A program made the position numbers and the translations under genes. This document shows positions 1-64,000 of a stretch of 64,000 nt of DNA, one piece after another (position 1 is the first letter of the stretch; the number at the start of each line of letters is the position of its first letter). Under the pieces are notes generated by a model. It had not been told where the DNA came from. It was given only the letters and a program-made list of their open reading frames with translations, and ran no database searches. The stretch is from Anadara kagoshimensis (lineage: Eukaryota; Mollusca; Bivalvia; Arcoida; Arcidae): the NCBI GenBank assembly GCA_021292105.1, contig CM037869.1:62001-126000 (forward strand). The letters are read 5' to 3'.

Positions 1-1310
1 CAATAAAAATATTAAAGGAATAAAAATATATCTCTTTTTGCTGACGACACCACAATTATACTAGAGGGTACGGAATCATCTTTAGAGGAAACACTAAAAT
101 TGATGAGAGACTTTGCACTGCTTTCTGGTCTAAAGTGAATAGTTCTAAAACTCGGGCAGTTGGGATTGGGAGTAAGAAATATAATGGTTTAAATTGGATT
201 GGAATCAGGGTCCAATTCCCAGTTTTAGAATAAAATTTTCTGAAGATCTTAATGCAATGATTACGATTAATTTTAAGAGCAAAACAAGAATTGGAAAATT
301 GCCTGCAACAATAATAAAAAGAATTCTTACGCCCCTAGGAAGAATTACAGTATTAAAAACTCTTATAATTTCAAAACTAAATCTTTTTTTATTGCTCTTC
401 CCAATCCACCTGTTGAAATGATAAGAACTGTGAATTGTATGACAGAATAAAAGAGATATATTATCAAAAGTTATAATCAAGGAGTCTAAAAATGATAGAT
501 GTGTTAAACATTTTATCACGGCACTAAAAATAACATGGCTGAGACGATTGTTAAAAATGATTCTAAGTACAAAAAATTATTTGAGACAACATAAACAAAA
601 ACTAACAATCTTCTTAATTATGGTGATAACTTTCAGGCCAAACTAAGATTTAAATGTAAGAATCACTTCTGGTATAATGTTTTTGTTGCCTGGATAACAT
701 TATGTAAAAAACAAAAACCTAAAAATTTTGATAATATTAAAGACATAAACATTTTGTACAACCCAGATAAACCAATTTTCATTAGATCTTTGGCTAAGAT
801 ATAAAAGATTTACTAACTATAGCTAATAATGGAAGTATTGTGTGCTATGAAGACTTTTTAGAAAGACATGCTGCTTTTAGGACAAATTTCATTCAATATT
901 TAGGTAAAAAGAAATCAATTGGATCCTTTATCAAACACTTAAATATACCAAAAGAAAAAGTAGATTTATTTCAATTAAATTTACCTTTTTTACACAGAAT
1001 ACTTTTTAAAAGCATTAAGGGTAGTAAAGACTTTTATAATATACTAATAACAAATAACTGTTGTGATAAGGCTCAGGATAAATGGAATTCCTTGTGTAAT
1101 TCGCCTTTGATTGGAAAGCACTGTATATGATCCCTTTCACAGCTGCAAAAACACCAAATTACAATGGTTTCAATATAGAATTAACCACCGTATAATTTCA
1201 ACAAATGACTTTCTATATAAAATTGAAGTAAGAAATAACAACTTTGCTCCTTCTGTATGAGAAGCCTAAAATAATAGATCACTTATTATGGCTATACGAA
1301 AAAATAAATA
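1..1310 (+). mobile_element. LINE (non-LTR retrotransposon), 3' half, decayed
   Basis: The plus strand carries the second half of a LINE reverse transcriptase and what follows it. A FADDT catalytic box lies at about 49-63 and is followed by an SGLK..NSSKT stretch. The reading then continues as LTPLGRITVLKTLIISKLN (about 328-384), a block typical of L1/Tx1-like LINEs. Further on, KGSKDFYN (about 1018-1041) and a DHLLWLY stretch (about 1271-1291) match the C-terminal part of such ORF2 proteins. Frames change several times and stops occur, so it is not functional. The 5' half lies outside the window. The clade is a judgement from motif style, not a search. Confidence 0.8.
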
Positions 1311-2066
1311 ATTTTGAGACAGAAATTTATAATTATATATATGTATAAAGATCAATCGAATTATCGTTTTTTTGTAATATGTATTTTTATTGACATAGAA
1401 CAATCACAATCTGTTATTTACACAAAATACAAAACAATAGATAAATCAACATAGCCATAATGCTGAAATAAATTATACAAATATAAATGAATAATATTTA
1501 TTCTAATATGAAATTTAATATTAAACGTTTTGTAATCAATGTAGTATAATTGTCATTGCTACCTTTGAATTTTATTTATAAAGAAATGCATTCAAAAGTA
1601 GCACATTTGAATGCATTATTTTATAAAAATTCAAAAGTAACACATGGCATACTAGTAATTGATGCAGACAGAGGAAAGGGGTGAGAAATAACAACGTAGA
1701 ACAGCTGTCCAAAAGGCCTCCAAAAAATTATCAACGTTAACAGAGAAAGTGCAATGTTTGGAATTACTGGCCAATATGATATATGCAAAGCACAAAACTA
1801 TCTCCTTTGGTTATTAGATTCTATATTTATAATGTAGAATTAAAAAGACTTCCGTCGATTCAGGGTTGGAAAATTAGTACAAAAATCAGCTTGAAATTGA
1901 AAAAGTTGTAGCTGTTAGAAATAATACCTATAGAATAGTCCAGAAATATTGCACTACCCGGTGAAACTTGTTGACTGAGGATTGATTTAGTACTTACTTG
2001 TATGATTAATGTCATCTTTTTATCTATATGACCATTAACGTCATATATATAAAAAACAATAAATGG

Positions 2067-2069
<3 letters not shown>
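1311..2069. other. AT-rich stretch, no gene seen
   Basis: Past the LINE the sequence is AT-rich. I see no domain, splice pattern or clear repeat that supports a gene. Confidence 0.5.

Positions 2070-2112
<43 letters not shown>
2070..2112. repeat. (CA)n microsatellite
   Basis: An uninterrupted CA dinucleotide run of about 21 units. The short minus-strand ORF across it is a by-product of the repeat. Confidence 0.95.
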
Positions 2113-2114
<2 letters not shown>

Positions 2115-2164
2115 AATAATTCCCAATACTTAGTTACTGAGTTGATATAAAAATACACAAAATA

Positions 2165-2425
2165 TATTACAAACTAGAAAAACTGTGAGCCACAAGCTCA
2201 CAAAAATACCCCCCGCTCCCCCAACATAACAAAAATCCATCGGATCAAATTTTTTAATAAGTGGTGCACATCTACATTATATCACAAAGATTGTGTGAAA
2301 GTTTCATGAAATTCCATTAAAGGGTTTAGGACCGGAGGAGTTGCGGATAAGAGATAGGTACCCTAAGGTCTAACGGAAGGAGACACCCCTATCACTATAC
2401 AACCCCCCCCACTTTTTAAGCGGGG
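2165..2425. repeat. dispersed bivalve-type repeat with GC-rich ends
   Basis: The block begins with a CTCACAAAAATACCCCCC stretch, runs through a CATGAAATTCCATTAAAGG motif and ends in CCCCCCCACTTTTTAAGCGGG. The C-rich end opposite a G-rich end suggests a small non-autonomous element. Class is not determined. Confidence 0.5.
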
Positions 2426-2599
2426 GTATAATAACGAGTGTCTGTAGAAATGTGTAATATGAGTGTGATTAACTGCCTGAATTATTATATTATTATGGTC
2501 TAAAGGAGATAATTCAACTGGCCTGCCATCTCGCGTGTTAGTGAATTATGTCCCTTGTAACTTGCACTCAGATATGATGTATTATATAAATGTCGTTAA

Positions 2600-2765
2600 A
2601 ATGTTTATTGTAAAACTGACCTGTTGTAACCCTGGCAAGTGAACCCAGTGGTCCCAGCCATGGCACGTTCCTCCCCATATTAATGTCTGGGACAATAACA
2701 ATCATCTGCACTGATTTGAAAAATTCTACTTTGATAGTTTTTGGAGTTGATGTCATGCCCAAACC
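2600..2765 (-). pseudogene. decayed EGF-like exon (candidate)
   Basis: On the minus strand one frame gives DDCYCPRH, then a stop, then a YGEE..AMAGTTGFTCQGYN stretch, followed by an AACAG|GTCAGT donor-like junction near 2626. The MAGTTGFTCQ..GY spacing resembles the NGG-C-x-G-x-x-x-F-x-C-x-C-x-x-G-Y core of EGF modules, with cysteines lost and the frame broken. It lies beyond the SET gene, far from the intact EGF exons, so it may be a relic of a paralogous EGF gene. The match rests on pattern only and could be chance. Confidence 0.3.
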
Positions 2766-3029
2766 GATCCCAATTACAACCTATATTGCCAATAAATGCT
2801 GTTTAGATTGAATTCCAGATATTTTATCAATTCGTTAGCTCTCAGGGACCAGGTATCAATCTAAAAAGAGGAGGAATTTAACTTTACTTATTTGTATTAG
2901 ATTCCTAAACTTCACAAAAATGAATACAAGAAATGATATATAGGAGGTTCATCTAAATGTACTACTAAATACGAATGATTCTGCTTCAAATTTGGACTTA
3001 TGATAAATATGCCCCCATTTAAACACATC

Positions 3030-3460
3030 TTAAACTGTATGACAAATGTGATGAATTCATCGCTTTGATTGTCAGCTTTCATTCTCTATGTAGCAATATA
3101 TCTGCTTATGTTATATTTGTTTCACAGTTATTAAGGTAAAATAGAGTCTGGTTCCCACATCGGAAACTTTATACAATAGCGCAAGCTGCTTACAAATAAA
3201 TTGGTGGCACAGTCCATAGGTGCAAGTGAACTTCCACTAGGGAAATAATGCCCGGTGCTCCGGAAGGGTTAGTACCTTCTGTTGTTCTAGCTTCACGTGT
3301 CACATGTGTTGTGTAATAAGATTGAGAATGAAAGGATCAAGTAAATATGGAATGTCAAACATGTTCAGGATAATTTTGGATACAGAGACATTATACTTAT
3401 CAACATTATTGTGAATCTTTTTAGGGAAATTGATAAGCCTAGGCTTGCAATATAACTGCT
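3030..3460. mobile_element. two opposed fragments of the dispersed RT-element tail
   Basis: About 3030-3205 reads in the plus direction (GCAATATATCTGCTTATG, then CGCAAGCTGCTTACAAATAA). About 3222-3460 reads in the minus direction (AAGTGAACTTCCACTAGGG, then TTGATAAGCCTAGGCTTGC). The same two segments occur in the better copy at 37.1-38.4 kb, also tail to tail. Fragmentary and non-functional. Confidence 0.65.
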
Positions 3461-4900
3461 TAAATATGAGACATTTTGTCATAGAATACTTCATAACTTG
3501 TAAAGAAATAATTATGAGAATTATGATAATTATGGCAAAGGCGCTGGATACAGCTGGCAACATTTTAAACCAAAATTTATCTAAAATATGGATTCCAACA
3601 ATTTGGCTTAATTAGAAAAAAAAGAATATTAATTAACACTTTTGTGTTAAGGGAAAACAGCAAAATCAGAATGTTATACATGTACTAGTGAAGTTATAAA
3701 TTTTGGGTAGTTTCCGTTCTTTTTTGGTATTAAAAATTGTGTGTATCACTGTGTGATTTAACTGATGTGGATTTGATATTTGACTGCATTCTTACTACTA
3801 TTTATGTATCATTAAATTGAAAAAAGAAACAAAATCCTAACCGAAATATAAGGATTTAATCTTTCAACGTACTAAAAATGTCATTTTGTAATCTTACAAG
3901 AGATACATAGGGCCTTTTTCGCTCACCGGGCACATTTAAATTCTAGAAGTTCACGACAATGTATACTACCATTATCGACATTCTTGCTGACTCTTTCCTA
4001 CGACTTAACTAGACATGTACTAATTACTGAGTTAACCTAAAAAATCTCACAACTAGGGTTGAGATGGTTATAGGAGTTTTACATTAAGAAAACACAGCAC
4101 CACATTTGTTATTAAAATGTAGCATTGCCTTAAAAATCTTACCCTTTAGATTTATAGGTAACCTACGGCGACAGGTCAATTTTCCTTTCCTGAAACTGTT
4201 GAAAACAGTCAAAAATTTCTTAAACACAGAACATGCGATTTCGGTAAACTAAAAATTGTCAGTAGATTAAATTGACTGATTCTCACATTAATCATAGAAG
4301 AGATAGATAGGAATCGTATCACAATGATGTGTAATACAATTCTGAACGTTCGGCGTCAATAAAATAATTACAAAGGACGAAAATGATGTAGCAGGTGCCA
4401 AAACTAATATTCATCATCTCAAACAATGAAACAAAATTCATATTTACAGAAATATATGACCTTAACATGTGAATACATCTATTAAATGAATTAATTCTAT
4501 TTTGTTAATGGTTTATTTCTACTTTTATTAGAATCAAATACAAAGAACCAAATATCTACAGGAAGGTTATAAAAATCTATAATTTGATTCGTGATTTTAT
4601 AAACAATATCCTAAAGCATGTTTAAAATGAGATGGCTTTCCAATTAATATGAAAAAAGGTATGACGGGTTTGATGGATTTTTATCCAAAATGGACCGTTT
4701 AAGACTATAAAAGTCTGAATATTTTTGCACTTAACAACTGCGCTCTTTCATGTGAATTTTCAGATTTTTGCTCATACAATGGATTATTTTACAGGCGTTT
4801 TTCTTAGTTAGCCTATCTGTTTGCTCTATTATGCTAAAATATAAAAAATGAGGAGCTTTCCCCCTCTTTGATAAATATTTCAAAGTGTTCTATTTTGGAA
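3461..4900. other. no gene seen
   Basis: AT-rich DNA without domains, splice-bounded ORFs or recognisable repeats. Confidence 0.45.
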
Positions 4901-4904
4901 GACC

Positions 4905-6960
4905 AACTTTTCTTTTTTATGGAGCAATATACCTGCATCTCCTGCTTATGGTGTATTGCTTTCACAATTTCTACGCTATGGTAGAGCTTGCCCCCACTAC
5001 GAAAACCTTATATAACAAGTGCTTACAAACAAATTGCTGACGCAATGATATTTCAGGCCTAGTCCTATTAAAGTTTTATCGTTGACATGTATGATGTCTC
5101 AATATCCAAATTACCCTGGATATATTTGACGTCCAATAGTTACAGGTTCATTTTAACTCCCAATGTTATTACTCACGTAGTAGGTGTACATGTCGCTAAC
5201 TAAACAGGATGCGCTTACCCTTCCAGAGCACCCGGCCTCACTTCCCTCTAGTGGAAGTTCGCGTGTTTCACCTTACCTCACAGTGTAGGAATGGAAGTTC
5301 AGTGAAACTGTACAGTCGCCGGTAGCTCTGTTTTCTGAAGCGACGAATGAAATAGTTGGGTCAAACCAAAGTGGAATTATCTAAAATTATTGTTGTTATG
5401 AACTGTCCTGCGATTTATTTTTATACGGACATGGATCTCACTAATTAAATGTAGTTATGATCTATTCAATATGTTTATGAAAACATTAAGTCTAAGACAT
5501 TTATTTGTTTGTTGATCACGGTAAAAAAGCGAAATTTTCATTAATTCACTATATTTTCTTTATTTTCTCTATATTTTCTCTATATCCGTCTAGTACGTAT
5601 AAACTACCATAATGCAGACAGTTAGCGAGTTTTGATTGTGACTTGTAACGAACGGTGTTTATATGATTGGAGAAAAACTTCAAAAACGATTTATTAGACT
5701 GCACGCTTTTCTGTTGTCTGTTCAGGTAACTCGTATTTTATTGTACAGGTATTTCAATAACCGGTATTTAAGCTACGCTGCATGAATTGAGTATAAGAAA
5801 CGCTTTCCTCAAATAGAATGATTATGATTCAGTTAATAAAATCATAATTTTAAGCAAGGTTGATTTCACGATTTCATTTACATCGATACAGTAAGGACAT
5901 TGTAATGGTTTACTTGTTCATGCCTCTTCAGTTTAGAGAATACCAATGACAATCGGCCAACGACCTTACACACTTTCTCACACTAGGATATGTCATGAGT
6001 GAGGTCCCTCATTCAAAAGAAATTTTAAAATTGATTGCTTTACGTTTTGTTCAAATAGCAAATAAAAAAATTGATCAGGGGACTAAAGTCCGACGGGTTT
6101 CACAAGAGTTATGTCCCTGGTCTATAGACCCATCCTGTAAGAAATTAAAACTGCTTTCCTCTATCAATTCTTTGCAGATTTTTTCCCATGATGATTTTAA
6201 GCATTTACAAAATATTTCCCATTACAATTAAATAGAGATAAAACTGTAGATTGGCTAGACTATATTTGCTTTTCGTTAACATATGAAATAAAATTGCAGT
6301 ATTAAAATATTCAGCAACTAGGTGCAAAATTCACAAGACATAATTAAATTGAATTATTTTGTTTTTACTTTTGAGCTACCTGGGCAGAGAAAATATGCGC
6401 TACCTGTACAGTATAATTCAAGCTACCTATACAGTAAACAACTTCCAAGGTGCAAAGAAAAATCCTATTTATTGTGATAACCGTCTACAGGAGCGTGGTC
6501 GCTTCATAAGAAATGTATACCTTTATGCTATACGTTGCCCTGACATTTGTTTGTTTTAATAGAAACTACATCATATCGGAGAATTTATGCGTTTTCCGCG
6601 ACCAGTCAGGGTGTTTTGTTGATTACTCTCCTGTTCAAGTATCGTAATTGTCGAATATGTCAGCGATTTCTTGAAATGGTTTACAATTTTTTATTGTTAA
6701 ATTCCTCCATAAAACTTTGATCAAGATATTACAGTGTATGTTTAATAATGGTTAAGAAGTCCTCGTCAACCGTTTATTTTCAATTTTTTTCTCGCTTCAG
6801 AAAACAGCTACCGACATCCTAACACCTGTACAGTTTGACTGAACTTCCTTTCTCACACTGTCTTGTCTACAAGCCTCAGAGATTTTGCTTGGGATTGTGG
6901 TTTAACTGATATGTACTGTCTATCATCAGTCTATGGAAATGGAATGTGAACTTGGTCGGT
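4905..6960 (+). mobile_element. RT-element tail, interrupted by a DNA transposon
   Basis: The tail runs from about 4905 (GGTGTATTGCTTTCACAA, GGTAGAGCTTGCCCCCAC) to 5280 (CTCTAGTGGAAGTTCGCGTG). It resumes after the insertion at about 6859 with TTGTCTACAAGCCTCAG..GGGATTGTGGTTT. Uninterrupted copies elsewhere (37.35 and 40.87 kb) join these two parts directly. The copy is non-functional. Confidence 0.65.
5281..6858. mobile_element. hAT-like DNA transposon with inverted terminal repeats
   Basis: The left end (CACAGTGTAGGAATGGAAG then TTCAGTGAAACTGTACAG) is mirrored at the right end: near 6800-6858 the complement reads CAGTGTGAGAAAGGAAG, TTCAGTCAAACTGTACAG and GGTAGCTGTTTTCTGAAGCG. The terminal repeats are about 60 bp and start CAGTG as in hAT elements. 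Flanks CCTTACCT and TCTTGTCT could be a worn 8-bp target duplication. A 78-codon ORF at 5995-6231 matches nothing I know. A SINE-like scrap (TTTCTCACACTAGGAT) lies just before it. Confidence 0.6.
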
Positions 6961-7723
6961 TGAACGTAATACTATCTTGTTTTATTGGATCCCACTCTGG
7001 TAGATCCTTATAAGTATGTCAGCTCGCTTGCCGAAGGAAGGTGTTTTCTCCTGAGGCTTTGTCAAATAACGCTTCGATGCGAGTGAAAGAATCTTGAATG
7101 TAAAAACGTGTCCAAATCTTTCTATTATTCTAACGTTACAGAAGACACGGGAGTTTTACCCGGTACATGTTCCAATCAATAACGGAAGATTTCAGGTAAT
7201 ACTGACCAAAGTCTGAAAAGAAATATCAGTTATAGTCCGTCCAGTGATGGCAGAGTGTGTATAAACACGGACAGGTTTAAATAACGTATAAACAGTAAGA
7301 AGGCGGTTCACGCCTTATTTGTTACAATTACCTAATATTAAAATAGACTCGCTGTATACTTTTCTATCAGATAGTATCCGTTATATTGGTTGTTAATTAC
7401 AATTATTTTGATTGGTTTACATGGATCAGTGGATTAACTCGAGCTCTACCTTGCATCACTTCACTTCAGTAACTTCCGAGTCAACATATGTTCTTGGAAA
7501 AACAACAAGAATAAAAACTACAGTAATTGTATTTAACATATATTTTATTTTACAAGAGTAGAATTATTAAAGTACATTTGTGGTTGTCTTCTGAATAGAT
7601 ATGTATCGAGTAACAAAAAAAAAAATTATCAAAACACATCAACTCCTTTTGTAATAAAATACATGGATTTTTAAGACATTAAACCTTGTTTTATACATTG
7701 ATTTGCTTAAAAGAACACCTTGA

Positions 7724-7728
<5 letters not shown>
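6961..7728. other. no gene seen
   Basis: About 7033-7070 (TTGCCGAAGGAAGGTG, TTTTCTCCTGAGG) resembles the body of a tRNA-derived SINE. The rest shows nothing I can support. Confidence 0.4.

Positions 7729-7753
<25 letters not shown>
7729..7753. repeat. (CA)n microsatellite
   Basis: A short CA run followed by GTTGAAGGTGTCAAATGCAG. In inverted orientation a CA run with GTCTGCATTTGACAC also occurs at 23.6 kb, so the microsatellite is part of a dispersed repeat. Confidence 0.85.
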
Positions 7754-7758
<5 letters not shown>

Positions 7759-7926
7759 TGTTGAAGGTGTCAAATGCAGACCCGTGATATTTCCACCCAA
7801 ATTGCAGACCTGCCTTTAAAATGATGCTACAGTATTGATCTCACATATATGCCATTTGTTTTGTTCTGCATTATGAAAAGCGCTTTTTTATCAATGTAAA
7901 TCCATTGCTTAACGGTAAGATTTTTA

Positions 7927-8145
7927 CCATGGAAATGCAGTCTCATCATACACATGGGAAATGCAGACTTTGAACACACCATGGAAAATGCAGACCTGGT
8001 ATACACCATGGAAAATGCAGACCTTGCATACACCATGGAAAATGCAGACCTAGCATACACCATGGAAAAGGCAGACCTTGCATACACCATGGAAAATGCA
8101 GTCCGTGTTTACACAAAGGAAAATGCAGACCTCTCATATACACAA
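7927..8145. repeat. 27-bp minisatellite, about 8 copies
   Basis: The unit starts ACCATGGAAAATGCAGACCT and ends with GGTATAC or TGCATAC. The period is a multiple of three, so short ORFs open on both strands; these are repeat artefacts. Confidence 0.9.
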
Positions 8146-8754
8146 GGTCAATTGAGGACACAGAATGTAAATCTAGATGTTCTTTCCTAGGAGATAGTTA
8201 CAGCCTAGTTACCTGAAGGACTTTATAGTCAAAAGTCCAATAATCTAAAAACCCGATAGTTCAAAGTTCTTCTCAATAGACAGCTCTGCTCATGCATCTG
8301 CTAGAGGTGTTTGGTTACTCATTAAAGAGTCTACTACTTTGTCTATAGAACATTTTGACAAGAACATCTCCAATAAAACTGGATAGGGTAAGCCGTGGCT
8401 TCAGATTAAAAGTTACAGATGCTACATCTATTTTTCAGAATTCGCAAGCATTCGGCTCCCCACTTTTATTACATTTTTTTTCACATTTATCATAGAAATG
8501 TAGAAATATTAATTTTCACCTGTTGACCTAGTGACTATCTCTGTTAACTATTAACTTCTGTCGACTTGGTCAACCTGTTAACCTGTCAAACTAATGACTC
8601 AGTTAAATAAAATGTCGTTGCCCTAGGGACTGCATGTCCTTTTATAACAGTTGAACCTTTTTCTTTTCAAATTGAAAGAGTAAAACTCAGTTTTATTTGA
8701 GATGTTCAACCAGTCATTCGCAAAAGATAAAAATGCAGATTTCTACGAGAAAAT

Positions 8755-8905
8755 GATGTGCCGGAGCCGACCAGTAAGGGACCGCAGAAAGTAACATTAA
8801 CTTTCTCACTTGCAATAGCTGGGAAACGAACCCGGGGCACCTTGGTGAGAGGCGAGTTTCTTATCTTCTGGGCCAACGCAGCTCCTCCAAAATCTGCCAA
8901 CATGC
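8755..8905 (-). mobile_element. tRNA-derived SINE head, worn
   Basis: The complement of GGGAAACGAACCCGGGG gives a B-box-like GGGTTCGTTTCCC, with GGTGAGAGGCGAGTTTCTT beside it. This matches the reverse of a tRNA-like SINE head. Too diverged to be a tRNA gene. Confidence 0.5.
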
Positions 8906-9067
8906 AATTCAATAAAAAAAAAATTCCATTTTATGTGGCACATGCAAGCAAACCTATCAAAAAAGGTGAATCGTGATCATTTTGTAAAGAAATTGGTGTT
9001 TGATTAATATTAGATTGATAAAAACAATCTTTTCTTTGGACAACACAACTTTAAATTAGAACTGTCT

Positions 9068-9480
9068 ACATAGTTTTTTTTTCATATTGCTTAACGTCGC
9101 ATTGACAATATTTCAGTCATTCGCGACGAGAACAAGGTTATTAAACTCTATTATTAATCTATTCACAATTTCGTGAGGTGAGTGCATGCATGCGGGTGTA
9201 TTTATGGTCTGCATTGTACTAGTGCGCACTGATGGAGACTTTTAAAGTGCTAGTTCACTGAAATATTGTGACGCAAACGACACAACACACAACCCGGTCA
9301 CATTATACTGACACCGGTCCAACCAGTAAGGGCCAACGACAAGGAAAATTCGCCTTTCCAAATACAAGGTCCGAACGGGATTCGAACCCCAGAGGTGAAA
9401 GACCTTGGATTTGTAGACCAATGTCTTAATGCTCTGCCAATCGTGGCCCTTGTCCACAAAGTGAGCCCAATACCAATACA
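9068..9480 (-). mobile_element. tRNA-derived SINE
   Basis: The head lies at 9365-9480: the complement holds a B box, GGGGTTCGAATCCC. The tail lies at about 9085 (CTTAACGTCGCATTGACAAT). The same arrangement occurs at 60785-61115, also reversed. Two short ORFs across the head are artefacts. Confidence 0.75.
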
Positions 9481-10197
9481 TGGCAAATTCTTATGAAAGT
9501 GACCAATTAGAATGCAAACAGATCTATCTAGATAGAAACTAGAAGTTTCTTTTCAAACAAAGACAGATGTCTTCCAATCCTTCCAACATGGCTGAAAATT
9601 GCACAATACACATTGTCTGAGGATGATGAACATTTGTGTCATTTAGAAACTTCCTTTCATGCAATCAAACTTTATGGAACAGACACAAAATACTGTCATT
9701 TTAATTCGGTTCTTGACCTTGCACCCACATGGCAGGAGATTGCACTCTGACATGACGAGATTTAGCGCTCAGAACATCGTCTCAGTATGGTGAGCATTTG
9801 TGCCAAGTATTTTCAAAATCCCTCTATGGAAAAGATATGTGGTGAACATGATATGTGATGGACAGTTGAACAGACCTACATCCAGACTAAAAACAATATA
9901 TCTCCCTGAAAAAAAATAATTATCCTCTTTAAGAGAACAAACTACTCCTAATGTTTCATCAACATAGTGCCTTTAGTTTTAGAATCATCACTCAGATAAT
10001 AAATATCCACAAAATGATGGACAAACACAGCGAAAGCAATATAGAACATTTGTTATGGAAAGTATAATGAATAAATAAATAATTTCTAGCAAAATTAATT
10101 CTGAATACTTTTTATTTAGGCTATATGCATGACAAACTAACATTTTATAATCTATGTTGCTTAACTATATGACTATAATAAATTTATATATAAAAAC

Positions 10198-11321
10198 AAG
10201 AGGCCCATGGGCCTTAACACTCACCTGAAGATATGTCCAAATATTGTTTGCAAAGTGGAATAGATAATATATTACATACAGAAACTTTTAAAGTTTTCTC
10301 AAGTTAAGAACTCCCACAAAACTTAATCAGAAATATATTCACTCACATTTCATTTATAAGTAGCTTATATAATAGGCATGAAGTAACTGTAGTGCAATGA
10401 ATAATTTCCAGCAACTATGTCCTTGACTTTCGAACATATATGACCCTGAACCATATATGACTGTCATGTCAATACCTAAAATATTCTAACTCACATGCCT
10501 ATGCATGAAATTAATAGCTTTCAAGATAATTAATAATTTTTGTATTCCTATGTTGATATGACCTTGACCTTTAAACATATAACCTTTAACCATATATCAA
10601 AATGATTGTCGTGTCAATACCTACAATATTCTAATATACCTGCCTATACAAAAAGTTAATAGTTTTCAAGATAATTAGCAATTTATGTCTTCTTTTGCAG
10701 CTGTGACATTCACCTTTCAACATATGACCTTGACTCATATATAAAAATGATTGTCATGTCAATACCTAAAGTATTCCAATATACATGTCTATACAACAAG
10801 TTAAAGCTGCATTAAGTTCTCCAAAGAAAAAAATTAAACAGTACTAATCTAACAAATGATGTTCCTAAAGAACAATGTTACATTTGGTTCAACCATAAAA
10901 GCTCAAATAAATGCAAATTTACAGTATTTACCATGCGAGATGCAGCATTTAGGATCTAATATTTGAACATGCTTACGTCATCAAAACCTGGGTCATTTAA
11001 ACACAACTTTCAAAACGGTAAATACGATAAATTAAACACAGAACTTCGTTGAATTTGTCATTTGTCATTAAGTAAGGGATAAATAACACCATTTCAAATA
11101 CATCTGAATATTAATGAAGGATAATTAATGCAATCTGTCATGTTTCACTTTCGATTCTAGGCTTTTTGTACATCCGTGCGCATGCTCCAAGCTCATAATT
11201 TCCATCGTAAAACACCGACCAATCGGTCAGAGGATTCCATTTATTTACAGCTAAAAGAAATTAAATTTTAGAAAATGAACGTCACGGATCGTGATTAGAA
11301 GATATCTATTTTTAAAAAATC

Positions 11322-11352
<31 letters not shown>

Positions 11353-12066
11353 CAGAAAATTGATAAACTTAATGCAGCTTTAATACTTTTCAAGATAATT
11401 AGCAATTTAAGTCTGTGACCTTGACCTTTCAATATATGACCTTGAACCATATATCAAAATGATTGTTGTCAAATACCTACAATATTCTAATATACATGCT
11501 TATACAAAAAGTTAATAGTTTTCAAAGATAATTAGCAATTTAAGTCTTCTTTTGCAGCTGTGACCTTGACCTTTCAACATATAACCTTGTACCTTATATC
11601 AAAATGATGGTTGTCACAATACCTACAATATTCTCATATATACATGCCTTCACAAAAAGTTGATAGTTTTCAAGATATAGTGACAAATATATAATTTATA
11701 GCAATTTCCCCACCAGTGCCTTATAATTTCCCCATTTTGAGCCCCATGGCTTCCATTTGTGCAAACAATATAAAAAAGATGACCTAAGGATGTTATAAAT
11801 GAAATGACTAAGGTATATCTCTTGTAGATTCAGAGGAGAAGATTTTTAAAAATTTTCACTATTTCCCCCCTCATGGGTCCCCAAAGGGACATAACTCCTT
11901 CATTTGTGCAAATCTGAATGGGCTTCATCTGGCATGATGGTTACCAAGTTTCATTAAATTTGGCCCAGTGGTTTTGGAGGAGAAGATTAAAATGTAAAAA
12001 GTTTACCCATGTCGGACGAAGATGGATAGCAATTGCTCATCTGAGCTTTCAGCTCAGGTAATCTAA
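10198..12066 (+). mobile_element. 'AGGCCCATGGGCCT' dispersed element
   Basis: It starts AGAGGCCCATGGGCCTTAAC..CTCACCTGA and ends GCTCATCTGAGCTTTCAGC-TCAGGTAA. Internally it carries diverged direct repeats of about 150 bp built on TGACCTTGACCTTTCAACAT and ATATCAAAATGATTGT. Elements of this form are common in bivalve genomes. There is no coding capacity. It is interrupted by a TTAA-flanked MITE. Confidence 0.6.
10805..11379. mobile_element. piggyBac-type MITE with TTAA target duplication
   Basis: Perfect 14-bp inverted ends (AGCTGCATTAAGTT at 10805, AACTTAATGCAGCT at 11366-11379) are flanked by TTAA at 10801-10804 and 11380-11383. Removing the element and one TTAA gives CAAGTTAATACTTTTCAAG, which matches the undisturbed sibling repeats nearby (GTTAATAGTTTTCAAGATAA). 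A poly(A) run lies at about 11321-11350. It has no ORF. The TTAA duplication is the piggyBac signature. Confidence 0.85.
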
Positions 12067-13165
12067 AAAGATTTGCTGATGTTTTTGCCCTACATTCTTG
12101 CAACAAGAATTCTTTTAACAAAACTTGTATTTTTAAAATGATGAATTCCACATATAACTGTAAAAGGTTAAAGGAATGGTTTTAAAAAAAATTGTTTAAA
12201 TTAGCCGAGTCTATTAGACAGATGCATGGACAGAAGGACTGATGCCTATGTCATGCCATAAGCTAAGCTGGCTTTAGCCAGTTGATCTAAAAATGGAATA
12301 GGATACTCTTGTGTCCAAGTCTGATTTGACTTTAAAAAGATAAAAACTGATGATAAATTTTTTTTTCATATCAAAAAATGTGAGAAATTGTACCCCAAAC
12401 AGACACTGCACTGGTGCCTAAGAAAACCGTTTTCTGTTTGATGTAATTAAAGAGACCATAAATATTAAATATAAAGTCAGTATTGCAAGAATACATGTCC
12501 CCTGTCATTGAAAATTAAAAATTAAAAGAACAGCTGGACAGACTGACGATGAGAAACACTACAGTAACCTAGGGACTTTCCACATCAAATTTGGTTTCAT
12601 ATAGCTTCGTTGTTTTGGAGAAGACTTTCAAGAAATCATGTAAATTAAGCAACCAATGATTTTAAAAATAATTGTGTAATGGTCATTCATAGCTTTGTGC
12701 TATTTATAATAATAGTGGCCATCTTGGATGCTGCTGGAAGTTTGCATAAAATTTAATCTAGGGACTGTCCACATCAAATTTGGTTTCATATAGCTTTGTA
12801 GTTTTGGAGAAGATTTTCAAATAAGTCTAAATTTAGCAACTAATTTGCATGATTACTAATAATGACCAAACAGAAAAAGTTATGGAAAAACCTGTTACAT
12901 ATATTAAATGGCTAGACATCTGCTTTCTTTATGTCAAATTTGAACCAAATTGCTTTATATATAAATGTGTAATGGTCATTTTTATCTTGACCAATCAGAT
13001 CGCAGAATCTGATCACATGACCAATCAACGGCAAACAACTTTGAATAAGCAACACAGCATGCCTACTAATCATTTCTGCTTATTTTCAATCAAATCCATT
13101 CAGTAGGTTAGGAGACAGATGGACAACCACTATAGTCCCCTCTGGTTTCACCAGCAGGGGACTAA
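12067..13165. repeat. dispersed repeat with internal duplication
   Basis: A segment holding CACATCAAATTTGGTTTCAT and TAGCTT.GT.GTTTTGGAGAAGA occurs twice (12576-12640 and 12770-12835). The block closes with CCCTCTGGTTTCACCAGCAG. The ORF at 12849-13106 lies in it and matches no protein known to me. Confidence 0.5.
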
Positions 13166-14260
13166 TAATTCAAAAAGATAAAGTTTTCTTTGCTTCAACC
13201 ATTATTTAATCCAAACTTAAACCAACGTCTAAATTTTAATTGATTTACATAACTCCAAAACTTAATCATGTTATAAAGAAAATTCACTACATTTTGGGCA
13301 AAAAGTATTTTCATCATCATCATCACTTCTGACCAACATTTATTTGCCTTATCAAGCATATTTATTTAATTTATCAAGCATAAGTGCAGCTACTATAACG
13401 TGATAGAACAGTTGTGAGTAGACCCCAATGAAAGCTCATCAGACCAAGATATCTGCTTCATGATCTTGATTTTCAACCCCCCCTCCCCCTATCCCATGAA
13501 AACCTTTGTTGATCCATTTGTGCCAAGTGACACAGAAAGTCCGAACAGGACAAAAACATTGAGACAGTCATTGCTACAATGTAAGTCAATGTGACCTACT
13601 TTTGTTTTGGAAAGGAAGTGCACTATAACACCAGGGTTCTATTGAATGACATGTATTGCTGTCCCCACTTTGTTAGTAAAAGGGTCATCATTACTTTTCA
13701 TAATTTTTCATCATCATCTATTTAATCATTAAAAATACTAAAAAAATTATAATAAAAATTTAAAGTAATATTTTGATAATGAACTAGAAAGTAACTGAAC
13801 ATAAAATATAGGTCAACTTCCACATCAGCAGCATCCATGTTTCATCATCTTTATCACATTTTAAATCCTAAATTTATGACTTTAGTTGTCATGCTGTATG
13901 TATAATGATATACAAAAACTTAACATTTGAGTCCAAAGTAAAACTTTAACACTGATGTAGAAAATCACTGAACATACATTATATAGGTCAACATCCACAT
14001 AAGCTACATCAATCTTACAATCAACCTGATCATGTATCAAATGCTACTAAAATTAATTCATGACTCTATTTGTTAAGGCATTCATATGTACAATACAATA
14101 AAAAAAATAATAATACAAAACTTTACATTGAAGTTTAAGGAAAAACTTTAACCTAGATTTACAAAGTATACTGCAGATTGAATATATACCCACAAACACA
14201 TATTAACTGAATCTAAGACTGTTGGGGACTGGATTGTGGCAAGTAACATTGATTTTCTCA
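13166..14260. other. no gene seen
   Basis: AT-rich sequence with imperfect repeats of AAGTAAAACTTTAACA..GATGTAGAAA. No gene evidence. Confidence 0.4.
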
Positions 14261-14264
14261 TTTT

Positions 14265-14630
14265 CGTGAGCCAGGATTCAACTTGTTTTTAACATATTTG
14301 GTCATTGTGACCTTGAGCCAAGGACAAGGTCATTTCTTTGAACAAACTTGGTAACCCTTGATGTGTAGTTGATATATACCAAGTTTCATGCTTCTAGGCC
14401 TTATTGTTCATGAGAAGAAGTCATTTAAAGGTTTTACTATATAAGATCACTGTGACCTTGAACAAAGGTCAAGGTCAATAATTTAAACAAACTTGAAAGC
14501 CCTTGACCTAAACAAGCTTCCTGTCAAGTTTGGTGAAATTCTGATTATTGGTTTCAAAGAAGAAGTCATTTAAGTGAAAAGTTAACGGACGACAGATGGC
14601 GGCTTTCAGCTCTTGGTGAGCTAGTAAAAT
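14265..14630. repeat. dispersed 'gaccttgag' repeat
   Basis: Repeated blocks of GTGACCTTGAACAAAGGTCA and CAAGTTTCATGCTTCTAGG, ending GGCTTTCAGCTCTTGGTGAG. It looks like a second subfamily of the element at 10.2-12.1 kb. Confidence 0.5.
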
Positions 14631-15894
14631 ACAAAAACTTAACACTGAAGGTGAAAGTAAAAATTTAACATTAGATTTCCAGTCACTAAACCATGAAATA
14701 TGTCACTTTAGCATCAGCAGCATGTACAATGTTTTATCTGTCATAATTAAATGTTCATTACAGTTTAGCATTCAAAGTGCCAGTACATTCTGAGAAAAAG
14801 ATTAAAATACAAAATTTTTACAATGACGACGGAATAGTATCACCTATGTTTTGCCTGTGCACCTTCATCATGTTGAGAAAATAAAACTATATTTCAAGTC
14901 CTATGGTCTTGCAAATCATGTGGAAAATCTTCTTTACAGAGACCTACTTTTTCTATTGAGTAATGAACCCTAACATGATCCTATATGTCATGAAACTGAT
15001 ACCTACAGAAAGGGGACATATAAATAAGTCCAACCAAAGTGCGACAAACAGAGATGAACAGATGCCCAAACAACTTTTTTAAGGTAAACATATAGATATT
15101 GTGCAGATCGTTATTGCAACAAGTGGTCAGACATTCAGCAATGCAAAAACTAAATACAGGAAAAATATACATCTCTTATCCTAAACACAAAATTATTGCT
15201 AAATACATACATGTATTTTGTGTTTTGAGTCAAACATACTTTCAACAAAAAAATGTTATCATTAATTTCATATAATGAAATGTAATATATCAATAAATGT
15301 GTAAATTTAAAAACATGAATATATCTTAACATTGAAATTTAACTCAACAATAAGTACAAAGTTTCATGTAACAAATTAACAAAAAATTCTTTTATACAAA
15401 ATATATCGGATAAAAGGTAGACAGGTAATGCTTTGATGGGATTAGATTTACACTTTTTATCCTTATTTCAGGTTTTTTTAAGCTCTATAACAATCTTTTT
15501 CAGACTATAATTAATACTTAAATTACTTCACACTGTGTGCAAATAACTTAAGTAAGGAAAACTCATCTATTCTTTGAGACACTGCTTATTAAACTTGACT
15601 TCGGATTTCAGTGCCAGTGTTTTAAACATCTAAGAAGTTATTAGCAGTTTATAATATACACTTATAGCAAGGGGTACCTTTAAAAGTTTTACATAAAATT
15701 CATTTAATTGTTTTAATATTATACAAAATATCCATTAGCATAAAGAGTTACACAAACTGAAAAACTCTCTCCAATTTCACAAAACTGAAAAGAGCACAAA
15801 GGAGCCTTCACATCTTCATTATTATTTCTAAAACCTTGTCCTATAAGAATGACCTTGCTTTTTAATAGGCTTTGTCTATACTAGGTTTGATAAA

Positions 15895-16500
15895 ACAAGA
15901 GACCAACTAGGGCCTGTGTAGCTCAGCTGTCTAAAATGCCTTCATGCTAGAGCTGTATACCTTAAACTTTCAAAGAAGATTTTTACACAATTTTCCACAA
16001 AAGATTTTCAAGGATGATTTGCAAATGTATGCAAATATAAAACCATGACTCTCCAGTATGCAGCAAAGGATGATTTGCAAATGTATGCAAATATAAAACT
16101 ATGACTCTCTAGTATGCAACCAAAAATGGCACCATGGGAGCCCTTCGTAAAGTTAGAGGCCCAATTGGCCTGAACAGCTCACCTGGCACACATCTATTGT
16201 AAAACATGTCAATTTGAAGCAAAAATACTGAGATGTTGACAAATCAATCACCAGATAAAAAGTAGACATGACCTGAATTTTGACCTTGACCTATAATTGT
16301 TGCAAATGTTAAAACTGATAATCCCATGTTATTTTATGCAATTACAACCACAAAATTGTCAAAACATCATCAATATTATTACGTTTATCTTTCATATGCC
16401 CCTGTGCCAAGTTTCAGCTTTGCGGGAATGAGTTAATAACTTGAACATCTATGGCCTGTGGATTAGTATTCCACAAAATATAAATGTTTAGCTTTAAAAC
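15895..16500. repeat. two dispersed repeat heads and a 56-bp tandem duplication
   Basis: AGAGACCAACTAGGGCCTG at 15898 and AGAGGCCCAATTGGCCTGA at 16155 are heads of the same general repeat family. Between them GGATGATTTGCAAATGTATG is duplicated in tandem (about 16010-16060 and 16067-16117). Confidence 0.5.
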
Positions 16501-16707
16501 TGTAGGAGCATGCATCACAACTGTTCATGAATAGATGGATACATACATATATACATATATACCTTTATCAAAATAAATTCCACTTATTCTGTATCATACT
16601 TCAACCACTTTTTTCAGAATTTTTACCCATACGTTCTTAACTACTTAAATCTAACTGATAGATCGTTAAGTATGTCACTCTAACTGAACATACATTTACA
16701 TTTAAAC

Positions 16708-16925
16708 TCAGCTAAACATCTCTGATGTACGTAAATTTCTATTTCGGCAGTAATGTTTAATTTGATGCCATGTTCTGCTTTTTAGGGAAACCTCTCTGGC
16801 TTTTGCAGATTCACATTCTCTCTTTCCAGGAATTTGCCTCAGTTTTAGAAATTTCCAAAGCTGTCGTTCAACTGCTTCAATTTCTAATTTAGTCCACTTT
16901 CTCCTTCCATCTGCTTGATTGAAAT
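16708..16925 (-). CDS. SET gene, terminal exon: Myb/SANT-like domain
   Basis: The exon opens after a TTCTGCAG acceptor in phase 1 and ends at TGA (16710-16708), 73 codons in all. It reads RRKWTKLEIEAVERQL..PGKRECESA..SRTWHQIKHYCRN. The tryptophan spacing (W-T then T-W-x-x-I-K), the PGK-x-x-C motif and the final x-x-x-R-N fit the C-terminal Myb/SANT-like domain I know from many invertebrate proteins with this layout. A role in DNA or chromatin binding is likely but not shown here. Confidence 0.7.
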
Positions 16926-19900
16926 CTGCAGAAGATAATTTTTAATGCCAAGAGTGAAATGCAAAGAAATATGGCTCTTAAAACAAAGAGTTTATCATGC
17001 AGTAATTTAAGTAGCCAAATTTATTAGCCGTGCTCTGCTTTACAACTTAAGTGTTATGCTTCTATTAGATTGTCAGAGCACAAAAACACTGCATGCTACT
17101 ATATATACACTAATAAAAGCCAGCCAAAAACTAGTTTAGACAAGTGTGTGCTTATAATTGACATAATATTCCTTCAGAACTTCATCTGATCTTCCAGCAA
17201 AATTGGTAACATCTATATGAAATAAATTACACTCTGAGTCTGATCTTAAAACTTAAAATGGATTTTGCTTTGCTATTTTTAACATCATTAAGTGCTTCAC
17301 GTAGTTACTGACTGAAGTGTTTGAAGCAAACAAGCAAAACAAACGATTCCTCATTGCAACAAATGGAATAAAAACAAATACAGTTGTCTCGTTAATTCGA
17401 AATTGAAGGGGTCAGATGAAAAATTTCGATTTATCTGAATTTCAATCAACTGTTTTGATCACTGACGTTGAGAACGGGAGATAACTTAATAGTAAAGCGC
17501 TCCTCTATTGAAGTCACGTGTTTGTTTTTATGTATTAAAGCGCATCGCTGACAATTAACATTGAAAATTTAAGATTATGTTTAAATGAAACATTTAAAAT
17601 TAAAAATAATTTTTTATTTTTCAATGTTTATGTAAAGCTCAACAAACTCAAGTTTTTTAAACAATAAAATAAGTAAATTGGAAACTTCACCGAGAGCTAC
17701 AAGGTTCCCTTGAAATTTCCCGTAAAACATTGACTATGGTGAGGCTTACATGTAGTTAAAATTTCAATTATTCATAATCATAACTTCTTCACCTGTAATC
17801 CTTAGCATCCAACTTATGTGATTATTAAAATCTGGACTGAAAATTCACTTCGATTTAAGCAAAATTTCGGTATTTCAATTTAAACACATTTCGATTTGCA
17901 TAGAAATACATTGCGATCTGACAGGACCGTTTGTATCATTTCCATTTAAGCGAAATTTTGATTCAACTGATTTCGAATTAATGAGAGTCGACTGTAGTTC
18001 TAAAGAAATGATAACTGACAGGCACTGTCAGCTATTAACAACATTAGCAAACAAGCTGTATTGTGAAATGACAAGTAGGATAATTATACCCTTTGCTGTT
18101 GTTGAAGTTACTGTTTTAGTTACTGCTTTTGCTTCAACTTCATTTTTATCTCTGAATTCCTGGTCTTCATCATCAGTCTCATCATCTTCTTCTTCCAATA
18201 CATCTAAAATTAGTTGATATCATTTTTTCAAAACATTGTTTAAAATAATCATAGCCTGATCTTAGAGAGAAGATAAACATCAGTGTTTTACAGTATGGAT
18301 TAAAGTCAAATTGCCAAAAGCATGTAGAAGTTGTCAGCAAACTATGTAAATCATATCAAACCCAAACTAAAGTTAATTTGAATTCTGTAATCAAATCACA
18401 ACAAGGATAAAGTGGTATTTACTGCTTTATACAACATTAAAGATAAAAATTTATGAAGCATCTGTCTTTGTATGATTTTGTTACAAAAAGGAATTCCAGC
18501 TTTAGAGTTGGTCTATCCATCTAAGTGAAATTCATTTACATGAATATGCCTCATTAAGATTTCAGAGACTAAAAAGATGCACAAGTCCAATCATTTGGTT
18601 CTGATTGGTTAAACAATTTTCAGAACCTTATGTCTTGCCTATTGCTGTAATATGGTCTTAAAAAGAAAAAAATTTTGGACAAACAAATATTAACACTATT
18701 CAAAGCTGCATTAAGTTTTCTAATGTATAAAATAAAAAGGCGCAGCTTTCCTTAACTGTGCCTCTCATGAACAATGCAATACTTGGTTCCTTAATTAAAC
18801 CTTTACTCACATTGAATTCGTGGGGAAACCTCTTGCTAGTTTATCTACCAAAGATCTTTTTAGAACAATTACGAGATTCTTTATTGAAAATAAGGCATCG
18901 TAAACATACACAGCAAAGAAGCATGATTTGTGATTCTGACAACTGAAGCAGCGATATGGTTAAAGAAACACATAAGTTAATTAAATATGTTTATGATTGC
19001 ATGAAGGAATAAATAACATTATCATAAATTAATTCAGCTTTTTTTTTCTCATGTGGCCATTCTTTATTTACATGTAGGACTTCTCGCTCCAAGCTAATAA
19101 TTTGCATATTATCGAGTTGGCCCAAACTTTTAGAATTTTAGATTGAGTCCTGACTTTCTGTCTCCCTGAAAATTAATTTAGAATAAAAATTTCTTTAAAT
19201 CAGAATGAAAAATTCTGAAGAATTTTAACTGTTTGAAAAACTTTAACAGAAAAATTTAACATTGTACTTGTGACAGACAAACAGACAAACACAAACGGAC
19301 GGAATCCATTTCTAAATCCCCGCCAACTTTGTTGGAGCGGGGGATAAAAAGCCATGACTGACACTAATGTAACAGTGTTACAACATATATGTAAATTAAT
19401 TTGATAAATATTATACTATGGTTATTTATAATGATTTTGTTACCTGTTTTCTCCACTCCAAATTATCTTCATTATCACCATAGTCGTAACATATTTCTTC
19501 ACCTTCAGAAATATCACGTATCGCATACAAACATAATCTAGGATAGTTGTTAAATATCTTCAACTTCATTTTGGCATTGCATCTATGACTTTTTGGATGT
19601 GCATCATTTACAAAGTGACAAAATCTGTCAACTGTTTTTGTAGCGTCAACACTATAAAATGAGAAATTGGGAATAAGAAATTAAAACTTGCTTCTACACA
19701 ATCATGTCATTCTAAATCAAAAGTCTCGTTTTTAGAAATTTCATTTTTTTTATTCCCCCTGTGAAACGGGCAATCTACCCAGTATAAATTGCTTTTTGAA
19801 ATAACTGACTGCCATCCTCAAACTACATCTCATCAGTCATGATAATGCATTTTTTTTCCGCTTCAAGGATGAAACTTCTCTAGTAGGTGGACAATGAATA

Positions 19901-22900
19901 TGAAAATTATTACAGACCTGAAGAAAAATAATGTTGTTTGTATTGAGTGAAGGGATAGACAGCAGGGCTGCCACACCTCTTTTGGTACTGGGCCAGGGCC
20001 CTTGGAATTGGGAAATCAGCGGCATTTCAAATGCAATTTCAATTTTAAAAATCAATTTCTCTATTTTTCATGGTTTAGAATTTATCAACAGCTTTTTTAA
20101 TTCTTCATCTGTGAGATGAATTTGTCCCTCCTGAAATAATTCTGATAATGCAGTCAACATTGGTCTAGCTATGGGTAGAACGCAGCTTGGTTACAACAGG
20201 GTTCATCAGTGAAAACAGCCTCTCAGGACTCAGAGATGATTTTGGTGTCTGACAGAGGAATTCACAATATTTACAGAAATATTTTCTTCTTGTTGCACTG
20301 AAATTAAGCCAGGGAAGATTTATCTTGTGTCTCCGACTACTGAACATTCTGCTATCATGCACAAAAACTTTAGACTGAGGTTCATCAGATTCAAAGTCCA
20401 AATTAGAGTCACAATTGGCATAAGGCTCAACAATAAGAGAAACATTTTCAGTCGCAACCTGAATGACTTTGTTCACCACATGTTCATCACCATTGTTTTC
20501 TTGGACTTCAGTTAACAGCTGGGACTGAATGGGTATTGTCAACAGATGTAGATGCTGTTTTACTACATGGACAGTGTTGATTGTGACCAGCAATGAAAAA
20601 AAACTGAAAATAAAGCCGGGTCTGGGGGCTGCAGGTCCCCAGTGGGGTTCAGGGGCAGCACCCCGATGGGGGGACCAGGGTGCGAAGCCGAAAATGGTTT
20701 TAAGCATTTTAGAGGGCCCCCAGGATGCTCAAAAATGCAAGGATTTTACACATAAAAATACAGATCTTTCTAACCATTCCCATACATTTTTTATACCTTT
20801 ATCAACGAATCCCAGTCAATGACCCGGGACACCATTTTTTTAAATGCTGATAGCATGGGTTTTCATCCGTTAAATAAAACCAAGTTGGTGATTGGACAGC
20901 TGGAAACACTTTATCCAATGAAATTTATGCTTAGAATGTGGGACCGTTGTGGAAACAGATGGACTCGAAAATGTTCCGGAATTAAATCTCGTGAAAATGA
21001 CACAAAAAATCGGATCTTCAACACACAATCGGAAATCCGTTTTAAAACGGAAAGAAATCATCACTGCATGGAATATAACTTGACATATTTTCAGACAGAC
21101 TCGCACCTACCGACTGAGACTTTTTGGAGTGGAGTGGAGTGGAGTAATGGTATTTTACCCCCAATCAAGATTTTTCACTTATTTTGAGGCGGTCAGTTCT
21201 GAGATGGTGGAGGAAACCGGAGTGCCCGAAGAAAACCACCGACCTTCGGCAAGTGAACTGACAATCTTTCTCACACTAGGATCTGTCCCGAGTGGGATTC
21301 AAACCCAGGCGATGAGAGGCACTGTGATCCGTAAGCGCGCACTTTAGACCACTCGGCCACCAAAGCCCCTGAGACTTTTGGAGAAAACAGTATTGATTTT
21401 CAAACAGCCTTAAGCTGTTTTCTTGCTTATTTTTCGTCTGAAGTACACCGGATTGTCCGACATTTCCTACTTTCGATTTTGACAAGACAGGTTCACAACT
21501 GTGACAACTAACTTGTGAGTACTATCGGAAACATGTCAGATATGGTACATTCAGTTAAAGAAAGATAGCTCCAAGAGGACTAAATGACTATAATACGTTA
21601 TCGATATAATTATGTAAAGTAGGGCAATCATTATTTACTTTAGATTGACTACTGACGCAAGTTTTTTTTTTTTCATTTAATGTATCGGAATTATTCATGC
21701 ATTTTACCAGTTGATCGAAACTGGGAAAAAATAGCAAGCATTTTTGGGAAAGAACATAAATTTTTGCCATTGTGATTGGAGACAAATTGCGGCCCCAAAT
21801 TAAGCAGATCGACAGCCATGGACAGTTGTTCGAAACACTGCTGCACCATAAATGCATACAGATCATTCATATTATAAAGCCTGCACCATAAAATACTGCC
21901 CAACTACTATTTCTATCAAGAATTTATATTGGAAAAATAATTGTGGATAAAGCTGAATAACCACTAAATAAAGTCCAAAACTAACTACATTCAACTTAAA
22001 TCAAGTCCTCTTAGTTAGTCGCTGTAGACAACAATGTAAATTTTGATGGTGGTCACCATGATTCAAGTTTTTCATTCAGGTTGCCAGGGTGATGACCCTC
22101 TCCCATATCAACACAGAAACTTTATGAGTTTTTGTTTACAATGGATGTTGTGCTGATTTATTGTGATTACAAATATTTGAATATTTACATTTTTCTGTTC
22201 TTGTTTTCAAGATTCTATCTCCATCTTATCAAGGTGTTTTGAAGTTACATGTATGTTGTATAAATTTATGAACACATCAGCCATTAAAAAAATTTATTCA
22301 ACACTCGTTCTTATAAAAATGGGTCAAAGACTCAATGGCCATGGGCTGGGTTTTTTTAAATTTCTATTGAATGGGTGTAAAGTGTAGAAGGAATTTTAAA
22401 TAATTGCACAAAGCAAGGTGCACAAGTTGTTTTTTTTTTTTTTAATACTTCACAGAAAGTTATAAAATGGGAATATGTCCAACAATGACAATATATATGA
22501 AAGAGTAATGAAACAAGTATATATATGTAATAGGAAAATCTCAATCATTTTAACATTTTCTAAAGCTACAGTAAGTTGAAAAAATGTGCACCAGAAACTT
22601 TACATTGAAATGGACTGGATGATATGGACAGTACAGGACAGAAAGGCAAAAGGGTAACAGCACTAGCTTTCCAGACTTTCATCCAGTAGCTAATAAACCA
22701 ATGATTTTTAGAACATAAACATTTTTGTAGTTTTCTTTCATATATGTATAATAATCCTATTTTTTAAAGATTTGAAATTTAAAACCTGTCACAGTAGGAT
22801 TTAATGGCATAAAGGTTTTATTACATCATTTGAAGTCAGGTTCACATCTTTGATAATCTTTTGATAAATACAGTACAAAGTTTCAAATTCTGGAAAAATG

Positions 22901-23369
22901 GGGAAAAAAATACTGAAATATTTCCATAAAGTCAGGTTCACATCTTATTAATATATTATATAATATATTATATATATATATATATATAAGGAGAAGTTGA
23001 GTTCACAAAGTAGGTACCCTATTTTCCCCGCTCACCAGCCCGCCCGTCATTCACCATACTATAAACCGGATTTGCACTATGTGCAACCCGGCCAAAATTT
23101 TTTTACCTAGTCCCTTGAAGTAGCTTCAACCCAATTGCATTACTGGCAGCGTACAAATTATTAACTATTTCAGTGAATAGTGCAAAACTGATTTACTCAG
23201 TAAACAACACTTACCAATGTATTTTCTCCAAATATTTGAAATAATAGATGTAGCACCTTCCATTCTTCATTCTGTTTGTTCTATCTATTGCTTCTTCTTC
23301 GGATATTCTCTCTCCAACATACTCTAGGAGGAAATTTCTGGGTTGTAAAGACACCATTTCCGGTCCCAT
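16708..23369 (-). CDS. SET-domain lysine methyltransferase, KMT5A/SET8-like, with C-terminal Myb/SANT-like domain (gene span)
   Basis: Exons seen on the minus strand: 23369-23215, 19651-19444, 18203-18090 and 16925-16708. The first two join in phase 2 and give a SET domain in order: FLLEYVGERIS, CYIYYFKYLEKIHC, RFCHFVNDAHP, LCLYAIRDISEGEEICYDYG. SET enzymes transfer methyl groups from S-adenosylmethionine to lysines; the layout is closest to SET8-like proteins, so histone H4K20 or another nuclear lysine is a possible substrate (inference). The usual NHS motif reads NDA here. The last exon encodes a Myb/SANT-like domain. The SET exon ends in phase 0 but the acidic exon starts in phase 1, so one exon is still unfound between 18204 and 19443. 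Introns hold a hAT relic, a SINE and a pogo MITE. Confidence 0.7.
17136..17212 (-). CDS. possible alternative last exon of the SET gene
   Basis: After a strong TTTCATATAG acceptor the phase-1 frame reads DVTNFAGRSDEVLKEYY..NYKHTLV and stops. Its phase matches the end of the acidic exon (18090), so a transcript using it would lack the Myb-like domain. No domain is recognised, and chance is possible in a sequence this short. Confidence 0.3.
17381..17994. mobile_element. pogo/Tigger-type MITE with TA target duplication
   Basis: The ends are CAGTTGTCTCGTTAATTCGA (17381) and TCGAATTAATGAGAGTCGAC-TG (ending 17994), flanked by TA on both sides (17379-17380, 17995-17996). Inner copies of ATTTCGATTTA motifs repeat inside. 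The ends match the CAGT..CTCATTAATTCG pattern of pogo-family elements. It has no transposase and lies in an intron of the SET gene. Confidence 0.85.
18090..18203 (-). CDS. SET gene, acidic exon
   Basis: A 114-nt exon, phase 1-1, between a CTAATTTTAG acceptor and a GGCAAAGG|GTATAA-type donor region. It encodes VLEEEDDETDDEDQEFRDKN and then a Lys/Thr-rich stretch (KAVTKTVTSTTAKG). Its end phase fits the terminal exon exactly. It is probably a flexible acidic linker between SET and Myb-like domains. The overlapping plus-strand ORF at 17981-18217 is its shadow. Confidence 0.6.
18701..19240. mobile_element. second, diverged copy of the TTAA-type MITE
   Basis: AAAGCTGCATTAAGTTTTC at 18702 matches the left end of the element at 10805. 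Internal landmarks recur (GAATAAATAACATT; CGCTCCAAGCTAATAATTTG against GCTCCAAGCTCATAATTT). The right end is not clear, so the end coordinate is approximate. It lies in an intron of the SET gene. Confidence 0.55.
19250..19345. repeat. dispersed repeat tail
   Basis: ACAGACAAACAGACAAACAC followed by CCCCGCCAACTTTGTTGG and AGCGGGGG. Similar CCCCGCCAACTGTTGAAGGG occurs at 43.44 kb, so this is an end of a dispersed family. Confidence 0.45.
19444..19651 (-). CDS. SET gene, exon with the C-terminal half of the SET domain
   Basis: The exon opens in phase 2 after CATTTTATAG and closes in phase 0 at AAACAG|GTAACA. It encodes VDATKTVDRFCHFVND, then NAKMKLKIFNNYPRLCLYA, then IRDISEGEEICYDYGDN. The final GEEI-x-YDYG is the SET signature that places the tyrosine at the active site. 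The R-F-x-x-x-x-N motif is present, but the N-H-S of most family members is N-D-A. A zinc-binding post-SET cysteine cluster is absent, as expected for SET8-like enzymes. Confidence 0.8.
20060..20707 (-). mobile_element. hAT-type transposase relic
   Basis: One 180-codon frame holds LPWLNFSATRRKYFCKYCE, like the N-terminal TTF/BED-type zinc finger of hAT proteins. It is followed almost at once by SPERLFSLMNPVVTKLRSTH, like the C-terminal dimerisation block (ERxFSLMN..KTKLRSTMS). After a stop a further stretch reads LTALSELFQEG..LTDEELKKLL. The catalytic middle that normally separates the two ends is missing, which points to an internally deleted copy. It lies in the large SET-gene intron, in the same orientation as the gene. 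Confidence 0.6.
21121..21372 (-). mobile_element. tRNA-derived SINE, well preserved
   Basis: On the minus strand it opens GGTGGCCGAGTGGTCTAAAG (A box), has GGGTTTGAATCCCACTCGGG (B box) and a body with CTTGCCGAAGGTCGGTGG and TCTTCGGGCACTCCGG. It ends in short CCACT repeats. This is a pol III promoter-bearing SINE, common in bivalves. Confidence 0.85.
21373..23214. other. intron sequence, no exon recognised
   Basis: Contains a TA-rich run at 22960-22990 and an AAAGCTACAGTAAGTTG scrap near 22563 that resembles one end of the TTAA MITE. Short ORFs at 21588-21866 and 22356-22544 show no domain. Confidence 0.45.
23215..23369 (-). CDS. SET gene, first coding exon: N-terminal half of the SET domain
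   Basis: It encodes MGPEMVSLQPRNFLLEYVGE, then RISEEEAIDRTNRMKNGRCY, then IYYFKYLEKIH, and leaves phase 2 at a CATTG|GTAAGT donor (23215/23214). The ATG at 23369 is the first after an in-frame TGA; a second ATG follows at 23357. Starting here the protein lacks most of the strand that usually precedes F-L-x-E-Y in SET domains, so an upstream exon joining in another way cannot be ruled out. The stop of the EGF gene lies only about 830 bp upstream. Confidence 0.75.
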
Positions 23370-23529
23370 TTCCGGTCATGCGCAACCAATCTTTGTGTGA
23401 AGAACTTCAAACCGCGGTAAATGGCGAAGCACGATCCACATACACGGATGTCTTGAATTCGGTGTCAAATGCGACATCAATAAATTTTACCTTTTTTCAC
23501 ATAAGAAGGGTTTAAATTTTTGAAAAAAT

Positions 23530-23629
23530 GAAAATCGAAATGCGGACCTGTCTGAAGTCCGCACTTAGTTTTAGAGTCTGCACTTGGAAGGTGTGTATTC
23601 ATACCGAAGTCTGCATTTGACACAACTTG

Positions 23630-23660
<31 letters not shown>
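23530..23660. repeat. CA microsatellite with flanking GTCTGCATTTG repeat
   Basis: A CA run at about 23633-23657, beside GAAGTCTGCATTTGACAC and AAATGCGGACCTGTCTGAAG. It is an inverted relative of the repeat at 7.73-8.15 kb. It sits between the two genes. Confidence 0.7.
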
Positions 23661-23979
23661 TGGACGCGTCAACAATATAATAATGTATGGTAATAGTATG
23701 CAACAACCAGTGTTATGTGTCTTTCTTATATAATTTATGTTTAAATGAAATTTAAAAAATAATTTAAACCTTTTCATTTAGAATCAATGATGTAAACTTT
23801 TAAGTGCCTGCAATAGTTATCGCCCTTGATAGTAGCTTCAATAATCATACATATGGTGTTGCACGATAGTTTTACTAATAGCCGTCTCAAATATACAAAC
23901 ATATCAGACAAGAATGAGATTTTATAATTAATATAATTAATATAAATATTAATATCATTAACATAACATCACTTTAGCG

Positions 23980-23985
23980 TTTAAT
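23980..23985 (-). promoter_or_regulatory. possible poly(A) signal ATTAAA of the EGF gene
   Basis: The complement reads ATTAAA about 212 nt past the stop codon at 24197. It is the nearest common signal variant in the expected range; the AT-rich setting makes chance likely. Confidence 0.3.
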
Positions 23986-24196
23986 AAAGTACAGTAGAAC
24001 TTCCATAACTGAAAAAAATCCTAAACGAAATGACACAAAAACTGCAAATTAAAAACAAAGGTTCAATAACGTTCCAGGTATGTAAAGATGTGTTTTTAAA
24101 AATGTGTGTGTTAATATGTTTGTAAACATCAACATCATACTGTACAACCATCGGTGGTACTGGATGTAATCTCCGTCACATAACAAACACAGGTGT

Positions 24197-24390
24197 TCAC
24201 ATATGTCCTTCTTTTCTCATGACATCAGAAAACGCCATGTTATCATATTCATTCGATAGAGACTTTAATGGTTGTTTTCTTTTATATATCACATAACCAA
24301 CTATTATAATCAGAACTATAGCAGCAAACGTTCCTAATCCAATACTAAGTCCTGCTATCTCTTTTGTTGTCAACTCTGCCTTTACCGCTT
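24197..24390 (-). CDS. EGF gene, last exon: transmembrane helix and cytoplasmic tail
   Basis: After an AATATCAG acceptor (phase 1) it encodes a juxtamembrane stretch EAVKAELTTKE, then the helix IAGLSIGLGTFAAIVLII-IVGYVIY (about 25 residues, hydrophobic), then KRKQ as a stop-transfer signal. The tail of about 28 residues ends NEYDNMAFSDVMRKEGHM and TGA at 24199-24197. YDNM fits both the Grb2-type pYxN and the PI3K-type pYxxM SH2 motifs, so tyrosine signalling is possible (inference). Confidence 0.85.
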
Positions 24391-27300
24391 CTGATATTAA
24401 AAAAAGTTAGAAAAATTAAAAAGCAACACAGAAACATCTACAAAAAGAGTACATCAATCAAAACGTGTTAAGGCCGCAAATGAATAGATAAGTGGGATTT
24501 ACCTGTAGCCTTTCTTTCAAAATCACTGATGACTAGAGATTAAATAATCAAATTACTTTCATATCTCAGGTAATGGGAATCAAGTCGTGACCTCTCACTA
24601 ACTACGGGTTTGATATGCATGGACCGGAAATAAAACTGTTATATGCCACAAAAACACTAAATAAATTAACTCTATCTACAACTTCATTAACAACTGATTG
24701 AGACATAATAAAAAGTAACATCCTTATCTATGTCATGCAAGTTTAATCTAGAAATGATATTGAACATACACACTTGGTAGTTAAAGACTATGTTATGTTA
24801 CAAAGGATGTATATTTACTTGAGTTTTAGAACCATCGAGATATTTTCTATCAAAACCATTGATGAAACAAAATTTGTATTCACAATATTGCTACAACATT
24901 CAGAACTAGTAAGCTATGTAGGTTAGCTAGCAGGAATGGTACCTGCATTTGAATCTTGGTAACCATACAAGGGGATTTGAAATGGACAGTAACCATTCTG
25001 TCGCCAGCACTCATTTTTTTGTTTTGAAAAAAATTAACCTTTGCTATTGTATAACACTTAACTGTTTACAAAGTCAATCATAACGGACGATATACTTAGG
25101 TTGAAGCAAACTATTAGAAGAGAGTAACGTAAATCATTTTTATTTATATTGATTTTAATATTTAACAACGGAGCAAGCTGCCTACCAATAAATTGTTTAC
25201 CCAGGAATATTGCAAGTCAAGGCTCATCAGAGCCCTCAAAAAATGTTATGGCCGTCATCACAGTACTGTTGATAAGTTTGATGTCTCTGTGTCCAGGATT
25301 GCCCTGAATATATTTGATGTCCCATAATTCCATGTTTCTTTCACTCAATTTTTATTACGCATGTGATAGATGTAGCTAGCTGAACAGGAGGTGCTTACCC
25401 TTCCAGAGTACTAGATCTCACTTCCCTGGTGTAATTCCATGTGTTTATCATGATTTAGCAGTTTTAAAGTTTTTACTTTGCTTCGTGATTGTTATTTGGA
25501 CATGGATATGTATGCTTGGTTTTGATTACGTCACTATGCAGCATTTATATGTAGATCTATACTTACCAGGTTGTGTATGAATCTGGCCTGCAAAATACAA
25601 AAGAAGTATGTCATTATTTAAGGGTTTCAATATAATAACAACTTGCAAAATTTGAATATTGCACTAAATTTGTGAAAACTTCAAAACAAGATTTTTTATT
25701 TCATGAAACCATGAAACTGACCAGCAGCACTACACTTTCCATCCATATAGTATTGAAAAACATGTAAAACACCTTGAACATGAAACAAAACAAGTTTTGG
25801 ATTATAATAGAAGAAAAAAGTTTACATTAAATGTCTTATGATTTCGAATGTCAAATTTTCTCAAATAGGATTTTAAAAGAAATATTGTATAAATCTCAAT
25901 CTAAAGATCATGAATATTTAAAATGTCATACATTAAAGAATAGAAAGTTTTACTTTACCTTTTTATTGTGACATGGACATGGATTGATTTGTTTGTTTTT
26001 GATTACAATGGGTCCTTTTACATAATGATGGACGAACACTACAGTCATATGCAAGTAGATTGCAATGTAATTTGATTCTTCCAAAATATTTAATCTGATA
26101 TTAAACAACAGATGTTAAGCACAAGTTAATAAACATTAACTAAATAGTTTTTTGCCTTACCGTCCTCGCAAAAGACACCAGTATAACCTTTTGGCAATTA
26201 CAGATATATTTCCCATCTTTTAATTCACAGCTACCCTTGTTTTGGCATGGTTCTGCTGTCGGGTGGCATTGTTTCACTATACATGATAAAATAACAATTA
26301 CTGTCAAAGAATGAGTGAATAATCTGGTGCTTGTATTATCTTTTAAATAATTAAATTAACAATGTAATATTAGACATAGAAGGCTGTGGCCTATTAGCTT
26401 TAACATCTAGGTGCATTATTGAAGAAAAAAGAAATTTTATTTTAGTGTATTCATTTGGTATTATCTTTTAGAATTGTGTCTCTTATTGCAATCACAAGGT
26501 AGTATGAAGCATGGAATTCTGTGGACTATTAGTTTAGAACGTTATACAGCAGCGTGTCTCTGATATTTCTATTCAAAGTCTTTATTTTACCTCCTCTGAT
26601 TAGTTTAACCAGGAACACAATTGTTATATCAATGGAATTGCAAATGATGATCAATTTAAGACAGAAATTTGCGGGTAATATACGAAACAATGCAATACCT
26701 AGCGTGAATCGCTAACAAACCAGTGTAAATTACCCAGGAAAAGAAAGTTTTTTTTTCAATTATTGAAAATATACCAATACCATTGTCTCATTTAACAGTC
26801 CGTAACAAATTAGAAAACAAGCGTAAATGTTATGTAAACGTTTTTATAAAGAAAAAAATGAAAAACGTTTTATTAATGAAATTGATTTTTATAACAAACT
26901 ATTTCACAAAGCAGCGGAATAACGCTGATGATTGTGTTTTATATTCTTTATATGAAAAGTGTTATAAACGTAAAAGAAACTTCGGTGATACCTTTTTAGA
27001 ATATCACGAAATCAAGATAGTGTCAACCTTGTTCTACTGTTGTACAATACTAAATTAACATGCCACTGATTGTAGTAAAAGTAAATAGTTTGAGGTCCTT
27101 AAAATGGTCAAAACTGAACCCCAAGAACTTTGATTCCAAATATCAAATCATCTTAGGGGTCAAAAAGATAAACAGGTAAGAGGCCATAATTTTGTAAATG
27201 CCCGATTCTTGTGTAATGTACCAAAAAGATAGAATATTTCATGATAGGTCATTTATTTCCTAATCTTCTAATTAAATAGTTTTTTTATTGTATTCCAACA

Positions 27301-30300
27301 ATCATATTAACAATTAAAGCAGACTTATACAGGGAGATATAAATATATTAATAATTATACGTAACTAAACAAATTTAAACGAATATAACACACGGAAAGT
27401 ATTATAATTTATTAGGAGTACCCATGTCAAAACAAAGGGATAAGAGTCTTGTTGCAGGTGTAATGATATAAGCAATCATAAAAAATAAACCCAAATATTT
27501 TCTTTTTATAAAAATTGTACTTTCGGCTATATTTTTATATAAGGTAAAATACTCAGGTCATCCTCATGTCAATAACCAGGCAAACCTTGTACCTCTAGGC
27601 GATTATTCAATAACTTACAGTCTGGTCAATACATAATGTATACACCTTGTCTAATTGACCTTAAAAATCTTGATATTTGGTAAAAGGCTAGGTCACGTTC
27701 TTCCCTTCTGTTACCTAACAGAAGAGTTTATAAGGTTGTTGCATGCGTCACTCGACACACACACACCTGGACACACATTTGGGCATCTACACACAGACTC
27801 AGCACCATACACAGTGCATCAATCCCGGAAGACACTACACACAGACAAGGAGTGTTCTACTGAACTGTTAAAGAATCAAAGTACAAACAAGACCAAAATG
27901 CTTTAATTAATATTACGCCACAGCTCACAGGACTACAGTACACAGGTGCTAAATAGAAAAAAAAACTACCATTATTACCTGTCTGGCACCGGTCACCTGT
28001 GTAGAGTTTAGGACAGCTGCACCTATTTCTGTTACAAGTTCCTCCATTCTCGCAAACTTCTTTGATATTGTCACAAGCAACAACATCTGACAATACATAT
28101 AACAATATAACACTAATTATTAAGAACTGACTCTAATTTCGTTAGTTTTTTGTGATGCAAAACCTAAAAAGCATTGTTCAGTAAATAGTATAAAAACATA
28201 TCTTGCAGACATTTAATTTTAACTAAATTTAATAAATACACTGATCGGTTATATTTCAATTTGTTTGTTGTTGTATTGTGATTTAAACATGTGCTGGTAT
28301 GTTTGTTTTTTTATATGATCAGCTTCTCTTTTTTAAATCGTACACGGCAATCTATTACATAGATTCACGACTACCAATTAGCTTTAAACTCCGACGTTAA
28401 GGTAAAAAGGCCTCGTGGTATAGATTTATAAAATCTGAATTGGATGATTTCAACTCCTTCAAAAGTTATTGATTAATCCATGTCTAAAGTCGCCTAAATT
28501 TACTTAATCGAATTGCCACAAGATGTTAGGGTTAGCCTAACCCTTAAGTTGTGTAACTTCTCGATAAACTTATTTCGTGTTAGTTGTTTCCGCCTGTGCT
28601 CTGAACACAATGAAACTCAATTTCTGTCTAATGAATAGTGTGCTATCTGCAAAACAAGGGATTGAAGACGATATCAGCTTATGACAAACCTAGGAAAAAG
28701 GCTCATTGTCTATGATTAAATTTTAATGCAAAGTCTAAAAATGATGACTGTTTGTGACTTTTTAGAGGAGATAGATACTGAGAAATACTCACCACATAAC
28801 GTCCCTGTATACCCATTAGCCATAAACACATATATAATATTTATATAATCCTTGCACTTCGCTCCATTCTGACAAAGTTTATTGCCACATTTAACTGTAT
28901 CTATAACATATCAAAGTGAAAATGATACTCTGTATAATGACTATTACACAATCTGAGTTCAATGATCTAACATTTAATTGTGCACTGAATACTGTCTTGG
29001 CACAGTAGGAAATACGGCGAGTCCTTATCTCAACATGTGTATGCAATTCAAACGTAGTTGGGTAATTAGTTGAGAAGTTATCGTACCCGTATAAATTATT
29101 ATAAGTCACTGAAATTTATTCCAATTGCCTTAGCAATAAATCTTTTCGGTTTCCTTGGGGTCCATCATCTACAACTAGCCACCTCAAAAGAAGATAATAC
29201 GCGACTAAAGCTGATCCAAACACCCATTAACTAGGCTTGTAGGTTTATATATCTACACTAACTCAATTTCTCAGTTTCAAAGTTTTAACTTTGCTTTAGG
29301 ATTGTGATTACTAGTATCTGGCGTCTTTATAAGGCTGTAAAGCAGAAATATCGACTATAAGCTAATTTATATTATCGTTTTTCATAGATTGGTATATGTT
29401 CTAAACACGTCTGGGAACTAAAGACATTAAAAGAAAGAGGGTTTATACATGTACTTACTATTTGTGCTTGTTTTAGATACTGTAAAAATAAAGAAATAAA
29501 AAATATAGTTAAACAAAAAAACGATGAAATAATTGCCAAGGTTGGACAGTAGAAAACCAAACGTGAAAATAAAAATCATAATAAGATCATTGACATACAT
29601 TAAGATTATTGAAGATTTGATAGAATGATATTTTATTGTAGCAAAAATGAACACTTAAAATGTTCCAATACTATTTTTCATCCAACTTCTTGAGATGAAA
29701 TAAAGATTGTACTGGAATTAGAAAAACACGTGACTCATATTGATGCCTAACGCTACACTGTATCACATATCACCTAATTGTACTGTTTATACTGCAAACT
29801 GCCGGACGTAGCTAGATAAACGGGAGGTGCTTACCATTCTGGGTTTTAGCTTTGCTCTGGGATGGTGTTTGACGGATTGGTATGTTTGGTTTTTACTATT
29901 AAGATTCTCAATGAGGTTTAATTATTCTTATAAATTGATGTTTAAATAACTCAAATAAGTTCTACACGTACGGCTAGTCACACAGATCAAGTAAAATTTA
30001 TATTCGTCAAACCTGTCTAAAGGCCACCCAAGGAAACCAGTATAAGTGGCCTTGTAGACAGGTGGTCCTAATACAGAGGTGACCTTTAAGACAGGTTGAC
30101 TGAACTGTTGGGTTTTTTGTTTTTATCACCGATAATTCATTTAAGTACAAACATATTTTATTACCATTATATTTTGTCAGCTCGAATACCTTCACGTCTT
30201 TGTTTTGACATTTTGTTTTAGAACAATTGCTTACTTTTACAATGGGGTCCGCTGAATCCAGGTTTACATAACAGAAGCTGTGGAAATTAAGGAAATGTTT

Positions 30301-33300
30301 ACATGTTCCGCCATTGTAACACGTGTGTTCTAAACAGGTTTCTGTAACCAATCTAAACAGGATAAAAAATAAAATATTAAAACAATTACACCTGTTAACT
30401 GTGTATTGTAAAACAGTATCAGAAATAGCGATAATTTTGAAAGATTTTTCAGTTATATATTTCACAAACATTAATAACAGATAATTTAGGTTTTATTTAT
30501 TGTCGATGTGAAAACATTATTTTTTTTTACATGATTTCTACTTTTATAAGGTTCGTGCGTTTTGGGTCACACACGCTAACAAAGAGCAAGCATTTTAAAC
30601 GCTCTAGTTACTTTTCTATCGTCATTTTAAGAGGATTAGAGCTGTTTAAAAACGACATCTTACGATCACAACATGTCATTGTACACGTTCGATTATAACT
30701 CAAACATATATCCAATTCGTCTGCCGAAGTTAGGTGGTTTTCATCGGGCACTACTATTTCTCGTCTTGCATGGACTCACCGCCTCGATATAAGAGAATCT
30801 TTGTTGGGACGTAATGCAACAGTACTCAATTTATCGATTTGTTGGTGTCCGAGTTGGTGGCCAAGCAGTATAATTGAACATTTTTACAACATACTGGGGC
30901 CAGAGACACAAATCTTAATTCAAGTGATGCACTGATCATGATTTAGTTAATTACATATATTACCGGTTTTAATTTAATCACTAGACGGTCATTTTGGAAT
31001 GCATTTCCTCAAGTGGTTGGACCAATATTATGATACCAAAAATTATTTTTCCAAGATTTAAAAAAAGCCCAAAAGACCGTTATAAATATATTTAACCAAA
31101 TTTGCTGAGGAAAAACTAATTAACTTATTTCAGCTTCATGTAACTGGGCCTGGTTGTTTGGCATATTGTAATGACTGATCAAAAACAAACATACTAATCC
31201 ATGTCTAGTGACTTGGTCAGGGTGTTTTCGAAATTTTAAGATTTTGCAACTTGTATCGAGAGGTGACCAATTATTGTGGAAATATACAACTATACAACTC
31301 GGATGAGGTTTCTATGTCGCCTAATTAATACCAGTTTTTACCAAGTGTCACGTTTCCATCCTTGGTGTTTAGGCTGGTGAAAGAACTTTAAAGATCTTAA
31401 AAACTTATTTCAAAATGTACCGTTTAGCTCTGCCTTGCCACTAACTGGTATTTTTTATGAATTAGTAGGTCTAGTGATATATAACATATTTCAATTATAC
31501 ATGTATTTAAACAATATGATATACATACGTGGTGCTAATGTTGTCGTCGTAACTGAAGATAAAAATAAAACATAATATTCAAATACGTCTAAATAAACTG
31601 CATAGTTATGTAATTTCTTTATAATTTGTCATTGTGATCAATATACTTCCAACGATGAGAATTTTGTTATCTAATTTAGCTTAGCTTAGCTCTTTCTTGT
31701 TTTTTTTTTTGTTTACTGTTGTGGTTATTTTACAGGGCCTTGGCTGTGTTGATTTCTAATTTTATTGGAACCTATCCCTGCGTCAACCATTTTTATAAGC
31801 ATCTTGCTTCGTTGTGTAAAGTTCCCGTTGTAAAGTTAAAGCAGACAACATAGGTTCCAATAAAATTAGAAATCAACACAGCCATAGCCTTGTAAAAAAA
31901 CCACAACAGTAAACAAAATAAAAATATGAAAGAGTAAGCTAAGCTAAAATAAGGACTTCAAAATGTTTTGAGGCCATCATCACAATAATGTTGAAGAATA
32001 ATGGTTTTTTCTGGATATATTTGACCTCCCATAGCTCATGTTCCTTTCATTCTCAATTTTGATTACATATGTGGTGGGTGTGGCTGACTACAGTAGATGC
32101 TCACCCTTACGCCTTACGGAACACCCTGACTGACTGACATGTAAAACCTAATTTACCAGCTCAAATGTTTTTACTTTGCTTTATTATTGTTGTCTGGACA
32201 CAGTAAGTTGTGTTTCTTTTTGATCGTCTGTTTCTAATGTTATTGTTTGTCCAGTTTATCTTTTATCAGATGCATACTACAAATGGACGTTAAATTCTCA
32301 TATTAAGGGTTCTCTCCTAATTGGATTGAATATCACTCTGACCACACGGTTTGATATATAAAAATCACAAACACTAAGGAAAAGAAGAAGAAGTTTTACG
32401 TTATATGTTTTTTTACTTACTGTTCGAATCTTTCGAAACTAGAACAAAGAACAAGAAAGTAAAATAAATTTAATTTCCTAAAAATAATAAAAATATTTAA
32501 TGACATGTACTTTATCTGTCATGTTTTTTGTTATCACAGTTTTAAGGTTGGTTTTTAGATTATTTCTCATTTCATTCGTTATAATTGCCGTGTTCTTATT
32601 TTCATCTTGCCACGCAAGTTTTCACTGAAAAACCTGGATTTATATTCTTCTTCAGAAAAACAGATTTATTTATATTTCAACTACACATACTTGTACATTA
32701 TTATTATTATCATGTGCTTTGGTGACATCAGAAATGAACAAATTTAATGATATAGGTGTAAATTTTAACTTGTATTGCAATTATATATTGTGCAAGTGCT
32801 TTAACCGGTCAATGTATTTTCCGTATCGACAGACCGGAAACTATTTCAGAACACCTGCTTGTCAAATAAACCTTAAAGTCATAGATAAACGACCATTCAA
32901 GTTGACAAAGTGTGTTTTCCAGAGCACACGTATCATTTCCCTGGTGGAGGTTACGTGTCTAACCTGACTTGTAAGCTTTAAAATGTTTACTTTACTTCTG
33001 GATTGTGATTCGGACATGGATTAGTATTTTTTACTTTGTTTCTGGATTGTGATTCGGACATGAATAAGTATGTTTGTTTTTACTTTACTTCTGGATTGTG
33101 ATTCGTACATGGATTAGTATGGGTTTTTTACTTTGTTTCTGGATTGTGATTCGGACATGGATTAGTATTTTTTTTTTACTTTGTTTCTGGATTGTGATTC
33201 GGACATGGATTGGTATGTTTGTTTTTACTTTGGTTCTGGATTGTGATTCGGACATGGAATAGTATGTTTGTTTTTTCTTTGGTTCTGGATTGTGATTCGG

Positions 33301-36300
33301 ACATGGATTATTATGTTTTTTTACTTTGTTTCTGGATTGTGATTCAGACATGGAATGGTATGTTTTTTTACTTTGTTTCTGGATTGTGATTCGGACATGG
33401 ATTATTATGTTTTTTACTTTGTTTCTGGATTGTGATTCAGATATTGTTTGTGTTTGTTTGTTTTTAATTCATGTACAATTTACTGTATTATTTACTTGTT
33501 TCGCAGAATGTCCCTTCATATCCACTTGGACAGTTACACAATCCGCCTCTACATGTCCCTCCATTCTTACATATAACTTCTACATCATTACATGGTTTAG
33601 CTGGAACAAAGGAATTATAAAATAACAAAAAATAGTATTAATATAAAATGAAACTTAAAAAATTAATGTGATTTTACATCCTAAAATAACAAAACAATGG
33701 GGATCACAAGTTTAGCATGTGATATTTAATAACGTGTGTACAAAGGTTTTGATTTGAATTCATGTAGAACCGCGCAAGACGACGTTTTCACAAAACCTGC
33801 TAATGATATTCCAAGTTATGAACAAACGTTTATACGGTTCAACAAAACTTTCCGGACACTGATTGTGTATGGTATTAACAAACCCTATCAAAAAGTGTCC
33901 ATAATTACAGCACTACAATTGGCAAATGCCACAGAAGTAGTTATGTACGTTAATATAGAAAACATGATGTTTTTATAATAACTTACAAAGTCATTAGAAG
34001 ATAAAACATGTATACAAAAGAGTTCGTGTATGACACAACACCGATACAAATTACTAGTAAGCAATTTGGGAAAATCTGAAATTTTTAAAAGGTTTTGGAA
34101 ATACATTTACAGTGTTCTAAATTAAAATTGTTTTTACTACATACATGTATGTATGTAGAAATTCAAGCAAATTAGAAGTTTAAGAATAGCCTAGTTGTAA
34201 ATAATTTAAAATCGTAGAATACATGCTTAAATTAATTATATCCTGAGTTAATATTATTTATAGTTTCTAGTGGACTTTTGTTTCCCTCCATCATCAATGT
34301 TCTTTGAGTATACAGAAACAAAATGTATGTACAGAATAACCGTGCAGAAAGTATTATTGTATATATATAGTATTATGGATTTATATTACAATTATGTCGA
34401 ATTTTGATATTTCATGATTGCTTTATAAAAATAAAAAAAATGATTTAAATTTATTGTATTTTAATACCTTTAATGGATTGCTACACATGATATACTTTAC
34501 ACGTGCGGGTGTAACTACTTTAACAGGAGGTATCTCTTTAGCACATGGACTCACTTTCAAAGCGTGTTTAACTAGGTTTGCTTGTTTTAAAGTTTTTACT
34601 TTGTTTTTTGGATCGTTAATTGAACATGGATTTGTTGGTTTGTTTTTGAACATAACAAAAACAGCTTTTCTTATCAAAGCTGATTGCGGGTTACTGGTGT
34701 AGGATACGTATTACGTTTGTTATCATGGTCAGAATACACTCTTAAATATAGTTATACGAAATGTAAACATTATTGTCTGGCTCTGCTGCAAAGCGTTTTC
34801 AAGCCTTAAAGTTTTTACTTTACTTCTGGATTGAGATTTGGACATGGATTAGTATTGTTTTTTTTTTAGTTTGTTTCTGATTCGGACATGGATTAGTATG
34901 TTTTTTTGCTTTGTTTTTGGATTGTGATTTGAACATGGATTAGAATTTTTTTTACTTTGTTTCTGGATTGTGATTTGGACATGGATCGGTATGTTTGTTT
35001 CTATTTTACTTCTGGATTGTGATTCGGACATGGAATAGTATGGTTTTTTTACTTAGTTTCTGGATTGTGATTCGGACTTGGATTAGTATGTTTGTTTTTA
35101 CTTTGCTTCTTGATTGTGATTTAGATATTGTTTGTGTTTGTTTGTTTTTATTCATGTACAATTAACTGGTTTGTTTACTTGTTTCGCAGAATGTCCCTTC
35201 ATATCCATGGACACAGTTACACAATCCGCCTCTACATATCCCTCCATTCTTACATATAACTTCTACATCATTACATGGTTTAGCTGGAACAAAGGAAATA
35301 CAAAAAAAATAATAGTATAAACATAAAATTAAACTTAAGAACAAATGTCATGTACATTTCTCATGTAGCTAAATAATAATACCTACCTACCTATCCTCTT
35401 CGTCCCTGGTTGAAGATAAGGCCACTGTGGTTTCTGTAACTAAAAACTTTTTACAGTATAAGACAGTTAACACTCCAACCTGGAGGGCCAGGGTTTTTGA
35501 TCAATGTTTTCATTCTCTAGAATGGATGCTTACCAAAGCTTATGAAGCAATTGTATCCAAGTTTTATATCAGAGTTTTACTTCTCTTAGATGAGTTGTTC
35601 TAAATAATAATGGGGATCACAAATTGAGCGTGTGATATTTATAATTACAAACGCGTGTACAAAACTTGAATTCATGTAGAAACGCGAAAGTAGACGTTTT
35701 CACAAATACTACTAATGCAATTCCAAGTGGTATGAGTTAACGTTTATAAGGTTTTAAAAAACTTTCAGGACACTGATTGGTAGTGACGAAACCTATCAAA
35801 AAGTGTCCATAAGTACAGTACTACAATTGAGAAATGCCACAGAAGTAGTTATGTACGTAAATATAAAAACAGGATTTATAATAACTTACAAGTTCATTGC
35901 AAGATACAATATGTATACAAAGGAGCTCGGATATCACACAACACTGATACAAATTACTAGTAAGCAATTTCGGAAAATCGGGAAATTTTCATAGGTTTTG
36001 GAAATAATTTTACAATAAAATTGATTTTTACCATATACATGTATCCATAGGGGAATTCAAGAGATCATAAAACATACAAATTCTAGCTTGCTTTTAATTC
36101 CCTCATTATCAATGTTCTTTGAATATACAGAAGGAGAATATATAGTGAATAACCATGCACGTGCGGATGTAACTACTTTAACACGAGGTGCTTCTTGAGC
36201 ACATGGACTCGTTTTCCAAGTGGAAGTTCGCGTGCTTTACTAGTTTTGCTTGTTTTCACTTTTTTACTTTCCTTTTTGATTGTTATACAAACATGGATTT

Positions 36301-39300
36301 GAGTTTTTGAACATAACAAATACAGCTTTTCTTATCAAAGCACATTACAGGTTGCTGGTTGACAAAACATTGTACGTTTGTTATCATGGTCAGAATACAC
36401 TTTAATATATGTTTGAGAAATTGTAAACATTATTGTCTGGCTCTGCTGCAAAGCGTTTCACTAAAACGTCTTCCTGGCGACAGTTTACGTTTTGATACAT
36501 TCACGTTACAGGAGTATGTCATTTCATATTACATGTTATACATAAGCGAAAGATCCCTAATAGATATTTCGAATTTCGCCCAATTAGATTATTTGGATCT
36601 AGAAAGTCGACAAAAGTAGTTGTATCAGTGAAATAATGTACACACCGAATCAATAAATAAACTTGTATCTTGATGTTACTGTTGAAAAAATATACAATAT
36701 ACATTTATTGCCTTTGAGTGAGGGAGATATGAACTTTCTTCACCCGCAACAAGTCATATTTCCCGAGGACGAAGCCGAGGGAAATGTGACTTGTTAAGGG
36801 TGAAGAAATGTCATATCTCCCTCAAACAAAGCAATAAATTGTTTATTATACCGAAAGATAAACATTTAATAAGAAAGAGAGAAAGAAAGAAAATATTTTA
36901 AAAAAGACAGCCTGAAACATCATTCCTTCTCCGATTCATGGCTTTTTCTCCTATCGGAACTCATCGGTGGCAAACGCTAGAACGTCGTGACCGAGTCTCC
37001 ATCGATGACGTCATATCATTGTGACGTCATGGTGTGTTCCGAAGAGGTGGGATATGATGTTTTCAGAGGATACACGATGTTTTCCTCCACCACCTGATCA
37101 CATGATCCATCCCAAACAAATTACAGATAGCATCTTATTTTCTAATGAGGTATAATAAAAAGTTTTATGGACGTTATCACAGTGTTGTTCTCTATGTCAA
37201 GGATTGTCCTACATATATTTGACGTCCCATAGTTCCATGTTCCTTTCCTTTCTCTTATTTTTGATTAAACACATGGCGGATGTAGGTAGCTAAACAGGAG
37301 GTACTAGCCTTCTGGAGCACCCGCTTACCCGTCCTCACTTCCCTGGTGGAAGTGCTCGTGTTTAACCTTACTTGTCAATTTCAACGATTTAAAAGAATTT
37401 TTTACTATTTATTTTTTGTATTTACATCCAATATAAATTTACAACTTTTGGATTGTGATTTCTACATGAATTAGTATCAAAAACAAACATACTTATCCAT
37501 TTCCGAATCACAATCCAGAAGCAAAGTAAAAACTTTGGAACTGACAAGTTAGGTTAGACACGTGAACTTCCACCAGGGAAGTGAGGCCGGGTGCTCCGGA
37601 AGGGTAAGCACCTCCTGTTTAGCTAGCTACACCCGCCACGTGTGTAATCAAAATTGTGTGAAAGGAACATGGAACTATGAGACGTCAAATATATCCAAGG
37701 CAATCCTGGACACAGAGACATCAAATTTATCAACAATACTGTGATGACGGCCATAAAACTTTTTGAGGGCCTTGATAAGCCTAGGCTTGCAATATCCCTG
37801 AGTCAACAATTTATTTGCAAGCAGCCTACTTCGTTGTACAAATCCCCGTAGTGGGAACAAGCTCTACCATAGCGTATTAATTGGGAAACAAATACACCAT
37901 AAGCAGGAGAAGCAGGTATATTGCTGCATAAAAAAGGAAAGTTGACAATAGAAAAATTGAAGTCATCACGTTTGTCATAAAGTTTCAAATGTAGCCTTTC
38001 CTGTGCGTCATATTTCAGGTATAAGTCTAAATATGAAGCAGAACTTGAGGAATCAGTCGTGTCTTTTATTTCAAGCTCACTAGGATAGATGACATTTACA
38101 TAGTCTCCAAATTTAGGATTGTTAAGAGACAGAACGTCATCTATATATCTGTATGTTGAGTTGAATGATTTGGCGACATTTTTCTCTCCAGATTTAACAA
38201 GGTTCTGCATAAATTCTGCTTCGTAAGAATAAAGAAACAAATCAGCAAGCAATGGTGCACAGTTTGTACCCATTGGTATACCGATTGTTTGCTGAAAAAC
38301 TATATTACCAAACACAACAAATATGTTATCTATCAAAAACTCCAACAGTATGTTTGTTTTTGCGAACTCAGCAACGATGAAATAAAATAAACACATGACA
38401 TTTTATTTCTTTGTAACTTACGTGTCTCACATCGTCTTCCTGTGTAGTGTGTAGAACATTTACATGTACCCAGTATAAATTGACACACTCCTCCATGTAA
38501 ACAAGGGTCATCATTCTTACAACGATCTATATAATAAAAAATAAAAACCCGTACAGGAACGTGACATTTGTCCTTAATGTACATGTAATGTGTCTTCAAA
38601 ATCAAAGCTATGTAAATTTGACACTCCTGGCCATTTTTAATCATTATCGTTTCTTTGGTTAACAATCAAATTGCATATAATATAATATTTAAAAAAAAAG
38701 CATTATTAGTACTTAATCTTTTTACCTTTAACTCTTTTGTAAATGGGTACACAGTTTTGTTTGATTTTACTTAGGGAAAATTTTGTTTAATACAATTGTA
38801 AGTGTTTATCATATATAAGTATATTTAAGACCCTATGTTTTAGTAAAACATTATTTATATTTATTTCTATTCTATTGTCATTGTTTTATTGCAGTATGTT
38901 ATATGCATGCAATAATGCTGGTGATGCGGATTTAAAAAAAACGAAATTTTAACTGACTCGCTCACCAAACTGCCAGAAACATACGGGGAAACATTCAGCT
39001 GCAGGTGTGTTTTGCATGATCAACGATACAATTGGACATATTTTATATCATTTGTTTTGCTCCGATGTAGGTATACCTGATATTATTGTTCTGAACTAAT
39101 CATCGTTTTTATTGCCCGCCTACCAAAGAGAGAGAAGGGGATATTAATTTCGAGTTTTCGTCCGTGCATCCGAAATTCTTGTCTGCAAAAATTTTCCAAA
39201 ACTATGAAGCACTATTTCATGAAACTTGGTACAAAGCGTCAACATTGATAGGATATTTGCATATTGTAAACCCGAGTGGGTTTGCTGATTTTCTTTGGAG

Positions 39301-42300
39301 TTATTGGCCTTTCAACTTAAGTGCTAATAACAAGCAAAAGAACCTGATGGACCTGAATTTGCTTGTTCTCTTTCAAATTGTTTTATACATACTAAGCTTA
39401 TTGTCTATTTAAAGAAATATAAAAGACAAAATAACTGATGTTACCTGAAGGGATTTCACAAGTATCTCCAGTAAAATCCGGATGACAAAAACATTTGTTT
39501 AACACACAAAATCCGTCATTCTTACAACCGTTTTGACAACCAGAACTAGGACCTGAAAGTAAAACTTTTACTTCAGTCTTTTTGTACAGATATAATGTTT
39601 ATACCTAAATATGGCAGTAGTCTGGAAATAATGTCTGAATCTTTCAGCATTTTGAATTCCTATACGAAAAAAGCATTTCAAACAGAATATTTATGTTCAA
39701 TATGTTATTACAAATACACATGTCTAATACAAACGTTATGAAAACAATAACTAAAAACTATGTGAAACATACAGAGACGTGCAAGAAATATTTGGACATT
39801 TTGTAAAATACGCATTTGGTATAAACTGTTGGTGGATCTGATGGTGTAAATTTAACTGTGGTATAATATGTAATTGGTAACTTTACCGGCGTTGCAGGAA
39901 TGAACTAATATAATCAGTATATTGAGTTGATTTGATCAAAAACATAATTACAGTAAAACCTCTCTAAACCGGACAAGCTCCGGACCATAGAATTTGTCCG
40001 GTTTAGGGAGGTGTCCGGTTTAGAGAGGTTTTGCCATTGAAACTGGTTTATCTCCCCTTAACTAAATACATCTAGAAAGGTAAGATACATGTCAGAGAAG
40101 CCACAATCAACAACACTACATGTTAATGTTACCTAAACATCTCATTATATGATATGCTATATGTAAAAGCACTGTTTAGTTTTAAATCACTTTTAATTCA
40201 CTTTCTTAATAGGATTCTAATTAAGGTACTCAAGGCAAACGACACTACCTTGATTAATCTGTGACACATGTAAATGTGCTTATCTTAAGTTATTGTATCA
40301 ATTAATAAATAAATCAATAAACAAATTTAGATAACAAAGAAAAATCACGAAAGAATGGAAAAAAAAATAGATGAAAAATATTTAAAAAATAAATATATGA
40401 GTAATTACATTAAATACCAAATATTTTAAATAAGAATTTTAAAAACTCATGATTTTTTAAGTGTCCATAATTGAATATTTTTATTAACCTGTTTAAAACT
40501 AATATATTTAAAAAAGGAAAAAAGTAATTAAAAAAAATCAAAATGTTGTCCGGTTTAGAGAGGTTCAATTATATGGATATAAGCAATTGGGACTAAAAAG
40601 TTTGTCCGGTGTCCGGAATAGAGAGTGTCCAGTTTAGAGAGGTTCTTGTTAGTTGAAATAAAGAAGGATACATTTGGGACCAAATATTTTGTCCGGAATA
40701 GAGAGTTGTCCGGTTTAGAGAGTGTCCGGTTTGGGGAGGTTTCACTGTAGTTTAAAATAAAAACAAAAATAAAACCGTTTATTGCGTGTTGTGCTTTTGT
40801 AATCATCATCAAAAACAAACATGCCAATCCATGTCCAAATCCCAATCCCAATGCAAAATAAACACTTTGAAACTGATAAATTAGGTTAAACACGTGAACT
40901 TCCACCAGCAAAAGCGAGACCGGGTGCTTATAAAAGGTAAGCATCTCCTGTTTAGTTAGTTACGTCTGTTACGGGTGTAATCAAAATTCAGTTATATACT
41001 TGTCCAGAATGTTAGGAACAGTTATATACTTGTCCAGAATGTTAGGAACAGTTATATATACTTGTCCAGAATGTTAGGAACAGTTCTTATCCAGAATGTT
41101 AGGAACAGTTATATACTTGTCCAGAATGTTAGGAACAGTTATATACTTGTCCAGAATGTTAGGAACAGTTATATACTTGTCCAGAATGTTAGGAACAGTT
41201 ATATACATGTCCAGAATGTTAGGAACAGTTATATACTTGTCCAGAATGTTAGGAACAGTTATATACTTGTCCAGAATGTTAGGAACAGATATATACTTGT
41301 CCAGAATGTTAGGAACAGATATACATGTCCAGAATGTTAGGAACAGTTATATACTTGTCCAGAATGTTAGGAACAGTTATATACTTGTCCAGAATGTTAG
41401 GAACAGTTATATACTTGTCCAGAATGTAGGAACAGTTATATATACTTGTCCAGAATGTTAGGAACAGTTATATACTTGTCCAAATGTTAGGAACAGATAT
41501 ACTTGTCCAGAATGTTAGGAACAGTTATATACTTGTCCAGAATGTTAGGAACAGTTATATATACTTGTCCAGAATGTTAGGAACAGTTATATACTTGTCC
41601 AAATGTTAGGAAAGATATATCTTTCCAGAATGTTTAGGAACAGTTATATATACTTGTCCGAATGTTAGGAACAGTTATATACTTGTCAGAATGTTAGGAA
41701 CAGTTATATACTTGTCCAGAATGTTAGGAACAGTTATATATACTTGTCCAGAATGTTAGGAACAGTTTATATACTTGTCCAGAATGTTAGGAACAGTTTA
41801 TATATACTTGTCCAGAATGTTAGGAACAGTTATATACTTGTCCAGAATGTTAGGAACAGTTTACTTTAACTTTGTCCAGAATGTTAGGAACAGTTATATA
41901 CTTGTCCAGAATGTTAGGAACAGTTATATATACTTGTCCAGAATGTTAGGAACAGTTATATACTTGTCCAGAATGTTAGGAACGGTTATATACTTGTCCA
42001 GAATGTTAGGAACAGTTATATACTTGTCCAGAATGTTAGGAACAGTTATATACTTGTCCAGAACATTTAATGTCTGTGTCTGTACTTACTGAGAGTTGTT
42101 GTAGTTGATGATAAAGTATCTGAAATAGAAATAATATACAAGTTATCTAGAACTTTGTCAAGCTCTGAAACGACACTAGCACCAACACACACAAACACAC
42201 CAACACACACACACACACACACACACACACCACACACACACACACACTTAAAATGAAATCACTCTAGATACCGAGATCTTATATCATTTTGGACAAGAAT

Positions 42301-45300
42301 GTTGAAGGAGATTTCTAATGGCGCGGAATGTTATCATTTTTCGTATTTTCTTTACCTTTACTTTAATTTGATTTCATTGAACATTTCGTTTATATTTAAT
42401 AAGCATTTTAAAGGTGTTCCTGCAACACTACATTGGTATGTTTTGTAGCTTAATTAAAACATATATGTAATCCAGCAACCATTATGATCCAGCTTGTAAA
42501 GTTTGAACAATATTACTTAACCCGTTCTAATTGGCAGCACTAGACGGACGTTTCGGAATAACATTCTTCTGTAGTGCTTGGACCAAAATTTTTAAATTTA
42601 AAGAATAATTTAATATAAAATTATAAGTTCTTAATTGTGTTACATTAATGATATACAAATACTGTATGTTATGATTGTATGTATTTGGGCGAGGTTATAT
42701 AGGAGTTACCTCCCATGACTCTGACGTCACTAAGACGTCACAACCACAGTTGAAGTGCGACCATGTATCCAGAGTAAAAGTATAAAATATGTTTCAACAA
42801 AGCTTTGAATATTATCACAAATTACTTCACACCTCTCGTACCCCTGTATTCTAAAGTTGTTTTTTATCATATCTGATTCATGAATAATTAATTCACGTGG
42901 CGTTTACCTAATTAAAACATGTAAGCATGAGTGAAAGATGTCAATGTGTTGTATTTTGTGTTAGGTTATATTTTTTGCAGGAGTCAATATTTATGTACAT
43001 ATTTAGTACATAAAAAATATGTAAGCAGTATTTATTCGTACAAATACACCAAAACGATACACATTCATAATTTATAGTTCCAACATTTTAGTTCATGTTA
43101 CCTACCAATTTCACAAAATGTCCCGTTATACCCCGGGATACATGTACATATTCCATTCTCACAAGTTCCTCCGTTTTGACATATGTTGTTGTGATCACAT
43201 TGCGTTGCTGTAAATTAACAAAGTGAAGATATGTCAATGTGCCATTTTATACACATATTACTTAAGCTTCATTGTTGGTGGACAACATATCACTCAGACC
43301 ACAACACACAATGCACCAAAAATATTTCATGCGATATTAATTCAATGCGTAAACCTCAGCGTCGCAAGTATTTTAATAAAACGAAACTGTCCTTTTGGAG
43401 TTTTCGGAGCAAATTGTTGTCGGCCATTCTGTTATTCCCCGCCAACTGTTGAAGGGGTATAGTAATACCGGTGTGTGTGTGTGTGTGTGATTTGGTTTCC
43501 GTGCGTTTAAGAGAGAACCGTACATCCGATTGAGCTGAAATATGGTCAGTTGATTATGGTGGCGAGTGGCATAGGATTGCGGCAGCCTTCACATATCGAA
43601 ATGGCTGTCGTTATCTTAAATAGCAAAAACCTATAAATGGACATTACAGCCTTATTTATGTACCGATTGTGTTGAAATTTTAAACATAGACAATATATCT
43701 AGAACCCGTGTTGTTAAAAATATTTAACGAGGTTTTCTGTATAACCTTTAGTTTATGAAATAGGCTGTATCTAAATTGGCCGCTGTTACTGTATAGCCAA
43801 ATCCTATATATGGCCATTGCTGTCTTATTTATGTACCAATTTTGTGGAAATTCTAATCATAGAACATAAAGCACGGGATATTAAAATTTGTAACAAAATG
43901 TATCTGTTATAACTGTTACATTTTTGTTTTGTATGCTAAAGCATGTACTTAATGCTGATGTAATCAACTAATATATATTACCTATCTCACAGACAACTAA
44001 TATATATTACCTATCTCATACCTATCTCACAATCAACTAATATATATTACCTATCTCATACCTATCTCACAGACAACTAATATATATTGCCTATCTCATA
44101 CCTATCTCACAATCAACTAATATATATTGCCTATCTCATACCTATCTCACAATCAACTAATATATATTATCTATCTCATACCTATTTCACAGACAACTAA
44201 TATATATTACCTATCTCACAAACAACTAATATATATTACCTATCTCATACCTATCTCACAAAATGTACCTACCTATCTCACAAAATGTACATACCTATCT
44301 CACAAACAACTAATATATATTACCTATCCCATACCTATCTCACAAACAACTAATTATAATATATATTACCTATCTCATACCTATCTCACAATCAACTAAT
44401 ATATATTACCTATCTCATACCTATCTCACAGACAACTAATATATATTGCCTATCTCATACCTATCTCACAATCAACTAATATATATTGCCTATCTCATAC
44501 CTATCTCACAATCAACTAATATATTACCTATCTCATACCTATTTCACAGACAACTAATATATATTACCTATCTCACAAACAACTAATATATATTACCTAT
44601 CTCATACCTATCTCACAAAATGTACCTACCTATCTCACAAAATGTACATACCTATCTCACAAACAACTAATATATATTACCTATCCCATACCTATCTCAC
44701 AAACAACTAATTATAATATATATTACCTATCTCATACCTATCTCACAAAATGTACATACCTATCTCACAATCAACTAATATATATTACCTATCTCATACC
44801 TATCTCACAAACAACTAATATATATTACCTTTCTCATACCTATCTCATAACTATCTCACAAAATGTACTTACCTATCTCACAAAATGTACTTACCTATCT
44901 CACAAAATATACATACCTATCTCACAAACAACTAATATATATTACCTATCTCATACCTATCTCACAGACAACTAATATATATTACCTATCTCACAAACAA
45001 CTAATATATATTACCTATCTCATACCTATCTCACAAAATGTACCTACCTATCTCACAAAATGTACATACCTATCTCACAAACAACTAATTATAATATATA
45101 TTACCTATCTCATACCTATCTCACAAACAACTAATTATAATATATATTACCTATCCCATACCTATCTCACAAACAACTAATTATAATATATATTACCTAC
45201 CTCATACCTATCTCACAAACAACTAATTATAATATATATTACCTACCTCATACCTATCTGACAGACAACTAATTATAATATATATTACCTATCTCATACC

Positions 45301-48300
45301 TATCTCGTACCTATCTCACAAAATGTACCTACCTATCTCACAAAATGTACATACCTATCTCACAATCAACTAATATATATTACCTATCCCATACCTATCT
45401 CACAAACAACTAATTATAATATATATTACCTATTTCATACCTATCTCACAAAATGTACATACCTATCTCACAATCAACTAATATATTACCTATCTCATAC
45501 CTATCTCACAGACAACTAATATATATTACCTATCTCACAAACAACTAATATATATTACCTATCCCATACCTATCTCATACCTATCTCACAGACAACTAAA
45601 ATATATTACCTATCTCACAAACAACTAATTATAATATATATTACCTATCTCACAAAATGTACATACCTATCTACACAAACAACTAATATATTACCCATCT
45701 CATACCTATCTCACAGACAACTAATATATATTACCTATCTCTCAAACAACTGATATATATTACCTATCTCATACCTATCTCACAAAATGTACATACCTAT
45801 CTCACAAACAACTAATATATATTACCTACCTCATACCTATCTCACAAACAACTAATTATAATATATATTACCTATCTCATACCTATCTCACAAACAATTA
45901 ATATATATTACCTATCTCACAAACAACTAATATATATTACCTATCTCATACCTATCTCACAAAATGTACCTACCTATCTCACAAAATATACATACCTATC
46001 TCACAATCAACTAATATATATTACCTATCTCATACCTATCTCACAGACAACTAATATATATTACCTATCTCACAAACAACTAACATATATTACCTATCTC
46101 ATACCTATCTCATACCTATCTCACAAAATGTACCTACCTATCTCACAAAATGTACATACCTATCTCACAAACAACTAATATATATTACCTATCCCATACC
46201 TATCTCACAAACAACTAATTATAATATATATAACCTATCCCATACCTATCTCACAAACAATTAATTATAATACATATTACCTATCTCATACCTATCTCAC
46301 AGACAACTAATTATAATATATATTACCTATCTTACAAAATGTACATACCTATCTCACAAAATGTACCGTTGAAGCCATCCTACAGTTACATTCTCCATTA
46401 GAACAAGCCCCGTCGTTTTTACACAGTACACTGTTGTCGTTACATTTATTTGCTGTAAAATATTATGTTGACTTTAATATATAATAAATGATTTACTAAT
46501 GACACGATTACACTCAAAATGTTTTTTCAGCTGTAGTCAGCAATCGTAAAGGAGAACATGGCTTTACCATCACCATGTCAATATGAAAAAAAACTTAGCA
46601 ACGGTAAAGAAAAACATGGCTTTACCATCACCATGTCAATATGAAAAACACCTTAGCAACGGTAAAGGAAAACATGGCTTTACCATCACCATGTCAATAT
46701 GAAAAAAACTTAGCAACGGTAAAGGAGAGCATGGTTTTACCATCACCATGTCAATATGAAAAAAAACCTTAGCAACGTAAAGAAAAACATGGCTTTACCA
46801 TCACCATGTCAATATGAAAAAAAACCCTTAGCAACGGTAAAGGAGAACATGGCTTTACCATCACCATGTCAATATGAAAAAAAACCTTAGCAACGGTAAA
46901 GGAGAACATGGCTTTACCATCACCATGTCAATATGAAAAAAAACTTAGCAACGGTAAAGGAAAACATGGCTTTACCATTACCATGTCAATATGAAAAAAA
47001 AACCCTTAGCAACGGTAAAGGAGAACATGGCTTTACCATCACCATGTCAATATGAAAAAAAACCTTAGCAACGGTAAAAGAAAACATGGCTTTACCATCA
47101 CCATGTCAATATGAAAAAAAAACCTTAGCAACGGTAAAGGAGAACATGGCTTTACCATCACCATGTCAATATGAAAAAAAACCTTAGCAACGGTAAAGGA
47201 AAACATGGCTTTACCATCACCATGTTAATATGAAAAAAACCTTAGCAACGGTAAAGGAAAACATGGCTTTACCATCACCATGTCAATATGAAAAAAAACT
47301 TAGCAACGGTAAAGGAAAACATGGATTTACCATCACCATGTCAATATGAAAAAAAACTTAGCAACGGTTAAGGAAACATGGTTTTACCATCACCATGTCA
47401 ATATGAAAAAAAACCTTAGCAACGGTAAAGGAAAACATGGCTTTACCATCACCATGTCAATATGAAAAAAAAAACTTAGCAACGTTAAAGGTAAACATGG
47501 CTTTACCATCACCATGTCAATATGAAAAAAAACCTTAGCAACGGTAAAGGAGAACTTGGCTTTACCATCACCATGTCAATATGAAAAGAAACTTAGCAAC
47601 GGTAAAGGAAAACATGGCTTTACCATCACCATGTCAATATGAAAAAAAAACCTTAGCAACGGTAAAGGAGAACATGGCTTTACCATTACCATGTCAATAT
47701 GAAAAAAACCTTAGCAACGGTAAAAGAAAACATGGCTTTACCATCGCCATGTCAATATGAAAAAAACCTTAGCAACGGTAAAGGAAAACATGGCTTTACC
47801 ATCACCATGTCAATATGAAACAAAACTTAGCAACGGTAAAGGAAACATGGCTTAACAATCACCATGTTAATATGAAAAAAACCTTAGCAACGGTAAAGGA
47901 AAACATGGTTTTACCATCACCATGTCAATATGAAAAAAAACTTAGCAACGGTAAAGGAGAGCATGGTTTTACCATCACCATGTCAATATGAAAAAAAAAA
48001 CCTTAGCAACGGTAAAGGAGAGCATGGTTTTACCATCACCATGTCAATATGGAAAAAAAACCTTAGCAACGGTAAAGGAAAACATGGCTTTACCATCACC
48101 ATGTCAATATGAAAAAAAACCTTAGCAATGGTAAAGGAAAACATGGCTTTACCATCACCATGTCAATATGGAAAAAACCTTAGCAACGGTAAAGGAAAAC
48201 ATGGCTTTACCATCACCATGTCAATATGGAAAAAACCTTAGCAACGGTAAAGGAAAACATGGCTTTACCATCACCATGTCAATATGAAAAAAAACTTAGC

Positions 48301-51300
48301 AATGGTAAAGGAGAACATGGCTTTACAATCACCATGTCAATATGAAAAAAACCTTAGCAACGGTAAAGGAAAACATGGCTTTACCATCACCATGTCAATA
48401 TGAAAAAAAAACTTAGCAACGGTAAAGGAGAACATGGCTTTACCATCACCATGTCAATATGAAAAAAAACTTAGCAACGGTAAAGGAGAACATGGTTTTA
48501 CCATCACCATGTCAATATGAAAAAAAACCTTAGCAACGGTAAAGGAAAACATGGCTTTACCATCACCATGTCAATATAAAAAAACTTAGCAACGGTAAAG
48601 GAGAACATGGCTTTACCATCACCATGTCAATATGAAAAAAAAACCTTAGCAACGGTAAAGGAAAACATGGCTTTACCATCACCATCTCAATATGAAAAAA
48701 AAAACCTTAGCAACGGTAAAGGAAAACATGGCTTTACCATCACCATCTCAATATGAAAAAAAAAAACCTTAGCAACGGTAAAGGAAAACATGGCTTAACA
48801 ATCACCATGTCAATATGAAAATAAAACTTAGCAACGGTAAAGGAAAACATGGCTTTACTATCACCATGTCAATATGAAAGAAACTTTAACCTCATCAGCA
48901 CATCTGCATACACCATTCAAAATGCTTTGATTAAAAACACAGTTAAATACCAATACGTAAAATAACAGTACGTAAAAATACCAATATTAAAAAAAGTGCG
49001 TAAAAGTAACAGTACATAAAATTAACTCCGTAAAATAACTGTACGTAAAACGAAAGTACGTAAAAATATCAGTACGTAAAATAACAATTTAGTTTTGTGC
49101 TAAATGTGAAACTGTATGACAAAGGCAGTGACTTTATTTTTTGTAGTCAAGTTTTCTTTTTATGCAACACTTATGCCTGCTTCCCCTGCTTACAATGTAT
49201 TTCTATCACGGTAGAGCTTGTTCCCACTATGGGAACTTTGTACAACGAAGCAAGCTGCTAACAACTAAATTGTTGATTCTGATATACTTGACTTTCCATA
49301 TTTCCATGTTCCTTAAGTTCCCAATTTTGACTACACACGTGACGGATGTAGCAAAAACATTCCGGAACACCCTGCTTCATTTCTCACTAGAAGTGCACCT
49401 GTATAACTTAATTTGCCAGCAAGATTGTGATTTGAACACAGAATTGTATTTTTGTTTTTTACTTTAATTAGGGATTGTGGTTTGGAGATGGATTGGTATG
49501 CTTGTTTTTATTTTGCTTTAAGATTGTGATTTGGACATGGATCGTGATTTGGACATGGATTGTAACTTGGATATATATGTATTGTGATTCGGACATAGAT
49601 TTTTTACTTTGCTTTATGATTGTGATTTTGGCATGAACTGGTATGTTTATGTTTGATATTTGGATTGTGATTTAGACATGGATTGTGATTTTGACACGGA
49701 TTGTAATTTGGACATAGATTGTCATTTTGACCCGGATTGACATTTGGAATGGATTGTCATTTTGACCCGGATTGTAATTTAGACATGGATTGTCATTTTG
49801 ACCCGGATTGACATTTGGACATGGATTGTCATTTTCACCCGGATTGTCATTTGGACATAGATTGTCATTTTCACCCGGATTGTCATTTGGACATAGATTG
49901 TCATTTTGACCCGGATTTTCATTTGGACATGGATTGTCATTTTGACCCGGATTGTAATTTGGACATGGATTGTCATTTTGACCCGGATAGACATTTGGAC
50001 ATGGATTGTCATTTTCACCCGGATTGTCATTTGGACATAGATTGTCATTTTGACCCGGATTGTCATTTGGACATGGATTGTCATTTTGACCCGGATTGTA
50101 ATTTGGACATGGATTGTCATTTTGACCCGGATTGCCATTTGGACATGGATTGTCATTTTGACCCGGATTGTCATTTGGACATGGATTGTCATTTTGACCC
50201 GGATTGTCATTTGGACATGGATTGTCATTTTGACCTGGATTGTCATTTGGACATGGATTGTCATTTTGACCTGGATTGTCATTTGGACATGGATTGGTGC
50301 CCTTGTTTTGACTTTTTGTATTAACGTTACCTGTTTCACATCTTGAACCCGAGTAATATGGCGTACATCTACACGTGCCGAAGGTAGTAGAACAAGTTCC
50401 GCCATTTAAACATCCGTCGTTACTATGGTAACACATAGCTGTAATGGTTCAAACATATATATCATATAGTTAATCTGGTTTTTTTCACTTGACTGGCCAA
50501 AAACTCCACTATTTTTAGCTTAAAAGGAATGATTGATAGCTCTTACATCACAAAATGACCTAACCAAATTATAATGATAAAAGAAAGTGGTATTGGACAC
50601 CTGGTCACAGGCTCAAGATTGGCATCATTTCTTTTAAGGATAAAAATGTGTTGTTGTTGTTGGACATAGAATATTTTCAGTTTGAAGTAAAAATTGAAAA
50701 TTTTACAGAGTGTGAACAAAGTCTGGCATTATACTTCCTAATAAAATAATAAAACTAGACAAAATTATTAAATGTGGCTACAATCTCCGAAAAACGAAGT
50801 TTATGTAATAATAAATATGGTATAGTAAATGAAGACTTTGAGAACCTGAAAACAATCAGAACTTACAAATGTTTGTCTGCTTTTTCAGTGTTGAAGCAGG
50901 GGTCATTCTTTTAAAAATTAGGTTAATGTCAAAGGTCAAGGTCATGACTTAAACATTATACTGGTGCTAGTAGTTTATTTTTGAAGAATTTAATTTTGAT
51001 GAGTTGTAAAATGAAGTGATGGTCAAAGGGTGGAGTCATGACCTTATGACCTTATTAACAAAGATTGAATTCAAATAATTTGACTATATGTACAATTACT
51101 GACATGAGTTCTAATATATGATATTTTTTAAAAATATTGTTCAAAATACCGCCACAGATGAAGGTCATGATCCATGGTTTTGGCAATTGTGTTTTTTATC
51201 AACACAACTTGGCTATTTGAAAATATTTCATTTTATTTTAACAGTTGACATCTGTTAATACTTTCTAGACATTATTTAAGTATATTTAGTCCATTTCGGA

Positions 51301-52600
51301 AATCATTTATATATTCAGACACATGAGTAGTTTGTCGTGTGTGTTTCTGTCATGATGAGCGATACAAGGCATCCTACCTCTAAGGGTTTCGCAATAACTT
51401 CCTTTGAACTCTAGAGGACACATGCACATTTTGACGAACGGTAAGCATTTTCCACCATTTAAACATTCATCATTGTTATCACATGATCCTTTACACACTA
51501 CAAAATAAATGTATACAAAAACGGTCATTTTTAAACGTAGAACATGATGCCCAATATCTTCAGGCGTACGAAATGAAAGTCACGGAAACTTACAATAAAT
51601 GAGGCCCCGTGTCACGGTAGGCTTGGCACGAAAAAGAACCCTGCTGAATAATGCCATCAGCGCAACGCACAACACAGGAAATAATTTATGCACCTTCGCC
51701 TACAGCTGGCGACGTCTCGATATAAGTGAAATATTCTTGACTGCGACGTTAAACACCATTACTCAACTCACTTCTTTAAGCGTATAAAAAATAAATTACG
51801 ATTTCAAACTTCAAGTCAACACTTACAATTACACTACCACATTGGGTAGCACATTTACCTTAGTAAATCTTATATAACATTTATTAGTGTACTACTGCTC
51901 AGAACCACTCCGTCTAACCTGTGGTTTATTATAAGGTGGTTTATTATATAGCTATACAGCTTCATTATGTTTTGTAATGATTTTTACTTCTGTACTTATA
52001 TATATATATGTTAAGGGCAGTCTAGTCAATTGATGTGTAATAAGATGAAGTTGACTGTATTGAAGATTTGGTAGACGTACATCTCCAATCAAACAAGAGA
52101 TGGTAAGCTATTTAGATATAGATCTGATCCGTCTAAAGAAGACAATTGGTTATTTGGTTTACAATATTGGTTATTGTCCTGGTCCATAGAAACAACATCG
52201 ATATATTGCAATCACACAGCATCGATATATTGCAATCACAAACTTCTACCAATGACTTATACACGCATGACCCTAGTGTTATGTTGTATCTCTCGTGTAT
52301 CTCTAAATCTATCACTACAGAGAGAGAGAGAGAGAGATCATGCCTATTTCCTTATATGCAAGATCTAACACCTTCGTAGTGACACTTTTAAGTAAATGGG
52401 AAAAAACCTTTTACAAGACTCTATGACCCCTTACACTTATTGGGGGCGACTTCAACAGCCAAACAAATCTTACCGTTAACAGAAATTTTGCTAACCTTCA
52501 AACCTAGCTTCAACGGCCAAACTAACCATCAGTAAAAAATCTTACCTGCGATGTAAATTCCAACATAAATTAGATATGTAAAGCCGTAAAGTCCTTTCAT
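24197..52600 (-). CDS. multi-EGF single-pass transmembrane protein with Ser/Thr microexon linkers (gene span)
   Basis: Twenty coding exons are recognised on the minus strand, all with GT-AG junctions. In order: signal peptide, EGF1-4, a 10-residue linker, EGF5-8, two linkers (6 and 8 residues), EGF9, a 7-residue linker, EGF10-12, two linkers (7 and 10 residues), transmembrane exon. All junctions are phase 1. The protein would be about 560 residues, type I, with its EGF modules outside the cell; adhesion or receptor/ligand roles are typical of such proteins, but no specific family is recognised. The EGF modules lack the D-x-D/N-E start of calcium-binding EGF. EGF3, EGF9 and EGF12 are one base short and EGF10 lacks two cysteines, so the copy may be damaged or contain base errors. 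Introns hold about 11 kb of tandem arrays. Confidence 0.75.
24503..24532 (-). CDS. EGF gene, 30-nt microexon
   Basis: Acceptor CTCTAG, donor CTACAG|GTAAAT. It encodes VISDFERKAT in phase 1-1. A nearer acceptor (CATCAG) would give 23 nt and break the frame, so the outer one is preferred. Confidence 0.5.
24600..25566. mobile_element. intron with an RT-element tail fragment
   Basis: From about 25145 to 25560 the plus strand carries GAGCAAGCTGCCTACCAATA, GATGTCTCTGTGTCCAGGAT and TGAACAGGAGGTGCTTACC, all parts of the same dispersed tail. Non-functional. Confidence 0.6.
25567..25587 (-). CDS. EGF gene, 21-nt microexon
   Basis: Acceptor TATTTTGCAG, donor CCTG|GTAAGT. It encodes GQIHTQP in phase 1-1, a short linker between EGF12 and the membrane. 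Confidence 0.55.
26161..26276 (-). CDS. EGF gene, EGF12 exon, one base short
   Basis: Acceptor CATGTATAG, donor GACG|GTAAGG. It reads KQCHPTAEPCQNKGSCELKD, then GKYICNCQ. The expected continuation, KGYTGVFCED, appears only in the next frame. The exon is 116 nt where 117 would keep phase 1-1. The shortfall lies in the A-run after the fifth cysteine. All six cysteines are present across the two frames. Confidence 0.75.
26280..27978. other. intron, no exon recognised
   Basis: AT-rich. The 91-codon plus-strand ORF at 26783-27058 is lysine-rich and matches nothing known to me. Short CA-rich words occur at 27756-27850. Confidence 0.45.
27979..28086 (-). CDS. EGF gene, EGF11 exon
   Basis: 108 nt, phase 1-1, acceptor TATTGTCAG, donor GACAG|GTAATA. 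It encodes ACDNIKEVCENGGTCNRNRC, then SCPKLYTGDRCQT. All six cysteines and the NGGTC core are present. Confidence 0.9.
28793..28894 (-). CDS. EGF gene, EGF10 exon, degenerate
   Basis: 102 nt, in frame, acceptor AGATACAG, donor TGTG|GTGAGT. It reads KCGNKLCQNGAKCKDYINII, then YVFMANGYTGTLC. Cysteines 1-3 and 6 are present; the C-x-C pair (4 and 5) is replaced by F-M. A neighbouring frame shows TGT-TTA-TG at that place, which suggests small deletions that cancel out. The module would fold poorly as a standard EGF. Confidence 0.75.
29459..29479 (-). CDS. EGF gene, 21-nt microexon
   Basis: Acceptor TATTTTTACAG, donor AAATA|GTAAGT. It encodes VSKTSTN in phase 1-1, a Ser/Thr linker like the other microexons. 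Confidence 0.55.
29800..29990 (+). mobile_element. RT-element tail fragment
   Basis: GTAGCTAGATAAACGGGAGG, TGCTTACCATTCTGG and GATTGGTATGTTTGG match the dispersed tail. Non-functional. Confidence 0.5.
30235..30341 (-). CDS. EGF gene, EGF9 exon, one base short
   Basis: Acceptor TTGGTTACAG, donor TAAAA|GTAAGC. It reads ETCLEHTCYNGGTCKHFLN, then FHSFC. The rest of the module, CKPGFSGPHCK, is in the next frame. The exon is 107 nt where 108 would be phase 1-1. The shortfall lies between cysteines 4 and 5. If translated as written the frame runs on into the intron. Confidence 0.75.
30715..30840 (+). mobile_element. SINE body fragment
   Basis: CTGCCGAAGTTAGGTGGTTT, CATCGGGCACTACT and CCTCGATATAAGAG match the body of the tRNA-derived SINE at 21.1 kb. 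The head is missing. Confidence 0.55.
31529..31552 (-). CDS. EGF gene, 24-nt microexon
   Basis: Acceptor TATCTTCAG, donor CACCAC|GTATGT. It encodes VTTTTLAP in phase 1-1. Four threonines in a row suggest an O-glycosylated linker. Confidence 0.5.
31674..31950. mobile_element. fold-back element with arms of about 100 bp
   Basis: The left arm (31674-31780: TTAGCTTAGCTCTTTC, GTTTACTGTTGTGG, GGCTGTGTTGATTTCTAATT) is repeated inverted at 31846-31950. The spacer holds an inverted scrap of the RT-element tail (GCTTCGTTGTGTAAAG). The RT tail resumes on the right at about 31957, so the fold-back lies inside that repeat. Confidence 0.7.
31951..32260 (+). mobile_element. RT-element tail fragment
   Basis: GAGGCCATCATCACAATAAT, GGATATATTTGACCTCCC and GTGGTGGGTGTGGCTGAC fit the dispersed tail. 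Non-functional. Confidence 0.55.
32421..32438 (-). CDS. EGF gene, 18-nt microexon
   Basis: Acceptor TTGTTCTAG, donor GAACA|GTAAGT. It encodes VSKDSN (or ISKDSN, depending on the base before it) in phase 1-1. At six codons it is the shortest linker exon found here. Confidence 0.45.
32994..33450. repeat. minisatellite, period about 38-50 bp, about 10 copies
   Basis: Units carry TGGATTGTGATTCGGACATG and end in variable T-runs. The unit is the end of the dispersed RT-element tail (GGATTGTGATTTGGACATGG), amplified in place. Confidence 0.9.
33496..33600 (-). CDS. EGF gene, EGF8 exon
   Basis: 105 nt, phase 1-1, acceptor TTTGTTCCAG, donor GAAACAA|GTAAAT. It encodes AKPCNDVEVICKNGGTCRGG, then LCNCPSGYEGTFCET. 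Six cysteines. It is the duplicate of the exon at 35179 and differs mainly at T/I and PS/VH. Confidence 0.9.
34810..35130. repeat. minisatellite, second copy, about 7 units
   Basis: Same unit as 32994-33450, carried along by the duplication and since diverged in copy number. Confidence 0.9.
35179..35283 (-). CDS. EGF gene, EGF7 exon
   Basis: 105 nt, phase 1-1, acceptor TTTGTTCCAG, donor GAAACAA|GTAAAC. It encodes AKPCNDVEVICKNGGICRGG, then LCNCVHGYEGTFCET, with six cysteines. Sister exon of 33496-33600. Confidence 0.9.
36703..36847. mobile_element. palindromic fold-back element
   Basis: The left arm TTTATTGCCTTTGAGTGAGG, GAGATATGA, TTCTTCACCC, AACAAGTCA is mirrored on the right as TGACTTGTTAAGGGTGAAGA, TCATATCTCCCTC, AAGCAATAAATTG. 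The arms are about 70 bp and meet at about 36765-36780 in a GAGGACGAAGCC centre. No ORF. The site could be prone to cruciform formation. Confidence 0.75.
37145..37480 (+). mobile_element. RT-element tail, plus orientation
   Basis: ATATATTTGACGTCCCATAG, TAGCTAAACAGGAGGTAC and CCTGGTGGAAGTGCTCGTG match the tail. It meets an inverted copy at about 37480 (..GAATTAGTAT then CAAAAACAAACATACT..). Non-functional. Confidence 0.7.
37480..38400 (-). mobile_element. retroelement with reverse-transcriptase domain, possibly Penelope-like; 5'-truncated fossil
   Basis: The best copy of the dispersed family. The frame at 37803-38396 holds reverse-transcriptase motifs in order: IGIPMGTNCAPLLADLFLY, YRYIDDVLSL (the Y-x-D-D site), YPSELEIKDTTD, SASYLDLYLKYD and KLYDKRDDFNFSIVNFPFL. 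The non-coding tail follows (37480-37800). The copy is truncated at its 5' end and broken, so it is a fossil. Penelope-like is my best guess from motif style; no GIY-YIG endonuclease is present to confirm it. It is inserted in the intron just below EGF6. Confidence 0.7.
38422..38526 (-). CDS. EGF gene, EGF6 exon
   Basis: 105 nt, phase 1-1, acceptor TTATTATATAG, donor GACAC|GTAAGT. It encodes DRCKNDDPCLHGGVCQFILG, then TCKCSTHYTGRRCET. Six cysteines. The RT-element insertion begins about 25 bp past its donor. Confidence 0.9.
39112..39412 (+). repeat. dispersed repeat
   Basis: GCCCGCCTACCAAAGAG..AAGGGGATATTAATTTCG, then TCATGAAACTTGGTACAAAG and GGAGTTATTGGCCTTTCAA. The order is typical of a non-coding bivalve repeat that often leaves short ORFs, as here. 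Confidence 0.5.
39445..39552 (-). CDS. EGF gene, EGF5 exon
   Basis: 108 nt, phase 1-1, acceptor TACTTTCAG, donor CTTCAG|GTAACA. It encodes GPSSGCQNGCKNDGFCVLNK, then CFCHPDFTGDTCEIPS. Six cysteines, with an unusually short C1-C2 spacing (C-Q-N-G-C). Confidence 0.85.
39951..40747. mobile_element. pogo-type non-autonomous element with TA target duplication
   Basis: The ends are CAGTAAAACCTCTCTAAACC (39951) and GGGGAGGTTTCACTG (ending 40747), flanked by TA on both sides. The GTCCGGTTTAGAGAGG terminal motif is repeated inside near both ends (39978-40033 and 40548-40740). There is no transposase ORF; the minus-strand ORF at 40555-40944 is spurious. Confidence 0.85.
40790..40985 (-). mobile_element. 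RT-element tail fragment
   Basis: CATCAAAAACAAACATGCCA, GTGAACTTCCACCAG and GTAAGCATCTCCTGTTTAG match the dispersed tail in reverse. The 30-bp array begins right after it. Confidence 0.6.
40989..42064. repeat. 30-bp minisatellite, about 36 copies
   Basis: The unit contains GTTAGGAACAG, TTATATACTTG and TCCAGAAT. Most units are identical; a few have single-base indels. Because the period is 30, ORFs of about 100 codons open in plus frames; these are artefacts. The array ends 26 bp from the 30-nt microexon donor. Confidence 0.95.
42090..42119 (-). CDS. EGF gene, 30-nt microexon
   Basis: Acceptor TATTTCAG, donor CTCTCA|GTAAGT. It encodes DTLSSTTTTL in phase 1-1: seven of ten residues are Ser/Thr, as in mucin-like linkers. 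Confidence 0.6.
42183..42247. repeat. (CA)n microsatellite
   Basis: A CA run of about 30 units with one break, starting ACACACAAACACACCAAC. Confidence 0.95.
43106..43207 (-). CDS. EGF gene, EGF4 exon
   Basis: 102 nt, phase 1-1, acceptor AATTTACAG, donor AATTG|GTAGGT. It encodes TQCDHNNICQNGGTCENGIC, then TCIPGYNGTFCEI. Six cysteines, 34 codons. Its 3' end (TTTTGTGAAATTG|GTAGGT) is close to that of EGF3. Confidence 0.9.
43420..43930. repeat. dispersed repeat with GT microsatellite
   Basis: CCCCGCCAACTGTTGAAGGG, a GT run at 43471-43488, then two copies of a motif around GGCCATT..CTTATTTATGTACC. Non-coding. Confidence 0.5.
43961..46348. repeat. composite tandem array made of an EGF exon end and its splice donor
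   Basis: About 2.4 kb of mixed units: CCTATCTCACAAAATGTAC, CAACTAATATATATTACC and CCTATCTCATACC. Read in gene sense, one core is TACATTTTGTGAGATAG|GTA. These are the same bases that end the EGF3 exon (46349-46368) and start its intron. The array begins exactly at that donor. Higher-order blocks of about 300-400 bp repeat. Confidence 0.9.
46349..46452 (-). CDS. EGF gene, EGF3 exon, one base short
   Basis: Acceptor ATTTTACAG, donor GATAG|GTATGT. It reads NKCNDNSVLCKNDGACSNGE, then CNC. The rest, DGFNGTFCEI, is in the next frame. The exon is 104 nt where 105 would keep phase 1-1. The shortfall lies just after the fifth cysteine. Its last 20 nt are the terminal unit of the adjoining array. Confidence 0.75.
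46540..48890. repeat. 58-bp minisatellite, about 40 copies
   Basis: The unit contains ACATGGCTTTACCATCACC, ATGTCAATATG, an A-run of variable length, and CCTTAGCAACGGTAAAGG. Variation is mostly in the A-run (56-60 bp). It lies upstream of EGF3 in the gene's intron. Confidence 0.95.
48940..49090. repeat. short AGTACGTAAAAT repeats
   Basis: About ten loose copies of CAGTACGTAAAATAAC and relatives. Confidence 0.7.
49120..49662 (+). mobile_element. RT-element tail leading into a minisatellite
   Basis: GCTTCCCCTGCTTACAATG, CGGTAGAGCTTGTTCCCAC, CTTTGTACAACGAAGCAAGC and GTGACGGATGTAGC match the tail; its last motif, GGATTGTGATTTGGACATGG, then repeats and grades into the 36-bp array. Non-functional. 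Confidence 0.7.
49663..50298. repeat. 36-bp minisatellite, about 17 copies, open in all useful frames
   Basis: The unit is GGATTGTCATTTGGACATGG plus ATTGTCATTTTGACCC. In gene sense it reads DNPCPNDNPGQN. The frame is continuous with the EGF2 exon through its donor, giving a 254-codon ORF ending at 49672. Open frames on the other strand and in a second minus frame follow from the 36-bp period. Confidence 0.9.
50331..50438 (-). CDS. EGF gene, EGF2 exon
   Basis: 108 nt, phase 1-1, acceptor CATTACAG, donor AACAG|GTAACG. It encodes MCYHSNDGCLNGGTCSTTFG, then TCRCTPYYSGSRCET. Six cysteines. If the donor is not used, translation continues into the 12-residue repeat next to it. Confidence 0.9.
50460..51377. 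other. intron, no exon recognised
   Basis: Contains scraps of the 'gaccttga' dispersed repeat (AGGTCAAGGTCATGACTT near 50933). Nothing else supported. Confidence 0.45.
51378..51497 (-). CDS. EGF gene, EGF1 exon
   Basis: 120 nt, phase 1-1, acceptor TATTTTGTAG, donor TAGAG|GTAGGA. It encodes CKGSCDNNDECLNGGKCLPF, then VKMCMCPLEFKGSYCETLR. The six EGF cysteines are present, plus an extra cysteine (C-K-G-S) directly after the signal peptide. Confidence 0.9.
51599..51775 (+). mobile_element. SINE with GAGGCCCCGTGTCACGG head
   Basis: The head GAGGCCCCGTGTCACGGTAG and CTTGGCACGAAAAAGAACCC, the middle CACCTTCGCCTACAGCTGG and the tail TCTCGATATAAGTGAAATAT and GCGACGTTAAACACC form a SINE family I know as common in molluscs. 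It lies antisense in the intron between the signal-peptide exon and EGF1. Confidence 0.8.
52319..52336. repeat. short (AG)n run
   Basis: Nine AG units. Confidence 0.9.
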
Positions 52601-52629
52601 TTTATAGTGCCTCACTTTCTACATCAAAT
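52546..52629 (-). CDS. EGF gene, start-codon exon with signal peptide
   Basis: The ATG is at 52600-52598. The exon encodes MKGLYGFTYLIYVGIYIA, a hydrophobic signal sequence with one lysine near the start, and leaves phase 1 at TCGCAG|GTAAGA (52546/52545). Upstream, a TTTTCAG at 52636-52630 looks like an acceptor, so the exon probably begins at 52629 with 29 nt of 5' UTR. The phase fits EGF1. Confidence 0.75.
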
Positions 52630-52839
52630 CTGAAAAATATATGAAACTTTTTTTATTTTAAATTTATTAATTACATTATGTATTTATTTATTTATCTACA
52701 GTTATCATGTATTGAATATATATATTTTGCCTCAACCTTTGTACTGGACAGTCTAACATACATGTATCACATGTGATAAATGACTATAATAATATTTTTT
52801 ACAAATAAAAAAAATAAAGCAGAGGCACAATAAGCCTGA

Positions 52840-54150
52840 TATGATCACCTGATAAATAATGATAAATAATGACTACCTGATAAATAATGATAAATAATAA
52901 CTTCCTGATATGCTCACCTGATAAATAATGATAAATAATGACTACCTGATATGATCACCTGATAAATAATGATAAATAATGACTACCTGATATGATCACC
53001 TGATAAATAATGATAAATAATGACTACCTGATATACTCACCTAATAAATAATGATAAATAATGACTACCTGATATGCTCACCTGATAAATAATGATAAAT
53101 AATGACTACCTGGTATACTCACCTAATAAATAATGATAAATAATGACTACCTGATATGCTCACCTGATAAATAATGATAAATAATAACTTCCTGATATGC
53201 TCACCTGATAAATAATGATAAATAATGACTACCTGATATGATCACCTGATAAATAATGATAAATAATGACTACCTGATATGCTCACCTGATAAATAATGA
53301 TAAATAATAACTTCCTGATATGCTCACCTGATAAATAATGATAAATAATGACTACCTGATATGATCACCTGATAAATAATGATAAATAATGACTACCTGA
53401 TATGATCACCTGATAAATAATGATAAATAATGACTACCTGATATACTCACCTAATAAATAATGATAAATAATGACTACCTGATATGATCATCTGATAAAT
53501 AATGATAAATAATGACTACCTGATATGATCACCTGATAAATAATGATAAATAATGACTACCTGATATACTCACCTAATAAATAATGATAAATAATGACTA
53601 CCTGATATGCTCACCTGATAAATAATGATAAATAATGACTACCTGATATGCTCACCTGAATAAATAAGATAAATAATGACTACCTGATATACTCACCTAA
53701 TAAATAATGATAAATAATGACTACCTGATATGATCACCTAATAAATAATGATAAATAATGGCTACCTGATATGATCACCTGATAAATAATGATAAATAAT
53801 GACTACCTGATATGCTCACCTGATAAATAATGATAAATAATGACTACCTGATATGCTCACCTGATAAATAATGATAAATAATGGCTACCTGATATGATCA
53901 CCTGATAAATAATGATAAATAATGACTACCTGATATGCTCACCTGATAAATAATGATAAATAATGACTACCTGATATGCTCACCTGATAAATAATGATAA
54001 ATAATGACTACCTGATATGCTCACCTGATAAATAATGATAAATAATGACTACCTGATATGATCACCTGATAAATAATGATAAATAATGACTACCTGATAT
54101 GATCACCTGATAAATAATGATAAATAATGATAAATAATAACTACCTGAAA
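52840..54150. repeat. 41-bp minisatellite carrying splice-donor-like motifs, about 32 copies
   Basis: The unit is ACTACCTGATATGCTCACC plus TGATAAATAATGATAAATAATG. In gene sense each unit has ATCAG|GTGAGCAT or TTAG|GTGAGTAT, close to the ideal 5' splice site, and a second ATCAG|GTAGTC. It lies in the proposed first intron. Confidence 0.95.
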
Positions 54151-54249
54151 TATTTTGAGAAAAACATTAAAACTGAAACCAAAATGTTAAAATCTCTATA
54201 TAGAGTCATTTTTATTTTCAGATAATTAACCATTTCAGAATTGTTTGTT

Positions 54250-54400
54250 ATATGTGATTTTAACCTTTGAACCCATGACCTTCATATATCTACAATCTTC
54301 TTATATACATGCTTTTACAAAAAATTAAAGTTTTCAAGATAATTAAACATGTAAGTATTCTTTCTCATCAGTTACCTTGACCTTTGAAGCTGTTGAAATA
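54250..54400. repeat. fragment of the 'gaccttga' dispersed element
   Basis: ATACATGCTTTTACAAAAAA, AAAGTTTTCAAGATAATTAA and TTACCTTGACCTTTGAAGC match the internal repeats of the element at 10.2-12.1 kb. Confidence 0.6.
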
Positions 54401-54479
54401 AATTCCACGTGGGAAGTGAACTTATCGATTCATTCAATTTTGTATGAAATATGGACATTTCAATATTTTGAGACTGCAC

Positions 54480-57322
54480 CGGTAACTTTGTGCGTTTATT
54501 TAAGCGTTTATCAGAATACCCTGACTTTACCGGTAACTTTGTGCGTTTATTAAAGCGTTTACCAGGGTACCCTGACTTTACCGGTAACTTTGTGCGTTCG
54601 TTAAAGCGTTTACCAGGGTACCCTGACTTTACCGGTAACTTTGTGCGTTTATTTAAGCGTTTACCAGGGTACCCTGACTGTACCGGTAACTTTGTGCGTT
54701 TATTTAAGCGTTTACCGGTGTACCCAGGTTGTATCGGTGACTTTGTGCGTTCGTTAAATCATTTACCAGGGTACCCAGGCTGTATCGGTGACTTTGTGCG
54801 TTCGTTAAAGCATTTACCAGTGTACCATGACTGTATCGGTGACTTTGTGCGTTTGTTAAAGCATTTACCAAGGTACCCTGACTGTATCGGTAACTTTGTG
54901 CGTTTGTTAAAGCATTTACCAAGGTACCCTGACTGTACCGGTAACTTTGTGCGTTTGTTAAAGCATTTACCAAGGTACCCTGACTGTACCGGTAACTTTG
55001 TGCGTTGTTAAAGCGTTTACCAGGGTACCCTGACTGTACCAGTAACTTTGTGCGTTTGTTAAAGCGTTTACCAGGGTACCCTGACTGTACCGGTAACTTT
55101 GTGCGTTCGTTAAAGCGTTTACCAGTGTACCATGACTATACTGGTAACTTTGTGCGTTTGTTAAAGCATTTACCAAGGTACCCTGACTGTACCGGTAACT
55201 TTGTGCGTTCGTTTAAGCGTTTGCCAGGGTACCCTGACTGTACCGGTAACTTTGTGCGTTTGTTAAAGCATTTACCAAGGTACCCTGACTGTACCGGTAA
55301 CTTTGTGCGTTCGTTAAAGCGTTTACCAGGGTACCCTGACTGTACCGGTAACTTTGTGCGTTTGTTAAAGCATTTACCAAGGTACCCTGACTGTACCGGT
55401 AACTTTGTGCGTTCGTTAAAGCGTTTACCAGGGTACCCTGACTGTACCGGTAACTTTGTGCGTTTGTTAAAGCATTACCAAGGTACCCTGACTGTACCGG
55501 TAACTTTGTGCGTTTGTTAAAGCGTTTACCAGGGTACCCTGACTGTACCGGTAACTTTGTGCGTTTGTTAAAGCGTTTACCAGGGTGCCCTGACTGTACC
55601 GGTAACTTTGTGCGTTCGTTAAAGCGTTTACCAGGGTACCCTGACTGTACCGGTAACTTTGTGCGTTTGTTAAAGCATTTACCAAGGTACCCTGACTGTA
55701 CCGGTAACTTTGTGCGTTCGTTAAAGCGTTTACCAGGGTACCCTGACTGTACCGGTAACTTTGTGCGTTTGTTAAAGCATTTACCAAGGTACCCTGACTG
55801 TACCGGTAACTTTGTGCGTTCGGTAAAGCATTTACCAAGGTACCCTGACTGTACCGGTAATTTTGTGCGTTCGTTAAAGCGTTTACCAGTGTACCATGAC
55901 TATACCGGTAACTTTGTGCGTTCGTTAAAGCATTTACCAGGGTACCCTGACTGTACCGGTAACTTTGTGCGTTCGTTAAAGCGTTTACCAGGGTACCCTG
56001 ACTGTACCGGTAACTTTGTGCGTTCGTTAAAGCATTTACCAAGGTACCCTGACTGTACCGGTAACTTTGTGCGTTCGTTAAAGCATTTACCAAGGTACCC
56101 TGACTGTACCGGTAACTTTGTGCGTTCGTTAAAGCGTTTACCAGGGTACCATGACTATACCGGTAACTTTGTGCGTTCGTTAAAGCGTTTACCAGGGTAA
56201 CCTGACTGTACCGGTAACTTTGTGCGTTCGTTAAAGCATTTGCCAGGGTACCCTGACTGTACCGGTAACTTTGTGCGTTCGTTAAAGCGTTTACCAGGGT
56301 AACCTGACTGTACCGGTAACTTTGTGCGTTCGTTAAAGCATTTACCAGGGTACCCTGACTGTACCGGTAACTTTGTGCGTTCGTTAAAGCATTTACCAGG
56401 GTACCCTGACTGTACCGGTAACTTTGTGCGTTCGTTAAAGCATTTACCAGGGTACCCTGACTGTACCGGTAACTTTGTGCGTTCGTTAAAGCATTTACCA
56501 GGGTACCCTGACTGTACCGGTAACTTTGTGCGTTCGTTAAAGTATTTACCAGGGTACCCTGACTGTACCGGTAACTTTGTGCGTCTTTTAAAGCATTTAC
56601 CAGGGTACCCTGACTGTACCGGTAACTTTGTGCGTTCGTTAAAGCATTTACCAGGGTACCCTGACTGTACCGGTAACTTTGTGCGTCTTTTAAAGCGTTT
56701 ATCAGGGTACCCTGACTGTACCGGTAACTTTGTGCGTTCGTTAAAGCATTTACCAGGGTACCCTGGCTGTACCGGTAACTTTGTGCGTTCGTTAAAGCGT
56801 TTACCAGGATACCCTGACTGTATCGTAACCTTTTGCGTTCGTTAAAGCATTTACCAGGTACCATGACTGTACCGATAATTTTGCGTTCGTTAAAGCATTT
56901 ACCAGGGTACCCTGACTGTACCGATAATTTTGTGCGTTCGTTAAAGCATTTACCAAGGTACCCTGACTGTACCGGTAACTTTGTGCGTTCGTTAAAGCGT
57001 TTACCAGGGTACCATGACTGTACCGGTAACTTTGTGCGTTCGTTAAAACATTTACCAGTGTACCATGACTGTACCGATAATTTTGTGCGTTCGTTAAAGC
57101 ATTTACCAGGGTACCCTGACTGTACCGATAATTTTGTGCGTTCGTTAAAGCATTTACCAGGTACCCTGACTGTACCGGTAACTTTGTGCGTTTGTTAAAG
57201 CGTTTACCAGGTACCATGACTGTACCGGTAACTTTGTGCGTTCGTTAAAACATTTACCAGTGTACCATGACTGTACCGATAATTTTGTGCGTTCGTTAAA
57301 GCATTTACCAGGGTACCCAGGC
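54480..57322. repeat. 51-bp minisatellite, about 56 copies
   Basis: The unit is TTAAAGCGTTTACCAGGGTA, then CCCTGACTGTACCGGTAAC, then TTTGTGCGTTCG. With a period of 51 = 3 x 17 both strands stay open: up to 465 codons on minus (LVNALTNAQSYRYSQGT per unit) and up to 230 on plus (FVRSLKRLPGYPDCTGN). No start context, signal or partner domain supports a gene. Probably intronic. Confidence 0.95.
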
Positions 57323-57668
57323 GTTTGTTACTTATTTTGATTAATATGCTAGATAAGGTTTACATATATATGATACTAGATCAAAATGATCATATCTTTA
57401 AAGAAGGCATTATGTTCTATTTTATTCTCTCTTATGTTCGTGTCTGTCTTAAGAAATAAAATATTTTTTTTACACCGGGTCAGTGTATCAATATCAGACC
57501 TCTGATTGTCCTCACGACGTGACTGTTATAACAATATAATCTCGGTTTACTTTAGAATAGTTTCAATTTGAGTTTTGACAATATAAAATAAAAACATTAA
57601 ATGACCATACACTTTTGTTGTCTCTCGTTTGGTCTAGATTACACGAGGTTAGTTAAAATGTGTGACTC

Positions 57669-57672
<4 letters not shown>

Positions 57673-57725
<53 letters not shown>
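57673..57725. repeat. (AG)n microsatellite
   Basis: About 26 uninterrupted AG units. Confidence 0.95.
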
Positions 57726-57727
<2 letters not shown>

Positions 57728-57837
57728 TTCTAATTTACAGTACCGGCAGCAGTCTTGAATTTCCAGCGACCACGCACATACCTTTCACACGCACAGATGG
57801 GATGCATGATTTGCCATTCCTTAGCTGGCTATATAAC

Positions 57838-58088
57838 CTGGCCCCGGTTTCACAATCATCCCTTAGCTAAGATTTTCCTTAATTTAAATTTAGCAAATTT
57901 TGATATTCTCTTTTTGGAACTATTGATGAATATTTTTGTCAAAACTAAATGCAAATGTTTTAATCTTGAGGTAATCTTAAAAATAACACCTTAAATTCCT
58001 GAATATATCTGAATACTGATTTGAAAGTTTGCAAGATTTTAGGTAAGGAAAATTTTAGCTAAGGAATGATTGAGAAACCGGGGCCAGT
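57838..58088. mobile_element. MITE with long inverted ends
   Basis: CTGGCCCCGGTTTCACAATC, CTTAGCTAAGATTTTCCTTA on the left; TAAGGAAAATTTTAGCTAAG, GAATGATTGAGAAACCGGGG, CCAG on the right. The inverted ends are about 42 bp. A diverged second piece follows at 58088-58300 (GCTATGCTTTTCCTTAACTA). Confidence 0.75.
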
Positions 58089-59002
58089 CCCAATTTCGCT
58101 ATGCTTTTCCTTAACTAAAGTTAAGCAATTTTCTGAACTAGTAATCAATATTTTTGACAAATCTAATACTAATGTTATAAGCCTGAAATTGTCTTCAAAA
58201 ATGACATCTTAAATTTCCGAATGGCTTAAAAGATTAACGAAATTATTGAGGTTTCAATTTTGAAAGATTTAGACAAATCTTAGTTAAGTAATGGTTTGAA
58301 TCTACACAAGTTGAGTACTGTTGTACCGCTTACATCCAAAGCACCGATATCTTCCCTCAAGTTGATTTCTTGACAATGTGTATACCAGTTTTAATTTTAC
58401 AGCACTGGGTGACCGTTTCCGAATACAGTTCCTCATCAGTAGTGCTTGAACCAAAATTGTGAAACCAAAATTGTTTTCAAGATGTTGCCCCAATGGAACC
58501 AAAACGTATTTTACCAAATTTAAGAATACTGTGCAAGAGGGAGTATACCTTAATTTTTGAGAAATTTAAAATTTTAACTAGCAGCCAGCACATTCAGACA
58601 ATAGTATATTTCTGACAATATTACATTATTATTGCCTATTAAGTTTGTGTTTTAGTATATATTAGTATTAGTGTTTGCAAAAATGTTTTTGGAAATTCGT
58701 TTTATCTACCGATTTTTTTTTATTATATAAACTATTTTAATAAAAATGTAATTTCGACAACAAAACTCGGGATCAGCAGATTCTTACCGTTGTTATTTAC
58801 AGAACGTTTCTTTAAGACAACAAACAAGAGTAACGTTCAGTTCTGTTGCGTTGGATATAGATTTCTACTATTTTATCATCCGTGCTTCATTTTAATATAT
58901 GGTTTTCCGAGAACCAAACCACAACCGCCATTTATTCGTGTGTTATTATGTAACTCAGAATAACATTTAAAACGATCAATAATGCTTAAAGTCGTACTCA
59001 CC

Positions 59003-59060
59003 TAGATTGATTTGTGTATACATGTAATTACTCTCAGTTTGAAGATAATCATTAAATTGT
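59003..59060 (-). other. candidate 5' non-coding first exon of the EGF gene
   Basis: On the minus strand ACAAATCAATCTAG|GTGAGTAC is a near-ideal donor (junction 59003/59002), and the acceptor at 52630 has no other partner I can see. No ATG with a useful frame precedes it. The 5' limit and promoter are not determined. The intron would be about 6.4 kb and would hold the 41-bp and 51-bp arrays. Confidence 0.35.
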
Positions 59061-59469
59061 CCAAATATTTATTATATTATGTGACCATATCGTTGCAGTA
59101 TTGTTACTTCAAGCGTACAATTGTTTTTGTTGGGCAAGCGTGACCTGTATCCGTGTCAGAACCATATCCTGATAACCAGCCAGAAAATCTAGTAAGTTAA
59201 TAAGTTCTGGTCGATATGCATATTAGGTTCATTATATTTAAAGTTTAAATCATAATTGTGTGGAATGCATGGTTCAATGGTTGACGTAACAACAGTGCAC
59301 TACTGCCTTTATACAATGTCAATACAATTTGTTAATACGTTTACATATATATATACGTTTTGTTGATTTTAACATGTAAAGACTGTTTACATTGATATGT
59401 TGAAATTACATTGAAAGTGAACTGTAAATTAAACTTCGAGTCTGATACACATCTTAAATGGATTATTTC

Positions 59470-59705
59470 TTTATGACGGGGCCCGGTGACCAAGTGATAT
59501 AAAACGCCAGCTAACTCTTCCCTACTCCTCTACGTTTCAAATCTCGTTAGGGTAAATACTAGTGCGAGAAATTTTGATATTTCTCTTGCCGAAAGTTGAT
59601 GGGCTTTATCCGGGCACTCTGGGGCCCTCTGCCATTCAAAAACTCATTAGCTCGATATAATTCATATTGTCTTGACTGGAGCTAATATCACTGTTACTAC
59701 ACTCC
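59470..59705 (+). mobile_element. tRNA-derived SINE, worn
   Basis: The head GGGCCCGGTGACCAAGTGAT with a B-box-like TTTCAAATCTCGTTAGGG, the body CTTGCCGAAAGTTGATGGGC and TTTATCCGGGCACTCTGG, and the tail TAGCTCGATATAATTC. Confidence 0.65.
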
Positions 59706-59814
59706 TATTTCGTTATTTATTTTACTAAGATAAACAAGGTTATGTATTAGACACCGTATCGTAATCTTTGCATAGTGGCGCTATTCACTGCAGTAATAGT
59801 GTCTTATTGAATTA

Positions 59815-60430
59815 GTTTGGGGTTGGCAGTTGACAATATATAAATATTACATTTCTGACAGGGTGACAGTACATATTGGCACCTCGAGGAAGCATTGTTT
59901 GCCAAAGTGATAGCCGAGGCTGACAATGCTTTTCGAGAGGTGACAATTACACCGAATGTTTGTTTTATTTTACCAATATATATGATGTTCATCCTTCGAC
60001 TTTAGAAACGACTATATTCATTCAATTTATCGGCCGGGAATGCCTCAAATGCACAGTCATTTGAACTTAGAAATTTACAAAACGTATTCACGGCCCGCTT
60101 AATGGTCCGTTTAGTTGATGCAGAGTCCTTAGACTCTAATAAATTGGCAAGATACTCATTGTCAACCTCGTCAAACCTCTTTTGTTGTTGTTACAGACGA
60201 TTGTAAACAATATCAATAACAGTAAGACGCTTGAGTAGACCCAACTGAAAACATGTTTCGTTCAAAGCGCTGACGTGATTCAGTGAAGGGAGGCGACTCA
60301 AACAAAAAGTACTGTCACATAGTCACGCGCAGCGCTATGTGACATTATAAATTTTATGTGACAGTACAAATTGTTACATAGCTCTTATCCAATGAAATTA
60401 CTAGATTTTTACATAAGGTGTAATAATAAA
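59815..60430. mobile_element. inverted-repeat-rich non-autonomous element
   Basis: Contains mirrored pieces: GTACTGTCACATAG and CTATGTGACA / ATGTGACAGTAC around 60309-60374, and AAGCATTGTTTGCC..GGCTGACAATGCTTTT at 59891-59932. Boundaries unclear. Confidence 0.45.
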
Positions 60431-60784
60431 GGTTGTTTTACATTATGTTGTTCAGTTGTTCTGGAGACGGGTTTAAATAAGCTAGCACTTGTTCCTTATT
60501 CCAGTTTAAAGTCTGTTTTGTGTTGTATTATTTGTATTTAACGATGAATAAAATATTGTTTAAACTAAAGTTATGGTAGTTCAAACAATGTCAGTCCATT
60601 ATTTAGATACCAGAGCAGCAATTTGAAACGAGGTAACTTGTTTAAGATCGAAACATAGCCCCTACGGATTCGTGCCCACGATCCTTGCGAAACCAACTGA
60701 GCTACATGTAAATACTGATTACATATTGAAACACTAATGTTCAAGTATATGTTTTTATTAGTTATTGCAATTCCTATTTGGTTG

Positions 60785-61115
60785 TAATATTGTTTAACGT
60801 CGCATCAGCAGTGTTTCAGTCGCATTCGCGAAGAGAGTAAGTTTATTATTCTCCAAGTATCATAGTCTGTCTTACACTAGCGCGTACTCCGGGGGGTGGG
60901 TGGGTTCAAGGTACAAAATAAAAAGTCATTTGACCACAAACAAGCATTCCACTCCCCAATCACAATATACTGACACCAAGTAAACCAATCGATACTTTTT
61001 TTACAGAGTACCAGGCGAAGAAGCAATATCTCAATGTTTTAAGTCTTATGTTTGACTCGATCAGGATTCGAACCCATGACTCTTGAGGCGGAAGTTCTAC
61101 AGCTCAGGAGCTGTA
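60785..61115 (-). mobile_element. tRNA-derived SINE
   Basis: Same family and orientation as 9068-9480: the tail TTTAACGTCGCATCAGCAGT at 60793 and a head at about 61060-61110 whose complement has GGGTTCGAATCCTGATCG as B box. Confidence 0.7.
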
Positions 61116-61789
61116 TTGCAATTGTAAATATCCAAGTCAGCGACTATATTTACACAGAAATGTATGTAGTAAAAATGTAATTGTTAATGGCGTGATTAAC
61201 TTTTGTCGTCTGTATTCTTTTATTTTATTTTTTTTTGGTTGATTAAAGCCATGTGTATATCATCCTGACTACAATTTAGATTATAACTAGCCAAAATAAC
61301 AAAGTCATATAACCACGTGTGGAATGGATGAGCAGACGATTGTAATCAGATGTTATGTCTGTAACAATTTACGCCCCAAGTGATCAATGTTTGTATCGGT
61401 CACAAAATGGGACAAATATTTTGTTTCTGCTTTTAATTTTTTTTCAATATAATATTATAATATCTTTCTCTTTAAATATTTAAAATATGATAGCTGATTA
61501 AGATCAGAAATGTATCATTATGTAATATAATGTTCTTATATCAGATTTTATAGTTAAACTTTCGTTATAACAATGAAGTATAGTTACATGTATCTAACGA
61601 AGGTTAAAATCAAACCACGATGACACAAATAAATACTAAACACTAAGAATATTGATGTTGACCTTCATCCAAAGTCTTAGAGACCTTAAATACTAAAACA
61701 TTGAAACATTTTCTCATGAACTTAAATAATTCAAGTTCTAGATTCGTTTGTTGCAGTGCATTCAGCAAACCTGGTTGATATAACACTGG
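61116..61789. other. no gene seen
   Basis: AT-rich sequence without recognisable features. Confidence 0.45.
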
Positions 61790-62037
61790 GCAATTAATAA
61801 TCTCACATTAGCTATTTCAAGGTAACATAAGCTATTTCAAGGTTACATTAGCTATTTCAAGGTTACGTAAGCTATAGCTATTTCAAGGTCACATTAGCTA
61901 TGTCAAGGTCACATTAGCTATTTCAAGGTCACATTAGCTATTTTAAGGTTACATTAGCTATTTCAAGGTTACGTAAGCTATGTCAAAGTCACATTAGCTA
62001 TTTCAAGGTCACATTAGCTATGTCAAGGTCACATTAG
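61790..62037. repeat. 20-bp minisatellite, about 12 copies
   Basis: The unit is AAGGTCACATTAGCTATTTC with T/C and T/G variants. Confidence 0.9.
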
Positions 62038-62079
62038 TTTTTGAATAACATTTTATCTAATTAATATCATTATCTTAGA

Positions 62080-62165
62080 GACTTTGTCGGCTTCAAAGTT
62101 TTAACTTCGCTTTGGGATTTTGGTTTGGACATGGAATGGCATGTTTGTATTGGACATATAAGTTT
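62080..62165 (+). mobile_element. RT-element tail scrap
   Basis: TTCAAAGTTTTAACTTCGCT, GGTTTGGACATGGAATGGC and ATGTTTGTATT match the very end of the dispersed tail. Non-functional. Confidence 0.55.
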
Positions 62166-63657
62166 TGTCAACGTTGCTTAAGTCATAAACCATTATGGCG
62201 CCTTTGAATACCCAAGTACTGTTTACAAAGCTCTAATGAGACCATATTCCAGGATTAAATGCCCCTTTCCCCTAAAGTAGGGTGTTTTAAATATGAAAAA
62301 CTACCAAAACCAGAAATTATATTTGAAATGATCCTCACAGCCTCTTTTAAAATTGTTAATTTGATAGTTTTTAATATTTACATTTGTGATGTTTTATTGT
62401 ATTAAATTCTGTTAGAGAGCAAAATAATTATAAGATTGTGTATGGAAGACTTATTGCCCTTATTCATTTTCTCCTCTCTTCTTATTTTTTAATTTTTATT
62501 TTTCCATTTTCCGCACGCATGTCCGTCCTTTTTCTCACTCAATTTCAATGAAACCTTATAGCAACAATGTATTAATCATTTAGATGTTCAATCCGCTTTT
62601 TTTTAATTCCAACATGGCTGCTGTTACCATAAAAATAGGTAAAAGTATCGATAACAACAATCTCTTTAACAAATGGGGGGAGACTTGTCATTGTGCTTGC
62701 CACTATTACAGTTCTAGTTACTAATGCTATTGCAACGTCATACATTTCTTGTGTATTAAGTGGATGTTCCAGCGATTGGAATGCATGTAGTACACGACAG
62801 TGTTTTAATTCATTTTAAAAAACGAAAATAATATATTCAAAAATGCGAAATGTAAATTTAACCATTGACCTATCTAGAAATGGTGTTTATAATGTTATAA
62901 CTTCCATAACAAATCATAACGGGTGCGTTTTTCAGTCTGCTTTGCTGTTTTTGTAACAAGTCTGTCTTTGCTCTTCACTGCTACTTAATACAATATCGCC
63001 AGGGGTCGTTCTGTCAGTTTCCCGCTTAAACACTCTAGTAACTCCAGGTACAGGACACCAGACATCCGCTCTGACGTAGTAACCTTGTTCCTATACACAT
63101 TTAACAATAACTTAACAACTGTATCCAAACAGCACTAACACTATAAACATTGTTTTAAACAGTTCTATGGTTAAATAAACTGTTGTGATATTATCCATAA
63201 ACAAGTTTAAATGTTAGTATCCAGTATATACGTATGTGTCAGGAAAATATCAACGAGATAGATCTTGTCCATACTCAAGGATTATATACAAATGAGATCA
63301 AAATCGCCATTGCAGTTTATATGAATCTTAGCCTTAACTTTTATTTAATAAATAAAATCCAATGTGTACAAACCGTGTTTTTTAATTTAGTAAAAAAAAA
63401 TAAAACAGACAAATAAAATTAGATTGATAGGAATGCCCTAGTTATATTTTCACAGATTCATGAAATTTTCAGAATATTGAGTAAAACAAATCGACATATG
63501 TTGAATTACACTTTGTTGCCGAATGCTGGTGATTTTCTGTAAGTATTCAGGTCTTTCTTCATCATAGCACTTCGATACAATGGAAACACTCTGGAGCGTA
63601 AAATGTTCTTATAATGTAATCATCACTTACTGGTTGGTTTGTGTCAAATACAATATG
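62166..63657. other. no gene seen
   Basis: About 62505-62720 (CGCACGCATGTCCGTCC, TCAATTTCAATGAAACCTT, GGGGGAGACTTGTCATTGTG) looks like a dispersed non-coding repeat. Nothing else supported. Confidence 0.45.
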
Positions 63658-63751
63658 CCTGAAGTATAGGTAAACCATTGTCATGTTGGGATTAAACTGC
63701 AACACCTGAAGTATAGGTAAACCATTGTCATGTTGGGATTTAACTGCAACA
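63658..63751. repeat. 47-bp tandem duplication
   Basis: Two near-identical copies of CCTGAAGTATAGGTAAACC, ATTGTCATGTTGGGATT, TAACTGCAACA, with one base difference. Confidence 0.9.
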
Positions 63752-64000
63752 CTGTTAAATTTGTAATTGTCAATTTTTTTTTTTAAAAAAAACAAGCACC
63801 AAAACACAATTCTCTCTTTCCCTTAATAGCTAAACCAAGTTGCATGAAAATGAGCACAGCACTACTGTTATTTGCTATTAAGAGCTAAAGTAATTAAATA
63901 TCAAACCAATTTCAAACCTCCTTTAGATTTTTGACTGGGACGTAAAACCCATTCAATGAATTAAACCTCCTATAATTGAGTATGGACCATTGTTATGAAG

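Follow-up and report, generated by a model that had tools for sequence, protein, structure and literature searches.

A multi-EGF membrane protein gene model with three frame-broken modules among phase 1-1 exons in the bivalve Anadara kagoshimensis

Can a gene built of symmetrical exons lose individual modules to frameshifts and still encode a working product? This question is raised by a locus in a window of 64,000 nucleotides from the genome of the bivalve Anadara kagoshimensis (contig CM037869.1, positions 62,001 to 126,000; all positions below are those of the window), in which a gene model of 20 exons runs on the minus strand from 52600 to 24197. The model consists of one signal-peptide-like exon, 12 exons encoding a single EGF domain each, 6 proposed microexons and one membrane/tail exon, and each of its 19 introns has GT-AG ends. 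The first exon (E1, 52546..52600, 55 nt; this and all exons below are on the minus strand) carries the start codon and a hydrophobic stretch, MKGLYGFTYLIYVGIYIA, and ends in phase 1 at a donor that scores 11.7. The last exon (E14, 24197..24390) encodes a membrane segment of 19 residues with a mean hydropathy of 2.65, followed by a tail of ~28 residues that contains NEYDNM and by the stop codon at 24197; both terminal exons were assigned from translation and hydropathy. The Y-D-N-M stretch in the tail resembles a Grb2-type site.

The cysteines set the frame in which the phases of the EGF exons were assigned. In this frame every one of the 12 starts in phase 1, and 9 of them also end in phase 1, namely, E2 (51378..51497, 120 nt, seven cysteines), E3 (50331..50438, 108 nt), E5 (43106..43207, 102 nt), E6 (39445..39552, 108 nt), E7 (38422..38526, 105 nt), E8 (35179..35283, 105 nt), E9 (33496..33600, 105 nt), E11 (28793..28900, 108 nt) and E12 (27979..28086, 108 nt). 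The remaining three, E4 (46349..46452, 104 nt), E10 (30235..30341, 107 nt) and E13 (26161..26276, 116 nt), each fall one base below a multiple of three, so that they end in phase 0 and break the reading frame; E4 in addition contains a stop codon at its 3' end. Furthermore, E11 is degenerate, with four of the six cysteines, the missing ones being read as the fourth and the fifth. Two pairs are related by duplication, E4 with its paralog E5, and E8 with E9. When 10 of the 12 EGF exons were compared individually to Pfam, whole or in part (E5 and E8 were left out), five, E2 (23.8 bits), E6, E7, E9 and E12, passed the cut-off of an EGF model on their own. No EGF match over the cut-off was obtained with E3, E11 or the pieces of E4, E10 and E13 scanned alone; the E13 piece reached 15.9 bits with the EGF_CA model, below the cut-off of 27.

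The effect of the short exons on the product is readily traced. Joining all 20 exons breaks the frame in E4, and joining the 17 exons other than E4, E10 and E13 yields an open frame for a type I membrane protein of 453 amino acids. Added back singly to this join, E4 leads to a stop within E4 itself after 128 amino acids, E10 to a stop in E11 (355 amino acids) and E13 to a stop in the last exon, ahead of the membrane segment (430 amino acids). The 15 internal exons that are left can be combined into 32,768 subsets, all of them free of stops. The sequence-only reading, that is, an earlier description of this DNA from its letters alone, had proposed a multi-EGF membrane gene in which every exon is in phase 1 on both sides, so that any exon could be skipped without a frame change. 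Its coordinates, its twenty exons with GT-AG ends and the multi-EGF membrane character all stand. The uniform phase does not, as it applies to 9 of the 12 EGF exons, and frame-neutral skipping accordingly extends to the 15 internal exons other than E4, E10 and E13, the inclusion of which breaks the frame.

We consider it about even (a probability of roughly 0.5) that this is a single gene for a type I surface protein, the working product of which omits E4, E10 and E13, with exon symmetry sparing the rest. Such a product would comprise a signal peptide, a stalk of one-exon EGF modules, six short linkers of which four are rich in Ser/Thr, a single membrane segment and a short tail, and might function in adhesion or as a receptor stalk. 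The phase 1 introns on either side of the modules allowed duplication, as seen in E8/E9 and E4/E5, and permit skipping with the frame preserved. E4, E10 and E13 are each one base short and E11 has lost two cysteines, and the most likely working product would leave out the first three. The broken exons retain good splice sites (donor scores of 7.7, 7.4 and 10.6 for E4, E10 and E13, respectively), and thus nothing in the sequence itself says that they are skipped. Should these modules be truly broken and skipped, the locus would be a clean natural case of exon symmetry that allows a modular gene to survive the loss of single modules.

The signal-peptide-like start, the C-terminal membrane segment and the short tail are all present in the model, as in a class 1-1 multi-EGF type I protein. 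In a Pfam search with the 453-residue join, EGF_2 and EGF matched in seven stretches each, and the models over the cut-off were EGF_TEN (2e-42; 145.8 bits, cut-off 65), EGF_2, EGF, EGF_Teneurin and, by a small margin, EB (25.1 bits, cut-off 24.3); the EGF_TEN match is not specific, given that the generic EGF models match as well. There was also a weak match to GPR128_N, and no match to EGF_CA, the calcium-binding EGF model, at E values up to 1. In the PDB, the matches fall on EGF regions from Notch, Delta-like 1, teneurins and others, with those of Notch-1 and Delta-like 1 as the best. Notch, Delta-like and Draper/MEGF-type receptors are multi-EGF single-pass membrane proteins; Notch and Delta are defined by the DSL domain or by LNR and ankyrin repeats, and Draper/MEGF10 by an N-terminal EMI domain. 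The product modeled here shares their general layout but lacks these domains, as none of DSL, LNR, ankyrin and EMI appears among the Pfam matches of the join at E values up to 1.

The teneurins come closer in one respect. The model resembles them in having very short linkers between the EGF modules of a cell-surface protein, alternatively spliced in teneurin and proposed here, and in matching the teneurin-EGF Pfam models. Unlike this protein, teneurins run on into NHL, YD-shell and other folds, none of these C-terminal folds being matched by the 453-residue join in Pfam, and their orientation in the membrane is opposite to that of type I proteins. Splice insert A of mouse Ten3, which places 9 residues between EGF7 and EGF8 and was proposed as a possible spacer that alters the geometry of the EGF domains (PMC11058771), is, among the matches listed in the literature searches, the nearest documented parallel for the short inter-EGF linkers, which are themselves proposed here from sequence.

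The modules can also be set against an established class. Class 1-1 modules are flanked by phase 1 introns on both sides, which leaves them open to duplication and shuffling (PMC3927616). Nine of the 12 EGF modules here are flanked in this way, as in class 1-1 extracellular genes; the three frame-broken modules and the short proposed linker exons between modules set the gene apart from these. The micro-exon genes of Schistosoma (PMC10526429) are made up of exons of 6-81 bp, mostly multiples of three, that are separated by long introns and encode a small secreted product. The likeness consists in the brevity of some exons, most of them divisible by three, and in the long introns between them; in contrast, 6 of the 20 exons here are of 18-30 nt and E1 is of 55 nt, the 12 EGF exons are of 102-120 nt, and there is a membrane segment. 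Literature searches on micro-exons together with EGF-like domains in molluscs, on EGF exon duplication in bivalves and on bivalve microexons retrieved no paper, and among the matches listed for exon shuffling in molluscs, judging by title and opening of the abstract, none concerned such a gene. A search on phase 1 symmetric microexons with EGF domains turned up one paper, unrelated by its title, and one on symmetric micro-exon genes a review of schistosome transposons. The suggestion of the sequence-only reading that the layout belongs to no named family is upheld for the exact arrangement, in that only EGF-type models and EB pass the cut-off, but not for its parts, which are well known. The kind of gene is already familiar, with class 1-1 EGF modules and teneurin-like short linkers in an otherwise ordinary multi-EGF gene; freshest are the frame-dead modules that exon symmetry could tolerate, the N-x-T sites at the junctions of two microexons and an intron packed with repeats of its own donor site.

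The evidence for the linkers themselves is uneven. The six proposed microexons are m1 (42090..42119, DTLSSTTTTL, 30 nt), m2 (32421..32438, (V/I)SKDSN, 18 nt), m3 (31529..31552, (V/I)TTTTLAP, 24 nt), m4 (29459..29479, (V/L)SKTSTN, 21 nt), m5 (25567..25587, GQIHTQP, 21 nt) and m6 (24503..24532, VISDFERKAT, 30 nt). The leading V of m2, m3 and m4, as printed in the sequence-only reading, presumes that a G precedes it; the join of 17 exons has I, I and L at these positions. We ranked the microexons by splice-site score among all 282 open phase 1-1 stretches of 18-30 nt on the minus strand of the gene body, using a generic matrix that was not trained on this genome, and compared the scores with 20 first-order resamplings of the sequence. 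The top score of the 282 belongs to m5, which was unequalled in the resamplings; m2 (rank 2) was matched or exceeded by 0.25 shuffled candidates on average, m3 and m4 (ranks 6 and 7) by 0.95 each, and m1 and m6 (ranks 13 and 14) by 3.6 and 3.95, respectively. Thus, m5 stands well above chance and m2 moderately so; the other four do not by score alone.

Several of the microexons could therefore be chance AG...GT stretches in long introns, a possibility that is compatible with any of the other readings of the locus and that we regard as evenly poised. In its favor, besides the size of the candidate pool and the shuffled scores of m1, m3, m4 and m6, the gene strand contains 14 candidates scoring at least 10.5 in phase 1, and each of the other two phases supplies more (phase 0, 27; phase 2, 15); such a number of high scorers is thus not unusual and provides no argument for the microexons. 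Against it, besides the scores of m5 and m2, stands the amino acid composition. After six of the 14 candidates that lie inside EGF exons were dropped by hand, eight were left, the six microexons together with GCSVRRK and GLKVSKISVN, and the mean Ser/Thr fraction in these is 0.349 vs 0.144 in 18 controls at the same threshold that were not filtered in this manner (Mann-Whitney p = 0.011). The controls came from the plus strand of the gene body (4), from positions 1-24 kb (9 minus, 2 plus) and from beyond 57.4 kb (2 minus, 1 plus). The six Ser/Thr microexons of the sequence-only reading are in this way partly supported, by the group enrichment and by the scores of m5 and m2; four fall short by score alone, and two, GQIHTQP and VISDFERKAT, are not Ser/Thr-rich.

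Both m2 and m4 end in Asn, and in the 17-exon join an N-I-T site spans the junction of m2 and an N-N-T site that of m4 with E11, the sole other N-x-S/T site in the join being N-G-T in E5. If these microexons are spliced in and the sites are glycosylated, such junction-spanning sites would tie glycosylation to the choice of linker. The additional candidate GLKVSKISVN (52503-52474, score 13.9) shares VSK-x-S with m2 and m4. Alignment of the DNA of the six microexons and GLKVSKISVN with 40-base flanks (21 pairs) revealed no convincing relation; the best pair, m1/m3, was reached by a fraction of 0.045 of 200 shuffles, and the match lies in the flank.

Three broken modules and one that lost two cysteines are many among 12 for a gene under selection, and this counts against a working gene. 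The locus might instead be a young, decaying pseudogene, in which frameshifts are accumulating but have so far spared the splice sites and most of the modules; we hold this possible but rather doubtful. Open frames of 2054 and 1350 codons in two other EGF genes of the assembly make uniform assembly noise an improbable cause of the losses, as befits decay. In a DNA search of the 1.115-Gb genome of the animal itself, a loose first look with simple repeats skipped, E4, E10 and E13 each matched only themselves, so that there is no comparison copy for the broken modules, which also agrees with a pseudogene. Conversely, the start, the membrane segment and the stop are open, the 15 other internal exons are free of in-frame stops, and all 19 introns have intact GT-AG ends. 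The exons E8 and E9 are, moreover, identical at 99 of 105 positions, whereas their flanks agree at 814 of 1006 aligned positions and contain a further 550 gap columns (Fisher p = 0.00025), which implies that the exon was conserved or converted. All six differences between the two change an amino acid and, as read from the alignment, five fall within one block of six bases, which makes gene conversion as possible an explanation as selection; judging from this pattern, the similarity may reflect gene conversion rather than selection.

Alternatively, the gene could be intact and the one-base shortfalls local errors of sequencing or assembly, which we consider unlikely. The 2847 bases of a 51-bp tandem array in the window (54472-57318, ~56 copies, open in several frames) include eight one-base deletions but not a single insertion, which resembles base-calling error, for which such a deletion-only pattern is typical; the rate is close to that of the 12 EGF exons, with 3 shortfalls in 1296 nt. 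Other arrays are less one-sided, one with a single one-base deletion and no insertions in 635 bases and a third with one one-base deletion, one 13-base deletion and one insertion in 1296 bases, and arrays also change naturally. If shortfalls arose at such rates, the probability that the 10,212 nt of open coding sequence in the two other EGF genes contain none would be 4e-11 or 3e-13 (the first figure from 1285 nt, not 1296), values that overstate the case because the two comparison EGF genes were picked for their long frames. The open frames of these genes nevertheless lower the likelihood of assembly noise, and we lean, without certainty, towards true loss of the three modules.

The preferred reading, a surface-protein gene that leaves out the broken modules, overlaps with a further proposal, put forward in the sequence-only reading, that adds regulated use, namely, that the locus is a diversity generator in which microexons and EGF exons are combined into many ectodomain variants. 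That all 32,768 subsets are open and that Ser/Thr is enriched in the non-EGF candidates with the highest splice scores is consistent with this proposal; but openness of subsets is expected in any class 1-1 gene and is silent on use, and four of the six microexon calls are weak, so regulated diversity appears quite improbable. Most improbable of all is that the broken frame of E13 is functional as a switch, with the exon, when kept in the absence of E4 and E10, shifting the frame to give a soluble ectodomain and, when skipped, the membrane form, even if a stop in the last exon usually escapes nonsense-mediated decay.

The locus and its surroundings are rich in repeats. The intron directly after E4 contains a 2.3-kb minisatellite (43979..46315, minus strand) that is built of the end of E4 and its 5' splice site, with 98 occurrences of ATAGGTA and 16 exact copies of a 20-base stretch spanning the junction; it harbors 23 donor-like sites that score at least as high as the real E4 donor, and the remaining 26 kb of the gene body have 31. 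On the minus strand, sites resembling acceptors and donors abound in a 58-bp array (46539-48883, ~40 copies). After E3 lies a 36-bp array (49662-50296), the unit of which resembles the motif ggattgtgatt...gacatgg of the arrays at 32986-33438 and 34812-35122. A frame of 258 amino acids runs from E3 into this repeat (49672-50448) and was evaluated as a coding extension by intron retention. The array is, however, also open over 208 amino acids in a second minus frame and 170 on the plus strand, and such openness in three frames is a property of the repeat, not of coding; the E3 donor scores 9.1. The extension was rejected.

Apart from the arrays, a reverse transcriptase remnant (37803-38402, minus strand; RVT_1, 17.1 bits, below the cut-off of 29.6) has a related stretch at 49099-49286. 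In four other open frames of the window, Pfam found nothing over the cut-off, and neither tRNAs nor Rfam families at the gathering score were found in the window. Copies of a dispersed element, ~61-83% identical by pair, occupy 25165-25526, 31951-32224, 37157-37764 (itself an inverted pair) and 40808-40992, and are also present near 3.2 and 5.1 kb. Finally, matches to the EGF exons at C13:15580614-15999251 occur in mirror-image pairs, with the two members on opposite strands, a pattern suggestive of a large inverted duplication involving an EGF gene.
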